Source: Odontocerum albicorne
Taxonomy: Eukaryota; Arthropoda; Insecta; Trichoptera; Odontoceridae
DNA length: 64,000 bases
Direction: 5' to 3'
Assembly (NCBI GenBank): GCA_949825065.1
Contig: OX463845.1
Span: 26,907,108 to 26,971,107, forward strand
The position numbers were made by a program, and so were the translations under genes. This document shows positions 1 to 64,000 of this stretch, in pieces. The notes below the pieces were generated by a model. The model made no database searches, had not been told where the DNA came from, and saw only the letters and a list, made by a program, of their open reading frames with translations. The stretch's first letter is position 1. Each line of letters begins with the position of its first letter.

Positions 1-81
1 TATGTATTCATAAATATAGAATTTGTTTATATACTCGTATATCATTTATACATCGTTCCCTTTTGCACCGGTTCATAAATT
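1..81. other. AT-rich DNA with one TACTCGTA octamer
   Basis: The only notable thing here is the octamer TACTCGTA at 32-39, one of 31 in the window. No gene or repeat was recognised. Confidence 0.5.
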
Positions 82-265
82 GTTAGCTAGGTATTTAAAA
101 TTCGTTCAGTTATCACGGACCCACCGAGATTCAAATTTCGAATTAGTTTCGGAGAGAATCCAAGTATTCCTCTCTCGCTCTCTTGTATTCAAAATACAAT
201 TCTCGTATTCTTTCTTCGACGACAACCATCGTATGGGTTTTGGCCTATTTATACTATGATAATAA
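82..265. repeat. Interspersed or direct repeat, copy A (family unknown)
   Basis: About 180 bp that recurs in the same orientation at 1287-1482. Both copies begin GTTAGCTAGGTA. They share CACGGACCCACCGA, the block GAGAGAATCCAAGTATTCCT followed by a CTCTCGCTCTCTTG run, and an end reading TATTTATAYTATGATA. Identity over the middle 150 bp is high (my estimate is 85-90%). The two copies could be the long terminal repeats of a small element, since 1.0 kb separates them, or two independent insertions. I could not find a coding region, primer binding site or clear target-site duplication, so the family is left open. Small ORFs here are on both strands and look like chance. Confidence 0.7.
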
Positions 266-907
266 TGACTAAAAATAATTTCGTAAACGAATATATACTC
301 GTCTGTTTTTTTTTTCAAATATAAAAATGTGAACAATTTTTATAACTGCATATTAAAGAATATTTTAAAGTTCGCTTATCTTAATTGTCTTTTTAAAAAT
401 AATATGAAAAAATATTTTATCTCAGCTCAATACGGGAATCTTGTGAAACCTTATTCCAATTCAACCCTTTTGATTTAAAATCATTTTATAAACTCGTCAG
501 TAATATCAATCAGTCTTCTAGGCGTTATCATGTTATTTGTTTTTGTTAATTTCAATCTCAGCCAACAATACCTAACGAGATTGTAAATCTGTTACTTACT
601 GCGTTATTTATTGCCTGATAAGACATGTTAAACTATTTCCATTCATAGAGTGAATAATTACAAACGAACTATCACCGCATAGGTTCTGAAATTGGTAGGG
701 ACTAATTGCAAATCATATTTCCGCTTCAATTCTTTCACTTTTGATGACACAAAAAATATAATTTCTTGGTTCAAACTAAAGATTTTCAATAAAAAATTAA
801 AAAGATTTTTTTTTTGTTTCATTGGCAAAAGGATGCTCCGAGAACGATTTTTTATTTATCACATTCGGTTCAAAGGATAAATGAATATATTTTTATTATG
901 TCCATTT
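266..907. other. AT-rich unannotated stretch
   Basis: Lies between direct repeat copy A and a SINE. A 62-codon ORF at 692-880 is low-complexity and lysine/phenylalanine-rich, as expected of AT-rich noncoding DNA. Nothing else was recognised. Confidence 0.5.
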
Positions 908-1114
908 TATTGTATTATACTTTCGTTATATACAGTCCAGCCTGGAGGCTTATTTCCATATAGCAATTTCTTCCAACCAACCAGAAACATGTTAAAGAGG
1001 GATTAAGTGAAACCAAGACTGGAATCTTTTTAAAAAAAAATCTGGGTTATCGTGATTTAAACCCGTAACCTCCGGATTAAGAGACAAGCGTCTTACCAAC
1101 TAGACCATGGAGGG
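908..1114 (-). repeat. tRNA-derived SINE, near full length
   Basis: Read on the minus strand it has a tRNA-like head with an A box (GTCTAGTTGGTAAGACGCTT) and a B-box region, a TCTGGTTTT-like body, the conserved core GGTTGGTTGGAAGAAATT, and a tail reading ATATAACGAAAGTATAATAC. The B box is degraded (GGTTTAAATC instead of GGTTCGATTC), so it is unlikely to be transcribed. It is a member of the SINE family that recurs about 25 times in this window. Confidence 0.85.
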
Positions 1115-1129
1115 CGTATACTATATTAT

Positions 1130-1262
1130 ACTTCACTTTATTTCAAACAGCACAACTTGACGAACTTATTATCATATTTTCCAACCAACCAATGAGATGT
1201 ATAAGTTATCTTAAGTGAAAACTAGAATTTAATTCTTTTAAAAAATGGGTTTTAACGGGAAT
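1130..1262 (-). repeat. SINE fragment, same family
   Basis: Starts right after the previous SINE in the same orientation. It retains the GGTTGGTTGGAAAATAT core, the TTTTCACTTAAG body and an AACCCATTTTTT segment, but lacks the tRNA-like head. The pair may be two nested or tandem insertions. Confidence 0.6.
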
Positions 1263-1286
1263 TTAATCTATTAATAATAAAAAACT

Positions 1287-1482
1287 GTTAGCTAGGTAAT
1301 AGTTTCGATCTGTTCATTTACATACATTCATCACGGACCCACCGAGTTCAAATTTCGAATTTATTTTCGGAGAGAATCCAAGTATTCCTCTCTCGCTCTC
1401 TTGTATTCAAAATCCAATTATCGTATTATTTCTTTGGCGACAACCGTCGTATGGGCTTTGGCTTATTTATATTATGATATGT
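1287..1482. repeat. Interspersed or direct repeat, copy B (family unknown)
   Basis: Second copy of the repeat at 82-265, same orientation, about 1.2 kb downstream. It carries a short insertion near its start (TTACATACATTC) relative to copy A. Confidence 0.7.
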
Positions 1483-2514
1483 ATAATTGTTTATAATTTC
1501 CTTTTTTTTCTTGAACTTTTTGAGAAATTTCAAAGGATTTATTAATTTAAAAAATCAACATCTTTTCACTAAAATAATATTAATTGAAGTTGATGAAATA
1601 AATAGGAGTCCGTAAATCATTTTCATTATCTTATTTGTCTGCATAATTTCAATCGAATCATACCTTAATGTCATTTCCGTTTTAATTCTGGTTTCTTTAA
1701 TTTTTTTTTCTTATTGAACTGCAGTTTAAAATTATCTTTACATAAATAAATCAAAATATTTAATTAATTATAACATAAACAAGTATTTCATTATCAAAGT
1801 TATTTAAAAAAAACATGGCACAACCAAATTAATCACATTCTGAAATATGTGTATCATATGTGGAAGTCAAGGAAACGAAAAAAGTAAGCTAAAGTAAAAA
1901 GAAGTGAACATTACCTCTGTTTACCTCAAAAGGAATATATTTGTTATAGTGGATAGTTATAAAAAAGTGATAATAGCATTTTTTTACATTTTTAAAGACA
2001 ACTAACTCATTTGGTATCTTTATAAATTTAGCTTAAATGATATCTGAAAGATAGGACGTTAGAAGTGGGTTACCAGTCTTAATATCCATTAAACCCTTGA
2101 TGGTGACAAAACTACTTCAGATGATTGCAAATATCTCATTTAGACCTAGCTTTGACCTTTTTTATTTCATAGTGTTAGGGTTAAAATGGCACGGATAGAC
2201 TTTCCATCCAAGTCAACACATTTATAGTACCTTGATGTACTTCAGACATACCTCATTGACTAACGTTAATAGGGCTTGTCTCTGTTATGTACTCGATTGT
2301 ATGTACTTCTTCACACACACGAAGGGAGAGTTCCTTAAGACCCCACTCGTGCATGTTGTATACACAACGAAACTGGCAAGATCAGTCTAACAAGTCTATA
2401 AATGCGGACATATGTAGGTAAGAAGCGATTTAAAAAAAGACAGATTGACATGTTCCTGGAATCAGAAAATGTTATTTCGAAAATAGAAAGATGGTAAAAT
2501 AGGAGTAGGCGTAT
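1483..2514. other. AT-rich unannotated stretch
   Basis: About 1 kb with no recognised repeat or coding segment. Around 2160-2360 the base composition is slightly less AT-rich, but I see no ORF or known motif there. Confidence 0.5.
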
Positions 2515-2705
2515 TAGAAAGCTTTAAATTCATTTGTTTGGTACCCCTCAATATATTCGAAGACTTTATGACAGAGCTTTTGCCGTTGCTGGTCCTCTGA
2601 CATGGAAAAGTATGCCTCTAAGTGTTGGGTGGCGTGTGCAGTTTTAGGAAGCACTTGAAAAAAATGATTTTAAGATTGTATATAAATACTACACACACAC
2701 ACACT
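2515..2705 (+). pseudogene. LINE 3' fragment (non-LTR retrotransposon, 'RAFAVAGPLTW' family)
   Basis: In one plus frame the DNA reads YIRRLYDRAFAVAGPLTW then KSMPLSV, and after a stop codon EALEKNDFKIVYKYY. This matches the C-terminal tail of CR1/Jockey-type LINE polymerases, which usually ends like 'F.VAGP..WNSLP......S...F...LK'. It is followed directly by an (AC)7 microsatellite, which fits a LINE 3' end. Related fragments lie at 6765-6905 (minus) and 50590-50745 (minus). It is truncated at the 5' side and has an in-frame stop, so it is dead. The family assignment rests on the short peptide only. Confidence 0.6.
2690..2705. repeat. (AC)n microsatellite
   Basis: Alternating AC run of about 16 bp at the 3' edge of the LINE fragment. 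It probably grew from the element's own simple-sequence tail. Confidence 0.8.
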
Positions 2706-3597
2706 AAACTTTGGTAAGCGTTTTGCGGTTTTGTTTTTGCTAATTTTGTTTTTCTAAACATATGCAGAAGCGGGTATGTTCCCAATCTTCTATCCACAGC
2801 CACCACCTTCCTATCCTTGTATTAAAGTTTTGTAAAAGTATTAATCTGTCAATAATTGCGGGTTCAAATCCCAAGTAGAGTGCCCTTAAGGAGAGTCTGC
2901 TCTCTGAATGGCGCTATGAAAGTTGTCCTTTAATTTTTATTATTATCTACGGGAAACGATCCAAATTCGTGAAGGTTTTTGAATGTCTCAAATTACAAGC
3001 AATGTCTTGGCAACCTTCCATATTAGGATGATGCAGAAAATTCCCAAAACAATTTATAACATCCAATACGAGTTCATTCTTCTAGCGATATAAATGAGTT
3101 TATGCATTATATAAAATAATAAAATAAATATATTTTAATTAATATCCTACAATGTTGAATTCATTGATATGAAAGTTTTCCGTGGTTGTGTAATAATGAT
3201 TGCAACTTTTGTATCCCATGATTTCGAAAAGTTATTAAAAAATCTGCCACATTTTATACAAAACGTAGTTATTCTGTGACCAAAGCCGATTAATATAAAA
3301 ACCGATGTTTTCGGTGACCATTTAATTTTAAATGAAACATCGTTAAACACCACAGAGACGAGTGACGATCGAATACAACATGACAATTGTCATAATTAAG
3401 CAGCCGCATTATTGATGGGTAAAAACATAAATTATTACCATCCAAATGAGGTTTTTTATTTTCTTTCTGTGCAGGGTCTTTATGAACAAACAAAAAAAAC
3501 TGCAAAACGACTTTTTTTGCATTATTTTCGCATAATTATAAATGTATTACAATACTTCAGAAAAGCCTAAAATATAAAGAAGAAAGTACGACGATAA
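2706..3597. other. Mostly unannotated; possible SINE B box at 2857-2875
   Basis: Contains GCGGGTTCAAATCCC at about 2859, a Pol III B-box-like sequence, followed by a GC-richer 60-bp run. This could be another tRNA-derived SINE relic with no readable head. The overlapping small ORFs at 3147-3505 on the minus strand have no recognisable domain. Confidence 0.35.
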
Positions 3598-3852
3598 CCT
3601 AGGTGACCTAGTTGGTAAGACGCCTGTCTCCCAACGGAGGTTGCGAGTTCAAATACCGCTGGAATCCGGATTTTTTAAAAAAGGATTCTAGTCTGGTTTT
3701 CACTTAAGGCCTCTTAAACATCATTCTGGTTGGTTGGAAGAAATTACCACATGACAATTAGTTTGCCAGGTTGCACTGTATACAACTAAAGTGAAATACA
3801 ATACAGAGAAATTTTTTTACTAAGTTTTTACCTACATAAAAAAGTAGACAAA
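3598..3852 (+). repeat. tRNA-derived SINE with 3' extension
   Basis: Good copy: A box (GTGACCTAGTTGGTAAGACG), B-box remnant (GAGTTCAAATACC), the GGTTGGTTGGAAGAAATTACC core, and a tail TGTATACAACTAAAGTGAAATAC ending near 3803. After this the segment TTTTTACCTACATAAAAAAG at about 3830 aligns with DNA in the same position downstream of the SINE copies at 28140 and 37532. The family may therefore be about 50 bp longer than the usual boundary. This copy gives one of the 'empty' sites for the TACTCGTA insertion at 28393. Confidence 0.85.
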
Positions 3853-5055
3853 ATTCGTCGAAATAATTGATTGTCTTGTATTACATTTTCGTTGTAACAT
3901 ATACAATATAATGCTTACAGTCTATTACAAGTGTAAGTTTAATATTTAAAATATTTGTACTTAAATATTTTTTTAGAAAAAAATATCTTCTTACGTAAGG
4001 AATGTTTGTTTTAAACATTATTAAATAATACTTTGAATGAAAAATATTTAATTCACCACTAACAGTTAAAAAAAGTGAAAAACAATAGGGCACAAGTCAA
4101 CGTGGGACCGAAAGAAATTTTCTCTAACCAAACTATATCAAGATTTTCCAAAATGATGGCTCACAACAGTGTGTTAAAGCCAACGTTAATAGAAGTGGAA
4201 AATTAATTAAAGTGGTCCAGTCAAACGGTAGGAATTCTTGTATAAAAAAATCTTGAGGTATTCTTGAATATATGTCAATACATGACAGAATAAGAAATGC
4301 AATAATTAAACATTTTGCTTTTAAATGAATTTTAATTTTAAAATTTGGTTTAATAAAAATGGTTACAAAACCGAATTTTACAAAATCAATAAGTATAGGC
4401 CCTGAGACTTGAATTCATCGCTTCTGTGGATTTTGAGAAAAACTGACGGGAATTGTATCGGATGCCATGCGCTTCGATCGAATGTCGCGCAAATTGGCAC
4501 CGCTCATTCGGGTACATTAGCCCCCTTACAGGGTTTTGGAAATGTAACAAGACATTTTTATTAGTTCATCTGTTACGGAAGACGTTGCAGAGAGTTTTGC
4601 AAATTAAAATTTACGACAAAAAGAGCACAATATAATTTCAGGAACGGTTTTTCAATATACAACTAATCTGTTTTGTCTCAATTTATGAATTTTACAGGAG
4701 ACAATGACTAAGATAATTTGTAAATGTTAACCTTTTTTATAAAAAATACACATTCATTTCGAGTTTTGATGTTCCACGGATAATAAGAAAGACCTTTTAG
4801 ATAAACGTAACTACGGTGATTTCAAAATATTTAGATAACAAACTTTTCCACCCAAAATAAGGAAATTATTGTTTTCATTTTGACGTGTCGGAGTTTCTTT
4901 TTCAAATTACTTAGGTAATTTAATTTATCATATATACAATTTTTTATACTAAAAATATATTTAAAAAAAAACTAAATTGAAGCACAGTTAATGAAATATT
5001 CTGAAGTTTACTAATAACATTATATGATATACACGAATAAAAAACATAAATCTAA
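3853..5055. other. AT-rich unannotated stretch
   Basis: No repeat recognised. The ORF at 4453-4635 lies in a less AT-rich patch (4440-4580) but shows no domain. The others are low-complexity. Confidence 0.45.
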
Positions 5056-5262
5056 TTTTTTTCGATAACTCTAGTATCACTTTGTGGGACTCCAAAACTC
5101 ATATAATATTAAAACACGGTTACTTTGTTTTAGATCACTTTATTTAGTGTAAGGCACAATGCATTTCAGCCCTCGCTGTGTCATCATTAGGTGAGTTGTC
5201 GAGAACTATACATTAATTACGCCATGTTGTGTTGTTCCCGACAAAATAGAATAAAAATGTCT
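5056..5262 (+). repeat. Interspersed repeat, single copy of the 34838-35165 element
   Basis: Begins ATAACTCTAGTATCACTTTG and shares with 34838-35165 the segments ACACGGTTACTTTGTTTTAG, AATGCATTTCAGCCCTCGCT and TGTTGTTCCCGACAAAATAG. The second copy has an inverted arrangement of the same segments. Family unknown and no coding potential seen. Confidence 0.6.
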
Positions 5263-5599
5263 TATATGTATTATTATGTATTGTTATGGGTTCTAATTGT
5301 ATACATACTTTTTCAATTAATAACTATTTGAGAACATCATTGGTCGTGAAAAAAACACCGCACAAGCGTGAAACCCATTACGTCTAAATGTAACAGGAGG
5401 GACAACAAACCGTAAAGTTTCATAATTTTTGTCAACGTAACGCCCTATTGGAGGATATACAGAGAAAACCTCCATTTTTTTATGCTAAATTATATTTTTC
5501 ACTTTTGGTATGTTCGCACATCTTATCATGCACACTAGCTTATTTTTAAGACTTTCATTCAAAAATTGATTTATTGAATTATGCCATATTTTCTAAGAC
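5263..5599. other. AT-rich unannotated stretch
   Basis: Nothing recognised apart from simple AT-rich sequence. Confidence 0.4.
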
Positions 5600-5890
5600 T
5601 TATCCAAATTCCTTCTCTTTTACTATTTACTATAGGAATATATTATACATATATCATTATTTTTAAATGCCTGTATCAAACCATCTTAATGCTCTTTTTC
5701 TTGTATTTTACATGAAATCGTCAAACTCTATTCTTCTCTTATGTCCTCATTCCATGTTATAATATATAATGTATAGTTTTCCATCACATCTTTCGTAATG
5801 TTCACAATTCTACTGCACATACCTTATTTGCAAAGCTTTTTTGTTGCGTCCAAGCTTCATTTTGATATCCTGTTTGGGAGAAAGATACTT
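5600..5890 (-). pseudogene. LINE RT C-terminal fragment ('SEAWTWQ...GHVERM' family), heavily decayed
   Basis: On the minus strand a frame reads EAWTQQK, then CAVEL, TLRKM and KKSIKMV. These correspond in order to the 'YGSEAWTW...AVEMRALR...K..LRWFGH' region downstream of the polymerase core in a family seen seven more times in this window. Stops and frameshifts are frequent. Called by similarity to the better copies at 36330-37235 and 40325-40800. Confidence 0.5.
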
Positions 5891-6764
5891 TTAATGTAAG
5901 ATTTTGTGAAATATGAAAAAAATAGATGTAAATCAAAAACAATTTTTTGAGTCTCTATTCATGATTTTAATAAATAGAAAGATACATGTGTTATGGTGTC
6001 AACTATACAGTTTTGTGAATTATTCAAGGTCAACAATTCGGAAAATACGAGTACAAACCATTATTAGTTTAATAATTCACGCACTTTTCAACATTTAAAT
6101 CAACTGATAATTTGAACAATTTCTTGAAGCAAATATTTTTCTACTCAATTTAAGTTGACTTAAAAAGTGTATCTAAAATCTTGATTCATGCTGGTTCTTC
6201 AAAATAAGGTGACCATTTACTTTAAACTAAGGAACAACGAATACTGCTTTCAAGAATATATAATTTCAAAAGTCGTTTAAGGTATAAAAAAAATCAGAAG
6301 CTCACGCGAATATTTTGATATAACCTGGGGAACTTATTATCACTTGGCAATTTCAATCGAAAATAAAGATTTTAAAAGCCCAGGAAAGGTAACGGTATAA
6401 AACAATTTTGATTATTTCTTTCCAAACGAGAACCGATTTCTTAAATTCTATCAATATAATTTAAAAGAAAAAGGATATTGCAGCTTGGCTTTATTCAAAA
6501 TAATTGAAGGTGACTCCGACGTCGTCATTGGTAAATGATACTTGCTTCACTTTCACCCGGGGTCTTCGAGTCAAATTTCCGATGGTGCGTAAAAGGTTCC
6601 AAGTTTGATTAAAAGTTCATCTACATGGTAATTGTTACCTTTCAGTGTATGGTAGTATAATCAATACGTCCGACGTTAGATAGCGAGATGCATAACTACT
6701 CCAGTTGTTCTAAAACTGAAGGCTCCATCAAAGATGATAAAGAAGATTTTATCTCTCTGCCATG
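5891..6764. other. AT-rich unannotated stretch
   Basis: Carries one TACGAGTA octamer (6046-6053). The 61-codon ORF at 5913-6098 is low-complexity. Nothing else was recognised. Confidence 0.45.
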
Positions 6765-6905
6765 TTTTTAGCATGCCACCCATGTAACACTTAGAGGCAG
6801 ACTTTACCACCCCACAGTATCAATAATGGCAAAACCGTTGTCATAATGCCCATCATAATGGCATCGAATATATTGAGGAGCACCATACGAATGAATTCAA
6901 AAAAC
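6765..6905 (-). pseudogene. LINE 3' fragment ('RAFAVAGPLTW' family), frameshifted
   Basis: The minus strand matches 2520-2640 at DNA level: TATGGTGCTCCTCAATATAT, GGCATTATGACAACGG, TTTTGCCATTATTG and TCTGCCTCTAAGTGTT appear in the same order. The reading frame is lost. The overlapping ORF at 6853-7080 is not a gene; its C-terminal end falls in this repeat. Confidence 0.55.
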
Positions 6906-8983
6906 CTTTGAATACAGCTTCTTCAATTTTTCGATCTTCTAACAGTTCTTTCGTTCGAAATCCCATTTTCTGTGTCCAGAAACACGTTTTTTGTGATTTA
7001 TTTGCCTCGCTCCTATCCATGTCCGCCTTTATAGACTTTTTTGTCGATATTTTGTTATTCATTTGACATGTCCAAACCAAAGCAAAGTGATCGTTATCAT
7101 TTCATTTAACTCATCAGATCGTAGTCCAGATTCATTCATACTACTAAAAATTTCATGTTTTATGATTATATAATTTTCAGTACTAGTTCAAACTAACAAA
7201 TGCATTGAAATATGGTAAATTTTTTTTTGGAAAAACTAGTGGCATTGTTTTTTCCAAATGCAATCGAGCCTGAAACCTTCGATAGAAGTTTTAAAGTTAT
7301 CTGCCTTAGGACAGGCATACGCCTAGTAAAGCAGAAAAGTGCTTTATAGTACATATCATATTTAATTGTGAAAATTTAAAAATATAAATAAATAGCAAAA
7401 CAAGTACACACGAAAGTTTTTCTTATATTCTTAACCACATTTCAAAAGATTCTAGAGGAGGAACATATTATCAGTTTGTATTGGGTTGCATAGAGGGAAT
7501 TTTATTTAGGACAAAAATAAACTGCGTACAATATTTTTAATAACTTAATATTTAAGCTCTTGGTGCATTAAGGTGCGCTTAATCGATATACGGGATTTAT
7601 TTTTTGTTATTTTTAGCTTACTTAATTTATTTTATGTATGTCTACGTAAAATATGACGCTTATATGCTTTCTTAGTATGTATAAATCAAATCGATGCAAT
7701 ACCATATATTAAAACAAAAAATAATAATGTACAAAATTGACGAAAGTTTTCCAATAAACCGCATAACTTTTGGTATGCCAATAAGCATATTTTGTTCACT
7801 TAAAGGTAAGTTGACTCTTAAACTTCAATTGATCCATTTATATTCAGTACACGGTGCTTGTGATGAGGTCTTGTGCTCACGCGGGTCATTTCGCCGAAAT
7901 AAAGAGTCCACCACAAGGCGGTTTCTCTTGAAGATGAGATACACCAGTTTGGAAATACTTATTATGATCAGCAAATGTATTGAACATACTCGTACGTTAA
8001 TCAATTTCTTTTCCAATAGTTTATCACCATGTTCTGAAATTGAAGGGTGAGAAAAGAAACAATGCTATTTACGTTTTGATATAAAGTTTTTCCAAGCAAT
8101 TAATTTTTTTCATTTTTTTATTAAATTATTTCTTATTAGATTTAGGGGCATGTACGTTTAACTGAATATTCCAATTTGCTAATATTTTTTCAGAGTACGC
8201 AATCTGCATCTATAATAATATTTTTATGCTAAAATATATTTCTTTAAAATTGGTTTTTACATTAATTTGATTTATACGTACATTTTAATCTAATCCTTTG
8301 TTTATGTTAATCTAATGTGCATATTGAAAATCATACAGGTCGAAAAAAATCAAATCATCACATATTTTTACAAAATTCATGAACGGTATAAATTATTAAA
8401 ATAAAAACTTATAATTTATTCGGCAGGTCTTGTTTTGTAGCCGTGAACTTATGAATACTTTGATTATGTAAAAATATTTATATTTGTTTTAGCATATCGA
8501 GTAACAGCTACACAAAAAACTTGTTAATTTGAGAGTTTAACTTTCTTTGAAAGTAAAATAACTGAATACAGTGACTGAAAAATATTATATATATAAAATT
8601 TAACCGAAGTTAGAAATAAATATGACAATAGAAACAAAGATATGACAAACCATTATCCCCACTTGCCTTAAAAGGGTTATCATCCTGATAACGCAATCCT
8701 TACTTTATAAAAGATCAATTCATTTGGATTGAACACATCAAAATAGTTTGTACAGTATATTTTTATATAACATACTCGTATATACAACAATAAGGGCATA
8801 ATGCATAAACAAGATATTATAAATTGCTTTCCAAACTATTCGAGATTCTTTTTTCCTAGTAATTCACGTATAAATATTGTTTAGGAATCCAGCCCCATCA
8901 TATCCATATAAACATTTTAAACGAAATGATAAATATACGGGTGATAAATTCATTCATACATATGGTAACTGTTAATATACCCG
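6906..8983. other. Mostly unannotated AT-rich DNA
   Basis: Two TACTCGTA octamers (7987-7994, 8773-8780). A 118-codon ORF at 7694-8050 is the longest nominal reading frame here. It has no signal peptide, domain or paralogue that I recognise, and its middle (7850-7930) is less AT-rich. I do not call it a gene. Confidence 0.45.
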
Positions 8984-9060
8984 AATCGGTGACGCCGACA
9001 TCCTGGATAACTGTTGCCAGGAGACAACATTGTCTTCAGCCCCAATAATAGTCTTCAATT
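8984..9060. repeat. Short repeat shared with 16892-16978
   Basis: GGTGACGCCGACATC, GTTGCCAGGAGACAACATTG and a final CTTCAATTT resemble GGCGATGCGGACATG, GTGGCCAGAAGACAATATTA and TTCAATTT at 16892-16978 in the same order and spacing. Family unknown. Both copies sit just upstream of a SINE. Confidence 0.35.
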
Positions 9061-9091
9061 TAGGAACTTCCTAAGTAGCCACTTAACTATT

Positions 9092-9281
9092 TTTATTTTA
9101 TTTAACCTAGCGAGTTTATTGCCATGTGGAAATCTCTTCCAACCAACCAGAAAGATGTTTTATAGGCCCTAAGTGTTAACCAGACTGGAATCCTATTTAA
9201 AAAAATCTGGATTCCAGCGGGGATCGAACCCGCAACCTCCGGATCGGCAGACAAGTGTATTACCACCAGGCTACGGAGGTC
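9092..9281 (-). repeat. tRNA-derived SINE, young subfamily
   Basis: Very well preserved. The minus strand gives GACCTCCGTAGCCTGGTGGT, an intact B box GGTTCGATCCC, CCGCTGGAATCCAG, GGTTAACACTTAGGGCC, GGTTGGTTGGAAGAG, and a 3' end AGGTTAAATAAAATAAAA. It differs from the window's other SINEs in the head (CTGGTGGTAA rather than CTAGTTGGTAA) and in lacking the GTATACAACGAAAGTG tail. It is about 95% identical by eye to 38812-39001, which suggests recent activity. Confidence 0.92.
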
Positions 9282-9403
9282 TTCATTTACTGTCGTACGA
9301 GATACACGTGGAGAAGCAATATACATATGTAATTTGAACACGAGTCAAGTATATCACGTTCGAGTATTCTTACCATTCGAACTCTTTAACAAGACAAACT
9401 TTT

Positions 9404-9485
9404 TTTTTTTTTCGTGCCATCGGGAATCGAACCCGAAATGCATGAGTGGAAGATAAGCTTCTTTCCAACCTAACCACGTAGGTCA
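9404..9485 (-). repeat. tRNA-like retropseudogene with A-tail
   Basis: The minus strand reads GACCTACGTGGTTAGGTTGG as an A-box-like start, an intact B box GGGTTCGATTCCC, a 3' end GATGGCACG, then about 15 A residues. A tRNA-like body followed at once by poly(A) is what a LINE-mobilised tRNA or SINE head looks like. I cannot assign an anticodon with confidence because the cloverleaf is damaged. It is probably not a working tRNA gene. Confidence 0.55.
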
Positions 9486-10104
9486 AAAGTATCTATATTT
9501 TTGACTAAATGGTTTCAACCAAATTGTGAAAAAAAATTCCTAAAAACTAGGGTCAAGTGCATGATCCGAATATTTTAAACCAGTGGTCAATACTTAAGTA
9601 TTTTTTCAAGCTTATACACTAGAACTTTTTAACAATTTATAGATTAAAACAAAAAAAAATAATGGCTTCTTTCCAAATGTCTTCTAAATCACAGTCGTTC
9701 TGAAACATCACGCCATTTTTATAGTTGTTTTAATTTATTTAATTCCAAAGGTAGTAAAATAATTTCAATATAAATACGAAAAAAATTACAATAATTTCCA
9801 TTTCATAAAAAAAAAAAAATTTGTATAAGGTAGCTGGAAAACTAATTTAGGTATTCTGTTTATCTTATTTATTCATTCATTTGTCTTGCTGATGCGGACA
9901 AAGATTGAAAAAATTCGCTTGGAGGCAAAATTGTGAGTTGGTCCGATTAAACATGCCTTCGGGTTAATACTATCGGAGTATACTCGAAACTTCATGTTCA
10001 TTACTTGACGTGTTTTCAATATTACCATACTTGATAAGGTAACAAAACTCGGACTATATAGCGAATATTATTACAAGGGAACTGTTTTTCTTAAATGAGA
10101 CCAT
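9486..10104. other. AT-rich unannotated stretch
   Basis: No coding segment or repeat recognised. Confidence 0.45.
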
Positions 10105-10160
10105 TTAACCCGAAACCTGACATTCAATCGTCTTACTAACTTAGCAACATACTCGTAGAT
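10105..10160 (-). repeat. SINE head fragment interrupted by TACTCGTA
   Basis: ACCCGAAACCT, then GTCTTACTAACTTAGC, follow the minus-strand head of the SINE (ACCCGCAACCT ... GTCTTACCAACTAGGC). Between the expected AC and GAGGTC the copy has an extra TACTCG, giving TACTCGTA at 10150-10157. Confidence 0.5.
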
Positions 10161-10474
10161 CGCTATCTAATAGTTTGCTTACTAAGGAAATATACCAAAT
10201 AAAAGTATACCCGGATTTATGATAAGTGAAAACATATAATGTATAATATTTATTAAAATATTGAAGAATTTCTCAATGTTACGAAATGCTTAATTCTTGT
10301 TTTGTTTCCTTGTCATAAATATAGTTTTATTTAACGTTGAAGCATCAATATAGTTAACAAATAATTATTTAAAATTTACTCTTATGAGTACACTATTCAC
10401 ACTAAGTAATGAAGATATATACTCCACAGTAAGGTGATAATAAAACAGAAAAATGAAAAAAAAAATATTATATT
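10161..10474. other. AT-rich unannotated stretch
   Basis: Nothing recognised. Confidence 0.45.
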
Positions 10475-11506
10475 GGGTGTTAAACATAAGTTGTGTCCGT
10501 TTTTTTTCAATTAAAAAATGAGCACCAAAAGTAAAACAAAATGGTAAAGGTTATACGTCATTCAAAAGAAAATTTTCTGCTTTACAAGATATTGTGTTTG
10601 CTTTTACGTTACATATATTATTTTATTTGATTACAAACCTTCAAAGGGGAATGTCAAGTAGACGAAAGTGAGCATTTTCGACACCTCCTTCTGTTCGCGT
10701 TCAATCGAGGGAATAAAGCTGCTTGCGATATTTGCAAAGTGTACGGTGAAGATGCTATGAATAAAAGGACAGCTCGTCGACTTCGATGAAACCCGCTTAA
10801 ACCATATTATTCATGAAGATTCCCTTCAAACCACCGTAGAATTTGCTGAGCAGATGAATTGTAGTCACGTGATTGTATAGCACCATCTTAAATCAATGAG
10901 TACAGTCCAGAAGTTCGGCGCTTGGGTTCCACATGTTTTGAGTCAAAAAAACAAAAATCAGCGTTCGACAATTTCTGCTGGTTTGCTCGCGCGTCATCGA
11001 GCTACGCATGGCCACAAGCAAAGGTTCCTTTACCGCATCATTACTGGTGATGAAAAATGGTTTGAAAATGGTGATGAAAAATGTTTGAAGGAGATCTTCG
11101 TGAATAATGTGGTTTAAGCGGTCCTCATCGAAGTCCACTGGTCATCCGGAACGCTCCCTGTCTTTCAGGTCGAAATTACCGTCTTTGAAACGCAAAAACC
11201 ATCGACGAGCTGTCCTTTAATTCATAGCATCTTCACCGTACACTTCGCTAATATTGCGAGCAGCTTTATTCCTTCGATTTAACGCGAACAAAAGGAGGTG
11301 TCGAAAATGCTCACTTTCGTCTACTTGACATTCCAGTTTGAAGGCTTGTAATCAAATAAAATAATATATGTAACGTAAAATCAGAGACAATATCTTGTAG
11401 AGCAGAAAATTTTCTTTCGAATGGCGTATAACTTTTACCATTTTGTTTTACTTTTGTTGCTCATTTTTAAATTTGGAAAAAAACGGACAGAACTTATGTT
11501 AACACC
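10475..11506. mobile_element. Fold-back mariner (Tc1/mariner), both arms carrying the transposase 5' end
   Basis: Ends are inverted repeats (GGTGTTAACATAAGTTGTGT type), flanked by TA on the right. Unlike a normal mariner, with about 28-bp terminal repeats, the inverted homology runs hundreds of bases inward. The left arm contains the terminal region plus the start of the transposase on the plus strand (10650-10790, then 10785-10830). The right arm contains the same regions on the minus strand (11330 down to about 11085). Between them a plus-strand segment reads a linker with WVPHVL, then RFLYRIITGDEKW, which holds the first catalytic Asp. The left arm lacks the codons around WFLRFKDGNFDLK. 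The second and third catalytic residues are absent, so it cannot encode transposase. A member of the same family is at 52558-52990. Confidence 0.85.
10650..11117 (+). pseudogene. Mariner transposase remnant inside the fold-back element
   Basis: The plus strand encodes the N-terminal helix-turn-helix region (HFRHLLLFAFNRGNKAA, then KVYGEDAMN). It then jumps by an internal deletion to FDETRLNHIIHEDS and on to FGAWVPHVLSQKNK and RFLYRIITGDEKWFEN. WVPH.L and TGDEKW are mariner signatures, the latter containing the first Asp of the DD34D triad. The frame stops shortly after, where the sequence turns back into the inverted arm. An in-frame stop lies near 10880. Confidence 0.75.
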
Positions 11507-13261
11507 TAATACGTTCCAAATAAGTTCATAAAAGTGTCATTTGTGAAAATGTAAACAGTTATAATTTATCCGATTTTTCCCTTACTCTATCAAATATTGG
11601 TAACAAAATATTCTACACATTCTATTCTACGCTCGCATTTCTACAACATTTTTAATAATCATTTTAAGAGAAAGAAAAACAAACGATTATCCCTAATACC
11701 TCTTAGAAGACCGTAAATATGGTATCTCCGGTGTTCGATAACCTAAGAGTCATACCTCTATTAAAGTTTGGATCATCTCTTCTGACCACTGTAGATAAAT
11801 AAAGTGGAAACCAGAGCTAAGCGACAAAAAAATCCCTGGGGAGTATTATATTTATAAAATTCTATTGAATCTTAGTCAACACTTGTACCTATCCAGGATG
11901 CTAACCAATTCCTGCATGCCTCCAGTGGAACTCTCTAGGAAAGCTGCTAAGTCAACATTAACTTTGATTTTACCTTCTTTAGTGTTATCTTCCTCATTAT
12001 ATCTTTTGATCGCCCCATTTCAGTCTTTATTAAGTTCAATTAACTGATTAATAATTAACTCATATAAGGTTTATTCCTTTTTCAAATTATAACAGTTAAA
12101 ATATCCTTACATAAGATCAATGGTTTCCAAGTATTAAACGTTTCCATCTTAATGGGTGAATCCTTTCATGGATTGACAGTTAAAAAATAACGTTTAATAA
12201 GGTATACTCGTCTTAATAATTTTATAAAATATGTTCATGCCATTAAAATTATTATTATTATTTCTGGCTTTAATATTTCCTGTACAAATTAAAAGTTTTC
12301 TAAAATATCTCAAGTTGAATATTTTTCTTTAACTTTTAATTTACAAAGGAAAAAATTTTTTTTTTTTAATTTTTCTTGTTCTTTCGTGAGGTTTCCTTCA
12401 GCATATCTGAATCGAGATTTGTGCATATTGCATCGTTTGGGTAATGAGTATGATGCAGTATCGGACATATTTGGAGACAGTTATAATTATGCCTTTTCTC
12501 TCAAGGAGCATTTTTTATTATTAGAACCATAATTCCGGCACCATGGCCTGAATTTCGTTATTATTTTCCTTCATCACGTTGATTTTGTTTTTTCTCTCTC
12601 AAAATTTCCAACCTTTTTTTTTAAATATAGCAAAATCTTTGTTCATGTGTAGTGAGTAATTGGATTATATGAAGAAAGTATATCGTGATAAAAACGTTTG
12701 GTGCTCTGTTTCCTCTGTTTATCCCAACAGGAAAAGGGCGTGATGGTATGTCAATTTTATTACGTTCTCACTGCAAAGTATGAAGTTGCATGTTATATGA
12801 AGAAGAATTTTTTTTTGAAATATTTTATTTTACTAAACATATCCAACTAAATTTAACGATTTTTTTTGCTGTTAAAATATCCAGAATCGATTTAAATCAA
12901 TAAAATTTAATTAAACATAATCATCACTTGAGGGCAAGGTGTAAGTGGAATCAAGCACTGTGAACATTATCGATACATTTTTCACGAAATTTTACAAAAC
13001 AAGCATTGCATGAACCCAATCAACAGTATGGGCATCGAAAATAATTTCGAAGACCCCCTCAATTACTAGCCCATTATACATTTTATTTTTATTTTGGCCC
13101 GGTTGCACTTTTCTTAAATTATGTTGATCGTATTTCACTAACAAGTCGTGGGAATTCAAACTTTGACTTTGAATTGCATTAAAAGTTAACACTGTTGATT
13201 GGTGCATCACGATATTTTGTTTTTTTTTAAGTGTCTGAAGATCAAAAATTATTCAATACTT
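11507..13261. other. AT-rich unannotated stretch
   Basis: No repeat or coding segment recognised. A 60-codon ORF at 11865-12047 lies in a mildly GC-richer patch but shows no domain. Around 12245-12262 there is a short ATT microsatellite. Confidence 0.45.
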
Positions 13262-13390
13262 ATTTATTTATTCATATGGTACCCCTCAACATATATACAC
13301 ACAAATCATCACATTTCCCTGTTGGGCTAAGTAGAGAGGTCAAACCGCCAAACTTTTCTATCACGACACATAAATACACATTTTCATAAA
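13262..13390 (-). pseudogene. LINE 3'-terminal tail, with a snippet of a second LINE
   Basis: CATTTCCCTGTTGGGCTAAG at 13312 matches the 3' terminal segment of the LINE copy at 40340 (CATTTCCCTGTTGGGGTAAG), including CTATCACGACACA. Just before it, ATATGGTACCCCTCAACATA resembles the start of the 2515 LINE fragment. Only non-coding tail remains. Confidence 0.5.
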
Positions 13391-13663
13391 AAAATCTTAA
13401 AAACGCTATTTACTTAGTTTAACCATATTTTTCAGTAGTCTTCGACCACGACTACCGCTCATGCTTGAATTATAAATGTGTTTTAGTCTTTAATCACCCA
13501 TTGATTATCCAAGTAGACAATGCAGATATATTGACGAACATGGCTGGTAAACAACATTTTGTTCGGCTCCATTTATTTATATAGCCCTCGGATTAGGAAC
13601 GACCCGAGTACACACTTGACTTGATACGACTTCTTATTTGTAAAAAGAGTGTATTTGCTTTTG

Positions 13664-13781
13664 TTCCAATTTATTTACAGGGGAGTATCAAGAAGTGTCG
13701 CTGTAACCAATAAAATATCATTTATTTTATTGGTTACAGCGACACTTCTATAATGACGTTTATTTGCTTACAATTGGAATA
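13664..13781. repeat. Near-palindromic hairpin: perfect 27-bp arms, 5-nt loop
   Basis: Arm one is 13691-13717 (starting AGAAGTGTCGCTGTAACCAA) and arm two is 13723-13749. They are exact reverse complements with the loop TCATT between. Weaker complementarity extends outward to TTCCAATT (13664) and AATTGGAA (13781). Transcribed, this would fold as a strong hairpin. It is not a recognised MITE (no TIR or TSD pattern seen), nor a miRNA that I know. Confidence 0.9.
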
Positions 13782-13800
13782 AAAAAACACAATTCAAACA

Positions 13801-13892
13801 ATTTAATATCAAATGCAAGATAATTATAAATTTAACATCAAATGCAAGATAATTACAAATTTAACGTCAAATGCAAGATAATTACAAATTAA
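13801..13892. repeat. 29-bp tandem repeat, three copies
   Basis: The unit TTTAAYRTCAAATGCAAGAT plus AATTAYAAA repeats with a 29-bp period (the TCAAATGC starts are at 13809, 13838 and 13867). It lies right after the hairpin. Confidence 0.9.
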
Positions 13893-13909
13893 ATACGAAA
13901 TTCCAAGCG

Positions 13910-14310
13910 GCTTTATACGGAGTGATCTACTTACGAATGCCGGGCTGTTTTGAGAGGCCGGACGCTGGCACAGCCCAGATCTAATGGGGCAGCCAGCGAA
14001 TATGTTCTCAGTTTTAGTGGCGTGGTGGACTGGAAAACTTCATACTTGGACAAGCTCTATTTCCAGGTGGTGAAGGGTCTTGTACTTGGCGAAGGTAAAC
14101 TCCATGATGAAGACGTCGGCCATTCAGTTTGCCAGGGATATTAACAGTGACTCCCTCATTAGACACCGCTCTGCATTCAACCTCGCTGACCGGAATGGCC
14201 CCTTTCTGGATAATTTATTTACAAGTTTGAGGAAAATCCATCATGCCCTCTTTTGACGAGGTAACATTTAAAATAACCAGCCAGCGCGCTAACGGCTGAC
14301 CATTTCACTT
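13910..14310 (-). pseudogene. GC-rich block, possible decayed coding sequence, unidentified
   Basis: About 400 bp markedly richer in G+C than its surroundings. On the minus strand three consecutive stretches in different frames look protein-like: IPVSEVECRAVSNEGVTVNI, then MADVFIMEFTFAKYKTLHHL, then EVFQSTTPLKLRTYSLAAPL. They succeed one another in order, as expected of a frameshifted gene, with a stop near the second junction. The plus strand also has an ORF of 64 codons (13950-14144) with no recognisable domain. I do not recognise the protein. It could be a retroelement ORF, a retropseudogene or an acquired sequence. Confidence 0.35.
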
Positions 14311-14419
14311 ATATAGGGCCTGAAATAATCCCTTATTGAGTATTTTGTCAAGCGACCTCCCTTATCTTAGACCCCACGGCGACTAGAAATCCCAACCAAA
14401 TACATGATCAACTTATTTA

Positions 14420-14790
14420 CCTCGACACACATTCTACGCATCTTCTACATCCATACACCTTCTCATGCAACACCTATGATTTCTCTGACTTTCTACGTTT
14501 CCTCCTTTCAAAGTATCATTCACTTGATTCAACCATACTTTCTTTAGTCTTCCTCTACCCCACCTTATACTCACATTTGCACTATATGTTTGTTTTGTTA
14601 TTCTTTCTTCATTCATTCGTTCTATATGCCTAAACTATATCAGAGTGCTCTTCTTCATATTACTTAACACATCACCCTTAAGTTCACATTCATCCCTTAT
14701 CACTTCATTACGTATTCATTCATGCATTGTCACCTCATGTATTATTTTCAGTGCACGCATTCTGTCAATTAATTGTATAAATACTTAAGT
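14420..14790 (-). pseudogene. LINE RT C-terminal fragment ('GHVERM' family)
   Basis: The minus strand encodes MKKSTLI, FRHIERMNEERITKQTYSAN, GRGRLKKVWLNQVND and RNHRCCMRRCMDVEDA in order. This is the typical tail of insect non-LTR polymerases: 'LRWFGHVERMNEERLTKQIY...RGRPRKxWxDxV...RRACMKxxMNVEEA'. Several positions are mutated and stops flank the block. Upstream coding is lost past about 14790. Confidence 0.75.
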
Positions 14791-16891
14791 AATATTGAAG
14801 TGATCATTTTTCAATGTTTAATTTCATTTGTGAGACCGCAACGCAAAAAACAAGGATTTTCAATGGCATTGTACCAGTACTTCATGTTACTCAATACATA
14901 TTTGGTATTTATGACATTAAAATATGATTAGTTTTAACTTCTTTTAAAATATACTCAATAACCACAAATTTCACGTAACTTTTTCATCGCAGATAGTATT
15001 ATTTTATATTATTAAAAAAGCATGTAAATGAATGGATTTTAAATTATAATAAAATATTTGATGTGTATAACATTAAAATGTGATGAGTTTTTACTTTCTT
15101 TATAACATACTCGTATACACGGGTGCTCGATAATCACGATTTTCAAGTAACTTTGTTTTAATGTAAAGTATGGTTGATTTATTAAGGTTACCACAAGCAA
15201 GCATTATGGTCTCATTAAACAATTTAACAAGTATTTGGTTCGTGCTATAAAATTACGGATTAATTTAATAAATGGTGAAATGTGTCAGAAATAACAATGA
15301 TTTCGTTTAAATTATGTTATGATTGCATGTTATTCCGAGAAGATCGTTGGATTAAAAGAAAGTGGGCTGAATACAGATTTTCGGACAACAAATTTACAAC
15401 ATACCCATTTTAAACATTTGCAAAATGGTTCATTTTTATTATTATACCCCTTGATCCTTGAAGTGTTTTTGGTTCAGTAAATTTGCTTTATTTAAGCTGT
15501 TGTAATAAGATGAAAGTTGAATATTTCGTGAGAGTCATGAATCATTCTTCTCAGTGACTATAATATCCAATTATTTAGTGGATCGGAGAGCAAACTTAAA
15601 CATTTCATGAATTCTAAAGATGGAAAAGACATAAAAGCAAAATAATCTACAATCTTTTCAGGTGTTTTTCAGAAACAAATGTCTCCCACTAGAGTTTTAA
15701 AATTATAAAGAGATAGCCTGCTAATGCTAAATAACGGCCAACATAAACCTGGAAGAGAAATCAGTCCACAATCAATAAACAATAGAACCATGATTGCTAT
15801 TACTTAGCAAATATGTTATCATATTTTGTAAATTTCTTCTCTAGTTAGCAAGAGGTTTGTCTTCCATTCGCGATTTACAAGTATCCAAAATATAATAAAT
15901 AAAAGCAAAAATAGGGTTTTGGTATGTTAAGAATTTGTCTACAAGTTTATCGTTACCTCTCAACAGTATCAGTAGACGTATCTACTGCGGACTGATAGCG
16001 AGTCACGTGCTAATGTATTCTCCCAATTTTGTGTCCCGACTACTCTTCAACATATGAACATCACCAATGCGGATATTTACTGAAATAACGTGCGAATTAA
16101 TTAAATGAGCCATGCTATGCAGACTTTTTTTAACCACGTCATACAAAAACCTTTGAGATCTGTAAAGTTTTTCATAAAGTTTCAAACCATATTAAAAAAG
16201 TTAATTAATTGTTTGATTTAGACACCATCAATTTAACAAAATGTTACTTATATGAGTAATGGCCATCGCTGGAGCAAATACTACATTATTTCAGTTCTAA
16301 TAAGATTTGACAGAAAGTGTTTGCTCTTTAGAGCAGATACTCTTTGCGATCACTAAAGATTTCGCAGATGGGCAATCTATCAGGAGGATGGATAAAGCCT
16401 TAATTTACATTGGTTTACTATGGACAAACTACATGTCACAGGAAACTCCTTCACAAGATGATTAAATCATAGTTAAAATCACTAGAAATTACAAAATAGT
16501 TTTGATTTACTATAGATTTTTAAACGCGAATTCAGATCGCGTTATATGTGAGAGTGCAAACCATTCTCGGATCGAGACTTCAAATTACTTAACTTCGTTC
16601 GCTCGATCATATCGCAATCACATATCGCAATACTTATTTATCTAAATTCAGGCCAGTCTACTACCTAACGCTCTAAAACGTAATCTAATGATCCTCTGCA
16701 ATATAACTTAAGGATCTTAACGTTTAGTGTCCTAACGTAGAGCAGCCCAATAACATTTGGTTTCTTCTCTCAATTCCCCCTTAAATAGCATGTGTCCATC
16801 TGCCGTGTCTGGTCTGTACTAATATCGCTTTGCTGGATCGTCAATGAGCTTTCGTCATGGTTAATTTGAGTCCATGATTTGCATATCCACA
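14791..16891. other. AT-rich unannotated stretch
   Basis: One TACTCGTA octamer (15108-15115). No repeat or coding segment recognised in about 2.1 kb. The 60-codon ORF at 16003-16185 (minus) shows no domain. Confidence 0.45.
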
Positions 16892-16969
16892 TTGGCGATG
16901 CGGACATGTTAAAGGGCGTGGCCAGAAGACAATATTATATTTGGTCCTGTTAATCGAGAAAATCCCAAT
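16892..16969. repeat. Short repeat shared with 8984-9060
   Basis: See 8984-9060. GGCGATGCGGACATGTTAAA and GGCCAGAAGACAATATTA are the shared parts. It abuts a SINE. Confidence 0.35.
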
Positions 16970-17175
16970 GTTCAATTTGTTAAGACGCTTGTCTTCCAGC
17001 CCGGGGGTTGCAGATTCGATACCGTTAGAACCCAGATTAAAAAAAAAAAGAATTTCAGTCTAATTTTCAGTTAAGGATTCTTTAACATCTTTCTAGTTAA
17101 TTGGAAGAGATTTCCACATGCTTATAAATCCGCAAGGTTTGTACTGTATACAACAAAAGTGTAATGCAATACGAT
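16970..17175 (+). repeat. tRNA-derived SINE
   Basis: The head begins inside the A box (GTTAAGACGCTTGTCTTCCA). The B box is GATTCGATACC. Body and core (TTAATTGGAAGAGATTTCCAC) and tail TGTATACAACAAAAGTGTAA are present. The first ten bases of the head are lost or merged with the upstream repeat. Confidence 0.82.
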
Positions 17176-17317
17176 TGAGCTTCCAGATTTATTATAAACT
17201 TATAGTAAAGAAACTCATTTTCCAATATGTAACGTTTTTTGTAATACTACTCGTATGCCAAGAAGAAACAATAACGTTACAGACATACTCTTTACCAGAC
17301 TTTTTTAAGTACAATCA

Positions 17318-17378
17318 GGTATCGAATTAATTGCCTTTAGATTAAAGACAAACGCCTTCAACACTACGCGATGGGGGT
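17318..17378 (-). repeat. SINE head fragment
   Basis: The minus strand GACCCCCATCGCGTAGTGTT, then GGCGTTTGTCTTTAATC, resembles GACCTCCGTGGCCTAGTTGG...GCGCTTGTCTTCCA. The rest is missing. Confidence 0.4.
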
Positions 17379-19719
17379 CAATAAACAAACGTATATAATA
17401 AAAAAGTGGAAAAGAAAGTGTAAACACATCAGCTGAATATTTCCAACAATACACGTGTACCCGGTATGAAACGGAAGATGAATAAAAAACAACCTGGTTT
17501 CAATTTGCCATCGTTTAAATGGAAGCACAAAACCATAGTAGAAGTTCATAATAAAAAAAACTGGTAGTAATTACTACAAAAAATACAAAAACTGAATCAA
17601 AAACAATGTTTTTTGCATCCACTTTTTTGACACACCCAATTTGTATATGCCATAAGGCGCCATTTAATTCACTCCGTTTCTTGTCGGTGGTAATAAGATT
17701 TTTTTATGCAGTTCAAAAAATTTGCTTACGCATAGGGTAACCAAATGATTTAATATTTTATTTATACAAAAACGACCAACTTTACCTGATATCATTTGTT
17801 TATCTGTATGTTATTAGATTCATTAGATTTACTGTAGATCCTAGATATAATATATGAACTACTAATCAGCATGTTTCATGTAAAAATTCACTTATTACAC
17901 TAAAAGTTATTCTTCTATTATAATTTCCAGCATTTTGATTCATATTAATCATAATACCAGTTTGATCCTACCACCACAGAACTATTATGGGGACAAAAAA
18001 TCCCCATCCAGCACGATCTACCATACACTAGAAGACAAAAATATAAAATTACAATATTTGAGAAAAAATAACGAAAATACAACATAAATAAAAAAAAATG
18101 GAATTGTGATGGGAAGAGTATAGGAGTTAAGGCAAGTGAATATTTTGTGATAATCTATGCTTATTTAGTTTATTCTTAAATATCAATAATAATTTAAAAC
18201 ATCTGATTGAGACTAAACGATCGTTCCAAAGTGTACTGCAAAAGATAACATATAGAATATGTGATACGTTGGTATACTAAGGATTCTGCCGTCACTAGAT
18301 CGGAGAGTACCATAAATAAAAACAATATTTTTCACGCATATGCTGAGGACGGTATATAGTAGGTATATGATATCGTTGAACACTCCGAAGAGGGTTGACA
18401 GAACGTAGAGATTTCTCCGCTGTATTATTTTAAGCTATTGAAGTTTGGTATAAGTATTGTAGTTAATAAAAGTGTAATACAAAAAATGTCGTTTTTTTAA
18501 CAGCTCGTTAAGACTCACCTTTGTTTACTTGAAATTCAACTTATAAATCTCCAAAAAGGTGATCGATACTCGATATAACGATAGAACACATAGAATGTAT
18601 AACGACGCAGTTTCTCAATTAAAATAATTTTCTTGAGAATTGACCATAGTTAATTATCATGTAGGAGTATAAGCTACTTTTATTAGTAAAATTAGCTTCT
18701 TTATTATGTTTGGCATTTGAAAAGTATTTATTCTTTAAAATATAAAGTTTTTCCAAGCTGGCGTACCATGGTTTCTATTCCGAAATGTTAAAAGCGCCTA
18801 AAGCAAGATATCAACCCGTTATCCAAACAACTTTTGCTCACACACACTGTTTTCATTTAGCGAGCAAACGTACAATCCCTGAATCACTCACCGAATAAAA
18901 ATCAACCGTAAGAACTTTTTAAAAGATCCATATGTTTTACTTCGGATACCGATAAGGCTGAAGACGATGTCTAATATTTTAAGGTCATTCACACTTATAT
19001 TACTTTAAAATGGTTCTAACTGTAGAGATTAATCTAAAAGCTAAAGTACATCAGTACCTGCTTGGCAGAAGACCCAATGGACAGTTATCACCTCAAAGTA
19101 ATGACTTCAGCCTACGCATATAGCTGACCATTTATTTGCCAGAGATATTAAAATCATATTCGTCTGTATATTTAATATTGATAATAATCAACGAACCTTC
19201 GAGTTGCATTAAATAAATAACATGAAATTTATCGAGCACTATTTATTAAGCCTTATTTGTATATGTATATTTTTCAATATGTTTTTTTTTGCAGAAGTTC
19301 GAAACCAATTAACTAAAAAGTTTTCCAACAAACTCGTAATAAAATATGAATGTGTGATCAATACCTGAGAAGGAAAGTAAACCTCGTTTCAAGATGAATT
19401 TTAATTATAAAATGAACCCATTTTTTAATGGGAACATAAATGTTTTTTTTTTTAAATGAAGGAGAAAATGTATTTATTATTGTTCGAGTTTTGTAGATAC
19501 CAATATTATTTTTTTGCTTTATCTTATTTTCGACTTATTCCAATTTAAGTTTGAGATATTTTAATACAATATAAATTATATTTAAATTTCAGAAACCGAA
19601 TAGTTTTTAGATATTTAAAATAAAAATAAATTGTATTTAGATGTTTTTAATATGATATATAATACTTGTATATTATGCCTCTAAATTCAAGTTGGCTTTT
19701 AACCTATGAGAGTGCATTT
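17379..19719. other. AT-rich unannotated stretch
   Basis: No gene or known repeat recognised in about 2.3 kb. Small ORFs are low-complexity. Confidence 0.45.
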
Positions 19720-20170
19720 TTCTAGATACGTATCATCCCGCAATTTCCCTGCTGAGGTAAGCAGATCGAGCAGGGAGTCAGACTTTCCCGCCTCAACACA
19801 CATATTTCGCCTCTTCCACGTCCCTTCACCTTCTTATAGAGCTCCTACTACTTCTCTTACTTATTTTTATTCCTTCTCTGAAAACATCATACACTTTATT
19901 CAACCATACCTTTCTTGATATTCTTCTACCACGTCTACCATTTGCATTTGCATTATACATTTGTTTTATAAGCCTTTCTTCATTCATTCCTTCCACGTGT
20001 CCAACCCCTCTCAGATTTGTCTTTTTCAACATACTCAACACAACACAACATTAAGTTCACATTCACGTGTTCTGTCATACATTGTCACCCCATGTATTCT
20101 GCTGAATTCCCGTATTTTTATCCTTTTTCCACGTCCACTTTTCACTCACATATATCTAAATTAGTACTCC
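19720..20170 (-). pseudogene. LINE RT C-terminal fragment and 3' tail ('GHVERM' family)
   Basis: On the minus strand: SEKWTWKKD, MLKKTNLRGVGHVEGMNEER, LIKQMYNANANGRRGR, SRKVWLNKVYDVFREG, then the 3' tail GCTTACCTCAGCAGGGAAAT near 19750. Its longest open part is 71 codons (19826-20041). The SETWTW-to-tail span here is close to the whole C-terminal domain, but it lacks the polymerase core and has stops on both sides. Confidence 0.8.
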
Positions 20171-20826
20171 AATACTGTTGAGAATTTTTACCTTAGCAGA
20201 TTTTGTTCGGTCTGATTCGAGTACATATGTGTGGGTGACCCATTGACTTTTTTCCTATCACTACAAGCCGTTTTATAGGCATTTTCTTATTATTTTATAG
20301 GCAATATTTCTAAATACATTCTTGCGTATAGAGAAATGTATGTTTTTTTTTACAAATAAATTCCCGATCTTTTTGGCAACTCATCACAAGTTAGAACTAG
20401 ACTTTTCATCAAAGGAGTTCAGTCATAATTAAAAATAAGACAATTTATCAATTTTCTTGATTTTCATTAATATTTTCAATAATGATCGTCACTGGCCAAC
20501 ATTTATTTTTAAAACGAAATCCCTTTTATTTGTGCAAAATTTTATTTCTTTAATATCATCAATCAATAGAAAGAGGGAATGGGGAAAAAGAAAGGCAAAT
20601 CGGAAATGAAATACGTTAAATGTAACATATTTAATTTGTACTAACTAACATATCGTCAGTAATGGCTGACATGAAATAAAATGTATTTTTTATCCCTTTT
20701 TGAAATGTGTGAATGAAGTAGCGAGTCTTACATTAGTTGGTTACCAATTCCAGAGTCTAACTGCATGGCCAGCAAAGGAAGACGTAAAAGCAAGCACTGA
20801 ACTAGAAAAGCGAATTAATAGTCTCT
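20171..20826. other. Unannotated; slightly GC-richer patch at 20700-20830
   Basis: A 64-codon plus-strand ORF (20700-20894) runs through the patch and into the 26-bp duplication. No domain recognised. Confidence 0.4.
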
Positions 20827-20882
20827 GTTTTTTACTAACAGTAAAACTAGAATCTTTTATACTAACAGTAAACCTAGAATCC
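20827..20882. repeat. Two-copy tandem repeat, about 26 bp
   Basis: ACTAACAGTAAAACTAGAAT is followed at once by ACTAACAGTAAACCTAGAAT with the same flanking TTTTA. A local duplication. Confidence 0.8.
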
Positions 20883-21229
20883 AGGTTTGCTTAATTTATA
20901 TACGAGACTAGAAGAAAAACAAATGCTAGGCAAGGATCGTGAATGCTCAAAACAGACTTAAAATAATCATTTCAGCATCTACAAGTAATTGCGAATATTA
21001 AGTAATATTAAGTTCAAAGCTAAATTTTGGTCAATCTTTCAAAATAATAGGATAGTTTAAAATATAATCCATTTGTGATTATTTTTATATATTAAAAACA
21101 CATATCAGAATTACGCTACCGGTTAAAAAAATTAAAACATCACCTGCCTTAGTATTGTCACTCACTTCTAGAACTTAACTCACTTAAGGTGAGCCAATTC
21201 ACTGAGTGGTAGAAAGTGAAATTAATTAA

Positions 21230-21345
21230 CAAAAATCAAAAGGATAAGAGCTGCAACGTTCTCGAAACGTCGGCACTTTGGGGCAAAACGACGGGAGTCA
21301 AACTCCGAAAAACCTTGTCATATTTTGTCATAAAAAACTTAAAAG
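21230..21345 (+). pseudogene. Possible retroelement 3' remnant shared with 27190-27300
   Basis: AGCTGCAACGTTCTCGAAAC, then AACTCCGAAAAAC, appear in the same order at 27210-27290. The latter copy can be read as DGCNVSE, a motif I associate with the end of Penelope-like or LINE elements. Too short for a firm family. Confidence 0.35.
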
Positions 21346-21477
21346 AAAAAAACATGTATTAAAATTTCCATTATTTTAAAATAGACTCGTAAAATCAAAA
21401 TATTGGAAAAAACATTTTTTAACAAATAAACAGACCACATTCCATAATTATACTACACGTTCGTTGTTTACATTTCT

Positions 21478-21606
21478 GGTGGTTTATTGCCATGTGCAAA
21501 ACTCTTCCAACTTACTAGATAGAACCAGACTAAAATCCTATTTACAAAATCTGGGTACCAACCTGCTACCCCTGGTTTGGTAAATAGGCGTTTTACTGAC
21601 TAGGAT
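21478..21606 (-). repeat. SINE fragment
   Basis: TTTATTGCCATGTGCAAAAC, CTTCCAACTTACTAG, AGACTAAAATCCTATTT and a damaged head (GGCGTTTTACTGACTAGG) follow the family's minus-strand order. Head and tail are eroded. Confidence 0.7.
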
Positions 21607-22656
21607 TAAACAGGTTGTCTTTTGTAGAAAAATGCATCCATTTTAATTACATGTTTTTGATATTTTTCCAATATTTTATTAACTTAGTCTACTGTTTTCA
21701 AGAATTGGTTTTTTTAGCACATTATACACGATAATAATGAAACTAAGATATAATCTCATTTTATTCACAGTAGTCATTTGTTAAATTGTGAGAAAAAAGG
21801 CAGATGCGATATTTTAATATTTCATTTCAAATCCCTGAATAAAAATACAGAAAAACGTGCATACGAAATATTCTATATGAATTTTGTAACGAGACTCGAC
21901 TATCATAAATTCCGAGAGCTTTACGATAGCTACCAAATAAGGTATGGTGGACATATTAAACTGGGCTATATGGAGAGCTATGAGGAAATCGGAAATGAGA
22001 ATATGGAGCGATACACCCACAGCAAAATCACCAACCTGACACAATGCTACAGAAAAATGTATTATACTTGAACTGTGAACAAATATAAAAATGTTGCGCA
22101 AAACTAAGAAACAGGGCTACTGTCAGAAGTAATATAGCCTTAAAATACTTGACAAAATAAAAAATGCTCTAAGTTGTTCCGGTAACTTATAATTCCTATT
22201 CGAAAGTAACATTTTACAAATAAGGGGCTTCTGTGGATATAAATTGTCCTCCATTATGCGCACCTAAACTACCTTTTCCATAACCACAGAATTTCCATAA
22301 CCAAGGAAAATACATTTAAGTGTCCTTTACACATCACAGTAAGAATTATCTAACAAAAGATAACAGATAAACATTTTCCGAAAAAAACTAACAATTCATG
22401 TACGTATATTTTTCAAAATATAAAGCATGAATAAACTAATGTATAGTATAATACCGAAAGTAAAAATATAATCAAATACTCGTACATTTCATTAAAACCA
22501 ATCTACAGAATACAAGGTTTGAATAAGAAAGGGCAACGAGAATATGAAATAGTAGAGCAAATTACAAAAAAAATCTTAAGATAATATGGAATAACCATAA
22601 ACGACTGGTTCCATTTTATCTTAAGATCAAGCTGGTTGAAGAAAGACCCTCTTGAA
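21607..22656. other. Unannotated; contains a 97-codon ORF with no recognisable domain
   Basis: A plus ORF at 21778-22071 and an overlapping minus ORF of nearly equal length (21814-22101) are both open. That usually reflects base composition rather than a gene. One TACTCGTA octamer at 22477-22484. Confidence 0.4.
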
Positions 22657-23121
22657 CTCAACATCATTAAAAATATTCAGTAAAACAGACATGGAGTTAC
22701 TAGATTGCATTATTATATCTTAATAACCACATACAAATGTCATTTAAAAATCATTATTGGATTGTAAAAGGTTATGTTTATTATGTGTTTTAATTGGAAT
22801 AATTATTGAAATCACCAAGATTTCAAATTTTAGGTAAAATCTCTAAAAAATATGAAACTATTGTCTAATCAAATAAACTTTCAATCTCCTCAACATCATT
22901 AAAAATATTCAGTAAAACAAACATGGAGTTACTAGATTACATTCTTATTATTGCTGAATAACCACATACGAATGTCATTAACAAATCATTATTGAATTAT
23001 AAAAGGTTATGTTTATTATGTGTTTTAATTGGAATAATTATTGAAATCCCCACGATTTAAAATTTGAAGTAAAATCTCTAAAAAATATTAAACTATTGTC
23101 TAATCAAATAAACTTTCAATC
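22657..23121. repeat. 232-bp tandem duplication
   Basis: CTCAACATCATTAAAAATAT starts at 22657 and again at 22889, exactly 232 bp later. The whole unit is repeated through AATAAACTTTCAATC. Differences are scattered substitutions and small indels (about 90% identity by eye). No coding potential. Confidence 0.92.
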
Positions 23122-24486
23122 TTCTATTTAGAAGATTTTAATCACAGTTTACTTATCTTTCTTGCGTTTATTGTGGAATTGTTGAACAAGTTATCAGACC
23201 TTAGTAATGAAATATTATTTTTTTATATCCCTTTTGGAATTTCTAAAAACTAATTATATCGACAATGCAAACTTTAATAATCAAACGAAAAATATCACTA
23301 TTCTGAGAAAATTGTATTGTATTTTGATAAATTTCAATATTTTGAGAAAGAGGGAAAGTACTTTCGAATAAAACATTTCATTCAAATTGTGTTGCAATTC
23401 CACTATACACAAGATAATCTTGCGGGTAAAATAATTAATATCAATTTCAACTTACCAAAAATATATAAATAGTTGAAAATCTTTTAAAACAGGCTCAAAC
23501 GGTTTTATGTTAGCTGTTGGATGTCACGCTCGAAACACACAAGTTGAAAAAAATTATCAACCCCATGCTCACAAAGGTCATCCTTTTCATTGTGATAGAA
23601 AAACACTATTCGACCGTCCTTAGACATAAGCCTTTTTGTGCACTGCACTTATTGCAAATAAAAACACAACGGCCCTGAGTAGTACTAAGATTGAGTGTCC
23701 CAGATATATCACCTTGACCAATGAGTAAACAAGATATAACGCCAAAATGAAATATCCAACAAAAAATTTATTTTGAAAACATGCATCAATTTTATTAGGT
23801 GAACATTTTTACAATATGTATTTATTTATTGCATTATTCTCAATGAATGGATTAATGAATTCCTTCATATTAAGTTATGCTTATTTCTTTACTATTCATA
23901 TATTTCATCAACGGTACTATGCACCTTATAATATATTTTTTAAAAGTAGTAAATGTTTCATTAGTTACAAAAATCCAATATTATTGTACAAAAATAAAAA
24001 AAAATTACTTTAAAACCAAATAAAAAGATACATTAACACAGTTAAACAATTCAAATAGCACATAAGTATGCAAGTAGACGAGTACAAGGGAATTTTTTAT
24101 CGACAATTTTAACAATACGAGTATATACCGTCTCAAGACGGGCAACCCGCACCACCTAATATATATAAATAAAATTAGAGTAAAACAAAGCAAATTATAT
24201 ATTAACCACATTATCCCAAGATGCGGAAATATAAAAAGTAATCAGAAGTGAGATAAAGTGAAAAACAACGAGGGGAGAAGAAAAAAGTTATACTTTTATC
24301 AAACAGTGTACCCAGTATTAACAAGAGTATTTGTGGATCGACAGACTATTAATGGATTCCTTTCGTCATTAGTTACATTTGTGTTCTGGTCATGTATTTC
24401 GGTCATCCAGTTGAATAGTGATATAAATACAAAATATTTTCTTCAGCGATTGGGGGATAGAAGGTGAGCTGTCGGAATTATCATAC
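23122..24486. other. AT-rich unannotated stretch
   Basis: One TACGAGTA octamer (24116-24123) and the near match GACGAGTAC at 24078. A 69-codon ORF at 24258-24467 lacks any domain. Confidence 0.45.
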
Positions 24487-24707
24487 CTATAGTTCGGAAA
24501 TTCTAGGATGAGTCCTGTGACAGCTTACAAATTTGCCCCAATACAACCTTATGTAATGTATTTACCTAAATAACTTGCTATTTATTAGAATTGAGGCTCA
24601 TATTAAAGTTGATAAAATAATTAAAATTACTGAACATCGTTACAAGGTTGTATTGGGGCAAATTTGTGAGCTGTCACAAGACTCATCCTACATTTTCTGA
24701 ACTATAG
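24487..24707. mobile_element. MITE with about 70-bp terminal inverted repeats
   Basis: The left end CTATAGTTCGGAAATTCTAG and the right end, read on the minus strand as CTATAGTTCAGAAAATGTAG, continue with GGATGAGTCYTGTGACAGCT, then AAATTTGCCCCAATACAACC in both arms. The middle 80 bp is unique AT-rich DNA without an ORF. The element is flanked by TA-rich DNA. If the TA inside TATAG is the target site, the true ends start GTTC; this fits a Tc1/mariner-type MITE but is not decisive. Confidence 0.85.
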
Positions 24708-25281
24708 TGTACAATTGAAGGAGAAATGCTGCTAATCGAAACAAGTGGTGAAAAATTCTACAGGCAGCCTTGACCCATCCTGGGCTATAAAAATATTGTA
24801 AATTTATTTGCCTGACAAGGTCAGTTCCGTTCTCATTTCTAAATACCTTGCTAGATGATCGATTTATTAGATGACATATTGGATTTAGTATGGAGACATA
24901 AAATAAAACACTGTTCCAAATACAAAACATTGCACAAAACACAAAATGATATTTTAGATAAGAAAAAACTACATTGTACAAAAAACAGTCATAAAAACCG
25001 ATTAAGATATGAAAAAAATTAAAAAACTACAAAAATGAACCAACTCGACAAAATATAGAGTCATAAATGGCTAGTACTTAATAAAACGAATCCGTAAAAA
25101 TGGCCACACAACGTAAAATGAGCCTAGTGTATAAAATAAACCTAAATAAATATAGTTAATGTATTAAAAAAACTAAAGAATTAATAAGCTATATGTAAAA
25201 CTAGGCGAATATATATTTTAAATGCTAATGTATAAAAATACAGTATGTGTAACAAAGGGCTAGGGAAAGGATATTCGTCTT
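24708..25281. other. AT-rich unannotated stretch
   Basis: Minus ORF 24688-24981 partly overlaps the MITE and has no recognised domain. Confidence 0.4.
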
Positions 25282-25500
25282 TACACTTCGTGGCCCAGTT
25301 GGTAAAACAATTCTCTTCCAGCCCAAGATTAGCGGATTCGATTCCTGCTGGTCCCCAAAATTTTTAAATGAGCTTAATGTCTGGTTCTTACTTAGGACTC
25401 TTTAACATATTTTAGTTGTTTACTATAAATTGACACACGAAAATTAAACCGCTAGGTTGTATGTTGTGCAATGAAAGTGTAATAGAATATAACACAATAC
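25282..25500 (+). repeat. tRNA-derived SINE
   Basis: A box (CGTGGCCCAGTTGGTAAAAC), B box GGATTCGATTCC intact, body TGTCTGGTTCTTACTTAGGA, tail GCAATGAAAGTGTAATAG. The GGTTGGTTGGAAG core is damaged. Confidence 0.82.
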
Positions 25501-26327
25501 AGCAAATAACATAATTCACCTATATTATGTACAATGTTATAATAAAATTAAATATATACCAATCAAAACATGATAAAAATATATAAGTGAATAATAATAC
25601 GTACTCCCATATTATCTAGTAAATTAAAAAATACCAGCATAAATTTATAATACTGCATGAAATAAACCCATATAAATACAAAACTCTAGGTACATACTCG
25701 TAAAATAAACGATACATTTTTTCAAATACACCCAATTAAATATCTAGCTCTACATTAAACTCTCGCATGAATAACTAACTGCAAAAATAAACCCTTAGTC
25801 TAGCTTCACTGAAAAAAAATAACACATCATTAATGTACCATTTCGAAGTCAACGATCAGAATCACGTCTTGGAAATGCTCTCATTGAGTGCCCTTAAAAT
25901 TCTGACAGGGACTTCTCAGATCACTACCATGAATCTATTAATGTTGATAATTACGCTATAATTATGGCGTATTATGTTTAAAGCTTGAGCTTAATATTAT
26001 ATAGGTCCTTTATATAGCTTATTACACACAGAGCTTAGTTTTTAGAAAAGCTCCATTTTTTACAGTGAATTACAAAATGGGTTTTCTTCATCATTTAATT
26101 TTTTTGCGATTTTTTACTGTATATTAAGACAGCCTTACATAACTTCAAATGTTATAACAAATAAAAAGCCAAACTTCCTTAAAATATTCAACAAAAGTTC
26201 GGGGGAATCGACCCATTAGATTACTTAGGAACCACATGCTGCAGAAAATTGTACATACTCGTGCATTTGTGCTTGCTAAAGCTCAATATCAAATGCAACA
26301 GCCATTCAAAAATATTGTTTGATGTCA
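25501..26327. other. AT-rich unannotated stretch
   Basis: One TACTCGTA octamer (25695-25702). Nothing else recognised. Confidence 0.45.
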
Positions 26328-26519
26328 TTATATTGTACTTTACTTTCATTATATAGTGCAGCCTGGCGTGTTTATTGCCATGTGGCTATCTCTTCAAACC
26401 AGCCAGAAAGAGGTTAAAGAGGACTTTATTTATGATGAACCAATCTAGAATCCAACAGGAATCAATCCCATGACCCAATATGGAAAACTGACATCTTACC
26501 AAGTAAACCACGGAGGTCG
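26328..26519 (-). repeat. tRNA-derived SINE
   Basis: Full order on the minus strand: GACCTCCGTGGTTTACTTGG head, B box GGATTGATTCC, AGATTGGTTCATC body, TTTGAAGAGATAGCCACATG core, and CACTATATAATGAAAGTAAA tail. Confidence 0.82.
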
Positions 26520-26845
26520 CCTTTAATACATTAAATCCTCAACAGTGTCATCCATCCACTGAATGGCCTAAATTTTCTTGAGATTCATTGTGGCCCGTTG
26601 ATTGTTATAAGGGTAGAACGAATGATACTCAAATATCTAAAGTAAAAAGTATTTTTTTTTAATGTCTTTGTATAAACTTATCTTAATTTAAATCTGTTCA
26701 AATTTCTAGCAGTCACTTTAATGTAAGAAAAGCTATACCAAGATTTTACAACTTGAATTTACAAATAAATTACTAAACAGCGCTGCATAAGACAGTAAAA
26801 TAAAGATAAATACGAAAAAACTCATGTAAATATATCGGATATATG
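26520..26845. other. AT-rich unannotated stretch
   Basis: Nothing recognised. Confidence 0.4.
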
Positions 26846-26881
26846 ATTAATGTTTTCCCACAATAGCGGGAAAACATTAAT
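26846..26881. repeat. Perfect 14-bp inverted repeat, 8-nt loop
   Basis: ATTAATGTTTTCCC (26846-26859), loop ACAATAGC, then GGGAAAACATTAAT (26868-26881). Confidence 0.85.
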
Positions 26882-27189
26882 AATAGTCCCGAACGAAAGC
26901 ATCGTACATATGTTCCATTGGAGAGCTTTAGATAAGTTCTTCTTACAAACGGGGTTATTAAATTTTAAAACTTCGTACTTATAAAGTTATGATACATTGT
27001 TTGAAATATATAACTTTACAGATAAGTATGTTTTGGTCATATCTCAGAATATTTTTTATTCAATAACTTTACGAAGATCACAACTATTTTCCACTGGTTA
27101 AAAACATTTTTTGGAGTTGTTAGTTTTCGGTAATTAGCAATGTCAAAAAACATTACCCAATATCAAATATAATACTCGATCATATTTTT

Positions 27190-27300
27190 TTATATCTCCC
27201 TGAGAATGACGGCTGCAACGTATCCGAAATGTTGACCCTCATTTATGTCAACTGAAGATGGCAACAACTCCGAAAAACATTTTAAACTAGAAATATTATT
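27190..27300 (+). pseudogene. Possible retroelement 3' remnant shared with 21230-21345
   Basis: GACGGCTGCAACGTATCCGA, then GGCAACAACTCCGAAAAAC. Read as NDGCNVSE. See 21230-21345. Confidence 0.35.
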
Positions 27301-28139
27301 TTTTCAACACTTTTATTGTGAGTACTTTAAAAAAGAATGATTTAACCGTTATTGTTTCATTTCGATTATTTAATATATTTTTAATATTATGATATAGTTT
27401 TATTTCTTTATTAATAGTATTTATTATTTTAAACTTCTATTAAAAAAAACTACTTGTACGTTATAAAAATTGATTATTATATATTTAATGATAAAAAGGG
27501 TAAAGGAGAAATGTCAGATAAAGAATTATAGAGTCCTTTATTAATTATTATTATAATACACATGAACAAAACTTTGTTTGGGTTCACGGCTCATTTGAAA
27601 TATTTTCCATTATCGTCGTTTTGATTTGTAATCTGTCGCAAATTGCATGAAATATTCATAATACTGGCGAATTTGAGCGATCGCGTGCAGCTTAATGCGA
27701 AATTTTCAAATACTTTCCAGACTTTTATGGTATCGTTAGCTTTTTTATCTTCAATTAAAAGATTTCTTTTAGAATTATCTAAAGGACGTGTTATAAATGA
27801 GTTAAATACGGTTGATCTTTTAGAAAAGGATCACGGAATGTCGTTCAGATACTGCGTAACTCGACATCGTTTTAGGAATACGATGCTCGTCTTCTGATTT
27901 TAGAAATCTATGTCACAATCTTCATTGATTGAATATTTTTTTCATTTTACTGTGAAGAAAATACAAAAGTTTGACATTTTAAAAAGTCCTTCGACGATTT
28001 AATGAATGGCATCGTAAAGTGATAAGAATGCATTACATAAAAATTACTTTAAATAAATATTGAGGTTAAGTGTTTTAAGTCTTAGTCGTAAGAACTGAAT
28101 AAAAAAGTTACTAAATTAATTGACAACCACGCTCATGCT
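27301..28139. other. Unannotated; 84-codon ORF with no recognised domain
   Basis: The ORF at 27643-27897 sits in a region slightly less AT-rich than its flanks (27600-27900). No similarity that I recognise. Confidence 0.4.
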
Positions 28140-28425
28140 GACCTTTGTAGCCTAGTTGGTAAGACATATGTCTTCCAATGCGGAGATTGCGGGTTTATTC
28201 CCGTTGGTACCCAAATTATTAAAAAGGGTTCGAGTCTGGTTTTCACTTGAATCTTATTTAAACACCTTTCAGGTTGATTGAAAGAGATTACCACTTGACA
28301 ACAAACCTGCTAGGTAGCACTGTTTACATAAAAGAATTAATATAATGCAATACAATAAAAAAAAATATTCGAATCCGGTTTAGCGCCTATATTACTCGTA
28401 CCTCATATTAAAAAGTAGTAGATAA
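28140..28425 (+). repeat. tRNA-derived SINE with 3' extension carrying TACTCGTA
   Basis: Full copy: TTTGTAGCCTAGTTGGTAAG A box, GCGGGTTTATTCCC B box, TGATTGAAAGAGATTACC core, and an ATAATGCAATAC tail. The extension AATCCGG, GCGCCTATATTA, CCTCATATT, AAAAGTAGTAGA aligns with sequence after the SINEs at 37532 and 3598. Here it holds a 6-bp insertion forming TACTCGTA at 28393-28400. Confidence 0.82.
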
Positions 28426-28759
28426 ATTGGCTTGAATATGCATTTCAAATTCCAAAAAAATTGTAACCGAAGCGGATTCTTTTGGCTGATTCATACGAAA
28501 AGTGTCATCTAGATCGCCCAAGAGTTACATGTAGAAAGAAGATGGATTTTTTTTGAGCTTAAGATAAAAGGATGAACTTTTGAAAAGGTTATTTATTGGG
28601 CTCAAGATACAAAATGCCAAAAGCGATCCGTTTCTGATAGATGCTGTTTGACATCTTATGAATTTCTTAGAAAAATCTAAATTTTAAAGTGATAAAATGG
28701 TAAGGCCTTGGCAATACAAAATCTAGAAGTCAGCTACTATGAACTTATGTTAAGATTGC
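28426..28759. other. AT-rich unannotated stretch
   Basis: Nothing recognised. Confidence 0.4.
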
Positions 28760-28895
28760 TTGCATTGTATTATACATTACACTTTCGCTATATAGAATAC
28801 AGCCTGGCGGCTTTATTGCCGTATAATAATCTCTTGAAACCAATAAAAAAGAAGCAATGAGTGGAAACTTTGCCTTACCCTTATTTAAAAAAAAT
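28760..28895 (-). repeat. SINE, 5'-truncated
   Basis: The minus strand keeps tail (TATATAGCGAAAGTGTAATG), GCCGCCAGGCTGTATTC and the core TTTCAAGAGATTATTATACG. The tRNA-like head is absent. Confidence 0.75.
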
Positions 28896-29440
28896 GCAGA
28901 AATTCACTTTGTTTTGCATAATATAGTAAAGTAATCAACCGAGGCAGACGAAGCTTATCCGATCGTCTGAAATGTATTTCCGTCCAAAACTCAAAGTCAA
29001 TATTGAAATCGTTTCCTCCAGTCAACCTACTTTGGTTTTAAATTGCAATCGATATCTACGACCGTGTCTTAGACTATTTAAATAAAAATTGTATTTAAAC
29101 AAAAATTAAAAGCAACGATAAATCTCAAGTAAAATAGGTCTAGAGATGAGAATCATATCCCATCGATTGAACAAAAACACTTAATATTTTAACTAAGTCC
29201 ACAATCTCTCGTTGACAACTGGAGTTTCAATGGCAACCTTTTTTATTAACACTCGTATTTAGCATTTATACTATATTGCAATTTATATTGCGACCCAAGT
29301 AAATCCGTAGATAAATATTTTGTGGGATTGGGTCGAATGTAAAAACTCACAAAATATTGTAGAAAGAAGCATCGTATAGGCATTCGTCAGATTACCTTCT
29401 ATGTAAAACGCCACTCTGAATTTGATATGTTGGTTGCTTT
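28896..29440. other. AT-rich unannotated stretch
   Basis: Nothing recognised up to the hairpin. Confidence 0.4.
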
Positions 29441-29512
29441 TTTCGAGGTTTAAATTCTTAAAAAATTTTACAAACGTATGTGTAAAATTTGTTAAGAATT
29501 TATACCTCGAAA
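29441..29512. repeat. Near-perfect 32-bp inverted repeat, 8-nt loop
   Basis: Arm one 29441-29472 (starts TTTCGAGGTTTAAATTC), loop AACGTATG, arm two 29481-29512. By eye 30 of 32 positions pair. Confidence 0.88.
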
Positions 29513-29644
29513 TTCAAAACGGGAGGTGAAATTACAGTCGTTCGCCTGAAACAGTTTTATTTATATCTATGAAAATTAATTTGACTTACGAGTGTAGATA
29601 AAATATTTATAATTTAAAAACTTTCTGAATTTTACTTTTTTTAG

Positions 29645-29781
29645 TGGCAGTGTCTTCCAACAAAACATATAGTTGTGAAAATCAGACTGAGAAGCTTTTA
29701 ACTAATATTGAGAACCAACGGGAATCAAACCCCCCTCCCCGGGTCGATGGTAGGCGTCTTAACGACTAAGTCACATAGTTC
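29645..29781 (-). repeat. SINE, 3'-truncated
   Basis: The minus strand begins GAACTATGTGACTTAGTCGT, GTTAAGACGCCTACC, B box GGTTTGATTCCC, then the body. Core and tail are eroded. Confidence 0.7.
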
Positions 29782-30785
29782 AATTTGCTAACTTTTAGTT
29801 TTTGACTAAACAAAAATAAACAACGTGTTTTTGTTTTCATTAAAAGGTGGACTTCACAATAAAAGTAGTGTTGAATATATATTAGTTGTGCCCGTTGATA
29901 CATATTTCAAACATAATAATCAATTAAAAACTTCTAGTTATTTTTTTAATATGGTAGTTTATTTTTTTACATAATTTAAAATCTGATCAGATAATTTATT
30001 AACAATCGAACAGTCGCCATTGTTTCTTTTAGAGTAGAATAAAAACATCTTGAAGTTTATACTCCGTAAAAATACTAAATGTAACCTTTAGAATAATTCG
30101 CATATTAGTGTATTGTGCTGTGAAATCATTCTGTTTTTTTTTACGAAACTCAATTACAACACATCACTGTAAACAATAATGCACATAATTAATGAGCAGG
30201 TCAAATAAAATGGGAAAAAAAACAATGTTTTTATGCACAACCAAATACACGATTTTTCTATTGAATGCCACGAAAGATTTGAGAAAAAAATAAACAAAAA
30301 TTTTCCTCAAGGTTATTTTTTGACAGCCCTGGTATGATTTCTATTATACTTACTGTGAAATAAATTTTAATTAAAATATTCCAGAGTGAATGAAGATTAT
30401 CAACGGAACAATAACAGTAATCTCGGGTAATCAATTCACGTTACTTGCAATATGCACTGTAAACTGAAACTTTTGCAAAACTATTTCCCTTTTATTTCAT
30501 TGGTAGTAATTTGCTTACATATCACAGTAAAAAACCTCGGCAAATGCATTCACGAGTGAACTGGCTCTAAACTGCATTAGCTAATAGGGGTACCACACAA
30601 TGATTATTTTTGTTAGAAACGTATACCATCTCAAAATGTCTTTCAAATTCATTAAGATATTCGTAAACCAAAATGGTTATCAATCCATTCTTAAGATTGA
30701 TGACACTTATGTCCTGGCATTTTGCTTAACTTCAGTGAGAAGGATCTATATATTTGGAACTTTTACATAACTTTTTTCTTGTGAA
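29782..30785. other. AT-rich unannotated stretch
   Basis: Nothing recognised in about 1 kb. Confidence 0.45.
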
Positions 30786-30936
30786 GTGCCATGTGGCTAT
30801 CTTTTCAACAACCAGAATGGTTTTAAACAAGCCTTATGTGAAACAAAGCCATTTTAAAAAATGGGGTTAAAACGACAATCGAACCCGCAATTCCCAGGCT
30901 GGAAGACAAGTGGCTCACCAACTAGGCCACAGAGGT
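30786..30936 (-). repeat. SINE without tail
   Basis: Head GACCTCTGTGGCCTAGTTGG is excellent, with A box and B box (GGGTTCGATTG). Body and part of the core (GGTTGTTGAAAAGATAGCCA) follow. The 3' tail is missing. A second head snippet (GGCGTCTTACTAATTAAG) lies right after it at about 30950. Confidence 0.82.
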
Positions 30937-32894
30937 CTTCTTAGAACACAGGCGTCTTACTAATTAAGTCCATACGCAGGTAATGACCTCCAATCACCAC
31001 AGACAACATCGACCGTTGGTTCAAATCATGGTAACTGGAACTCCTCTTCAATTCTAACACTCCATCCAGATATTTTGTCAGTCAATAGACACTTTTCTTA
31101 CCCAGCCATCGTTTTCCGATATTATTTTTCTTTACAACTGTTTGAAGGAAGCAATATTTCGAGCAACATAGCATGCGTTTTAGACTATCCATATATAGTA
31201 CATTGAAAAAGCTCTTTTAACCTCTTCAGACCTGAATTAATTCTAAGGTTTTAAAATACAATAATATTATTGCTTGTGAGCTAATTACGAGTATTTACAC
31301 TAAATGCAACACTATGTCGTATTAGTTTAGATAGATGGCACCCAAAACATTCAAAGTCGATAATACAATATCCTATATTTAACTTGTTTTCATTGCGAAC
31401 ATAAATATACCACAAAGTTATTTACAAAGAGCATATGAACTCTATGTCCATTTTAATTGACGCCAGGTCTGAAGAGGTTAATAAGCATTCTTAACAATTT
31501 ATAATTATAATAAAAAAGATATAATTCTTTAGGTTTTTACTACTTTTATATTTTCCTTTGATATCCAACACAAATACCAACATGAACAATTGTCGCCGTT
31601 TGCACGTCCGCCGTTTGCACAGTACAAAAACTATACCAACAAAAACAAATAATCATAAAGTGGAAAAATAAAGATGCCCTGAAATATGTTTTGAATGTGA
31701 TTTTTGATTAATGTATTTTTGAATTTCTGAATATCATTATTCGGTAGTTGTTTCAATAATTCAAGAAATTGTGTTTCTAGATATACGATTTTTCTAGATA
31801 GTACTTTAGAAAATCTTTATTTTGCCAATTTGGCAAGTGTCACTTCTTAATCTTCAGGTCAGACATAAAATTATATTGTCAGTGAATTATAAAAATATTT
31901 TCAAGTTTCAGATATTCAAGTTTTTTTATTTACTTCCGTCATTATTGATGGGTTATAGTAAATAATAACAAAAAAGGATGCGATTTCACAATCTTTACTT
32001 GGTAAACATAATTGCGACATAAATTAAATTTTGTGTTAACACTCAGGTATCATATTTGGTTTTATATAAATATAATATTATTGCAGAAGAAATATCTTTT
32101 CACGGCGTTTTCATTTAATTCAGTCTGTTACCCTTCTCTATCAACACACAACTTCAAACGTTTGGTACAATCTTTCCAACGAGTTTAAGAGCCCCTTCTT
32201 GGTCGGATTTATTCTGGTCTTTAAAATATAGCCATTATTAGTTTTTTAACGTTTTGTTTTAAACTTTATAAGTGAACCCAAGTGTATCTGAATCTGTTTG
32301 TCCTGGTTATGCCAACTATACGTATTTTCAATTCAGATTCCCATGGAATTAGCTCGTGCTATGTTATGCAAAACTTGATTGAAATTATATTTTAAAATAC
32401 GTTTATTTTTGAGTAATAATTTATATAATATGCAAAACGTGAAAACCCTGCTTATAATATGTTAAAAGGCTGATGCGTTTTTTGCAGTGTCTATGCATTC
32501 ACTTCTCAGAGTACAGAAATTAATCTCATGCGTTTTAGTGATAAAATATACGAGTACTGGTGTATCCTTATTGCACTTAGAACTAAGCAATCCTCTTAGT
32601 GCAAGTGCAACTTAGGTAATATTTTAACTTTCAATCAATCGTAAAAAAATTAATTTCCTATTTTCGAATATTTATTGATACCCATATCATTCTTTGTAGT
32701 TGGTTTATACATAAAAAAATTCAAGTCCTATGAAAACTTCGCTTAAAACCGGTGAATTTTGCATCCTGCTATGTTCAATGTAGCTCCAGAAGAATTTTCG
32801 TAGCCGGTATCGTAGCCTAGTGTCCCGTCGCTTCTAACGGAGCTTCTGACCCAGCTGCATAACTGTAACAGGTGTTTAGTCTCAGTTGGTGGGT
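30937..32894. other. AT-rich unannotated stretch
   Basis: Octamers at 31286-31293 and 32549-32556. A patch at 32110-32230 is slightly GC-richer and vaguely transposon-like on the minus strand, but I could not identify it. The minus ORF 32743-32991 overlaps the LINE RT fragment and is not a gene. Confidence 0.4.
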
Positions 32895-33215
32895 TGGAGA
32901 CGGACACATTTGATACCAATACTGATGCGTCCTGGTTCCAAATCTGTTTAATGCATATATGCCAGCCTTTGTGTTTGTCGTTGACAGACATCTTTGTGTC
33001 AGAGGAATTGAGGTGAGATACAGGACTAATGAGGGACTACATAATCTGCAAACAAGAGTTGCTCATACATACATTACACAGCTGCAATGTGCGGATGATT
33101 GCGCTCTTGTTACGCATTCAGAGGAAGACCTCCGAGAGACCATCAGATTATCCTCGACTACGAGCCCCAGCAACGACAAAGACGACACTCGACGGTGATT
33201 AGAATATCTGATGTA
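32895..33215 (+). pseudogene. LINE reverse transcriptase fragment with mutated YADD box
   Basis: The plus strand reads CVLVPNLFNAYMPAF, then RGIEVRYRTNEGLHNLQT, then ITQLQCADDCALVTHSEEDL. This follows the reverse transcriptase core of non-LTR elements ('GCVLAPTLFNIYL ... GIEIRYRTDGGLFNL ... ELQYADDCALVAHSEEDL'). The catalytic box is CADD instead of YADD, and only about 100 codons remain, so it is inactive. After SEEDLRETIRLSS the frame shifts. 60755-60990 is the C-terminal part of an element of similar type. Confidence 0.85.
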
Positions 33216-33529
33216 ATGCATAAAGATTATACTGATGATACTAACAGCTTATGTAAGACTTGCACCATAGTTGAAGTGCTTCAAAAAGTTAGTCAAAAAA
33301 TATTTCCTCTCCCTTTAGTGACATAGCGTGTTTTTTCTCATTATCCATAACTATTTTTGCCAATCTCCCTTTTCTTCTTCTGGACATCGATGACGTTAAC
33401 TTTTTATTTGTTTTTTTTTTATTTTTTGTCGCATGTTTTTTAGTTTTTTTTTTGTTATTTTCGTATTGCATGATTTTGTTTTCCAAAACAATATTGTAAA
33501 CTCACTCAAATCTTTGTAAAACTATTTTA
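33216..33529. other. Unannotated; T-rich run near 33400-33480
   Basis: The minus ORF at 33289-33486 is lysine-rich because of T-runs on the plus strand. Not a gene. Confidence 0.4.
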
Positions 33530-33602
33530 TAAGTGGTTGGAAGAGATTGCCTACTAAGTAATAAACCTACCTTATTTTACATAAAATACAAGTTTTAATA
33601 AA
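33530..33602 (+). repeat. SINE core and tail fragment
   Basis: AGTGGTTGGAAGAGATTGCC, AATAAACCTACC and a degraded tail. Confidence 0.5.
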
Positions 33603-34837
33603 ATAAATAACTTGATAATACAGACGATTAATCATATAGATGAATATAAACATACGCATACAACACTCGGAGCATATTGAATGCGGTGTACCACACTACC
33701 CGGCCATTGAATCGTACTCAAATAAACCTGCCACAGTACTTCAGCCTCAAGGGTGGCCCTCGCTTCACTAGAGCCAGGAGAGGATTGAAAAAAAAAACAG
33801 TCGGTTTCATTTTATATAACATGCCTTATTTAACTTCAAATTATCGATAAAAACGCAAAATATTAAGTAATTATGGCGTTATTCCACAAGTTATTCATTA
33901 TTTACAACTGCGATACGTGATTGTACCTTCTTTCTCAAAACTTTCAACTGGTAACTGGTGGTGTGAACCTCAATACTGAAGATAAAAAATCTCGTTATTA
34001 TTATAAAATTACTTGTTAATAATAAAAGTGTAAAATGTTTGGAGTGTAAAATTAAATTCAAACAATCGAAATCACTGAAAATAAAAATATTCATATAATT
34101 TGGGTTCAGATTTACATTTACAATATTTATGACTTATCTGAACTTGAATTACATCATTAAGGACTCAATAAGATTTTGAAAATTACTTTTGAAAAGGGTG
34201 GTGTTATCAGGGAATCAATTTTTGTCCTTTTACGAAAATGAAATGAAAACAAATTCGAAAATCTTTATTCCTTTACATGCAGTCACATCTGTAAAAATCC
34301 TTATTTAATTCAGTTAAAAGTGTTTTTTATCTAATTGTTGCCGATACATAAGTAACATATTGTATATTTTAAAAATTCCACGCTACGCTTTGATATTAAC
34401 TTGTTGACTTAATTGTAAATACGGCATCGATCTCGCTACTGAAATATAATAAATAGTTCAGTTAGGAAAGCTCTTATTTTAAAATTCGTAATATACTTCC
34501 AAATTATTTTCTATCATTTGATAACCAACGTTATATTAAAATTGATATTGAACTGGTATCTACGAGTACATTGGACATGAAAAGTTGGTTTTATATATAT
34601 TATATCATATACTCGTATTACATTTTAATGATGAGAATAAAAAACGCAAGAATCATGAAAGCTTTGCCTAGTGATTTGATGTCTTGCGTATTATATTTTT
34701 AAGTGCCAAACACTTAAATTGTTGTAACAAAGCTTTCACAGTTTCGATTTTTTTTCGTATGAACATTTTTATCCGATGTTTCTTTGATAGATAGACTTCG
34801 GTTTTTTTTGTAGACAGGCTAAATGTACAGTTTTTTA
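33603..34837. other. Unannotated; GC-richer patch at 33655-33785
   Basis: The patch (GTGTACCACACTACCCGGCC, then GGTGGCCCTCGCTTCACTAG) has no ORF or relative in this window. Two octamers at 34561-34568 and 34610-34617, only 41 bp apart and in opposite orientation. Confidence 0.4.
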
Positions 34838-35165
34838 AATAACTCTGGTGTCACTTTGTGGAACTCCTTAATTAATATAAAATTAAAACACGGATACTTT
34901 ATTTTATTGCACTTTATTAATGGTATCCTCTTCTCCGCTTCTAGCCCTATTCCCCATTAGTACCATAAACAACAAATAGCATAGACACTTTTACTCTATT
35001 TTATCGGGAACAACACACATCATGGTGTAATTTATATGATATATACTTCAATTCTTGACAACTCACTCATCTGATGATAACATAGCGAGTGTTGAAATGC
35101 ATTGTGATTTACAATAAATAAAATGACCTAAAACAAAGTAACCGTGTTTTAATTTTATAATAAAA
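34838..35165. repeat. Element with inverted halves, related to 5056-5262
   Basis: The left part ATAACTCTGGTGTCACTTTG ... ACACGGATACTTTATTTTAT is plus-oriented. The right part holds the same family in minus orientation: GGGAACAACACACATCATGG, AGCGAGTGTTGAAATGCATT and CTAAAACAAAGTAACCGTGT. So ACACGGTTACTTTG occurs as an inverted pair about 250 bp apart. A fold-back or TIR element; the class is not clear. Confidence 0.65.
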
Positions 35166-35224
35166 GTACAGTTGTTTATACGTCGAAATTTAAAAAAAAT
35201 TAAAACCGATTCAATCGAAAAGTT

Positions 35225-35449
35225 TTGTATCGATATCATCCCGATAAAATTCCCCCCTGTAAGATGATATACTTGAACGAGTGTCAATGCATGTCACCTA
35301 TAAATCCGTTGATACCTCACAGGTCTTATATTCCATCTTGGAGATTCCGTCGTGTCATCATCTTGGCTGCATTTCTGATGACTCTCGCAAATTCGACGCG
35401 CGCTCGTCATTGCAATAATGAAATAATAGATGCAATTAACGTGCAATGA
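35225..35449 (+). CDS. Candidate small ORF with a signal-peptide-like stretch (speculative)
   Basis: A 74-codon ORF whose second half reads RFRRVIILAAFLMTLANS, a basic then hydrophobic run like a secretory signal peptide, followed by RARHC and a stop 12 codons on. The DNA at 35320-35420 is less AT-rich than its flanks and contains GACGCGCGCTCG. A possible donor-like CAGGTAACG lies at 35474, outside the frame. I do not recognise a family. It could be a decayed exon or chance. Confidence 0.15.
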   Translation: MYRYHPDKIPPCKMIYLNECQCMSPINPLIPHRSYIPSWRFRRVIILAAFLMTLANSTRARHCNNEIIDAINVQ

Positions 35450-36329
35450 ACATGCTGTATAGTAGGTCAACTTGCAGGTAACGAAGCGTTCGTATACATA
35501 TATCTAACCCTCAAAAGGATATATCGGGTTTTATAGATCATTCGTCTTGTATATCACACATGTGATGCTCGCATACGAAAACCATTTGCATAATTAGATC
35601 GCTTTTGCCATATTGAGCATAAAGAGTAATAAATTATTTAAATCCCACAGTTAATAGGTCTGGAGAAAATGGATCGAATAATCAAAATAAAATTTGTCAA
35701 TTCCATTTTGTGAATTATAAAAATATTTTACATTTCTCAAAATAAAATCTTAAAATATTTGTCTCGTAACTTAAAATCGTTTAGAAACGCTTCCTACATT
35801 GTATACATTAATTTACATGTTTTTTTTTATATCTTATAATCTCACTTTTTATACGTGATAGTTTATGGTACGATACATATATTTTTTTTAAATCCACTCT
35901 ATATGTTTCTTTATCGAATTGGAATATCTACAATATAAGAAAATTTATTTTATCGAATGCAATTAAATTTTCCCGTTACAACTGATTTAAAATTCCTTCA
36001 GATAGCGAATATTTGACATATATGGAATCTTTTTTTTTAATTCGATGTCCTACATGAAGTTCTATAGTGTTAATAATTTTTTCAATAAATAAAGTCAACA
36101 TAATGTTGATATTTGACTCCCTTTGCAAATCATGCATAGTCAGCAAATCACCACACTTGAACCTTAACATGTGTTACAAGTACAAAAGCAATACTTAAAC
36201 TCTGTACTTTTAATATAATTAATTTTTAGTTCAATTAGACCTTGGAATACTTTTACAATTGATTTGTAGATTGTACTCGTACTTGCTCGTACATACATAT
36301 CATCATACCGTGAACCTTGCGGGGGACGA
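35450..36329. other. AT-rich unannotated stretch
   Basis: One octamer (36274-36281), directly followed by a near copy TTGCTCGTAC. No gene recognised. Confidence 0.4.
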
Positions 36330-37235
36330 ATCTTTTATTTATACCATATCCATACACCTCATCATACATACTCTCTCCTATTTCAAAGATTTTTCCCTAA
36401 TACATCTTTCAAAATTTTATTCATTTAGTCATGCAACGTTTTTAAAGGTTACTTTTTGTACCTTTTGTGCTAATTGTATAGATTATTTATATAATTCTTT
36501 CACCATTCATTCTTTTTATATGTCCAAACCATTTCAATACTCCGTTTTTGTCTTACGCACCGTATCTTCTTTCATTCTACATGATTTCTTAATGTCCTCA
36601 TTTCTTTTTCTATCTCATTTCTAGCCCATTTATCTTACGTTCATCGCTTTTTGGCCACGTCTAAAACACGAACAATAAAATGCGAAACAATTATCACCAA
36701 CTATATCTTCGGTATTAGCATTATTTTCTATCCATGCATACAACTTTCACCTCCTTCATACATCTCGTCATGCAAAATCTTTTATAATTCATACTTCTCA
36801 CTTTACTTTCTTTCAAAATCTGGCCCACTTAATCCAGACAGATTTACATCGGTCTTTCACTTCCACGGACCCTTTGCCGTGGAAGAGAAAGACCGATGTA
36901 AATCTGTCGTCTAGCTTGAGTGTCTGCTTAGTCATTCTTTCTTTATTTTTTCTGTGCATCTTTAAACTACCTTAAATCTCTTTTTTTCATCTTACTTAAA
37001 CATTCATTTTATCCAAGCATTAATTTCTGATATCTTTATTCCATCTTCTTTAATACATTGACATCCCAGTTTTTTTCTTAGTGCCCGCATCTACACAGCA
37101 TTACTTTTATTACTTTTATTCTTATTCTGCAAAGTCCAAGCTTCACTTACGCACGTCAGGGTGGACACCATCAAACAATTATCCACTTTCCCTTTTGCTA
37201 CTTTCAATACGAGGTTGTTGTGCTTTTGAATGCAT
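36330..37235 (-). pseudogene. LINE RT C-terminal region ('GHVERM' family), longest copy
   Basis: Minus strand, in order: LTCVSEAWTLQNKNKS, MRALRKKLGCQCIKED, EINAWIK (about 37200-37010), then the inserted hairpin at 36837-36908, then LKWFGHIKRMNGERI (about 36530) and a long AT-rich continuation with stops. This matches 'LTYGSEAWTWQK...AVEMRALR...LRWFGHLERMNE.R'. The plus-strand ORFs at 36259-36624, 36651-36914 and 37081-37269 are shadows of it. Full of frameshifts; dead. Confidence 0.75.
36837..36908. repeat. Near-perfect 32-bp inverted repeat, 8-nt loop, inside LINE
   Basis: Arm one 36837-36868 (GACAGATTTACATCGGTCTT...), loop ACCCTTTG, arm two 36877-36908. 31 of 32 positions pair. Confidence 0.92.
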
Positions 37236-37531
37236 ATTTTTATTTAGTAGTTTGGTATCATGGAAATAAATATTAAGAAATAAACTTTCACCTTTTTAAA
37301 GTTTTCATAAAATCTTATTTTTTTATTTTTATTATATAACAAACTATTTTCTTTCTGTGTATTTTGGCTTGATTTTGAATAAAACAAAAATACTGTCAGT
37401 TCTGTTGTGTTTCTTGAACAATGGTGAGAGATTCAGATATTTTATAATAATTAAGGAAATTATTCATTTAACCATGAGTTAAATTCCCTTTTAATATTTC
37501 CAACATTTTGTTAAAGGTATCATAATAACAA
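37236..37531. other. AT-rich unannotated stretch
   Basis: Nothing recognised. Confidence 0.4.
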
Positions 37532-37812
37532 CTTCCTTCGCCTAGTAGGTAAGACGCCAGTCTTTTGACCTGAGGGTCGCGGGTTTGATTTGCGTTGATA
37601 CCCAGATTGTTTTATTAAGGATTCCAGTCTGATAGGTTAGAAGAGATTACCACACGATAATTAGCCAACCAAGTTTTACTGTATATAACGAAAGAATAAT
37701 ACAATACAATAAAAAACATAAAGAGTATATTGGGTATATGTGTTATAATAAAAAAATATTTCTAATCCGGCCGACGCAACTCGTTTTACTTCATTTTGAG
37801 TATAATTTTATA
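37532..37812 (+). repeat. tRNA-derived SINE with 3' extension
   Basis: Head TTCGCCTAGTAGGTAAGACG, B box GGGTTTGATTTGC, a shortened body, GGTTAGAAGAGATTACCACA core, tail TATATAACGAAAGAATAATA, then the extension AATCCGG...TTTTACTTCATTTTGAG (about 37765-37802). That extension is the 'empty' counterpart of 28376-28415. Confidence 0.82.
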
Positions 37813-38811
37813 ATATTTAACAATAAATCACTTAATTATTTCACTAACTAAATTAATCCCCACTAAATGTGTTTCTACCTACTATGTTGAGGAACTCTTC
37901 TAAAGTAATTAGTAGAAAAATAGCGTGATTTATTTTTTAATATTTTAATATCACAAAATTAAAGCCGAAACGTTTGAGAAATAATTTTAAAATTTCTATT
38001 ATTTACTGTATTTTGCACTATTAGCCTCGTGCTTCCCAATGCTGGGTGAAAGCTACCATAAATGATTTCTAATTTCATGGTAATTACTCGTAAAACTACA
38101 CGCGATGTATAGGTATAACAGTAAGGCCCAATAAGTTTTTTCGTATTAATCTCTCTTCGTGTCGATTAAGATCATCTAGATTGTTTTTATTAACTCGAAG
38201 TGCCTCGAATATTCCTTTCTTTAGGTAATAATTAGTTAGATGTCTTAAGAAACAGAAAGAATATACGATTCGATCCAATGACAGGGTAACATTGTGCTTT
38301 GTGTAACAGGAGAAATCCGTGAAAAGTGGATACAAAAAAAATAGTAATGGATATTAACGATTAATTCTGGCTCTGGTTTGGATTTACTTTTGGTAGTAAT
38401 TAAAAGGAGATTAAATATAGTATATTTTGCAGTTTGAATTTAATTAGAAAAAACTAAAACTGACTTCAATTTACTTCACAGTGTCATGTTTTTCACTCAC
38501 TGCTGAATATCTTTGATACATGATGCCAGCTAAATTTTACAAAGGACTATGTCTCAACTATGTTTTTATTTTATTCTCATTATTTTTATATAATCACTCA
38601 ATATAAAATCGGTTGTATTTACATCCGTTTGAAACAATAGGTGGTTAATATTTATGGTTTAAGATTTATTTAATTTATGTCATTGTAAAAACATTTTTAT
38701 TTTTCAAGTATTATTTGACAGCTGTCACTTCTTGATATGATTCTAAAGCATAAAATACCAATGGCAACTATGACAATAATTAAGAGGAGATAACTTTAAT
38801 GTTAAACAGAC
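37813..38811. other. AT-rich unannotated stretch
   Basis: One octamer (38085-38092). A 79-codon minus ORF (38096-38335) has no recognised domain. Confidence 0.45.
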
Positions 38812-39001
38812 GACCTCCGTGGCCTGGTGGTAAGACACTTGTCTGCCGATCCGGAGGTTGCGGGTTCGATCCCCGCTGGAACCCAGATTTTTTTAAATAG
38901 GATTCCAGTCTGGTTAACACTTAGGGCTCATAAAAACATATTTCTGGTTGGTTGGAAGAGATTGCCACATGGCAATAAACTCGCCAGGTTAAATAAAAAA
39001 T
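38812..39001 (+). repeat. tRNA-derived SINE, young subfamily, best-preserved copy
   Basis: GACCTCCGTGGCCTGGTGGT head, intact B box GGTTCGATCCC, GGTTAACACTTAGGGCT, GGTTGGTTGGAAGAGATTGC, AATAAACTCGCCAGGTTAAA with an A-rich end. A near twin of 9092-9281 in opposite orientation. The 62-codon ORF through it is not a gene. Confidence 0.93.
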
Positions 39002-39092
39002 ATAAAAAACAATGAAAATACTTAAACGAGAAAGTAGTTAACGCTGGGTGGAATATTTTGATACATCGGACATTTATATTATTAAAACTGAA

Positions 39093-39330
39093 TTATTAGA
39101 TTCAAATTACTATAAGTTTCACACTTTTGATAGATACGAGTACATAAGTTAACTTTAAGTTTCATACTGTTGCTATGTAAATCCGTTGCTATTCAAATTA
39201 ATACAAGTTTCATGCTGTTGCTATGTAAATCCGTTGCTATTCAAATTACCATAAGTTTCATACTGTTGCTATGTAAATCCGTTGCCATTCAAATTACTAT
39301 AAGTTTCATACTGTTGCTATGTAAATCCAT
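39093..39330. repeat. 48-bp minisatellite, 3.6 copies
   Basis: AAGTTTCATACTGTTGCTAT starts at 39157, 39205, 39253 and 39301, an exact 48-bp period. A degenerate partial unit precedes it at about 39099. Because 48 is divisible by three, the plus frame reads a 16-residue repeat containing LLCKSVAIQI, which makes the ORF at 39170-39373 look protein-like. The upstream edge holds the octamer TACGAGTA (39135-39142). Confidence 0.93.
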
Positions 39331-40324
39331 GAATTTGATTGTTAATAGTTTGTTTGAAGGTTTCCGTCAATAAGATATATTAGCTCATCTGATTTTAGTT
39401 GCATTCAAATTTAACATTATTAAAAATTTCATTTCGGAAACAGATTAATCACATCATGTGGGATCAAAATTTTTATTTAAAATATTACAAACTTATTTTT
39501 ATGGATCAAAATTATAAAATTGCTGCAAAAGTTGCTGCAGATGATAGAAGGAAGAGACGATCACGTCAGTCTTGACATGCAAGCGAGATTAGAGAAATAA
39601 CGGCGCGACAACATGAAGCAGCATAGAGCCAAGCACAACGTAATATTGAAAAAAAATCCTTCCATCATTATTGACGGGTTATTACTATAATATATAAAAG
39701 TAATGAGTCTTTTTTATATTTTTAAGTATAAACGGATTATTGAAAGCATTGCGGCATTGTTCAACTTTTAAAAATATGTAATTATTCAATAATACATCAC
39801 TATCAATGCTTCGTCTAAAATCAGTGTTATTATTAATGATCTTTCGAAATAACTGGAAGGAAGTGTCTTTCGAATCACATAATATATGTTCAAATAAAAG
39901 TTGAAAAACTATTAAAAATACTGGAGAGGTGGAAATTTTATCTTATGGTGTCTCAGAAATAGTAAAAAAGGTTGAAGTTAAGGTAAATAGTTAAAGATAA
40001 GTCTGCCATTTATTATACATCCTTACATAGCGATTATCTTTAATATTTTAACCAACTGAATCATATCTAAAGCAATATCATACGAGGTATAGGTATACGT
40101 TGGATGTACAACATCAAATTCGACAAATCGAATGTAAATGATAGATTATTTAAATTGTCATGTGTTGAAAATTTGATGAGGCAACTAGTAATGAAGATGT
40201 TTTTTTTTAATTAAATATGTAATACAGCATTTATTTCAAAGAATATCTTATTACATACATGCGTTATTTCCCTGTAATACAGCATTTATTTCAAATTTAA
40301 TACAGTATTTATTTCAAAAAATAT
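39331..40324. other. Mostly AT-rich, unannotated
   Basis: A small GC-richer patch at 39540-39640 (GGCGCGACAACATGAAGCAG) is unidentified. 40200-40340 contains a local duplication of AATACAGCATTTATTTCAAA and ATATCTTATNACATACATGCG. Confidence 0.4.
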
Positions 40325-40800
40325 CTTATAACATACATGCGTCATTTCCCTGTTGGGGTAAGCAGAGAGGCAGAGCGTAAAATTTTCCTATCGCAACATA
40401 CTCCCTTCACCTTTTCCATATCTTCTCATACTGTTCCTTCTGTATCTCCTACTCCTGATTTATTTCAAAATTTCGTTCACTATTTTCGGTCGTCCTACGG
40501 CTATACTACGGCTCTCACTCGTGCATTCATTGCTAAGTTATTTTGTCAGTGTTTCGTTACCCATCTGCGCAACATGCTCATGCCATCTCGATCTGCAAAT
40601 TCTCACACGGCTTAACACATCAGCCTTAGCTCACATTCATCCTTAAAAATTACATAAATTGTTCCGTCATACATCGATATATCGCATATTCTTTTTCATG
40701 CACACATTTACTAGGCTCCTTTAATTTATTTTCCACGTCGACGTTTCACTCCCATACAACAATTTCAACACTGATACGCTTTTGTGAGCCATCATTTTGG
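40325..40800 (-). pseudogene. LINE RT C-terminal fragment and complete 3' tail ('GHVERM' family)
   Basis: The minus strand has LKLLYGSETSTWK near 40770, remnants of the intermediate region, then the 3' tail CTCTGCTTACCCCAACAGGG ending at ATGACGCATGTATGT. The plus-strand ORF at 40337-40615 is a shadow. The tail is the best one for defining this family's 3' end. Confidence 0.75.
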
Positions 40801-41280
40801 TACATCTTGATATAACTTGGTTTAAGTATAAGAGTATATTTAATATTTTAGTGTCGCGTTGACTCAATGAGAATCAATAAATTTTACAAAATTTTGGATT
40901 CGAATTATTTTAAACATGTTAACAGATTTTTCACTATGTCATACACATATGGCTTTCCATTATTCTTTTAATAATCAAGGTCAATGCTCCGCTCCGTTTT
41001 GTTCATTTGTTACGTGAAATAAAACATTTAGGTTTTCGTGCTCTGTAAGATAATTTATTTAAAAAAAATCTTACATTCTCTAAAATCTGATTTATTATTT
41101 TGTCAAAATAAAAAGAAATGTAGTTGGCAAGTACCTATTTTGAAACAAACTAATAACACAATATATTTTTTAAATGGCTTACACATGAAATGTCACAAAT
41201 ATTTCAGTAAATTTGTGGACATTTTATTATGTTTTCTATTTTATCAGAATAATGCGTAATGCGCGGCAATAGTTCATGAG
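40801..41280. other. AT-rich unannotated stretch
   Basis: Nothing recognised. The plus ORF 41038-41259 is low-complexity. Confidence 0.4.
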
Positions 41281-41296
41281 CTGCGCGGCCGCGCAG
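41281..41296. other. 16-bp all-purpose palindrome CTGCGCGGCCGCGCAG
   Basis: A perfect palindrome of 14 G/C and 2 A/T bases in DNA that is otherwise about 70% A+T. It is flanked by GAG and, four bases on, GCAGC. Confidence 0.95.
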
Positions 41297-41959
41297 TTGT
41301 GCAGCTTAGAGGGGATACTGATCATGACAATAAAGACGTTAGTACGATACAAGATGAACTGTCATCATTTTCATAAACAATACTTTCAATGTTTGATCAC
41401 AAACAAAACACAACACTCATCATCGGTATGATTCCAATCATGAGTTCATAATATTATTAGATTTCATTTCGCATTATATTCTGAATTAGAATTTTTAAAG
41501 TAACGTATTGTTTTTGACATGTCACTTAAAAGTCTACATCATTTCATTAACATTTACAAATAGTTCCATTCGCACAATTGATGAAATGCAAGAAAGCTTT
41601 GAGTTATTACAAATGTTTATCAATAAAGTTTGAATTGTCATCATGTTGTGATTGAAGGTTTGTTATTCATATTGAACTTTAGCAAATAAATTAAGACAAT
41701 AGATAAAATATGATTTATCCGAAAAATCTCCCTTCCTCCTATTTATAAACTAAATATCTTAAATTGGGTGGAAAGCGTTATTTATAATACATACAAAGCT
41801 AATTTAAAATCCAAATGTTTAAAACTCGTCCGATTTCTCATAATTTGGGATTATTTCTTTGTTTGGATTAAATGAGCATCCATGAGTTTTTTTTTTCGAA
41901 TATTGGACTTTAACTCGTCTTGTTTTTTAGTGTATAAATTTAAAAGTAAGTTTTATAAA
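41297..41959. other. AT-rich unannotated stretch
   Basis: Nothing recognised. Confidence 0.4.
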
Positions 41960-42560
41960 TTATGTATGAGCCATTTTGATCGGTGACCTTCTTCCATCTC
42001 TTTGGTACCTGAAGAATTCTTCATTTGTGGAATTCCTAAGATGTGTTACCGAACAACTGATCCAAATATTTTTAGGTATTCATATTTGATAAATTTACTC
42101 CATTAGGAAAGTTCAGCATGGATCGAAATAAATGATACTCAGAAGTGCAAGGTCCGGACTATATGGTGGATGCACTAAAACATCCCTTCCAAGGAACGTG
42201 TGGTTTGATGTTGTCATGCTGGAAAACGACGTCTTTTCAATGGCCAATAGGCCAACGAGACGCAAAGTATGGCCTTATTTGGGTGCATTCCAGATTATTC
42301 CATCATATGTACTGATTCAACTTTCCGTGATTATGATGTTTTTCAACTAACGTTGTTGAAAATAATCCACTTTTTGATCCAGACTCGTTTGAGCAATAAC
42401 TCGTGTTAATTGGGTTTAAGTATCGAATCATAAGCCGAAATTTGCTGATCATCCCAAGATTACGCTATATCGCGATTCAGTAAAGGTGGTCATGTTTAAT
42501 GCCATTACCAATCTCAAGTATAACGGTCACTATCAATCATGGCCTTAGTTTTATCCATGT
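41960..42560 (-). pseudogene. Degenerate mariner transposase
   Basis: Minus strand, reading from about 42330 downwards: HPNKAILCVSLAYW (from 'HPKK.MLCVWW'), then QHDNIKPHV (second catalytic Asp in HDN), then after a deletion VLVHPPYSPDLALLS and IIYFDP, then LNFPNGVNLSNMNT, KYLDQLF, and PKRWKKVTDQNGSYIIYK at the C-terminus. 'HPPYSPDLAPSD' is the signature holding the third Asp. Here PSD has become LLS, so the third Asp is lost. N-terminal coding is not readable beyond about 42560. The plus ORF 42132-42350 is its shadow. Confidence 0.8.
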
Positions 42561-43252
42561 ATACAGTCCAGCGCGAGATGTATGATATCTTTGACATAAA
42601 CATTTATCTTCCTAAACCTCCGTAAAAAATTAAATATTTTTTCAAAAATCACAGAGAAAAATAGTCAATAAATGTCTCCATCATCATAAAAAACAACAAT
42701 ACATAGAACACTAATTATTGATTTTAGAGCCTTTGTCCCCTTATATCATTTAAACTTGTATCTCGATCCCGTGTTTTAACATGATGAACTAGATTTTCGT
42801 TGAGTCCCGATCTCATGTTTTCGCTTGATTGGTACCTCTTCAAAAAAAAAGATGCATTACTGGTATTTTTGTTAACAATTCATCCTTTTAACCACACTCT
42901 TGATTTTTAATAGCTAATTTCTAGCACGGACAATACCCTAGATAATGAAAATATGCATGAATTCTGACGTCGCGTCATCAATATGCAGTCAAGTGTCAGA
43001 TTTGCAAGATTTTGACATGTGAATCTGGAGACCAACTTTTCTTCGGGTCCAAATAGAATAACAACTTTTCAGGATCCTCCAAACAGGTTGTCAAAGAACG
43101 TGTCTAGACATGTGCTGATGTATAGTCTATCAACTAATCAAAACTAAAAACTTTGCAGAACTTACAAGGGATGTTACAACATACACAAAAAGAAAAGTGA
43201 GACTCGGTACGCGTGTGTAAGGAGTGTGATGTATGATAAACATTATCCACTG
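42561..43252. other. AT-rich unannotated stretch
   Basis: Nothing recognised. Confidence 0.4.
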
Positions 43253-43303
43253 TGATCATTCTGCCAACATTCTCTTCAAAGGATAATTTTGGCAGAATGA
43301 TCA
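43253..43303. repeat. Perfect 15-bp inverted repeat, 21-nt loop
   Basis: TGATCATTCTGCCAA (43253-43267) and TTGGCAGAATGATCA (43289-43303). Confidence 0.85.
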
Positions 43304-43539
43304 TACTTAACTAAATTATTAAAGTGTTTAAAACAAACAGACAAAATTTCATTACAATATTCCTGATATTAACTTAGATGTAACAATTTTAGTAAACCCT
43401 TCACTAAAATCAGAATTCCTCAAAAACGATGGAGATGATAGATTTCGATGGAGTCTTACAGTGTTAATAGGCATTGACTCATTCCTGGCGAAATAAAAAT
43501 ATACAGACACAATAAACCTAAAAATCCAACATTTGAAAA

Positions 43540-43745
43540 AAATAATCTATTCGTTATTCCACATCCACGTTTCATTTCCATGCATCAATGCAGGCCTTAA
43601 AATACTGCTGAAGACTATCATCTTATCAGACTTTGGTACTATAGTCATGAAATTATATTTCTAATGCCCCATCGACTTAGTTTCCTACCGCTACACGCCA
43701 TTCAATATCTCTCGTAACTCTTCTTAAACATTGTTACAGCAAATG
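43540..43745 (-). pseudogene. LINE fragment ('HGNETWMW' region)
   Basis: The minus strand reads SDKMIVFSSILRPALMHGNE then TWMW, matching 'K..IF...L.PALLYGAETW' before the C-terminal zone of the LINEs here. Only about 60 codons are recognisable. Confidence 0.6.
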
Positions 43746-44073
43746 ATGAAATAGAGCAAATGTTGAAAAAAATAAAACCAACGTTTTCTCTTCTACCTCA
43801 GAAGCTCTATGAAAATTGTAAGTCAACACGAGTATTGCTTGGTATGTTGCCAATATTTAAAATAAATAGTTTTATATATGTCACACCGTTACAAACAATA
43901 CCGCCTAGGATTAATACAAATATAAATCATATATCACACGAAGCCGATATATTCATAAAGAATTTATTTATTCTGAGAGGATTTAAAGATTATACTCGTA
44001 TGTACCAAATCCATAAAAAATCGTTCCAATATATTAGGATGGCACCATTTTCGGTGACAATATTAAAGTGATG
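43746..44073. other. Unannotated; 103-codon ORF with no recognised domain
   Basis: The plus ORF at 43760-44071 starts at the edge of the LINE fragment and holds the octamer TACTCGTA (43993-44000). Composition is that of AT-rich noncoding DNA. Confidence 0.35.
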
Positions 44074-44490
44074 CGAGTTTAATTTGAGCGACATAAAAAC
44101 TGGCTTAGATCTTTCACAACCTGGATTGGGTGGCGGATGACATTTGGTTCACCCACTATACTGAATTAATCTTCAAACTTTTGTCACTTGTTGTGCATGG
44201 ATCAATGCAAAGAAATCATTGGGTTTCGAGTTTAATTTGAGCGACATAAAAACTGTCTTAGATCATTCACAACTTGGATTGGGTAGCGGATGAAAGTTGG
44301 TTCACCCACTATGCTAAATTAATCTTCAAACTGTTGTCACTTACTGTGCATGGATCAATGCAAAGAAATTATAAGATTTTTAGTTTAATTTAAGATTAAT
44401 CACAACTTGGAAATTTGAAGGCGGATGACATATGTTGCACTCACTTCGCTGAAAAAAATCTTCAAAATTGTTAGATATTGACAGCTAGTT
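44074..44490. repeat. 153-bp tandem repeat, about 2.7 copies
   Basis: CGAGTTTAATTTGAGCGACA starts at 44074 and 44227. A third, degraded unit starts about 44380 (TAGTTTAATTTAAG). Shared internal marks are GGTTCACCCACTAT and GTGCATGGATCAATGCAAAG. Confidence 0.92.
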
Positions 44491-44494
44491 TATC

Positions 44495-44570
44495 TGTGAA
44501 AATACTGGCAACTTGCTAGGCTGTTAGGTTAAAAGCTTGAAAGTACTGGCAACTTACTAGGCCTTAACCC
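44495..44570. repeat. About 40-bp duplication
   Basis: GAAAATACTGGCAACTTGCT, then GAAAGTACTGGCAACTTACT about 40 bp later, each followed by AGGC. Confidence 0.8.
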
Positions 44571-44679
44571 ACTTAATGAGTATATTTTCCTTCTCCCGTG
44601 ATGTTAGGTTAGACAGGTAGTAAGTAGACAACGGTTGAATTTGAAGAAATATTTTTTTTCAAGTGCAAAATAAAATTAA

Positions 44680-44885
44680 CGACCTCCGTGGCGTAGTTAA
44701 TAAAATGCCTGTTTTTCAACCCGAGAGCTCGATTCCCACAGTAACCCAGTTTTTTTTATAAATGGTTCTAGTCTGAATTTCACTTCAGACGTTTTTTATT
44801 TCCCGTTGGTTTCAAAAGATTGCCACATGGCAATAAACTCACCAGTTTGTCTTCTAAAGAATGAAAACGTAAAACAATACAAAAT
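44680..44885 (+). repeat. tRNA-derived SINE
   Basis: GACCTCCGTGGCGTAGTTAA head, a shortened B-box region (AGCTCGATTCCC), body, GGTTTCAAAAGATTGCCACA core, and tail GAAAACGTAAAACAATAC. Confidence 0.82.
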
Positions 44886-45185
44886 ACTTAATTCTTCCTT
44901 CTCTTCCGTCGTTAACTCAATTCTCAAGCTCGAAGTCACGTGACCTTTATTTCTTTCGTGTTTTCTTTTTCTCCAGTACAAGCAAACATTTAATATCTTT
45001 AAAGGTTCCTACAGCGTGATATGAGTTCAGAACATCTGAAAAAACCCTTTTTTTTGTGTTCGTATATATTTTTCATATATCCATAATACTTAACATATAT
45101 AAAGACAATCAAATATGCAAAATGTTACATTTAGAAAACTTTTTTCAATTATCCAAAACTTATGATCATTCACAAACGATGAATT
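44886..45185. other. AT-rich unannotated stretch
   Basis: Nothing recognised. Confidence 0.4.
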
Positions 45186-45395
45186 ACATAGCCTTGTTGA
45201 TATGATGGCTGTCTTCCAGCCTGGAGGTAGTGGGTTTGATTTCCGTTGGTATCCAGATATTTAAAAAAAGGTTCCAGGCAGATTTTCACTTAAGGCTTGT
45301 CTAACACCTTTCTGGTTGGCTGGAAGAGATTAGCACATGGCAATGAACTCACCTGGTTGTTCTGTATACAACGAAATTATAATAATACAAAACCA
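45186..45395 (+). repeat. tRNA-derived SINE
   Basis: CATAGCCTTGTTGATATGAT head, B box GGGTTTGATTTCC, TTTTCACTTAAGGC body, GGTTGGCTGGAAGAGATTAG core, TGTATACAACGAAATTATAA tail. Confidence 0.85.
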
Positions 45396-45954
45396 TACAT
45401 AAAGTTGCCGCCTATTTTTATATTTAGAATTTGACTTAATTTATTTTCTTGATTTAAACATCGTTTATGTTAATATCAAATCCAAAGGAAATATTGGCTT
45501 ATTAAAACTCACAAAAGGTTAAGAGCGACGTCTCGAGATCTCTCTGTATGATTTATATCCGCTCTTGGTGTGTAAATAATACCGTTTAATAACCCTCAAT
45601 CTCTGGTACAAATAAGGTGGGAGATCCACGGTGATAGATTGGAAGAACGGAGATGGAATCTGCCGAGCGAATGCGAAATGGAAAAGTCGAGGTGCTAGAG
45701 AACAGGTGAGAAGACTTGACACATTACTTGTCGCGGTTAAAAGTCTTGTTAAGACTGTTTATCAACCTAGATTTCATTTCTAATTATTATTTTAAAATGT
45801 TACGTAAGGAAGCATAAAATATGATATTCAACTTATTTTTATTATTATCTGAGTAGTTTTTATAAATTATTATTTTTTTTCATTATTTCAGTCATTTTAA
45901 TATCAATATTTGATTTAATTTTAGCGGCACAGTCGTTTATCGACATCAATCTTC
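45396..45954. other. Unannotated; GC-richer patch at 45530-45720
   Basis: The patch contains GGGAGATCCACGGTGATAGA. The 67-codon minus ORF (45519-45722) has no recognised domain. Confidence 0.4.
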
Positions 45955-46030
45955 ATAAATAAAACCCAGAATGCATGGCTGCTAAGCAGGCATGTTAACC
46001 ACTGAGTCACAGCTGTGACAGGCCCACAAG
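45955..46030 (-). repeat. tRNA-like fragment
   Basis: The minus strand GCTGTGACTCAGTGGTTAAC followed by ATGCCTGCTTAGCAGCCATG looks like the D-arm and anticodon arm of a tRNA. The T-arm (B box) is degraded to TTCTGGGTTTTAT. Probably a tRNA-derived repeat rather than a gene. Confidence 0.4.
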
Positions 46031-47399
46031 GCAGCTTATAAACACTGGGTATGTTCAAAGCTAGGATATCACTAATTAATGACAATCATTTACCCGAAAA
46101 AATCGACATTGATGCTGCCTCCAGTAGTGGGAAAAAAATATTTGGTTTAGAAAAGGCCGATTGATGATCTTTCAATCTTGTTTGAAAATACACGTCTGTT
46201 TTACCTATTGATCTATAGAATTTGTTGACATATGTTTATTGCATCAATATTTCTTTCTTTTACCAAATTTTTCAGAAATATCCTTTTCAAAACTATGAGA
46301 AGTCTAGATAATAGCAAACTTTACAAACTTCAATTGGCCGAAATAGTTTTTTATTGCTATGATTATTATTCATGCTTTGGGATTTGGATATTCTATTTCT
46401 TCGCATTTCTGATACCTGCTTAATCTCCAGATATAAAAGCCTTATGTTACAATATATATACTACTTCAAAGATCATAAAAAAAAACACCATTAAAAGTCG
46501 CGTCCAAATCGGTTGTGGATTTTTGCGAATACAAAACAAATAGACAAACTTCACATAATTTGTTTGAATAAGGGTCCTTCATAATGAGAATGACCTCAAA
46601 ATATTTGGGCAATAATATAAACAGTCATTGAAAAATCGGTGTTGTATTCAAATGCATTTCGGCAGCGTTTTTGCTGAAAAATGAAGAAATCAAAAGTGCA
46701 TTTAACATACGTAGAGAAAAAAAATTGTCCATACTCGTATACTCGTAAAGGGTCAAGAGACTCGTGAGCTATGGAGTTGTGCAGGTGAGGTAGAGTCATC
46801 CACTGAGATGGCAGATGCATCGTGGGCGAACATTGACAACACTGATCTAAATTATATGCTTGTGGTTACGCGAAACGATACCACATCAACATATACTCGT
46901 ATGTGTACACATTTATGAAAAATCAAATCGTTTTCCATATGGAACGGAATGCATAGCTGGTTCCTACAAGACAGGATTTGTATTGTAGTATCTACATTAT
47001 TCCAGCATCACTAAACCCATCATACACCCCTCTTATTGGTAGTCGTCAATTTTGTAATCCCCCCTGAAAAATTCTTGGTATCGATTTGGAGGGTCGAACT
47101 ATAACTTTTGATAGAGAAAGGATTTTTAAATGGATTTCATCTCATCTCATGTGCATTGTATAGAAATCATATGTGGAATGTTTCATTCATTTACAACTTT
47201 CTTTCTTATATGGTAGCTTATTTTTTAAGTGAGGATGTTCTTCAATCAATCATCACATATAAAGTAATGAAATTAAGTTTCCCTTATTACTCAAGAGGCG
47301 TTTGTTAAATAACCATTTTCAGTTGATTACTACATATTATGCAGATGAGACGGTTATTCAGTCCAATATTTTGGTACTAGAATGGTGGTACGCGTACTT
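46031..47399. other. Mostly AT-rich, unannotated; three octamers
   Basis: TACTCGTA occurs at 46732-46739 and directly again at 46740-46747, then at 46894-46901. ORFs at 46232-46423, 46596-46820 and 47108-47308 show no domain. Confidence 0.45.
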
Positions 47400-47530
47400 G
47401 ACAACTTCGCGGTCTAGTTGACAAGACGCATGTCTTTTTTTCGAAAATTTTGGGATAGTTTTCTCAATGGTACCCAAAAAAGAGTCCCAGTCATGTTAAG
47501 ACTTATCAATGAGATAATTATTACATTTAT
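47400..47530 (+). repeat. SINE, 3'-truncated
   Basis: CTTCGCGGTCTAGTTGACAA, GACGCATGTCTTTTT, a degraded B box, GTACCCAAAAAAGAGTCCCA. Core and tail are lost. Confidence 0.65.
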
Positions 47531-49713
47531 CCATGTATGATAGATAATATTGATATCGCATATGATGATGAATTGGGAGTTATAAACCATTTTTTTCTAG
47601 ATCTATCACTATAAACTGTCAACTATCCAATAGATTGTCAACCTAACGATCCTAACTATTGTACTCGTATTATAAATTTTGTTTTGTCATATACACATGT
47701 ATTTACTGTTTGCTTTTCTGTGCCTGAAGGCAACTCTATACACCATCCCGAATGTGTCACCATCACATGTAGAAAGACCTGCAAAGATTTTATTTGTATT
47801 TCGTCTTCCTCTGCCCAGTTTTCTGGGGATTACTTGCAAAATGTATATCTATTACATACGCAAAAGTGGACAAGTTGCTGGATACAGGCAGAAGATGATA
47901 CGACAGACACTTAAAAATTACACTACGATTTTAATTACTTTTTAATTTTAATGAAATAAATCATTATTTTTCCAATTTTTAATTAAATAGAGCCGTAATT
48001 TGATTAAAACGCCACCAATGTGAATCGAGTCACCAAATGGCGTTATACGAATTCTCTTTTATTAAAAATATCATTACTTAACTCCAAGTTCCTTTTTCCG
48101 TTCCATGGACATAGAGAAAAATAAGTGGAATTATTGTTGTTGAAATGACTAATTCATACGAATTGATTTATTCGAATCACGTTATATAATTATGACAAAA
48201 AATACGCAATCATTAACGAATTATGTTTAAATAAATAGAAAAAGATACTCGGAATGCTAATATTAAATACTACGCAAATCAAACCAGTACAATACTTACT
48301 TTTATTGAATTCAATAGCATTAATTTATTATTTTTATACATTTTTAATCAAATCTGGATTTAATTTTCACTACTGAAGTAACTATCAAGTGGTATAATTG
48401 GATACAGCAAAACTCTTTGCAAGTTCCAAAGGCGTTCTTTGACAAAGAGAGGACCTTAAATATTTCGTTTTTTATTATTTTGTTCATCTTCCACGAATCT
48501 CTGAATGGAGATTCGCAATAATTCAAGTCGCAGGTGATTTATGAGATCGGATGTGTTTGAGATTTATATTTTTGCCTTGATGCAAGTTTACTGTAACTGT
48601 AACAGGCGTGACATTTATTTTGATAAAACTGCCATCTGAAACATGTCTGATTTATTATTGTTTGTCAGACATTAAACAATAAATTAATTGTTGTTTTGTG
48701 AATCACTTCCTTGAGAAAAAATCTTATTGTTTTGTTACAAGATGACATTTTACTTTTCGATTGTCTAATTGTTGTATGGTCTTATATATTATTGTTTGAT
48801 AAATAATATCTTTGTAAAAAAAAATATTTTTCGAATTCCATATCAAGTATACCTTTATGTATAGCTGAACAATGTTATATTTTTTTGAAAAAAACTTTGT
48901 CGATATCAATCATTAGTTCAACTGAAAATCCTCCTTTAATAGTTTTTTTTATTTAAAAAAAATTGATGAGCGATGATTAGTTAGTCAGCAAGTATTATTT
49001 TGTTAACTAAAATTATTATATAAATTATTTTTAAGACGTGATTTTCACACAATTCTTTGTTTTATTTCAATGAGCTAAAATTTGATAGAATTTATTCAAA
49101 ATGAATTAATAAATTAAATGTGGTGTTATTTAATTTATGTTTATACTTTGTCTTAAAACTGCCTCAATTACATTATCAATGTTTAGGTGCATAAAGTTGT
49201 TATAATTATATCTAAACATTACCTCAATTATATCACAAAACCTCAAATGTATCAAATCGTAATGGATAAGTCAATTGAAATAAAAATATTTTAATCCTTT
49301 TCTAGTCTTCCCTCCAGGAATAAAACTGGTTTTTCATAAGATTAACTTTCTTAAACAGATCTCGAATACCTAATTAAATCGATGAAACTACAAGATTGAT
49401 GTGTATCCTTGTTTATTGAATGTTTAATCCTTAAAAGTTGACATTTATTATCAGGATGACACTATACAGAAATTTATTACGATATTCCTAGTACAAGTGA
49501 CTTGAGCTATCCTAAGTACACGTAACACTATTAGAGAATTGCGTTATACTTAACTCTGATTAAGCGCGCTGTTTGGATAAGTGCATTATTTATTACTCTC
49601 AATGAAATTACCTGATAAATGTTCCTTAATATGTATAGGTTAACAGCTATGAGGATTAAAGCTAAAAAGGAGTATTAATAGAAGAAAAAAACTGTTTTTA
49701 TTAAATTGAACTT
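47531..49713. other. Unannotated; two overlapping ORFs at 47679-47945
   Basis: The frame at 47684-47914 has several Cys (PECVTITCRKTCKDFICIS) and less AT-rich DNA than its surroundings. The overlapping frame 47679-47945 starts with a hydrophobic stretch. No family recognised, so not called as a gene. Octamer at 47662-47669. The remainder to 49713 is AT-rich with nothing recognised. Confidence 0.35.
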
Positions 49714-49843
49714 GACAACTTTCGTGGCCTAGTTGATAAGACACTTGTTTTTCTTCTAAGGTGTTCGTGATCGATTCCCTGTTGTACTAAAAAAACCCCA
49801 GTCTGGTAATAGTTTTTCGATGAAATTATTTTCACATTTCTCC
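49714..49843 (+). repeat. SINE, 3'-truncated
   Basis: CTTTCGTGGCCTAGTTGATA, GACACTTGTTTTTC, B-box remnant GATCGATTCCC, CCCCAGTCTGG. Confidence 0.7.
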
Positions 49844-50589
49844 ATGCGCAGTAGTATTTCCAACGTGCATTATGATGAACTACAAATTACGAACTTATTT
49901 TTATTATTATACACCCTTAGGTTCGATAAATGTAGGAATTGTTGTACCCGGGTTACGATTGTCAACATATCATTATAACTAGTATGAATATATTGAAAAT
50001 TGTCCGACAAATGAATTGATGGATGTACTAGATTTATAAATAAATTAGATTTTTTATTATCAACATAATCAAAAGTCTAATTTATTTCGAATTGACATTA
50101 AAATATTAGTTTTTTTTTATAAAATCCCAACGGAAACAATTTATTTGAATAAACTATTTGTTACATTTAAGCTTTTATGTATTAGTAGATATTTCATACT
50201 TTATGAATTCTTTATTGAATTTAATAATACTGAACCATGATACCATGGCATCAAGTATTCCGATCAAGTCCAAGATCATGCCAAGTTAAATTAGTTTGAA
50301 ATTTTGTTTAATTGTGAATAATCCAGAATCATGCCAGTAAATCGTCTGAACGAATTAAACCGTCAAACAAAATTCAATGTTTTTGCTTTGTTTGTAAAAT
50401 GTCGAACATTTAAACGTATATCAAGAAAATAACAAGAAATAAAAGTTAACATAACAAACATAGATCCAATTACATTAAAATACGTTTTACTTCAATGATA
50501 CATTAATCTACTATTAACACAAAATGATAATAATAAAATGATATTTATATAGCATATTTTAGAGAGCAGACTGTCATTGAAAGATAAAT
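49844..50589. other. AT-rich unannotated stretch
   Basis: Nothing recognised. Confidence 0.4.
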
Positions 50590-50745
50590 TTCGATAAGGC
50601 CTCCCAAAAGGAGTTGACTTAAATCTGCACATGCCACTCGTATTTATTAAAACATTCCATGACACTTGACCAGTAACGGCAAAAGCCCTTTCATAATGCC
50701 CCGCCCTATTGGATTGACTCGAAATAATCAATTTATTCGATACAG
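50590..50745 (-). pseudogene. LINE 3' fragment ('RAFAVTGQVSW' family)
   Basis: The minus strand reads GHYERAFAVTGQVSWNVL, then FKSTPFGRPYRNLSF, open for 87 codons (50492-50755). It aligns with 2560-2610 (YDRAFAVAGPLTWKSM) and with the DNA at 6765-6905. It is the tail of a CR1/Jockey-like polymerase. No upstream RT is present. Confidence 0.6.
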
Positions 50746-51496
50746 ACGATATCAACCTCCAAGTTCTACTCCAAAGAAATATATCTCAGACACCAATTCA
50801 AAAGATACAATGTTGACATCGCATTAAGGGACTTGAAAAATAATATAATTTTTTTGTTTTAATACAATCAGGATGTTTTGACTAAAGAGATACGGTAAAC
50901 TTTATTCTAAGCACTCAAAATATGAAAAATTGGAACCAAAAGAGTTATACGCAAGACGCAGTAGGTTTTTTGTGATATATCCATCGAGCAAATCCCCGTG
51001 TCAAATTTGATCATTTTAATATGGTAAACGACCGTTTTAAAAGCGATTTCGATAAATTATTGCGGATTTAACAAGACACACCGATATTATTTTCGGCGAA
51101 CGTGCTCTCGGTCTATATTTCAAAATGTTTTCGATAATATCCAAAACATCTTCTCGTAATTCATCCTACAGCTCGCGTGAACTGCCCGTACTGTGTGAAT
51201 ACAGCGTACGTGATACGAAAAAATGTAAATAAATACATTTTAACAGGATCAGATCCAGAAATTACAATTTAAACAAGAGGTGTGATCTTCTGTACAGGAT
51301 GGCTGCTCCTTAATGGGAAATATTGAAAGGTTAAGATTGTTTCCTTTTTTTTTTCTTATTTGAATTGAACATTCTGAATCACTAAGTATTATCGTATAGG
51401 TACATGTATAGTACAAGGGACACAACCCCTAACTGTTGGGCCCCGTTGGAATAGTTCAAAATGGTTATTTTACAGGAAATATCGAATTAACTTGAG
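50746..51496. other. Unannotated; GC-richer patch at 51070-51220
   Basis: The patch has GGCGAACGTGCTCTCGGTCT but no ORF of note. Confidence 0.4.
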
Positions 51497-51665
51497 GTGC
51501 ATGGCCGTGCGGTAACGCATTGGACTTGCGTGCGAAATGTCGTCGGTTTGAACCCGGCGCTGTACTACTCCCCTCAAATGAAATAGACACTTTTCCGCCT
51601 AGTATTCGAGAGTATAAGGATACCTATGACTTCGGTCATATCTATTCTTAAAAATAAACTGAAAT
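51497..51665 (+). repeat. Second tRNA-derived SINE type (Ser-like head)
   Basis: TGCATGGCCGTGCGGTAACG is an A-box arm like that of tRNA-Ser. GGACTTGCGTGCGAAATG follows, with B box GGTTTGAACCC and GGCGCTGTACTAC. A non-tRNA body (TTTCCGCCTAGTATTCGAGA, then CTTCGGTCATATCTATTC) and an A-rich end come after. It is unrelated to the common SINE here and is the only copy seen. Confidence 0.6.
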
Positions 51666-52557
51666 TTTGAGTTCATTTTCTATAACCTGTCCCTTTAATT
51701 TAATTTCTTTAATTTATCCATCATGGTTATGTTTTCAATAACATTCTAACGATTATCATAACAATCTTAAGATAACTCTTGGTGTTCGATGTGTATTATA
51801 ACATATTATACAAGTATATAGGATGTATCATTTTACTACAATAACATTTTCCCTGTGGTATTTATAAATATTTAAATTTATCATGTTATTTAATGTTGTA
51901 TATTGACTCTCTTTCAAGTTATTTTGATATGAGCATTCTAAATTGCGAAGTAAGTGACAATCATGTTTTTCTCAAATTCGATTTACTTAAATAGTCACAT
52001 TCAGTATCGAAAATTCTGAAATGTTTTAATAATAGAATTTTTTTAATATATACTATTTAATTAATGGATGTACCATATATAAATACTATAAGATACTATA
52101 ACCATTTACAAGCAGGCGCGCAAAGCCAATATGGGGTGGGGCCGCAGAACGGCCAGAGGCGGAGTCTACTTTTTGTACGATTTTGTAAATTTAAAAAATC
52201 ATTCTTCATTTTATCAATGTTTGTTAAATAAAAGTGACCACAAGACCTTTCCATAAATAGAATGGATAGCATATTTGTATTAAAAGAAAATTGCACCTAT
52301 TCCCTTAAAATCAATGACTGCTACTCGTATAATAACAAAACAACTGTCTTGTACATCAACGTTATTTTTATAGCAAATTTTTAACTAAAAATGTTTTTCA
52401 AGTTCTGCCCATCCTCTCAATATTGGATTTCATCACGTTCATCCTGGACTAATGTCTTGAAATACAATAGGGACCAAGCCCCAATTGGCATAACTTACTT
52501 TTGATTCCTTTTTTGGTAAAACCGTGAATCCCCGTGTTAGTGTTTTTGTATGTATTA
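51666..52557. other. AT-rich, with a GC-rich island at 52110-52175
   Basis: The island (GCAGGCGCGCAAAGCCAATA, GGGGTGGGGCCGCAGAACGG) is unidentified. Octamer at 52322-52329. Confidence 0.4.
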
Positions 52558-52990
52558 GGTGTTAACATAAGTTGTGTCCGTTTTTATCCAATTTAAAAAT
52601 GAACACCAAGAGTAAAACAAAATGGTAAAGGTTATGTTTTTCAGGTCGAAATTACCGTCTTTGAAACGCAAAAACCATCGACGAGCTGTCCTTTCATTAA
52701 TAGCATCTTCACCGTACACTTCGCAAATATCGCGAGCAGCTTTGGCAGCTTTATTCTCTCGATTGAACGCGAACAGAAAGAGGTGTCGAAAATGCTCACT
52801 TTCGTCTACTTGACATTCCATTTTGAAGGCTTGTAATCAAATAAAATAATATATGTAACGTAAAAGCAAACACTATACCTTATAGAGCAGAAAAATTTCT
52901 TTCGAATGACATATAACCTTTACCATTTTGTTTTACTTTTGGTGCTCATTTTTAAATTTGGAAAAAACGGACACAACTTATGTTAACACC
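52558..52990 (-). mobile_element. Internally deleted mariner, same family as 10475-11506
   Basis: TA-flanked (52556-52557 and 52991-52992). Ends are GGTGTTAACATAAGTTGTGT and its complement. The inverted identity runs about 80 bp inward, including GAGTAAAACAAAATGGTAAA, far beyond a normal mariner TIR. On the minus strand the transposase begins MECQVDESEHFRHLFLFAFN, then KAARDICEVYGEDAINERTA and RRWFLRFKDGNFDLK, an intact N-terminal helix-turn-helix. Coding ends abruptly at DLK, where the sequence joins the left terminal repeat. No catalytic domain, so non-autonomous. 433 bp. Confidence 0.9.
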
Positions 52991-53196
52991 TAATGCATCG
53001 ATAATTTTTAATGCGATGAATTAAAACAAAACATATCGTTGTAAGATAGCATAAATGTTCTAAAAAACTTATTCAAATTAGATGATTTATTAAAAAAAAC
53101 GATGTATTCCAGGTTAAAGAGCATAACCCACGATATGCTATTTTACAAGAAAGAAGATTGACTTTATAATTTATTTCGAATTTCAGAACATATAAA
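52991..53196. other. AT-rich unannotated stretch
   Basis: Nothing recognised. Confidence 0.4.
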
Positions 53197-53392
53197 ACGA
53201 CCTAGTTTATAAGATGGATTATTTTCAGGCCAGGAGCTGAAGGTTATATTCTCGATGATATCCAGATTTTTTTTAAATGGTTCCATTCTGGTTTTTACTT
53301 AATATCTTTCTGGTTAGTAGAAAAGATTGACATTTAGCAAAAAAACTCACAAGGCATAAATATTTACAACGAAAGCGTAATATAATACAAAA
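53197..53392 (+). repeat. tRNA-derived SINE
   Basis: CGACCTAGTTTATAAGATGG head, B-box remnant, TCCATTCTGGTTTTTACTTA body, GTAGAAAAGATTGACATTTA core, TTTACAACGAAAGCGTAATA tail. Confidence 0.8.
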
Positions 53393-53667
53393 CGTTTCTT
53401 TTGTAACATGTATTTTAAAGTTGTTTATAAACTGAATTTGAACAAAATACAATATAAGTGTTGATTTCTCACTTTTTTATCCTTGTAAAATTAAAGTTTA
53501 CGCCCGTACTTTAGTTGTAACACATTAGACCAGACGTAACCATATACAAGCCTTTAATTTATTGTATTGCTAGCCATCAAAAACTTACTGCGAATCTATG
53601 TTTAATAACGCTGAATCACGCTTGTACAGTGTACTCTTCAAAATCCTTGAGTATGAGAGAAATTATC

Positions 53668-53878
53668 GATCTTCGTAGCCTTGTTGGTAAGACGCATGTT
53701 TTCCAGCTCGTGGATTACGAGTTCGATACCCGTTTCAATTCAGATTAATTTAAAAAGAATTCCTGTCTAGTATTCCCTTAAGACCCTTTTAACATATTTA
53801 TGATTGGTTGAGAGAGATTGCCATATGCCAATTAACCCGCCAGGTTATACTCTATACAACGTAAGTTTAATACAATTA
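53668..53878 (+). repeat. tRNA-derived SINE
   Basis: CTTCGTAGCCTTGTTGGTAA head, intact B box GAGTTCGATACC, body, GATTGGTTGAGAGAGATTGC core, CTCTATACAACGTAAGTTTA tail. Same orientation as the copy 0.3 kb upstream. Confidence 0.83.
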
Positions 53879-54302
53879 AACGATTTCTTTTTAAATAAGC
53901 TCAATCGTTGTTTAAGTTTTGCGATGATATAATCATAATTCACATCAAACACAACTTGACTTTTCAAAGGAATATCGTTTGAGAAGAACATAACATATAC
54001 GGTGTGAAACGGATATACTCGTAATACATGATCCATGATATCACCTTAGATCTAAGTTAATGTATTGAATCTTACTATTAAATCAAACCTAAATTGTACA
54101 ACATAACGCATGATAAACTATTGTGCATTTACTAATCGATACACATCATGTCTCACCGCAAATTACACGGTTTGATTTTATAAAATACTGGATATTTTAA
54201 GACTGATTTTTATATTGTAAAAAGAAAACAGATTTTAAATACAACTCAACACCTCTGAAAATAATACCGATACCAAATATCTAATTAATGATAATTGTTG
54301 AT
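53879..54302. other. AT-rich unannotated stretch
   Basis: One octamer (54016-54023). Confidence 0.4.
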
Positions 54303-54424
54303 CTTGCCATAAAGATTTAAAAGAGATCTTAAGTGAAAACCAAACTAGAACACTTTTAAAAAAAATCGGGTACCAAAGGAAATCGATCTCGCAAAGTCCA
54401 GACTAGAAAGCAGGCGTCTTACGT
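54303..54424 (-). repeat. SINE, 3'-truncated
   Basis: On the minus strand GTAACGTAAGACGCCTGCTT, B box GATCGATTTCC, CCCGATTTTTTTTAAAAG, GGTTTTCACTTAAGAT. Core and tail are lost. Confidence 0.7.
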
Positions 54425-54493
54425 TACGAACTTGTAGTGACAGAGCAAAAAAAGATACTGTCCACTCCGTGTGTAATTAATATTATTTATTTT

Positions 54494-54694
54494 TTATATT
54501 ATACAATACTTCATGTCTTCAAAAATGTTGGCTGTGTCTGATATCCTCACGGCCGTGCTCGCCCTCCTAGTGGTGGGTGTGTATCTCGGCCGAGAAGTTG
54601 TTGCGGGATGAGCCAAGACCTTTTGGTGGCTTCTCTTTTGAATGTGTTTTTCCCTTTGCCTCTGAATATGTAATGGTAAGATCTCTAGAATCAC
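54494..54694 (-). pseudogene. Possible LINE C-terminal end, GC-richer than flanks
   Basis: The minus ORF ends PATTSRPRYTPTTRRASTAV then RISDTANIF. 'RRxST-VRISD' also occurs after the RT fragment at about 33180-33215 (RRHSTVIRISDV), so both may hold the end of the same LINE type. On the plus strand MLAVSDILTAVLALLVVGVY is an alternative 28-codon reading that looks like a membrane anchor, then stops. I favour the repeat explanation. Confidence 0.3.
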
Positions 54695-56375
54695 CTTACG
54701 GAGAGGCGTATTACTGCATTTTTTATATTTTTACTTTTATCTTAAGTTTCTTTAAGTTTTTAATCGTTTTGTTCATCATTGTTTTTCGTTTTTAGAAAAT
54801 AAAGATGATCTTGGTTTTAGGTTTTCTGTATTCATATTTTATCAAATTTGTCTTTTTGATCAAAAATTAATCGTGTAAAGTCTTGTAGATTAATCTTCAA
54901 TAGTTATTCTTCTTTAAAGTTGCTCTAGTCTTCTGCGATTGGCGACCATCATGGATGTCTTGAGATTTGAGGCAGCAGCTCTGAATAAAGATATGATACC
55001 ACAGTGAAACAACTCTCTTAAGTTCTTCAACCAGGACTCTTCTGCCTGAATTGTCCTCTGCAATATTAGTTGAAGGATCTCGTATTTTTATCCTTGAATT
55101 GATGAAAATTGTCTATTCCTTTTTATTTTCCAATTTTATTGTTGTGTACTGGAAATGGATTAATATATTTTTTGTATCGATGATGGTTTTTCATATATGA
55201 ATTAATATGTGTCTTAAAAATTTCATTAGTTTCCTCAAAAAATTAAATAATATTTTCTCACATATGGTATTACACAGAGGTTTGCATTTTAAAATAATTC
55301 AATAAATTGAAGTCTCGATAAACAATACTTTCATGTTATGTATGAACAATATTTTTATCTCTTAGTTAAGTTTTACTTAAAGATATTAAAATAAGCGGTA
55401 AAAAAACTCTTAGTTAATAAATGTATTACTTGAAAGATATTAAAATATACAGTAAAAATAAAAATTAAATTAAAAAATGCTATAAATCTAAATTATGCGT
55501 TTTTTCAATGAAATATCCTTAGTAAATTCAATGTTTCTGATTTTAGTTCTCTTTCTCGGTGTAGTGGTTGGATTCAATATGACTTCTATTTTCGTGTATT
55601 TTTATGAATTGTCTATATATGATGTATTTTTTTTTGTTTTGTGAACACAACTCGCCTTAGGATGGATGTACGACTAATTAGGGAAGTGTTTTGTTTACTT
55701 CATTGTAAAATTTTAAAAATATGAATCAATTGTAAAAATAAATATATGAACTAAGTTGTCAAACTGGAAAGAAAAAGTTAATTTCATTAAGTTAAAATAG
55801 TATACGAGTATCTTAACCTAAACCGCTTATGACTAAAACGTTTAGAAAGGGGGCATTAATCGATCATCGATTGTAAATCTCTCGTGATAAGGCGCACTAA
55901 TCGCTCCAATTATTTTTATTATTATTATCAAACGTGTGAAATATCCCACGGTGCCGAATCAAGTATAATCGATGCAGAGACTTTAAAACTCGATTAGAGA
56001 TTTAACATTTTTATTTAATAAAATATCGATTTATTTAGTAAAATACCCACAAGGCAGTTAGATCCGCAATGTTTCTTTTTTTAATTTAAGGTAGAAACCA
56101 AAAGCCTATAAAATACGATACAATTCAAAGGATATCATAAGATTACACTAACAAGTTTTTATCTGCCTAAAAAACAAATAATTTTGTAGAAAAATAATAA
56201 GCCAAAAAAATGTATTTCATAGTTACTTTATTTCATATCATAAAAAATCTATGGTGTTTTTTCTTTTATTTAAACAGAAAAGAGTTGAATGGGTTATTTT
56301 TGTAAATGTACGTCCAATTGACTTTCAGATTAGACTGCGCTGTTTGTCGCGAATCGGGTCCAATCTTACAACTCA
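54695..56375. other. AT-rich unannotated stretch
   Basis: About 1.7 kb. Octamer at 55803-55810. No coding segment or known repeat recognised. Confidence 0.45.
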
Positions 56376-56578
56376 AAGCTTTGAACTAGTTGGTAGGACA
56401 CCTGACTCTCGACCCGGAGGTTGCGAGATCGTTTTCCTTTGGTTCCTATGTTTTTAATGAGGGTCCCAGTCAGATTTTCAATTCCGGCCTCATTAACATC
56501 GTTCAGGTTGATTGTAAGAACATGACAATAAACCCGTCAGGTTGTAATTTATATAACAAAAGCTTAATAAAACATAAA
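56376..56578 (+). repeat. tRNA-derived SINE
   Basis: Head CTTTGAACTAGTTGGTAGGA, GACCCGGAGGTTGCGAGATC, body GTCCCAGTCAGATTTTCA, TGATTGTAAGAACATGACAA core, tail TTTATATAACAAAAGCTTAA. Confidence 0.82.
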
Positions 56579-56640
56579 AGCTTAACTTATATAACATTTT
56601 TTAACAACAAGATCTAAATTATAAACATTTTAGTCCCTAT

Positions 56641-56818
56641 ATATAGAGCTTAAAAATTTAAAAAATGTCTCTTTTAACTCCATATAGAGCCTACAAACAC
56701 TTAAAAATTTAAAAAATGTCTCTTTTAACTCCATATAGAGCCTACAAACACTTAAAAATTTAAAAAATGTCTCTTTTAACTCCATATACGAGTAGAACCT
56801 ACAAACACTTAAAAAGCA
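56641..56818. repeat. 51-bp tandem repeat, 3+ copies, last unit with a 6-bp insertion
   Basis: CTTAAAAATTTAAAAAATGT starts at 56649, 56700 and 56751 (period 51). The next unit boundary is at 56808, 57 bp on. The extra six bases change CATATAGAGCC to CATATACGAGTAGAACC, creating TACGAGTA at 56787-56794. Confidence 0.95.
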
Positions 56819-57499
56819 CTGTCATTTCTTAAATATCCGGTAAATCTGAATGTAAAACCTTCGTTTTTTTTATTTAAACTTACTGCAAAGAAACTTCTTC
56901 AACGAAGTACTGATCAAACGGTCAAATCCCACGTTGAGCTACTTACACTTGGATATCAGAAGCTTTTTCTTGAGTGAACATATTGTTAATGCTGTGAAAA
57001 ATCATTATTTAATATTCAATTGAATTCCAAATTTCAAAATACAATTTTTTGTTAACATTATCCACGAAACACCGTTACACGGGACACCATTAAGTATGTA
57101 CACTACATTTGTATTTTTTTTATTCAATGTTTACAAATATCTACTCTATATAAGATAAAGGAATCATATCAGCTGTTTCAAAAAGGTCACATTGTTGATA
57201 ATACCCGGAGTATCGGTCCGATTTAAGAACACCTTACTCCTTCCTCGGGTAAACGAAGCGGACGTGGGTTATTCGGTAATACAAAAAAAGTCAATACCTC
57301 TCCTGAGACAGTCGAAAATAACATAAATAATGCGACAAGTATTTGCTGCTGTCGCTCGCCAGATTTGACAACTCTCAGTAAAAAAAATATACTGGCACAA
57401 TGTCATTGAAAATCCTTGTTCCTGCGTCGCAGCCTAGCTAATATAAATCAACAAACTCGCCTATTATACACATTTTAAATTATCCCTTCACTATTACTA
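56819..57499. other. Unannotated; GC-richer patch at 57180-57440
   Basis: Contains TCCTTCCTCGGGTAAACGAA and other moderate-GC stretches but no ORF. May be upstream LINE DNA belonging to the fragment at 57500. Confidence 0.4.
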
Positions 57500-57915
57500 A
57501 AGTGTTAACACAATTCACTGACAGAATGCGTGCACTAAGAATAATACAGAGGTGACAATGTATGAAAGAAAACGTAATTAAGCTAGTAGGGATTAATGTG
57601 AACCTCAGGCTGATGTATTCAATTAAATGAAGAAGAGCACTCTGAGATGGTTTGGGCACCTAGAACGAATAACAAATATATGCAGTGCAAATATGAGTGG
57701 AAAGGTGTGATAAGAGAAAAACCAAGGAAAATATCTTTGAATCAACTGATATTTCGAAAGAATAAATTGTAAAAGTTAGAGAAATCGAAGGAAAAGGTGC
57801 ATGAATGTAGAAGAGGCAAAATACGTGTGTCGCGATAAGAAAGACTGGCGCTCCCTTCTCTCTGTCTTCTCCAATAGGAAAACAGCGTGCCGATATATAT
57901 ATCATACATGTATGT
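57500..57915 (+). pseudogene. LINE RT C-terminal fragment ('GHVERM' family), plus strand
   Basis: Plus strand: MRALRIIQR, then INVNLRLMYSIK, MKKSTLRWFGHLERI, ICSANMSGK and finally CRDKKDWRSLLSVFSNRKTA near 57830-57890. This is the order seen in the minus-strand copies, with the best WFGH box in the window and the only clear 'CRDK..WRSLLS' end. Frameshifts and stops are present. The minus ORFs 57660-57905 and 57742-58113 are shadows. Confidence 0.78.
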
Positions 57916-58431
57916 TAATGATATATATTTAATATTTGTTACTATTATGTATAGTTTAACAACATCTGAAAAAAGGAGGTCTAATTGTGCCGGTGTTCGG
58001 CCAAGGTTTTCTGTAGCAAAGTGCAAAGAAGGAAGAGGAAAGGAGGCTCGATCACAGTAATCACGAGCAATCTTCGATACCTCCGCCATGGTACAAGATA
58101 TTGTACAAGACAATGCCCATCCGGATATGAGCCAACATTACCTTTTGCTTTAAAGAAACAGAGCAACGGATCAACTGATACAAGGCTGGAATTGAATGTC
58201 TTCGTATCGAAATATCTGTTCTCATTGCAAGTGCTCTATTTTTTCGTTTTTTATTTTCATCGAGTTTAACTAGAATAAATTTTGTTAAATATTTCGTATT
58301 TTTTTCCAACTTTTTTTGGTTACAGATTGCAATGAACTTTTATATGCGTGGTCATGCCACGGACATAAATAAATAAACAAAACTGGATTAATATATTTTG
58401 TAACACTTTTGATGTAAACAGTACATCCTAT
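57916..58431. other. Unidentified block, less AT-rich (57975-58270)
   Basis: Open frames exist on both strands (57985-58269 plus; 58061-58309 and 57981-58166 minus). None shows a domain I know. Could be the edge of another retroelement. Confidence 0.35.
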
Positions 58432-58605
58432 CGGAATATTGCCATATAGTAATCAGTACATCCTTATTGCCATATGGTAATCTCTTCAAACCATCCACAA
58501 ACTCGTTATCAACCAACCGACAATATGTTATGGATGGCTAAAGTGAAAACCAGACTAAAAACATTTAAAAAAATTGGTTCCAACAGGAATTGAATCCGAA
58601 AAATT
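58432..58605 (-). repeat. SINE with internal duplication
   Basis: The ATTGCCATATRGTAATC segment occurs twice (58440 and 58470), then the CTTCAAACCATCC core, body GTGAAAACCAGACTAAAAAC, and a B-box remnant GGAATTGAATCC. Confidence 0.65.
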
Positions 58606-58754
58606 ATTTTTTAAGGATATATGGAAAACTAAATGATAAAATCAATAAAAAAGGATGATACTAGAATTAGACTAAAGGAAATGATACACTCAGAAATTTG
58701 TATTGTACTATTTGTCCAATGCGAAAGGTGGTGAGGGAAATGAAATACAAGAAA

Positions 58755-59850
58755 TTGTTTATTTTTAGTTTACATTACTTTTTATTCAAAATACACTCCT
58801 TGTAAGTCAAAACAATCATGAGTGCGGTTGTAAAATTTTCTGAAACACTCGTGAAACCCATTCTTCGGAATTGTCTCCAAAATCGTGGTCGAAGCCTTCT
58901 GCATGTCTGAAATCGTATCGAAACGCTTTCCTTTCATCACTAATTTTAATTTCGGGAATAGCCAAAAGTCGTATAAAGCAAAATCGGGGGGTAATCGATA
59001 TTTTTTTTGACCAAGAAATCGCGTATAATCTTGCTTTTGTATGCCGGTGCATTTTCGTGCAATCAAGACCATGCCCCTTGTTCCCGATATTCGGGTCAAA
59101 CTCGAAGAATCCTGGCCCACAAACGATTCAAAACACTCAAGTACACATCGGCGTTCACCATTTGACCTTCTGGATAATTCCTGTGGAACCAAAGAAAACG
59201 GTAAGCAGAATCTTGATTTGGCTCTTCAGCATATGCACTTTTTTCGGTTTCGGATATTATGGACCCTTCCATTCCGAGCTCTGGCTCTTTGTAAGGGGCT
59301 CATACTAAAAGCACCGTGTTTTATCACCTGTTATAAAGCTTGACATGAAGTCTTGATCCATATCAGCCGCTCTTTTTATGTCTGCAGTACTCCACTCTGC
59401 AAACGATCGTCAGTCAGTATGTGACCTTTCGTTTGTTCAAATTTTCCGTTAAAATGATACGGACAGTGGATTTAGGAACTCTAGTGAGCTACTCGATGAG
59501 CCTAGTAGACGAACAATAATCATTTTGAAGAATTTGAGCCACTTTTTGAAAATTTTCTTCAATTCGAACTGTCAATGATCGTCCAGGCCGTGGATCATCT
59601 TCAATGCTCTCTCTACCATCATGAAATCTTGCATACCACTTAAAAATGTTTTTACGACTCATTATTTCACTGACATAACGAGTTCGAATCATTTCAAGAG
59701 TTTCTGTGGCACTTTTACCCAATTTAAAACAAAATTTAATGTTGGCCCATTGCTCCATCGTTCCTTTTCCGACCGAGACTCAGGTACTGTCAATTGTTAC
59801 GTCATTACGAATGAACCAGTGATGCCAGCGCTTTGAAACTTTTACAGAAG
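58755..59850 (-). pseudogene. Mariner transposase, near full length, dead
   Basis: Minus strand. N-terminus at 59758: MEQWANIKFCFKLGKSATET, then IFKWYARFHDGRESIEDDPR. Middle: PKPKKVHMLKSQIKILL, VNADVYLSVLNRLWARILRV, RPEYREQGAWS. Core: LHENAPAYKSKIIRDFL, DFALYDFWLFPKLKLVMKGK, RFDTISDMQKASTTILETIP. C-terminus about 58785. The second catalytic position reads HEN (Asp to Glu), and only 28 residues separate it from the next acidic residue instead of 34, so about six codons of 'PPYSPDLAP' are lost. Several stops and frameshifts (59050, 59190, 59260-59480). A GRESIEDDPR.GRP linker is typical of one insect mariner subgroup. Confidence 0.85.
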
Positions 59851-59949
59851 ATAGTCGAAATGTATCGCTAATTAACTCATCCACATATGGCGCTGGTAGT
59901 TACGCGAAAATAAAATCAGGCACCTTTCCCATCGGAAACACCGTGTATA

Positions 59950-60153
59950 GCATAACGTTATCGCTGTATAAAGTACAACCTGGCGGACGTATTGCTGAGT
60001 GGAAATCTCTTCCAGCCAACTAGACAGATGTTAACGAGGTTTGAAGGGAAAACGAGGCTAATGCCCTATTTAAAAATAATTAATACTAACGGAAATCGAT
60101 CCCGCATCTCCCGGATCAGAAGACAGGTGTGTTACCAACTAGGCGACGAAAGT
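59950..60153 (-). repeat. tRNA-derived SINE
   Basis: Full order on the minus strand: AACTTTCGTCGCCTAGTTGG head, GGGATCGATTTCC B box, body, GTTGGCTGGAAGAGATTTCC core, GTACTTTATACAGCGATAAC tail. Confidence 0.85.
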
Positions 60154-60754
60154 TTTTTAATATTCTTCAAGTCATAAAAAAAACAAATACGTTTCTGAGT
60201 ACTAACCAATTCGCATATTTTAGTCATTTATTGGAAAGATATATCTTCCCATGAGAAATATGGTGCAGACATGTACTCGTAAGTATGTTAGGTAAACAAT
60301 TTCGTCATACATGTATTTGCGCTTTGAAGCGATGTTCGTAAATTCCCGCGAGACAGTTAACAGAGCAGAAAAAACTTGCGATGGTTTAACTTAAAAAAAG
60401 AGAAACGATAAGTACGAACATTTGTATTCAAACATTATGTTTTGTACGTATAAGGATTAAAATGTTGATGGTAAACCAACATTTCCTGACTTTATTTATG
60501 TGCCTTTTTATGTAGTGTGATATTTTACAAAAAAAGTAGATTCATAAATTATGATATCAAGTTATTTAATTAAGTAATCTCGTATTACATCTACGTTCAC
60601 ATTTCTGTGATTATATTTACTCATTCTGATATTCTCATATTTTTCTACACTGGTAATTCGCGGGAATCTTTTCATTATTACCTCTACATGGATGCAAATC
60701 GTGGGTCCCCTAAATACGACATAGTAAAGCACTCCTAAAAAAATGTCAGCAGCG
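60154..60754. other. AT-rich unannotated stretch
   Basis: One octamer (60274-60281). Confidence 0.4.
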
Positions 60755-60990
60755 CCAGCTTAGGCAAATAATGAAGATTCGATGGTACCATAGAGTTAAT
60801 AATGAAGTTTTGGGCAGAGCAAACTGCTGTACCGTCACGATTCTGATGTCTGAATATGTAGATCACATGCCTGACTCCAGGCTCTCAAAAAATGTATTCT
60901 TTAGGGAATTGACCAAAGGCTGAAGAAAGTTAGATATATAAGTATGTACTGCAAGACACGCTCAAAAACATAAATGCTTTGCACAATTGA
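60755..60990 (+). pseudogene. LINE RT C-terminal fragment ('RQIMKIRWYHRVNNEVL')
   Basis: Plus strand: LRQIMKIRWYHRVNNEVLGR, ANCCTVTILM, then DHMPDSRLSKNVFFRELTKG and a stop. This matches the widespread LINE tail 'LR.ILGIRWQDRV.N.EVLRRA...I..ML...LRWAGHV.RMPDSRLPK..FYGEL..G', with the RWAGHV part deleted. Probably the same general type as 32895-33215. Confidence 0.82.
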
Positions 60991-61171
60991 GAACAAGCAG
61001 AAGCAGATCGAACCAAATGGTGAATATCTGTTGTTAGTTATTAGGGGCTCAATGGAGAAAGAAGACGCAGATAAGCTGTAAGTTATGTAGCTCCTTGTTA
61101 TATATACAACACGATATGCCTATCACTAATTGGCTTTCATTTTTCGGTACCATTAACGGCATATACGTGTA
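60991..61171. other. Possibly more of the same LINE, then AT-rich
   Basis: TGCTTTGCACAATTGAGAAC onward may continue the LINE tail, but I cannot read it reliably. Confidence 0.3.
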
Positions 61172-62474
61172 GGTCTGAAAATATGAAACCAGATTCTTTT
61201 TAATAGAAAATACACATTTATTGTATGAAAATAGTAAAAAATATTTTATTCAAAGTATGGCCCATCGCTAGCTACACATTTTTCCCATCTCTCTGGCAAT
61301 TTGTGGATGCCACGCCAAAAAAACTGTTGCTCTTTTGAGGCAAACCAATCATCGAGTCATTTTCGTAAGAAGTGAAGCGCTGCTCAGCAAGTGCGTGTCC
61401 CATCGATGCAAATAAGTAGTAATCGGATGGAGCCAAGTCTGGTGAGTATGCCGCATGCGAAAGTATTTGCCAACAAAACGCCTCAATCGTTTCCTTGACC
61501 GATTTTGCTGTGTGTGATGGTGCATTATCATGAATCAAAATCCCTTTGTGTTGCCTCTTTAGATATTCTGGTCGTTTTTTATTCAATGCTTGGTTCAAAT
61601 CCATCATTTGTTGTCGGTAGCGTTCAGTATCAACGGCTTCGCCAGGTTTTAGCAGCTCATAATAGATAACACCCTTCTGATCCCACCAAACACAGAGCAT
61701 TGTCTTCCGTTCATAGCGATTTGGCCTTGCGTCCATAGCGATTTAGCCTTGCAGTCGATGTCGCTGGTTTGCTTGAAGTTAGTTACCCGTGATCTTTTAC
61801 GCTTAGGATTCTCGAAATATATCCATTTTTCATCGCCAGTCACAATTCGATGGAGAAATGATTTTCTTTTGTAGTTGGCGAGCAACATTTCGCAAGTGGT
61901 TTTTCGGTTTTCCTGCTGTCACTTTCGGTTTTCATTTAGTTCTTGTGGAACCCATTTTCCCATCTTTCCCATGGGTTTCAAACGTGTGGAGACGGCTTCT
62001 CGTGTCACGTTTAATTGATCCGTGAGTTGTTGTCGCGTTTGAGCGTAATCCTCATCCAACAATGCTTGCAATTCGACGTCTTCAAACTTTCTCGGTGGTC
62101 TATCACGTTCTTCGTTTCTCACGTCAAAATGGCCACTTTTGAATTTTTTAAACCACTCAAAGCACTGTGATTTACCAAGAGGATGCTCACCGTAAGCTTC
62201 GACAAGCATTCGATGCGATTCTGCTGCAGTTTTCTTCAAATGGTAACAGAAAATCAATGCTGTCCGCAAATCGTAGTTTTTCAGGCACAAAAACAAACAT
62301 ATTCAACGCTATGAAAACATATGTAGTTGTATTAAACTTGTATTGTTGTAAGTTAAAAGTCTTTGACAAATGTAAACACAAGAAAAAGTGTCAATGTTGC
62401 GGTTTGACAGTCACTACATTGACAACTAGAGCCATCTATAGTATGAGCAAATTCCGGTTTCATATTTACAGACC
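61172..62474 (-). mobile_element. Near full-length mariner element, inactivated
   Basis: About 1.3 kb, the usual mariner length. The left end, after TA at 61170-61171, is GGTCTGAAAATATGAAACC. The right end, on the minus strand, is GGTCTGTAAATATGAAACC. These are imperfect terminal inverted repeats. The transposase runs on the minus strand between them (see next entry). It is the most complete DNA transposon in the window and probably the youngest of the full-length mariners here. Confidence 0.88.
61244..62296 (-). pseudogene. Mariner DD34D transposase, broken by three lesions
   Basis: N-terminal domain: KNYDLRTALIFCYHLKKTAA, YGEHPLGKSQCFEWFKKFKS, RDRPPRKFEDVELQALLDED, then KMGKWVPQELNENRK with a stop near 61918. 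It resumes at KTTCEMLLANYKRK, FLHRIVTGDEKWIYFENPKR (first Asp), YERKTMLCVWWDQKGVIYYE, KRQHKGILIHDNAPSHTAKS (second Asp) and AAYSPDLAPSDYYLF (third Asp, 34 residues later, so DD34D). Lesions: the premature stop; a 22-bp tandem duplication (61709-61730 and 61731-61752) that shifts the frame; and a shift at about 61370, after which LDDWFASKEQQFFWRG and KLPERWEKCVASDGPYFE continue in another frame. All three catalytic Asp codons survive. Confidence 0.9.
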
Positions 62475-63009
62475 TGGTATATGTATATACCTTAATCCCC
62501 AACTGTTTACAGCATCTTCTATCATACTCGTCACAGGTAATAGACATTTAAATTCAAAAAGTAAGTATCCACTTGTTTCAGACGCTACAGCATTTCTTGA
62601 TACATAACTTATAACTAAGCACTGATAACTTTATTATTAATTAACGAGAAATCGTAAAACTCACTTAACGCACACTCAACAAACTCTAGTGGCACAGGGT
62701 GTCAAAGAGAGCAGAATACAATTATTTTTAAAAACCCTGAAATCAATGCAATATATAATGGATAATATAGCTGATCACACTTACCAATGTTTTTTTTGTA
62801 GAAAGTTACTCTGGGCAGGTACACAAATATCAAATGGAAGTAGAAGATTCTCGGACGTTAAACAAGAACAAGTTGAAAGAGTGTTTGATGGGCATTAAGC
62901 ACGATGGTCTGACAGTTCAGTTCAATTCAATTCCACCACCCACCCACGTTGTTATGGAGACAAATAAGTCCCTGGCGCGAATCTTCTTTAGTTTTCTATG
63001 AGCGAGACG
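62475..63009. other. Unannotated
   Basis: Nothing recognised apart from an ORF (62689-62898) without a domain. 62920-63009 becomes less AT-rich on entering the next repeat. Confidence 0.4.
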
Positions 63010-63204
63010 TCACAGGGGGACGAAGAAATAACTGCCCAAAGGGACTCCTCTCCCGGTGGCGACACACCTGAATGTGAAAAGAATAGTAGCGATGAAGGAA
63101 AATGACTCGCAATGCAGTAAATACACATAAAACAGCTTAAGGTCTGGAGTTGGAACATCCTGGCGAGTTGTCAGTACTTTCACATAAAATTTCAAATACT
63201 GCAA
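63010..63204 (-). repeat. Unknown interspersed repeat, copy 1
   Basis: CCCGGTGGCGACACACCTGA, TGTGAAAAGAATAGTAGCGA, then GCAGTAAATACA. A 64-codon minus frame includes FIATILFTFRCVATGRGV. It pairs with the inverted copy at 63440-63580. Family unknown; could be a LINE or SINE body. Confidence 0.6.
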
Positions 63205-63439
63205 AACTATTCTTTGACACCACTAGATTCGTACAATTTTGTATATACTCGTATAAGCTCGCGTTGTTTCAATAGTAGGGGCCGTTGGATTATGTAATCT
63301 TAAAATAAATTATTACAACTGCTAGGTATACATCGTCTCGGCTCCTAAGAACATAAAGCGCTAGGCTGTGGACCGACATAGATGAATGTGTTTCATGGCA
63401 TCCCCTGTATACATATATGATAGTAGATAGATATAGTAC
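63205..63439. other. Unannotated spacer between inverted repeat copies
   Basis: Two octamers touch it (63246-63253 and 63437-63444). No gene. Confidence 0.4.
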
Positions 63440-63580
63440 TCGTAGAAGGATATTAAATTTACTGCGCCATTATTTCTCATCTCCCGTAATATCAGGCCTT
63501 AAATACGCCGTCGCTACTACGAGTATACTTTTCACACTAAGGTATATCGCCACCGGAGGATGCATATGTAACGATCATTT
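63440..63580 (+). repeat. Unknown interspersed repeat, copy 2, inverted
   Basis: Its plus strand, reverse-complemented, gives CGGTGGCGATATACCTTAGT, GTGAAAAGTA..., AGTAGCGACGG and GCGCAGTAAAT, parallel to copy 1. In plus frame YAVATTSILFTLRYIATGG corresponds to copy 1's FIATILFTFRCVATGRG. It carries TACGAGTA at 63518-63525, where copy 1 has a bare TA (63084-63085). Confidence 0.65.
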
Positions 63581-63699
63581 TACCAGTGCCCTACGAATCC
63601 GTCAAATTTGTAATTTTGTTTCAATTATTTTACTAATATATTTCTTACTGTTAAGGTAGTAAAATGCGTGTCGATAACCATCTTAATATTCTTCATATC

Positions 63700-64000
63700 A
63701 TGCTTTATCACTTCGTAAAAAGATGGACTGCAGCACAGTTATTTTACGATCTCAACGAATTCATGTTTCACATATTTGTCATCCCGCCAATATCACAAGC
63801 CGTTTATCATAACCTCCCTATGCATTATACCAGAGCGGTACAACTAAACACACCACATGGCCTTTTTGCAATGGACGACCTTTGGAATTATTTTCAGTCT
63901 GACCGGAATCAACGCACACCTTCTTTCGTTTGACATTTTTGAAGAGAAGCCATGATTCATCACCAGATATTAAAGAAAGGTATTTCGCTCGTTTCGCTGA
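63700..64000 (-). pseudogene. Mariner transposase fragment running off the window
   Basis: Minus strand from the right edge: AKYLSLISGDESWLLFKNVK, RKKVCVDSGQTEN, then after a frameshift IPKVVHCKKAMWCV, a stop, LYRSGIMHREVMING. This matches the mariner segment 'VTGDESWV...RK.SWVD...P....KKVML.VWW...GVI.YE.L', and SGDESW holds the first catalytic Asp. The rest toward 63700 is unreadable. Further transposase should lie beyond base 64000. The plus ORF 63664-63933 is a shadow. Confidence 0.7.

Follow-up and report, generated by a model that had tools for sequence, protein, structure and literature searches.

Most copies of the octamer TACTCGTA (reverse complement TACGAGTA) in this genome are very probably footprints of a cut-and-paste DNA transposon that targets TA dinucleotides and was later excised, and we propose a Minos-type mechanism for their formation. 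Genome-wide, we counted 190,749 + 190,753 = 381,502 exact octamers in the 1.287-Gb assembly (1,287,057,991 bases), as against 30,151 copies of the reversed word, which was used as a control. The octamer is thus 12.7-fold more abundant than its control, with roughly 350,000 copies above chance, and its counts are not near those expected by chance. If our reading is right, a single footprint tops the list of over-represented 8-mers in a 200-kb sample from a 1.3-Gb animal genome, and it would offer a record of excision and end-joining in the germline that can be counted and dated, so that how often elements are excised, which targets they choose and how the breaks are repaired could be measured from sequence alone. 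Excision footprints are usually observed singly, in laboratory crosses, and among the papers listed in our literature searches none described this octamer as a motif of any genome, or comparable excision scars spread across a whole genome.

Abundance and exactness of the octamer

The window (the whole 64-kb stretch of DNA that was analysed) contains the octamer at all 31 of the positions claimed for it in the first-pass annotation, and in both orientations as claimed there, 22 copies reading TACTCGTA and 9 reading TACGAGTA. These copies are as follows.

32..39, plus strand, putative footprint octamer TACTCGTA, empty site in the related repeat L006
6046..6053, minus strand, octamer (TACGAGTA on plus), exact match
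7987..7994, plus strand, octamer TACTCGTA, exact match
8773..8780, plus strand, octamer TACTCGTA, exact match
10150..10157, plus strand, octamer TACTCGTA, exact match
15108..15115, plus strand, octamer TACTCGTA, match to diverged relative at 14898-14956 stops within the octamer, not a clean empty site
17248..17255, plus strand, octamer TACTCGTA, exact match
22477..22484, plus strand, octamer TACTCGTA, exact match
24116..24123, minus strand, octamer (TACGAGTA on plus), exact match
25695..25702, plus strand, octamer TACTCGTA, exact match
28393..28400, plus strand, octamer TACTCGTA, exact match
31286..31293, minus strand, octamer (TACGAGTA on plus), exact match
32549..32556, minus strand, octamer (TACGAGTA on plus), exact match
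34561..34568, minus strand, octamer (TACGAGTA on plus), exact match
34610..34617, plus strand, octamer TACTCGTA, exact match
36274..36281, plus strand, octamer TACTCGTA, exact match
38085..38092, plus strand, octamer TACTCGTA, exact match
39135..39142, minus strand, octamer (TACGAGTA on plus), adjoins a 48-bp tandem array, array alignment ambiguous
43993..44000, plus strand, octamer TACTCGTA, exact match
46732..46739, plus strand, octamer TACTCGTA, first of an adjacent pair, the second directly after
46740..46747, plus strand, octamer TACTCGTA, second of the adjacent pair
46894..46901, plus strand, octamer TACTCGTA, exact match
47662..47669, plus strand, octamer TACTCGTA, exact match
52322..52329, plus strand, octamer TACTCGTA, exact match
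54016..54023, plus strand, octamer TACTCGTA, exact match
55803..55810, minus strand, octamer (TACGAGTA on plus), exact match
56787..56794, minus strand, octamer (TACGAGTA on plus), in unit 3 only of a 51-bp tandem repeat, empty TA in units 1 and 2
60274..60281, plus strand, octamer TACTCGTA, exact match
63246..63253, plus strand, octamer TACTCGTA, exact match
63437..63444, plus strand, octamer TACTCGTA, exact match
63518..63525, minus strand, octamer (TACGAGTA on plus), exact match

Models of order 0, 1, 2 and 3 predicted 2.4, 1.3, 1.8 and 2.0 octamers, respectively, on both strands of the window. Because these expectations correspond to a 13- to 23-fold excess, the original estimate of about 14-fold was a fair one. 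Among 8-mers with at least 8 occurrences in the window, the octamer had the top z-score at Markov orders 2, 3 and 4 and ranked fourth at order 5, because an order-5 model already takes in the greater part of the word. In a 200-kb sample from outside the window it ranked first of 29,544 8-mer classes (83 observed vs. 6.0 expected at order 3) and was present in 17 of the 20 loci that make up this sample. Its z-score among TA-NNNN-TA words of the window was 21.6, with TAAAAATA as the runner-up (z = 5.4), and TACATGTA and TACAGTA were near expectation in 264 kb. All nine sampled chromosomes carried octamers, which were dense at one chromosome end. Their flanks are dissimilar save for a weak A..T preference, no single longer repeat family accounts for them, and 92 of 114 sampled copies sit in sequence that is unique within the sample, in agreement with the earlier view that the word is not one larger repeat.

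We also asked how the octamer compares with its near variants, which had been described as rarer. Genome-wide, single-mismatch neighbours averaged 35,078 copies each vs. 381,502 for the exact word, and they were fewer than the neighbours of the reversed word. Summed over 264 kb, the neighbours showed no excess (178 vs. 183-192 expected), so that the graded near-match enrichment expected of a binding site was not seen. In the window, TACTCGTC was the sole standout among the 24 neighbours (4 vs. 0.9 expected), and it was unremarkable in the remaining loci (2 vs. 2.5), where TACTCGAA (15 vs. 6.2, partly satellite), TACTCTTA (14 vs. 8.3) and the palindrome TACTAGTA (10 vs. 3.8, counted on both strands) were high.

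There is practically no chance that the excess is an assembly or sequencing artefact or reflects base composition alone. We found no point in favor of either explanation; the excerpt of PMC11112305 describes a HiFi assembly with a QV of 57.7, and the excess over the reversed word, a target-site preference and the presence of the octamer in diverged units of tandem arrays also count against them.

Insertion at TA and germline origin of array copies

A related repeat copy spans the site for 19 of 104 octamers. At six of these 19 sites, the comparison showed TA in one copy and TACTCGTA or TACGAGTA in the other, a difference of +6 bp (TA-CTCG-TA or TA-CGAG-TA). The sites are window 32, window 56787, L001:1065, L013:3852, L016:3617 and L016:4101; at window 56787, BLAST splits the gap 1+5, which we interpreted as a single 6-bp gap. 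Of the remaining spanned octamers, one shows +10, five are ambiguous and seven share the word with the related copy, and direct support for insertion comes from just these six empty sites. In a footprint of the Tc1/mariner type, a few terminal bases of the element are flanked by a duplicated TA where the empty site has a single TA, and the 6-bp insertions share this anatomy. The first-pass annotation held, without naming a mechanism, that the exact 8-mer is being either generated or maintained; at the testable sites it is generated, as a 6-bp TA-duplicating insertion.

A survey of gaps that was blind to the word yielded 20 gaps of 6 bp, five of which were of the TA-NNNN-TA type, and all five contained CTCG or CGAG; these are five of the same six empty sites. 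TA-duplicating gaps were also found at 4 bp (5/28), 5 bp (4/22), 7 bp (1/12), 9 bp (1/7) and 12 bp (1/2), and therefore such gaps are not all of the octamer type. The context A-TA-T was found at 40 of 106 octamer sites, compared to 3,389 of 24,564 TAs (13.8%). A logo of 101 sites was ATA-TA-TAT-like, i.e., the AT-rich palindromic target that is looked for in Tc1/mariner footprints, and ATACTCGTAT accounted for 122,672 of the 381,502 octamers genome-wide.

Most units of the scar-bearing tandem arrays carry the octamer, and decayed forms are present in three units: one unit with TACTCTTA in the L016 array, and single units with TACTTGTA and TACACGTA in the L029 arrays. The octamer decays in array units and so is not specially kept. 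The scar in these arrays predates array growth and was already present in inherited DNA; because the arrays contain decayed copies, array scars at least are of germline origin. We make no claim for an association of octamers with arrays (5 of 30 arrays of at least 2.5 copies have the word in their repeat unit vs. 0.67 expected), because L029, which holds three of the five, was picked for its visible arrays.

These observations bear on two other explanations. In the first, germline elements would be removed from the soma by programmed excision in every generation, leaving a somatic assembly with exact scars only. This would fit the source of the sequenced DNA (head and thorax in the excerpt of PMC11112305), the finding that decayed forms, taken together, are not in excess, and the failure to see a parent with two CGAG ends in 234 kb. 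However, the arrays inherited the scar before they grew, with most units scarred and three decayed, and young germline scars would account equally for the absence of decay, and we consider programmed excision very improbable. In the second, the octamer would be a selected functional site, such as a protein-binding or chromosome-biology motif, in keeping with the exactness of the word and its distribution over the nine chromosomes and the dense chromosome end. We regard this as highly improbable, since the octamer enters as a 6-bp TA-duplicating insertion, lacks the summed near-match excess of binding sites and decays in arrays, and since the empty sites weigh against selection for the copies tested. 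HIP1 of cyanobacteria is likewise an exact octamer that is hugely over-represented genome-wide, but it is palindromic and bacterial and is not known to originate by insertion, whereas the octamer studied here arises by insertion at TA.

Proposed excision mechanism and related elements

In the mechanism that we propose for excision footprints, a transposon would insert at TA and duplicate it, and its excision would leave four terminal bases between the two TAs (TA-CTCG-TA or TA-CGAG-TA). Identical 5'-CGAG ends would be cut with a 4-base stagger, as in the Minos mechanism, and the two overhangs would pair at their outer C:G positions and be mismatched at the two central ones, after which repair would retain one strand or the other to give CTCG or CGAG. 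We infer the same origin for octamers at the other sites, as well as excision by a transposase, the heteroduplex with its 4-base stagger, and the Minos-like nature of the parent.

Minos, a Tc1/mariner superfamily element of Drosophila hydei, has the end TACGAGCCCC, which reads TA-CGAG in the excerpt of PMC3680223, and according to the excerpt of PMC3386967 its excision frequently results in a characteristic 6-bp footprint, or else in a deletion; the 6-bp footprint also appears in that of PMC10992017. Minos resembles the inferred element in its TA target and duplication, its 6-bp footprint and its CGAG terminal bases, and in these excerpts its footprints come from introduced constructs, whereas those proposed here would be natural scars numbering in the hundreds of thousands. 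No D. hydei-like end was found in this genome at up to 3 mismatches, and the transposase relatives among the candidates scored are distant. Minos, with its CGAG end and 6-bp footprint, would predict the octamer. The footprint of Sleeping Beauty and of Frog Prince, likewise TA-flanked and from Tc1-like elements, is C(A/T)GTA in the excerpt of PMC3878927, but TACAGTA/TACTGTA occurred about as often as expected in 264 kb (50 vs. 44.8).

Alternatively, the octamers might be scars of a resident mariner with the unequal ends TA-CGAGGC and GCCTAG-TA, where retention of CG from one end and AG from the other would give TACGAGTA, and two bases per end would yield exactly the octamer. The octamers would then still mark excisions, but of a known and abundant parent that follows a different cutting rule. 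Copies of this TA-bounded and fairly young element, one end of which is CGAG, are found in L004 (truncated by the locus end), L019, L020 and L031, with 97.4% identity between L019 and L020, and its ends have 20,770 matches genome-wide (at most 3 mismatches; both ends of a copy counted). Its possible by-product TACTAGTA was somewhat high in 264 kb (10 vs. 6.0 expected, both strands counted). On the other hand, its second end is CTAG, and a 4-base heteroduplex would also yield TACTAGTA, which at 17,979 copies genome-wide was rarer than its reversed control (24,353). The 3-base footprint of mariners proper would give TACGATA, which was not enriched in the sample (31 vs. 40.3). Overhangs in the Tc1/mariner group are described as 2- or 3-base in the excerpt of PMC3878927. 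Altogether, we consider the resident mariner a rather unlikely source.

Search for a parent element and its probable copy number

Among 161 TA-bounded inverted-repeat pairs in 234 kb (first 7 bases exact, at most 4 of 20 mismatched), none started with CGAG or CTCG. No paired ends starting with TACTCG or TACGAG, five-base versions included, were found in the window, TACGAG starts in 264 kb yielded no parent, and the D. hydei Minos terminal inverted repeat TACGAGCCCCAACCACTATTAATTC had no match genome-wide at up to 3 mismatches.

The genome appears to record several hundred thousand jumps. Because there are about 350,000 excess copies, yet 234 kb contained no element in which both ends are CGAG, the parent family of the proposed footprints probably kept a low copy number and moved often, in the fairly recent past. 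A bolder possibility, which we hold only tentatively and think doubtful, is that the family persists almost wholly by excision, with more than 300,000 exact scars and near absence from the somatic assembly. This could involve very low-copy jumping, or germline-only retention with somatic removal at part of the sites, and would amount to one scar per three to four kilobases; if true, excisions, and not the transposon copies themselves, are what the genome would preserve in the manner of fossils. The footprint reading suggests that a DNA transposon can heavily mark a genome while leaving few copies, and therefore repeat annotation that counts copies would overlook such activity. Since each scar adds six bases, small in-frame insertions are possible in genes, as are insertions in regulatory DNA. 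The parent, if recovered and active, may serve as an insect genetic tool.

Several leads were rejected. TACTCGAA proved to be a satellite in L002 with scattered copies, and a Minos-like string at window 33159 was judged to be chance, since as we read it the surrounding reading frame is reverse-transcriptase-like. Mariner remnants in the window have Mos1-type HTH and transposase domains and showed no connection to the octamer. Transposase identity was 26-43% to Minos (113 of 30,650 candidates scored) and 25-52% to the Minos-clade P0221 (119 of 22,863 scored), the 52% being over one short exon. The three members examined of the best Minos-clade-like family end in CACT, not CGAG. For the Tc1-like L032 and L034, a search for ends found none, and the Tc1-like candidate parents L030, L031 and L035 have the ends CACT[GA]G[CT]GG, while those of L033 are CAGTA[TC]TGTGCG.

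Abundance and purity of the octamer

The first-pass annotation had reported 31 exact, strongly over-represented copies of an octamer. Our counts agreed: all 31 positions in the window are exact (22 copies of TACTCGTA and 9 of its complement, TACGAGTA) versus 1.3 to 2.4 expected under order-0 to order-3 Markov models, and among 8-mers with at least 8 occurrences there the octamer ranks first by z-score at orders 2 to 4 and fourth at order 5. In 200 kb from elsewhere in the assembly, it was present in 17 of the 20 loci and was first of the 29,544 8-mer classes present (83 copies versus 6.0 expected); the window and these loci (L001-L020) together hold 114 exact copies in 264 kb. PMC11112305 describes iiOdoAlbi1.1, from the Grey Sedge caddisfly Odontocerum albicorne, as a HiFi assembly of head and thorax DNA (1,287.3 Mb, 1,267 scaffolds). 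The assembly as counted here has 1,287,057,991 bases in 1,241 contigs, with the window at C10:26,907,108-26,971,107. An F-box-like protein encoded in it shares 55-59% identity with proteins of Lepidoptera and 72-75% with two others, as would be expected for Trichoptera. Genome-wide, the octamer occurs 190,749 times forward and 190,753 times reverse (381,502), compared with 30,151 for the reversed word, the control for genome-wide counts.

Near variants are rarer, as had also been noted from the sequence. The 24 single-mismatch neighbours total 841,879 genome-wide (35,078 each), so that the exact word is 10.9 times as frequent as its average neighbour; the neighbours of the reversed word sum to 960,081. 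Counts with at most one mismatch were 613,740 plus 609,641 (1,223,381) versus 990,232 for the reversed word. Single-mismatch copies in the 264 kb numbered 178, with 183-192 expected, and rough arithmetic from the 264-kb figures gives an upper limit of about 2-3% per site for the average decay of the copies. Individual neighbours were high in the window (TACTCGTC) and in a 170-kb sample (TACTCGAA, TACTCTTA and TACTAGTA).

Excision footprints as such are of a known kind. What is unusual here is how numerous and how uniform the copies are, with one footprint-like word repeated unchanged hundreds of thousands of times, and that the top over-represented 8-mer of the genome sample should have a parent element that is yet unseen. 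No report of such a genome-wide footprint-like octamer was found among the open-licence PMC papers listed in literature searches.

The start of chromosome 1 is octamer-dense, with 100 forward copies within C1:1-149,321, about 4.5 times the genome mean, and 31 octamers lie in the 10 kb of locus L029 (C1:51,001-61,000).

Six-base gains at TA sites

A related repeat copy spans the site for 19 of 104 octamers, and in six of these the octamer-bearing copy has six additional bases at a TA, with both CTCG and CGAG represented among the inserted bases.

Octamers with an empty related copy (six bases gained at a TA)
Window 32, compared with L006
Window 56787, compared with the first two units of the 51-bp tandem repeat in which it lies (divided 1+5 by BLAST; read as a single six-base gap and one substitution)
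L001:1065, compared with L003
L013:3852, compared with L013:1827
L016:3617 and L016:4101, both compared with L006

In seven others the word is also in the related copy: L005:606 and L014:2230 are native, within a mariner reading frame, and the rest lie in tandem arrays (two in L012, three in L016). L002:7723 has ten extra bases relative to its related copy, and five align ambiguously (window 39135, L002:127, L002:6754, L008:5889 and L014:5811). Related-repeat gaps were also surveyed without conditioning on the word. Five of the 20 six-bp gaps had the form TA-NNNN-TA, and all five contained CTCG or CGAG, although these are five of the same six empty sites and not independent material. TA-duplicating gaps made up 5 of 28 at 4 bp, 4 of 22 at 5 bp, 1 of 12 at 7 bp, 1 of 7 at 9 bp and 1 of 2 at 12 bp. 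The first-pass proposal was that something generates or keeps the octamer; generation is upheld at the testable sites, where the word was made by inserting four bases and duplicating the TA.

Tc1/mariner elements typically target AT-rich palindromic sites. The octamer is flanked by A-T-A on the left and T-A-T on the right (logo of 101 sites), which points to an empty target close to ATA-TA-TAT. After removal of two native mariner sites and six copies in two tandem arrays, A preceded and T followed 40 of 106 octamers, compared with 3,389 of 24,564 TA dinucleotides, and the extended 10-mer ATACTCGTAT accounts for 122,672 of the 381,502 octamers genome-wide (reversed 10-mer, 2,416). Clustering was mild: 12 neighbouring pairs lay less than 100 bp apart versus 5.7 after shuffling (97.5% limit 10), with no excess below 500 bp (29 versus 24.1; limit 31). 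At window 46732-46747 two octamers directly adjoin in the same orientation (TACTCGTATACTCGTA), an arrangement that might result if the TA beside an older scar were hit by another round of insertion and excision.

Tandem arrays and the age of the probable scars

In the L016 array, five of six 38-bp units carry the octamer and one carries TACTCTTA; in the 99-bp array of L029, six of eight units carry it, one has TACTTGTA and one TACACGTA. Two more L029 arrays hold six and five octamers. At these L016 and L029 sites the scar predates array growth and is inherited germline DNA, and the scar decays like ordinary sequence.

Five tandem arrays have the octamer in their repeat unit, a count biased by the choice of L029 for its visible arrays. 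Excision scars might conceivably promote tandem duplication.

Octamer-bearing arrays
L029 245-642, 4132-4510 and 8234-8979
L012 6206-6435
L016 7400-7646

Per 1,000 TAs, octamers numbered 4.8 in unique DNA (92 on 19,219), 1.4 in repeats less than 80% alike (2 on 1,466), 8.8 in repeats 80-90% alike (12 on 1,362) and 3.2 in repeats at least 90% alike (8 on 2,517, of which two are native mariner sites and three belong to one tandem duplication). That octamers are sparse in the youngest repeats is a hint that many scars are older than those repeats, but the trend is uneven and the numbers are small.

Candidate sources

Excision of Tc1/mariner elements followed by end joining leaves a TA-duplicating insert of a few constant bases, according to PMC2874221 and PMC3878927, the latter giving C(A/T)GTA for Sleeping Beauty and Frog Prince. 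After Minos excision a characteristic six-base footprint is often found, or else a deletion (PMC3386967; the footprint also in PMC10992017), and a primer in PMC3680223 has the Minos end starting TACGAGCCCC. A terminal CGAG left between two TAs would give TACGAGTA, or TACTCGTA on the other strand. The exact letters of the Minos footprint and the heteroduplex detail are general background; one cited title names chromatid repair via heteroduplex formation. The scar process here works like that of Minos, but its source is at most a candidate member of the Minos family, and one defining feature was looked for and not found: the D. hydei Minos end had no match within 3 mismatches genome-wide.

A resident TA-bounded mariner with ends CGAGGC and GCCTAG might instead have left the octamers, as two bases kept from each end would yield TACGAGTA. 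This element is fairly young (copies 89-98% alike, in L004, L019, L020 and L031), and a genome-wide count that includes either end of a copy gave 20,770 end matches. However, a 4-base heteroduplex from it would also give TACTAGTA, which at 17,979 copies genome-wide falls below its reversed control (24,353) and in the 264 kb has 10 copies versus 6.0 expected, and a 3-base rule would give TACGATA, seen 31 times versus 40.3 expected. We consider this origin unlikely.

For scars of an element with CGAG ends, a parent was sought directly. No inverted-repeat element with CTCG or CGAG starting both ends was found in 234 kb (the window and L001-L017), nor among TACGAG starts lacking a following TA in the 264 kb; for the 234 kb, by arithmetic, finding none in that length is compatible with a genome-wide copy number as high as roughly 16,000. 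A Minos transposase query matched Tc1-like sequences at 26-43% identity (113 of 30,650 first-look candidates scored), and the Minos-clade relative P0221 gave 25-52% (119 of 22,863 scored). The best matches form one family, marked by an intron-like gap about 80 bp long. Three of its members (L030, L031 and L035) have ends CACT[GA]G[CT]GG. L033, of a separate Tc1-like family, has ends CAGTA[TC]TGTGCG, and no ends were found at the Tc1-like loci L032 and L034.

Tc1-like family of low copy number, a relative of the Minos clade (identity at most 52%, last exon; intron-like gap about 80 bp; ends CACT[GA]G[CT]GGTCATTGAAATG)
C43:6,570,392-6,656,570
C37:7,614,504-7,615,583
C18:21,019,162-21,020,205

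The window also carries further repeats. A dispersed SINE-like repeat (families D1, D3, D4 and D8) has a head, GGTTCGATCCCCGC, putatively tRNA-like, followed by a core, CTGGTTGGTTGGAAGAGATTGCCACATGGCAATAA; ARAGORN called no tRNA in the window.

Other repeats in the window
3597-3798, 9104-9284, 38809-38998 and other copies, SINE-like repeat
61272-62302 (-), broken mariner copy with a Mos1-type HTH domain and a Transposase_1 domain
59489-59779 (-), broken mariner copy with a Mos1-type HTH domain
10483-11520 and 52544-52998, MITE-like palindromes, each with matching ends and long arms in inverted orientation
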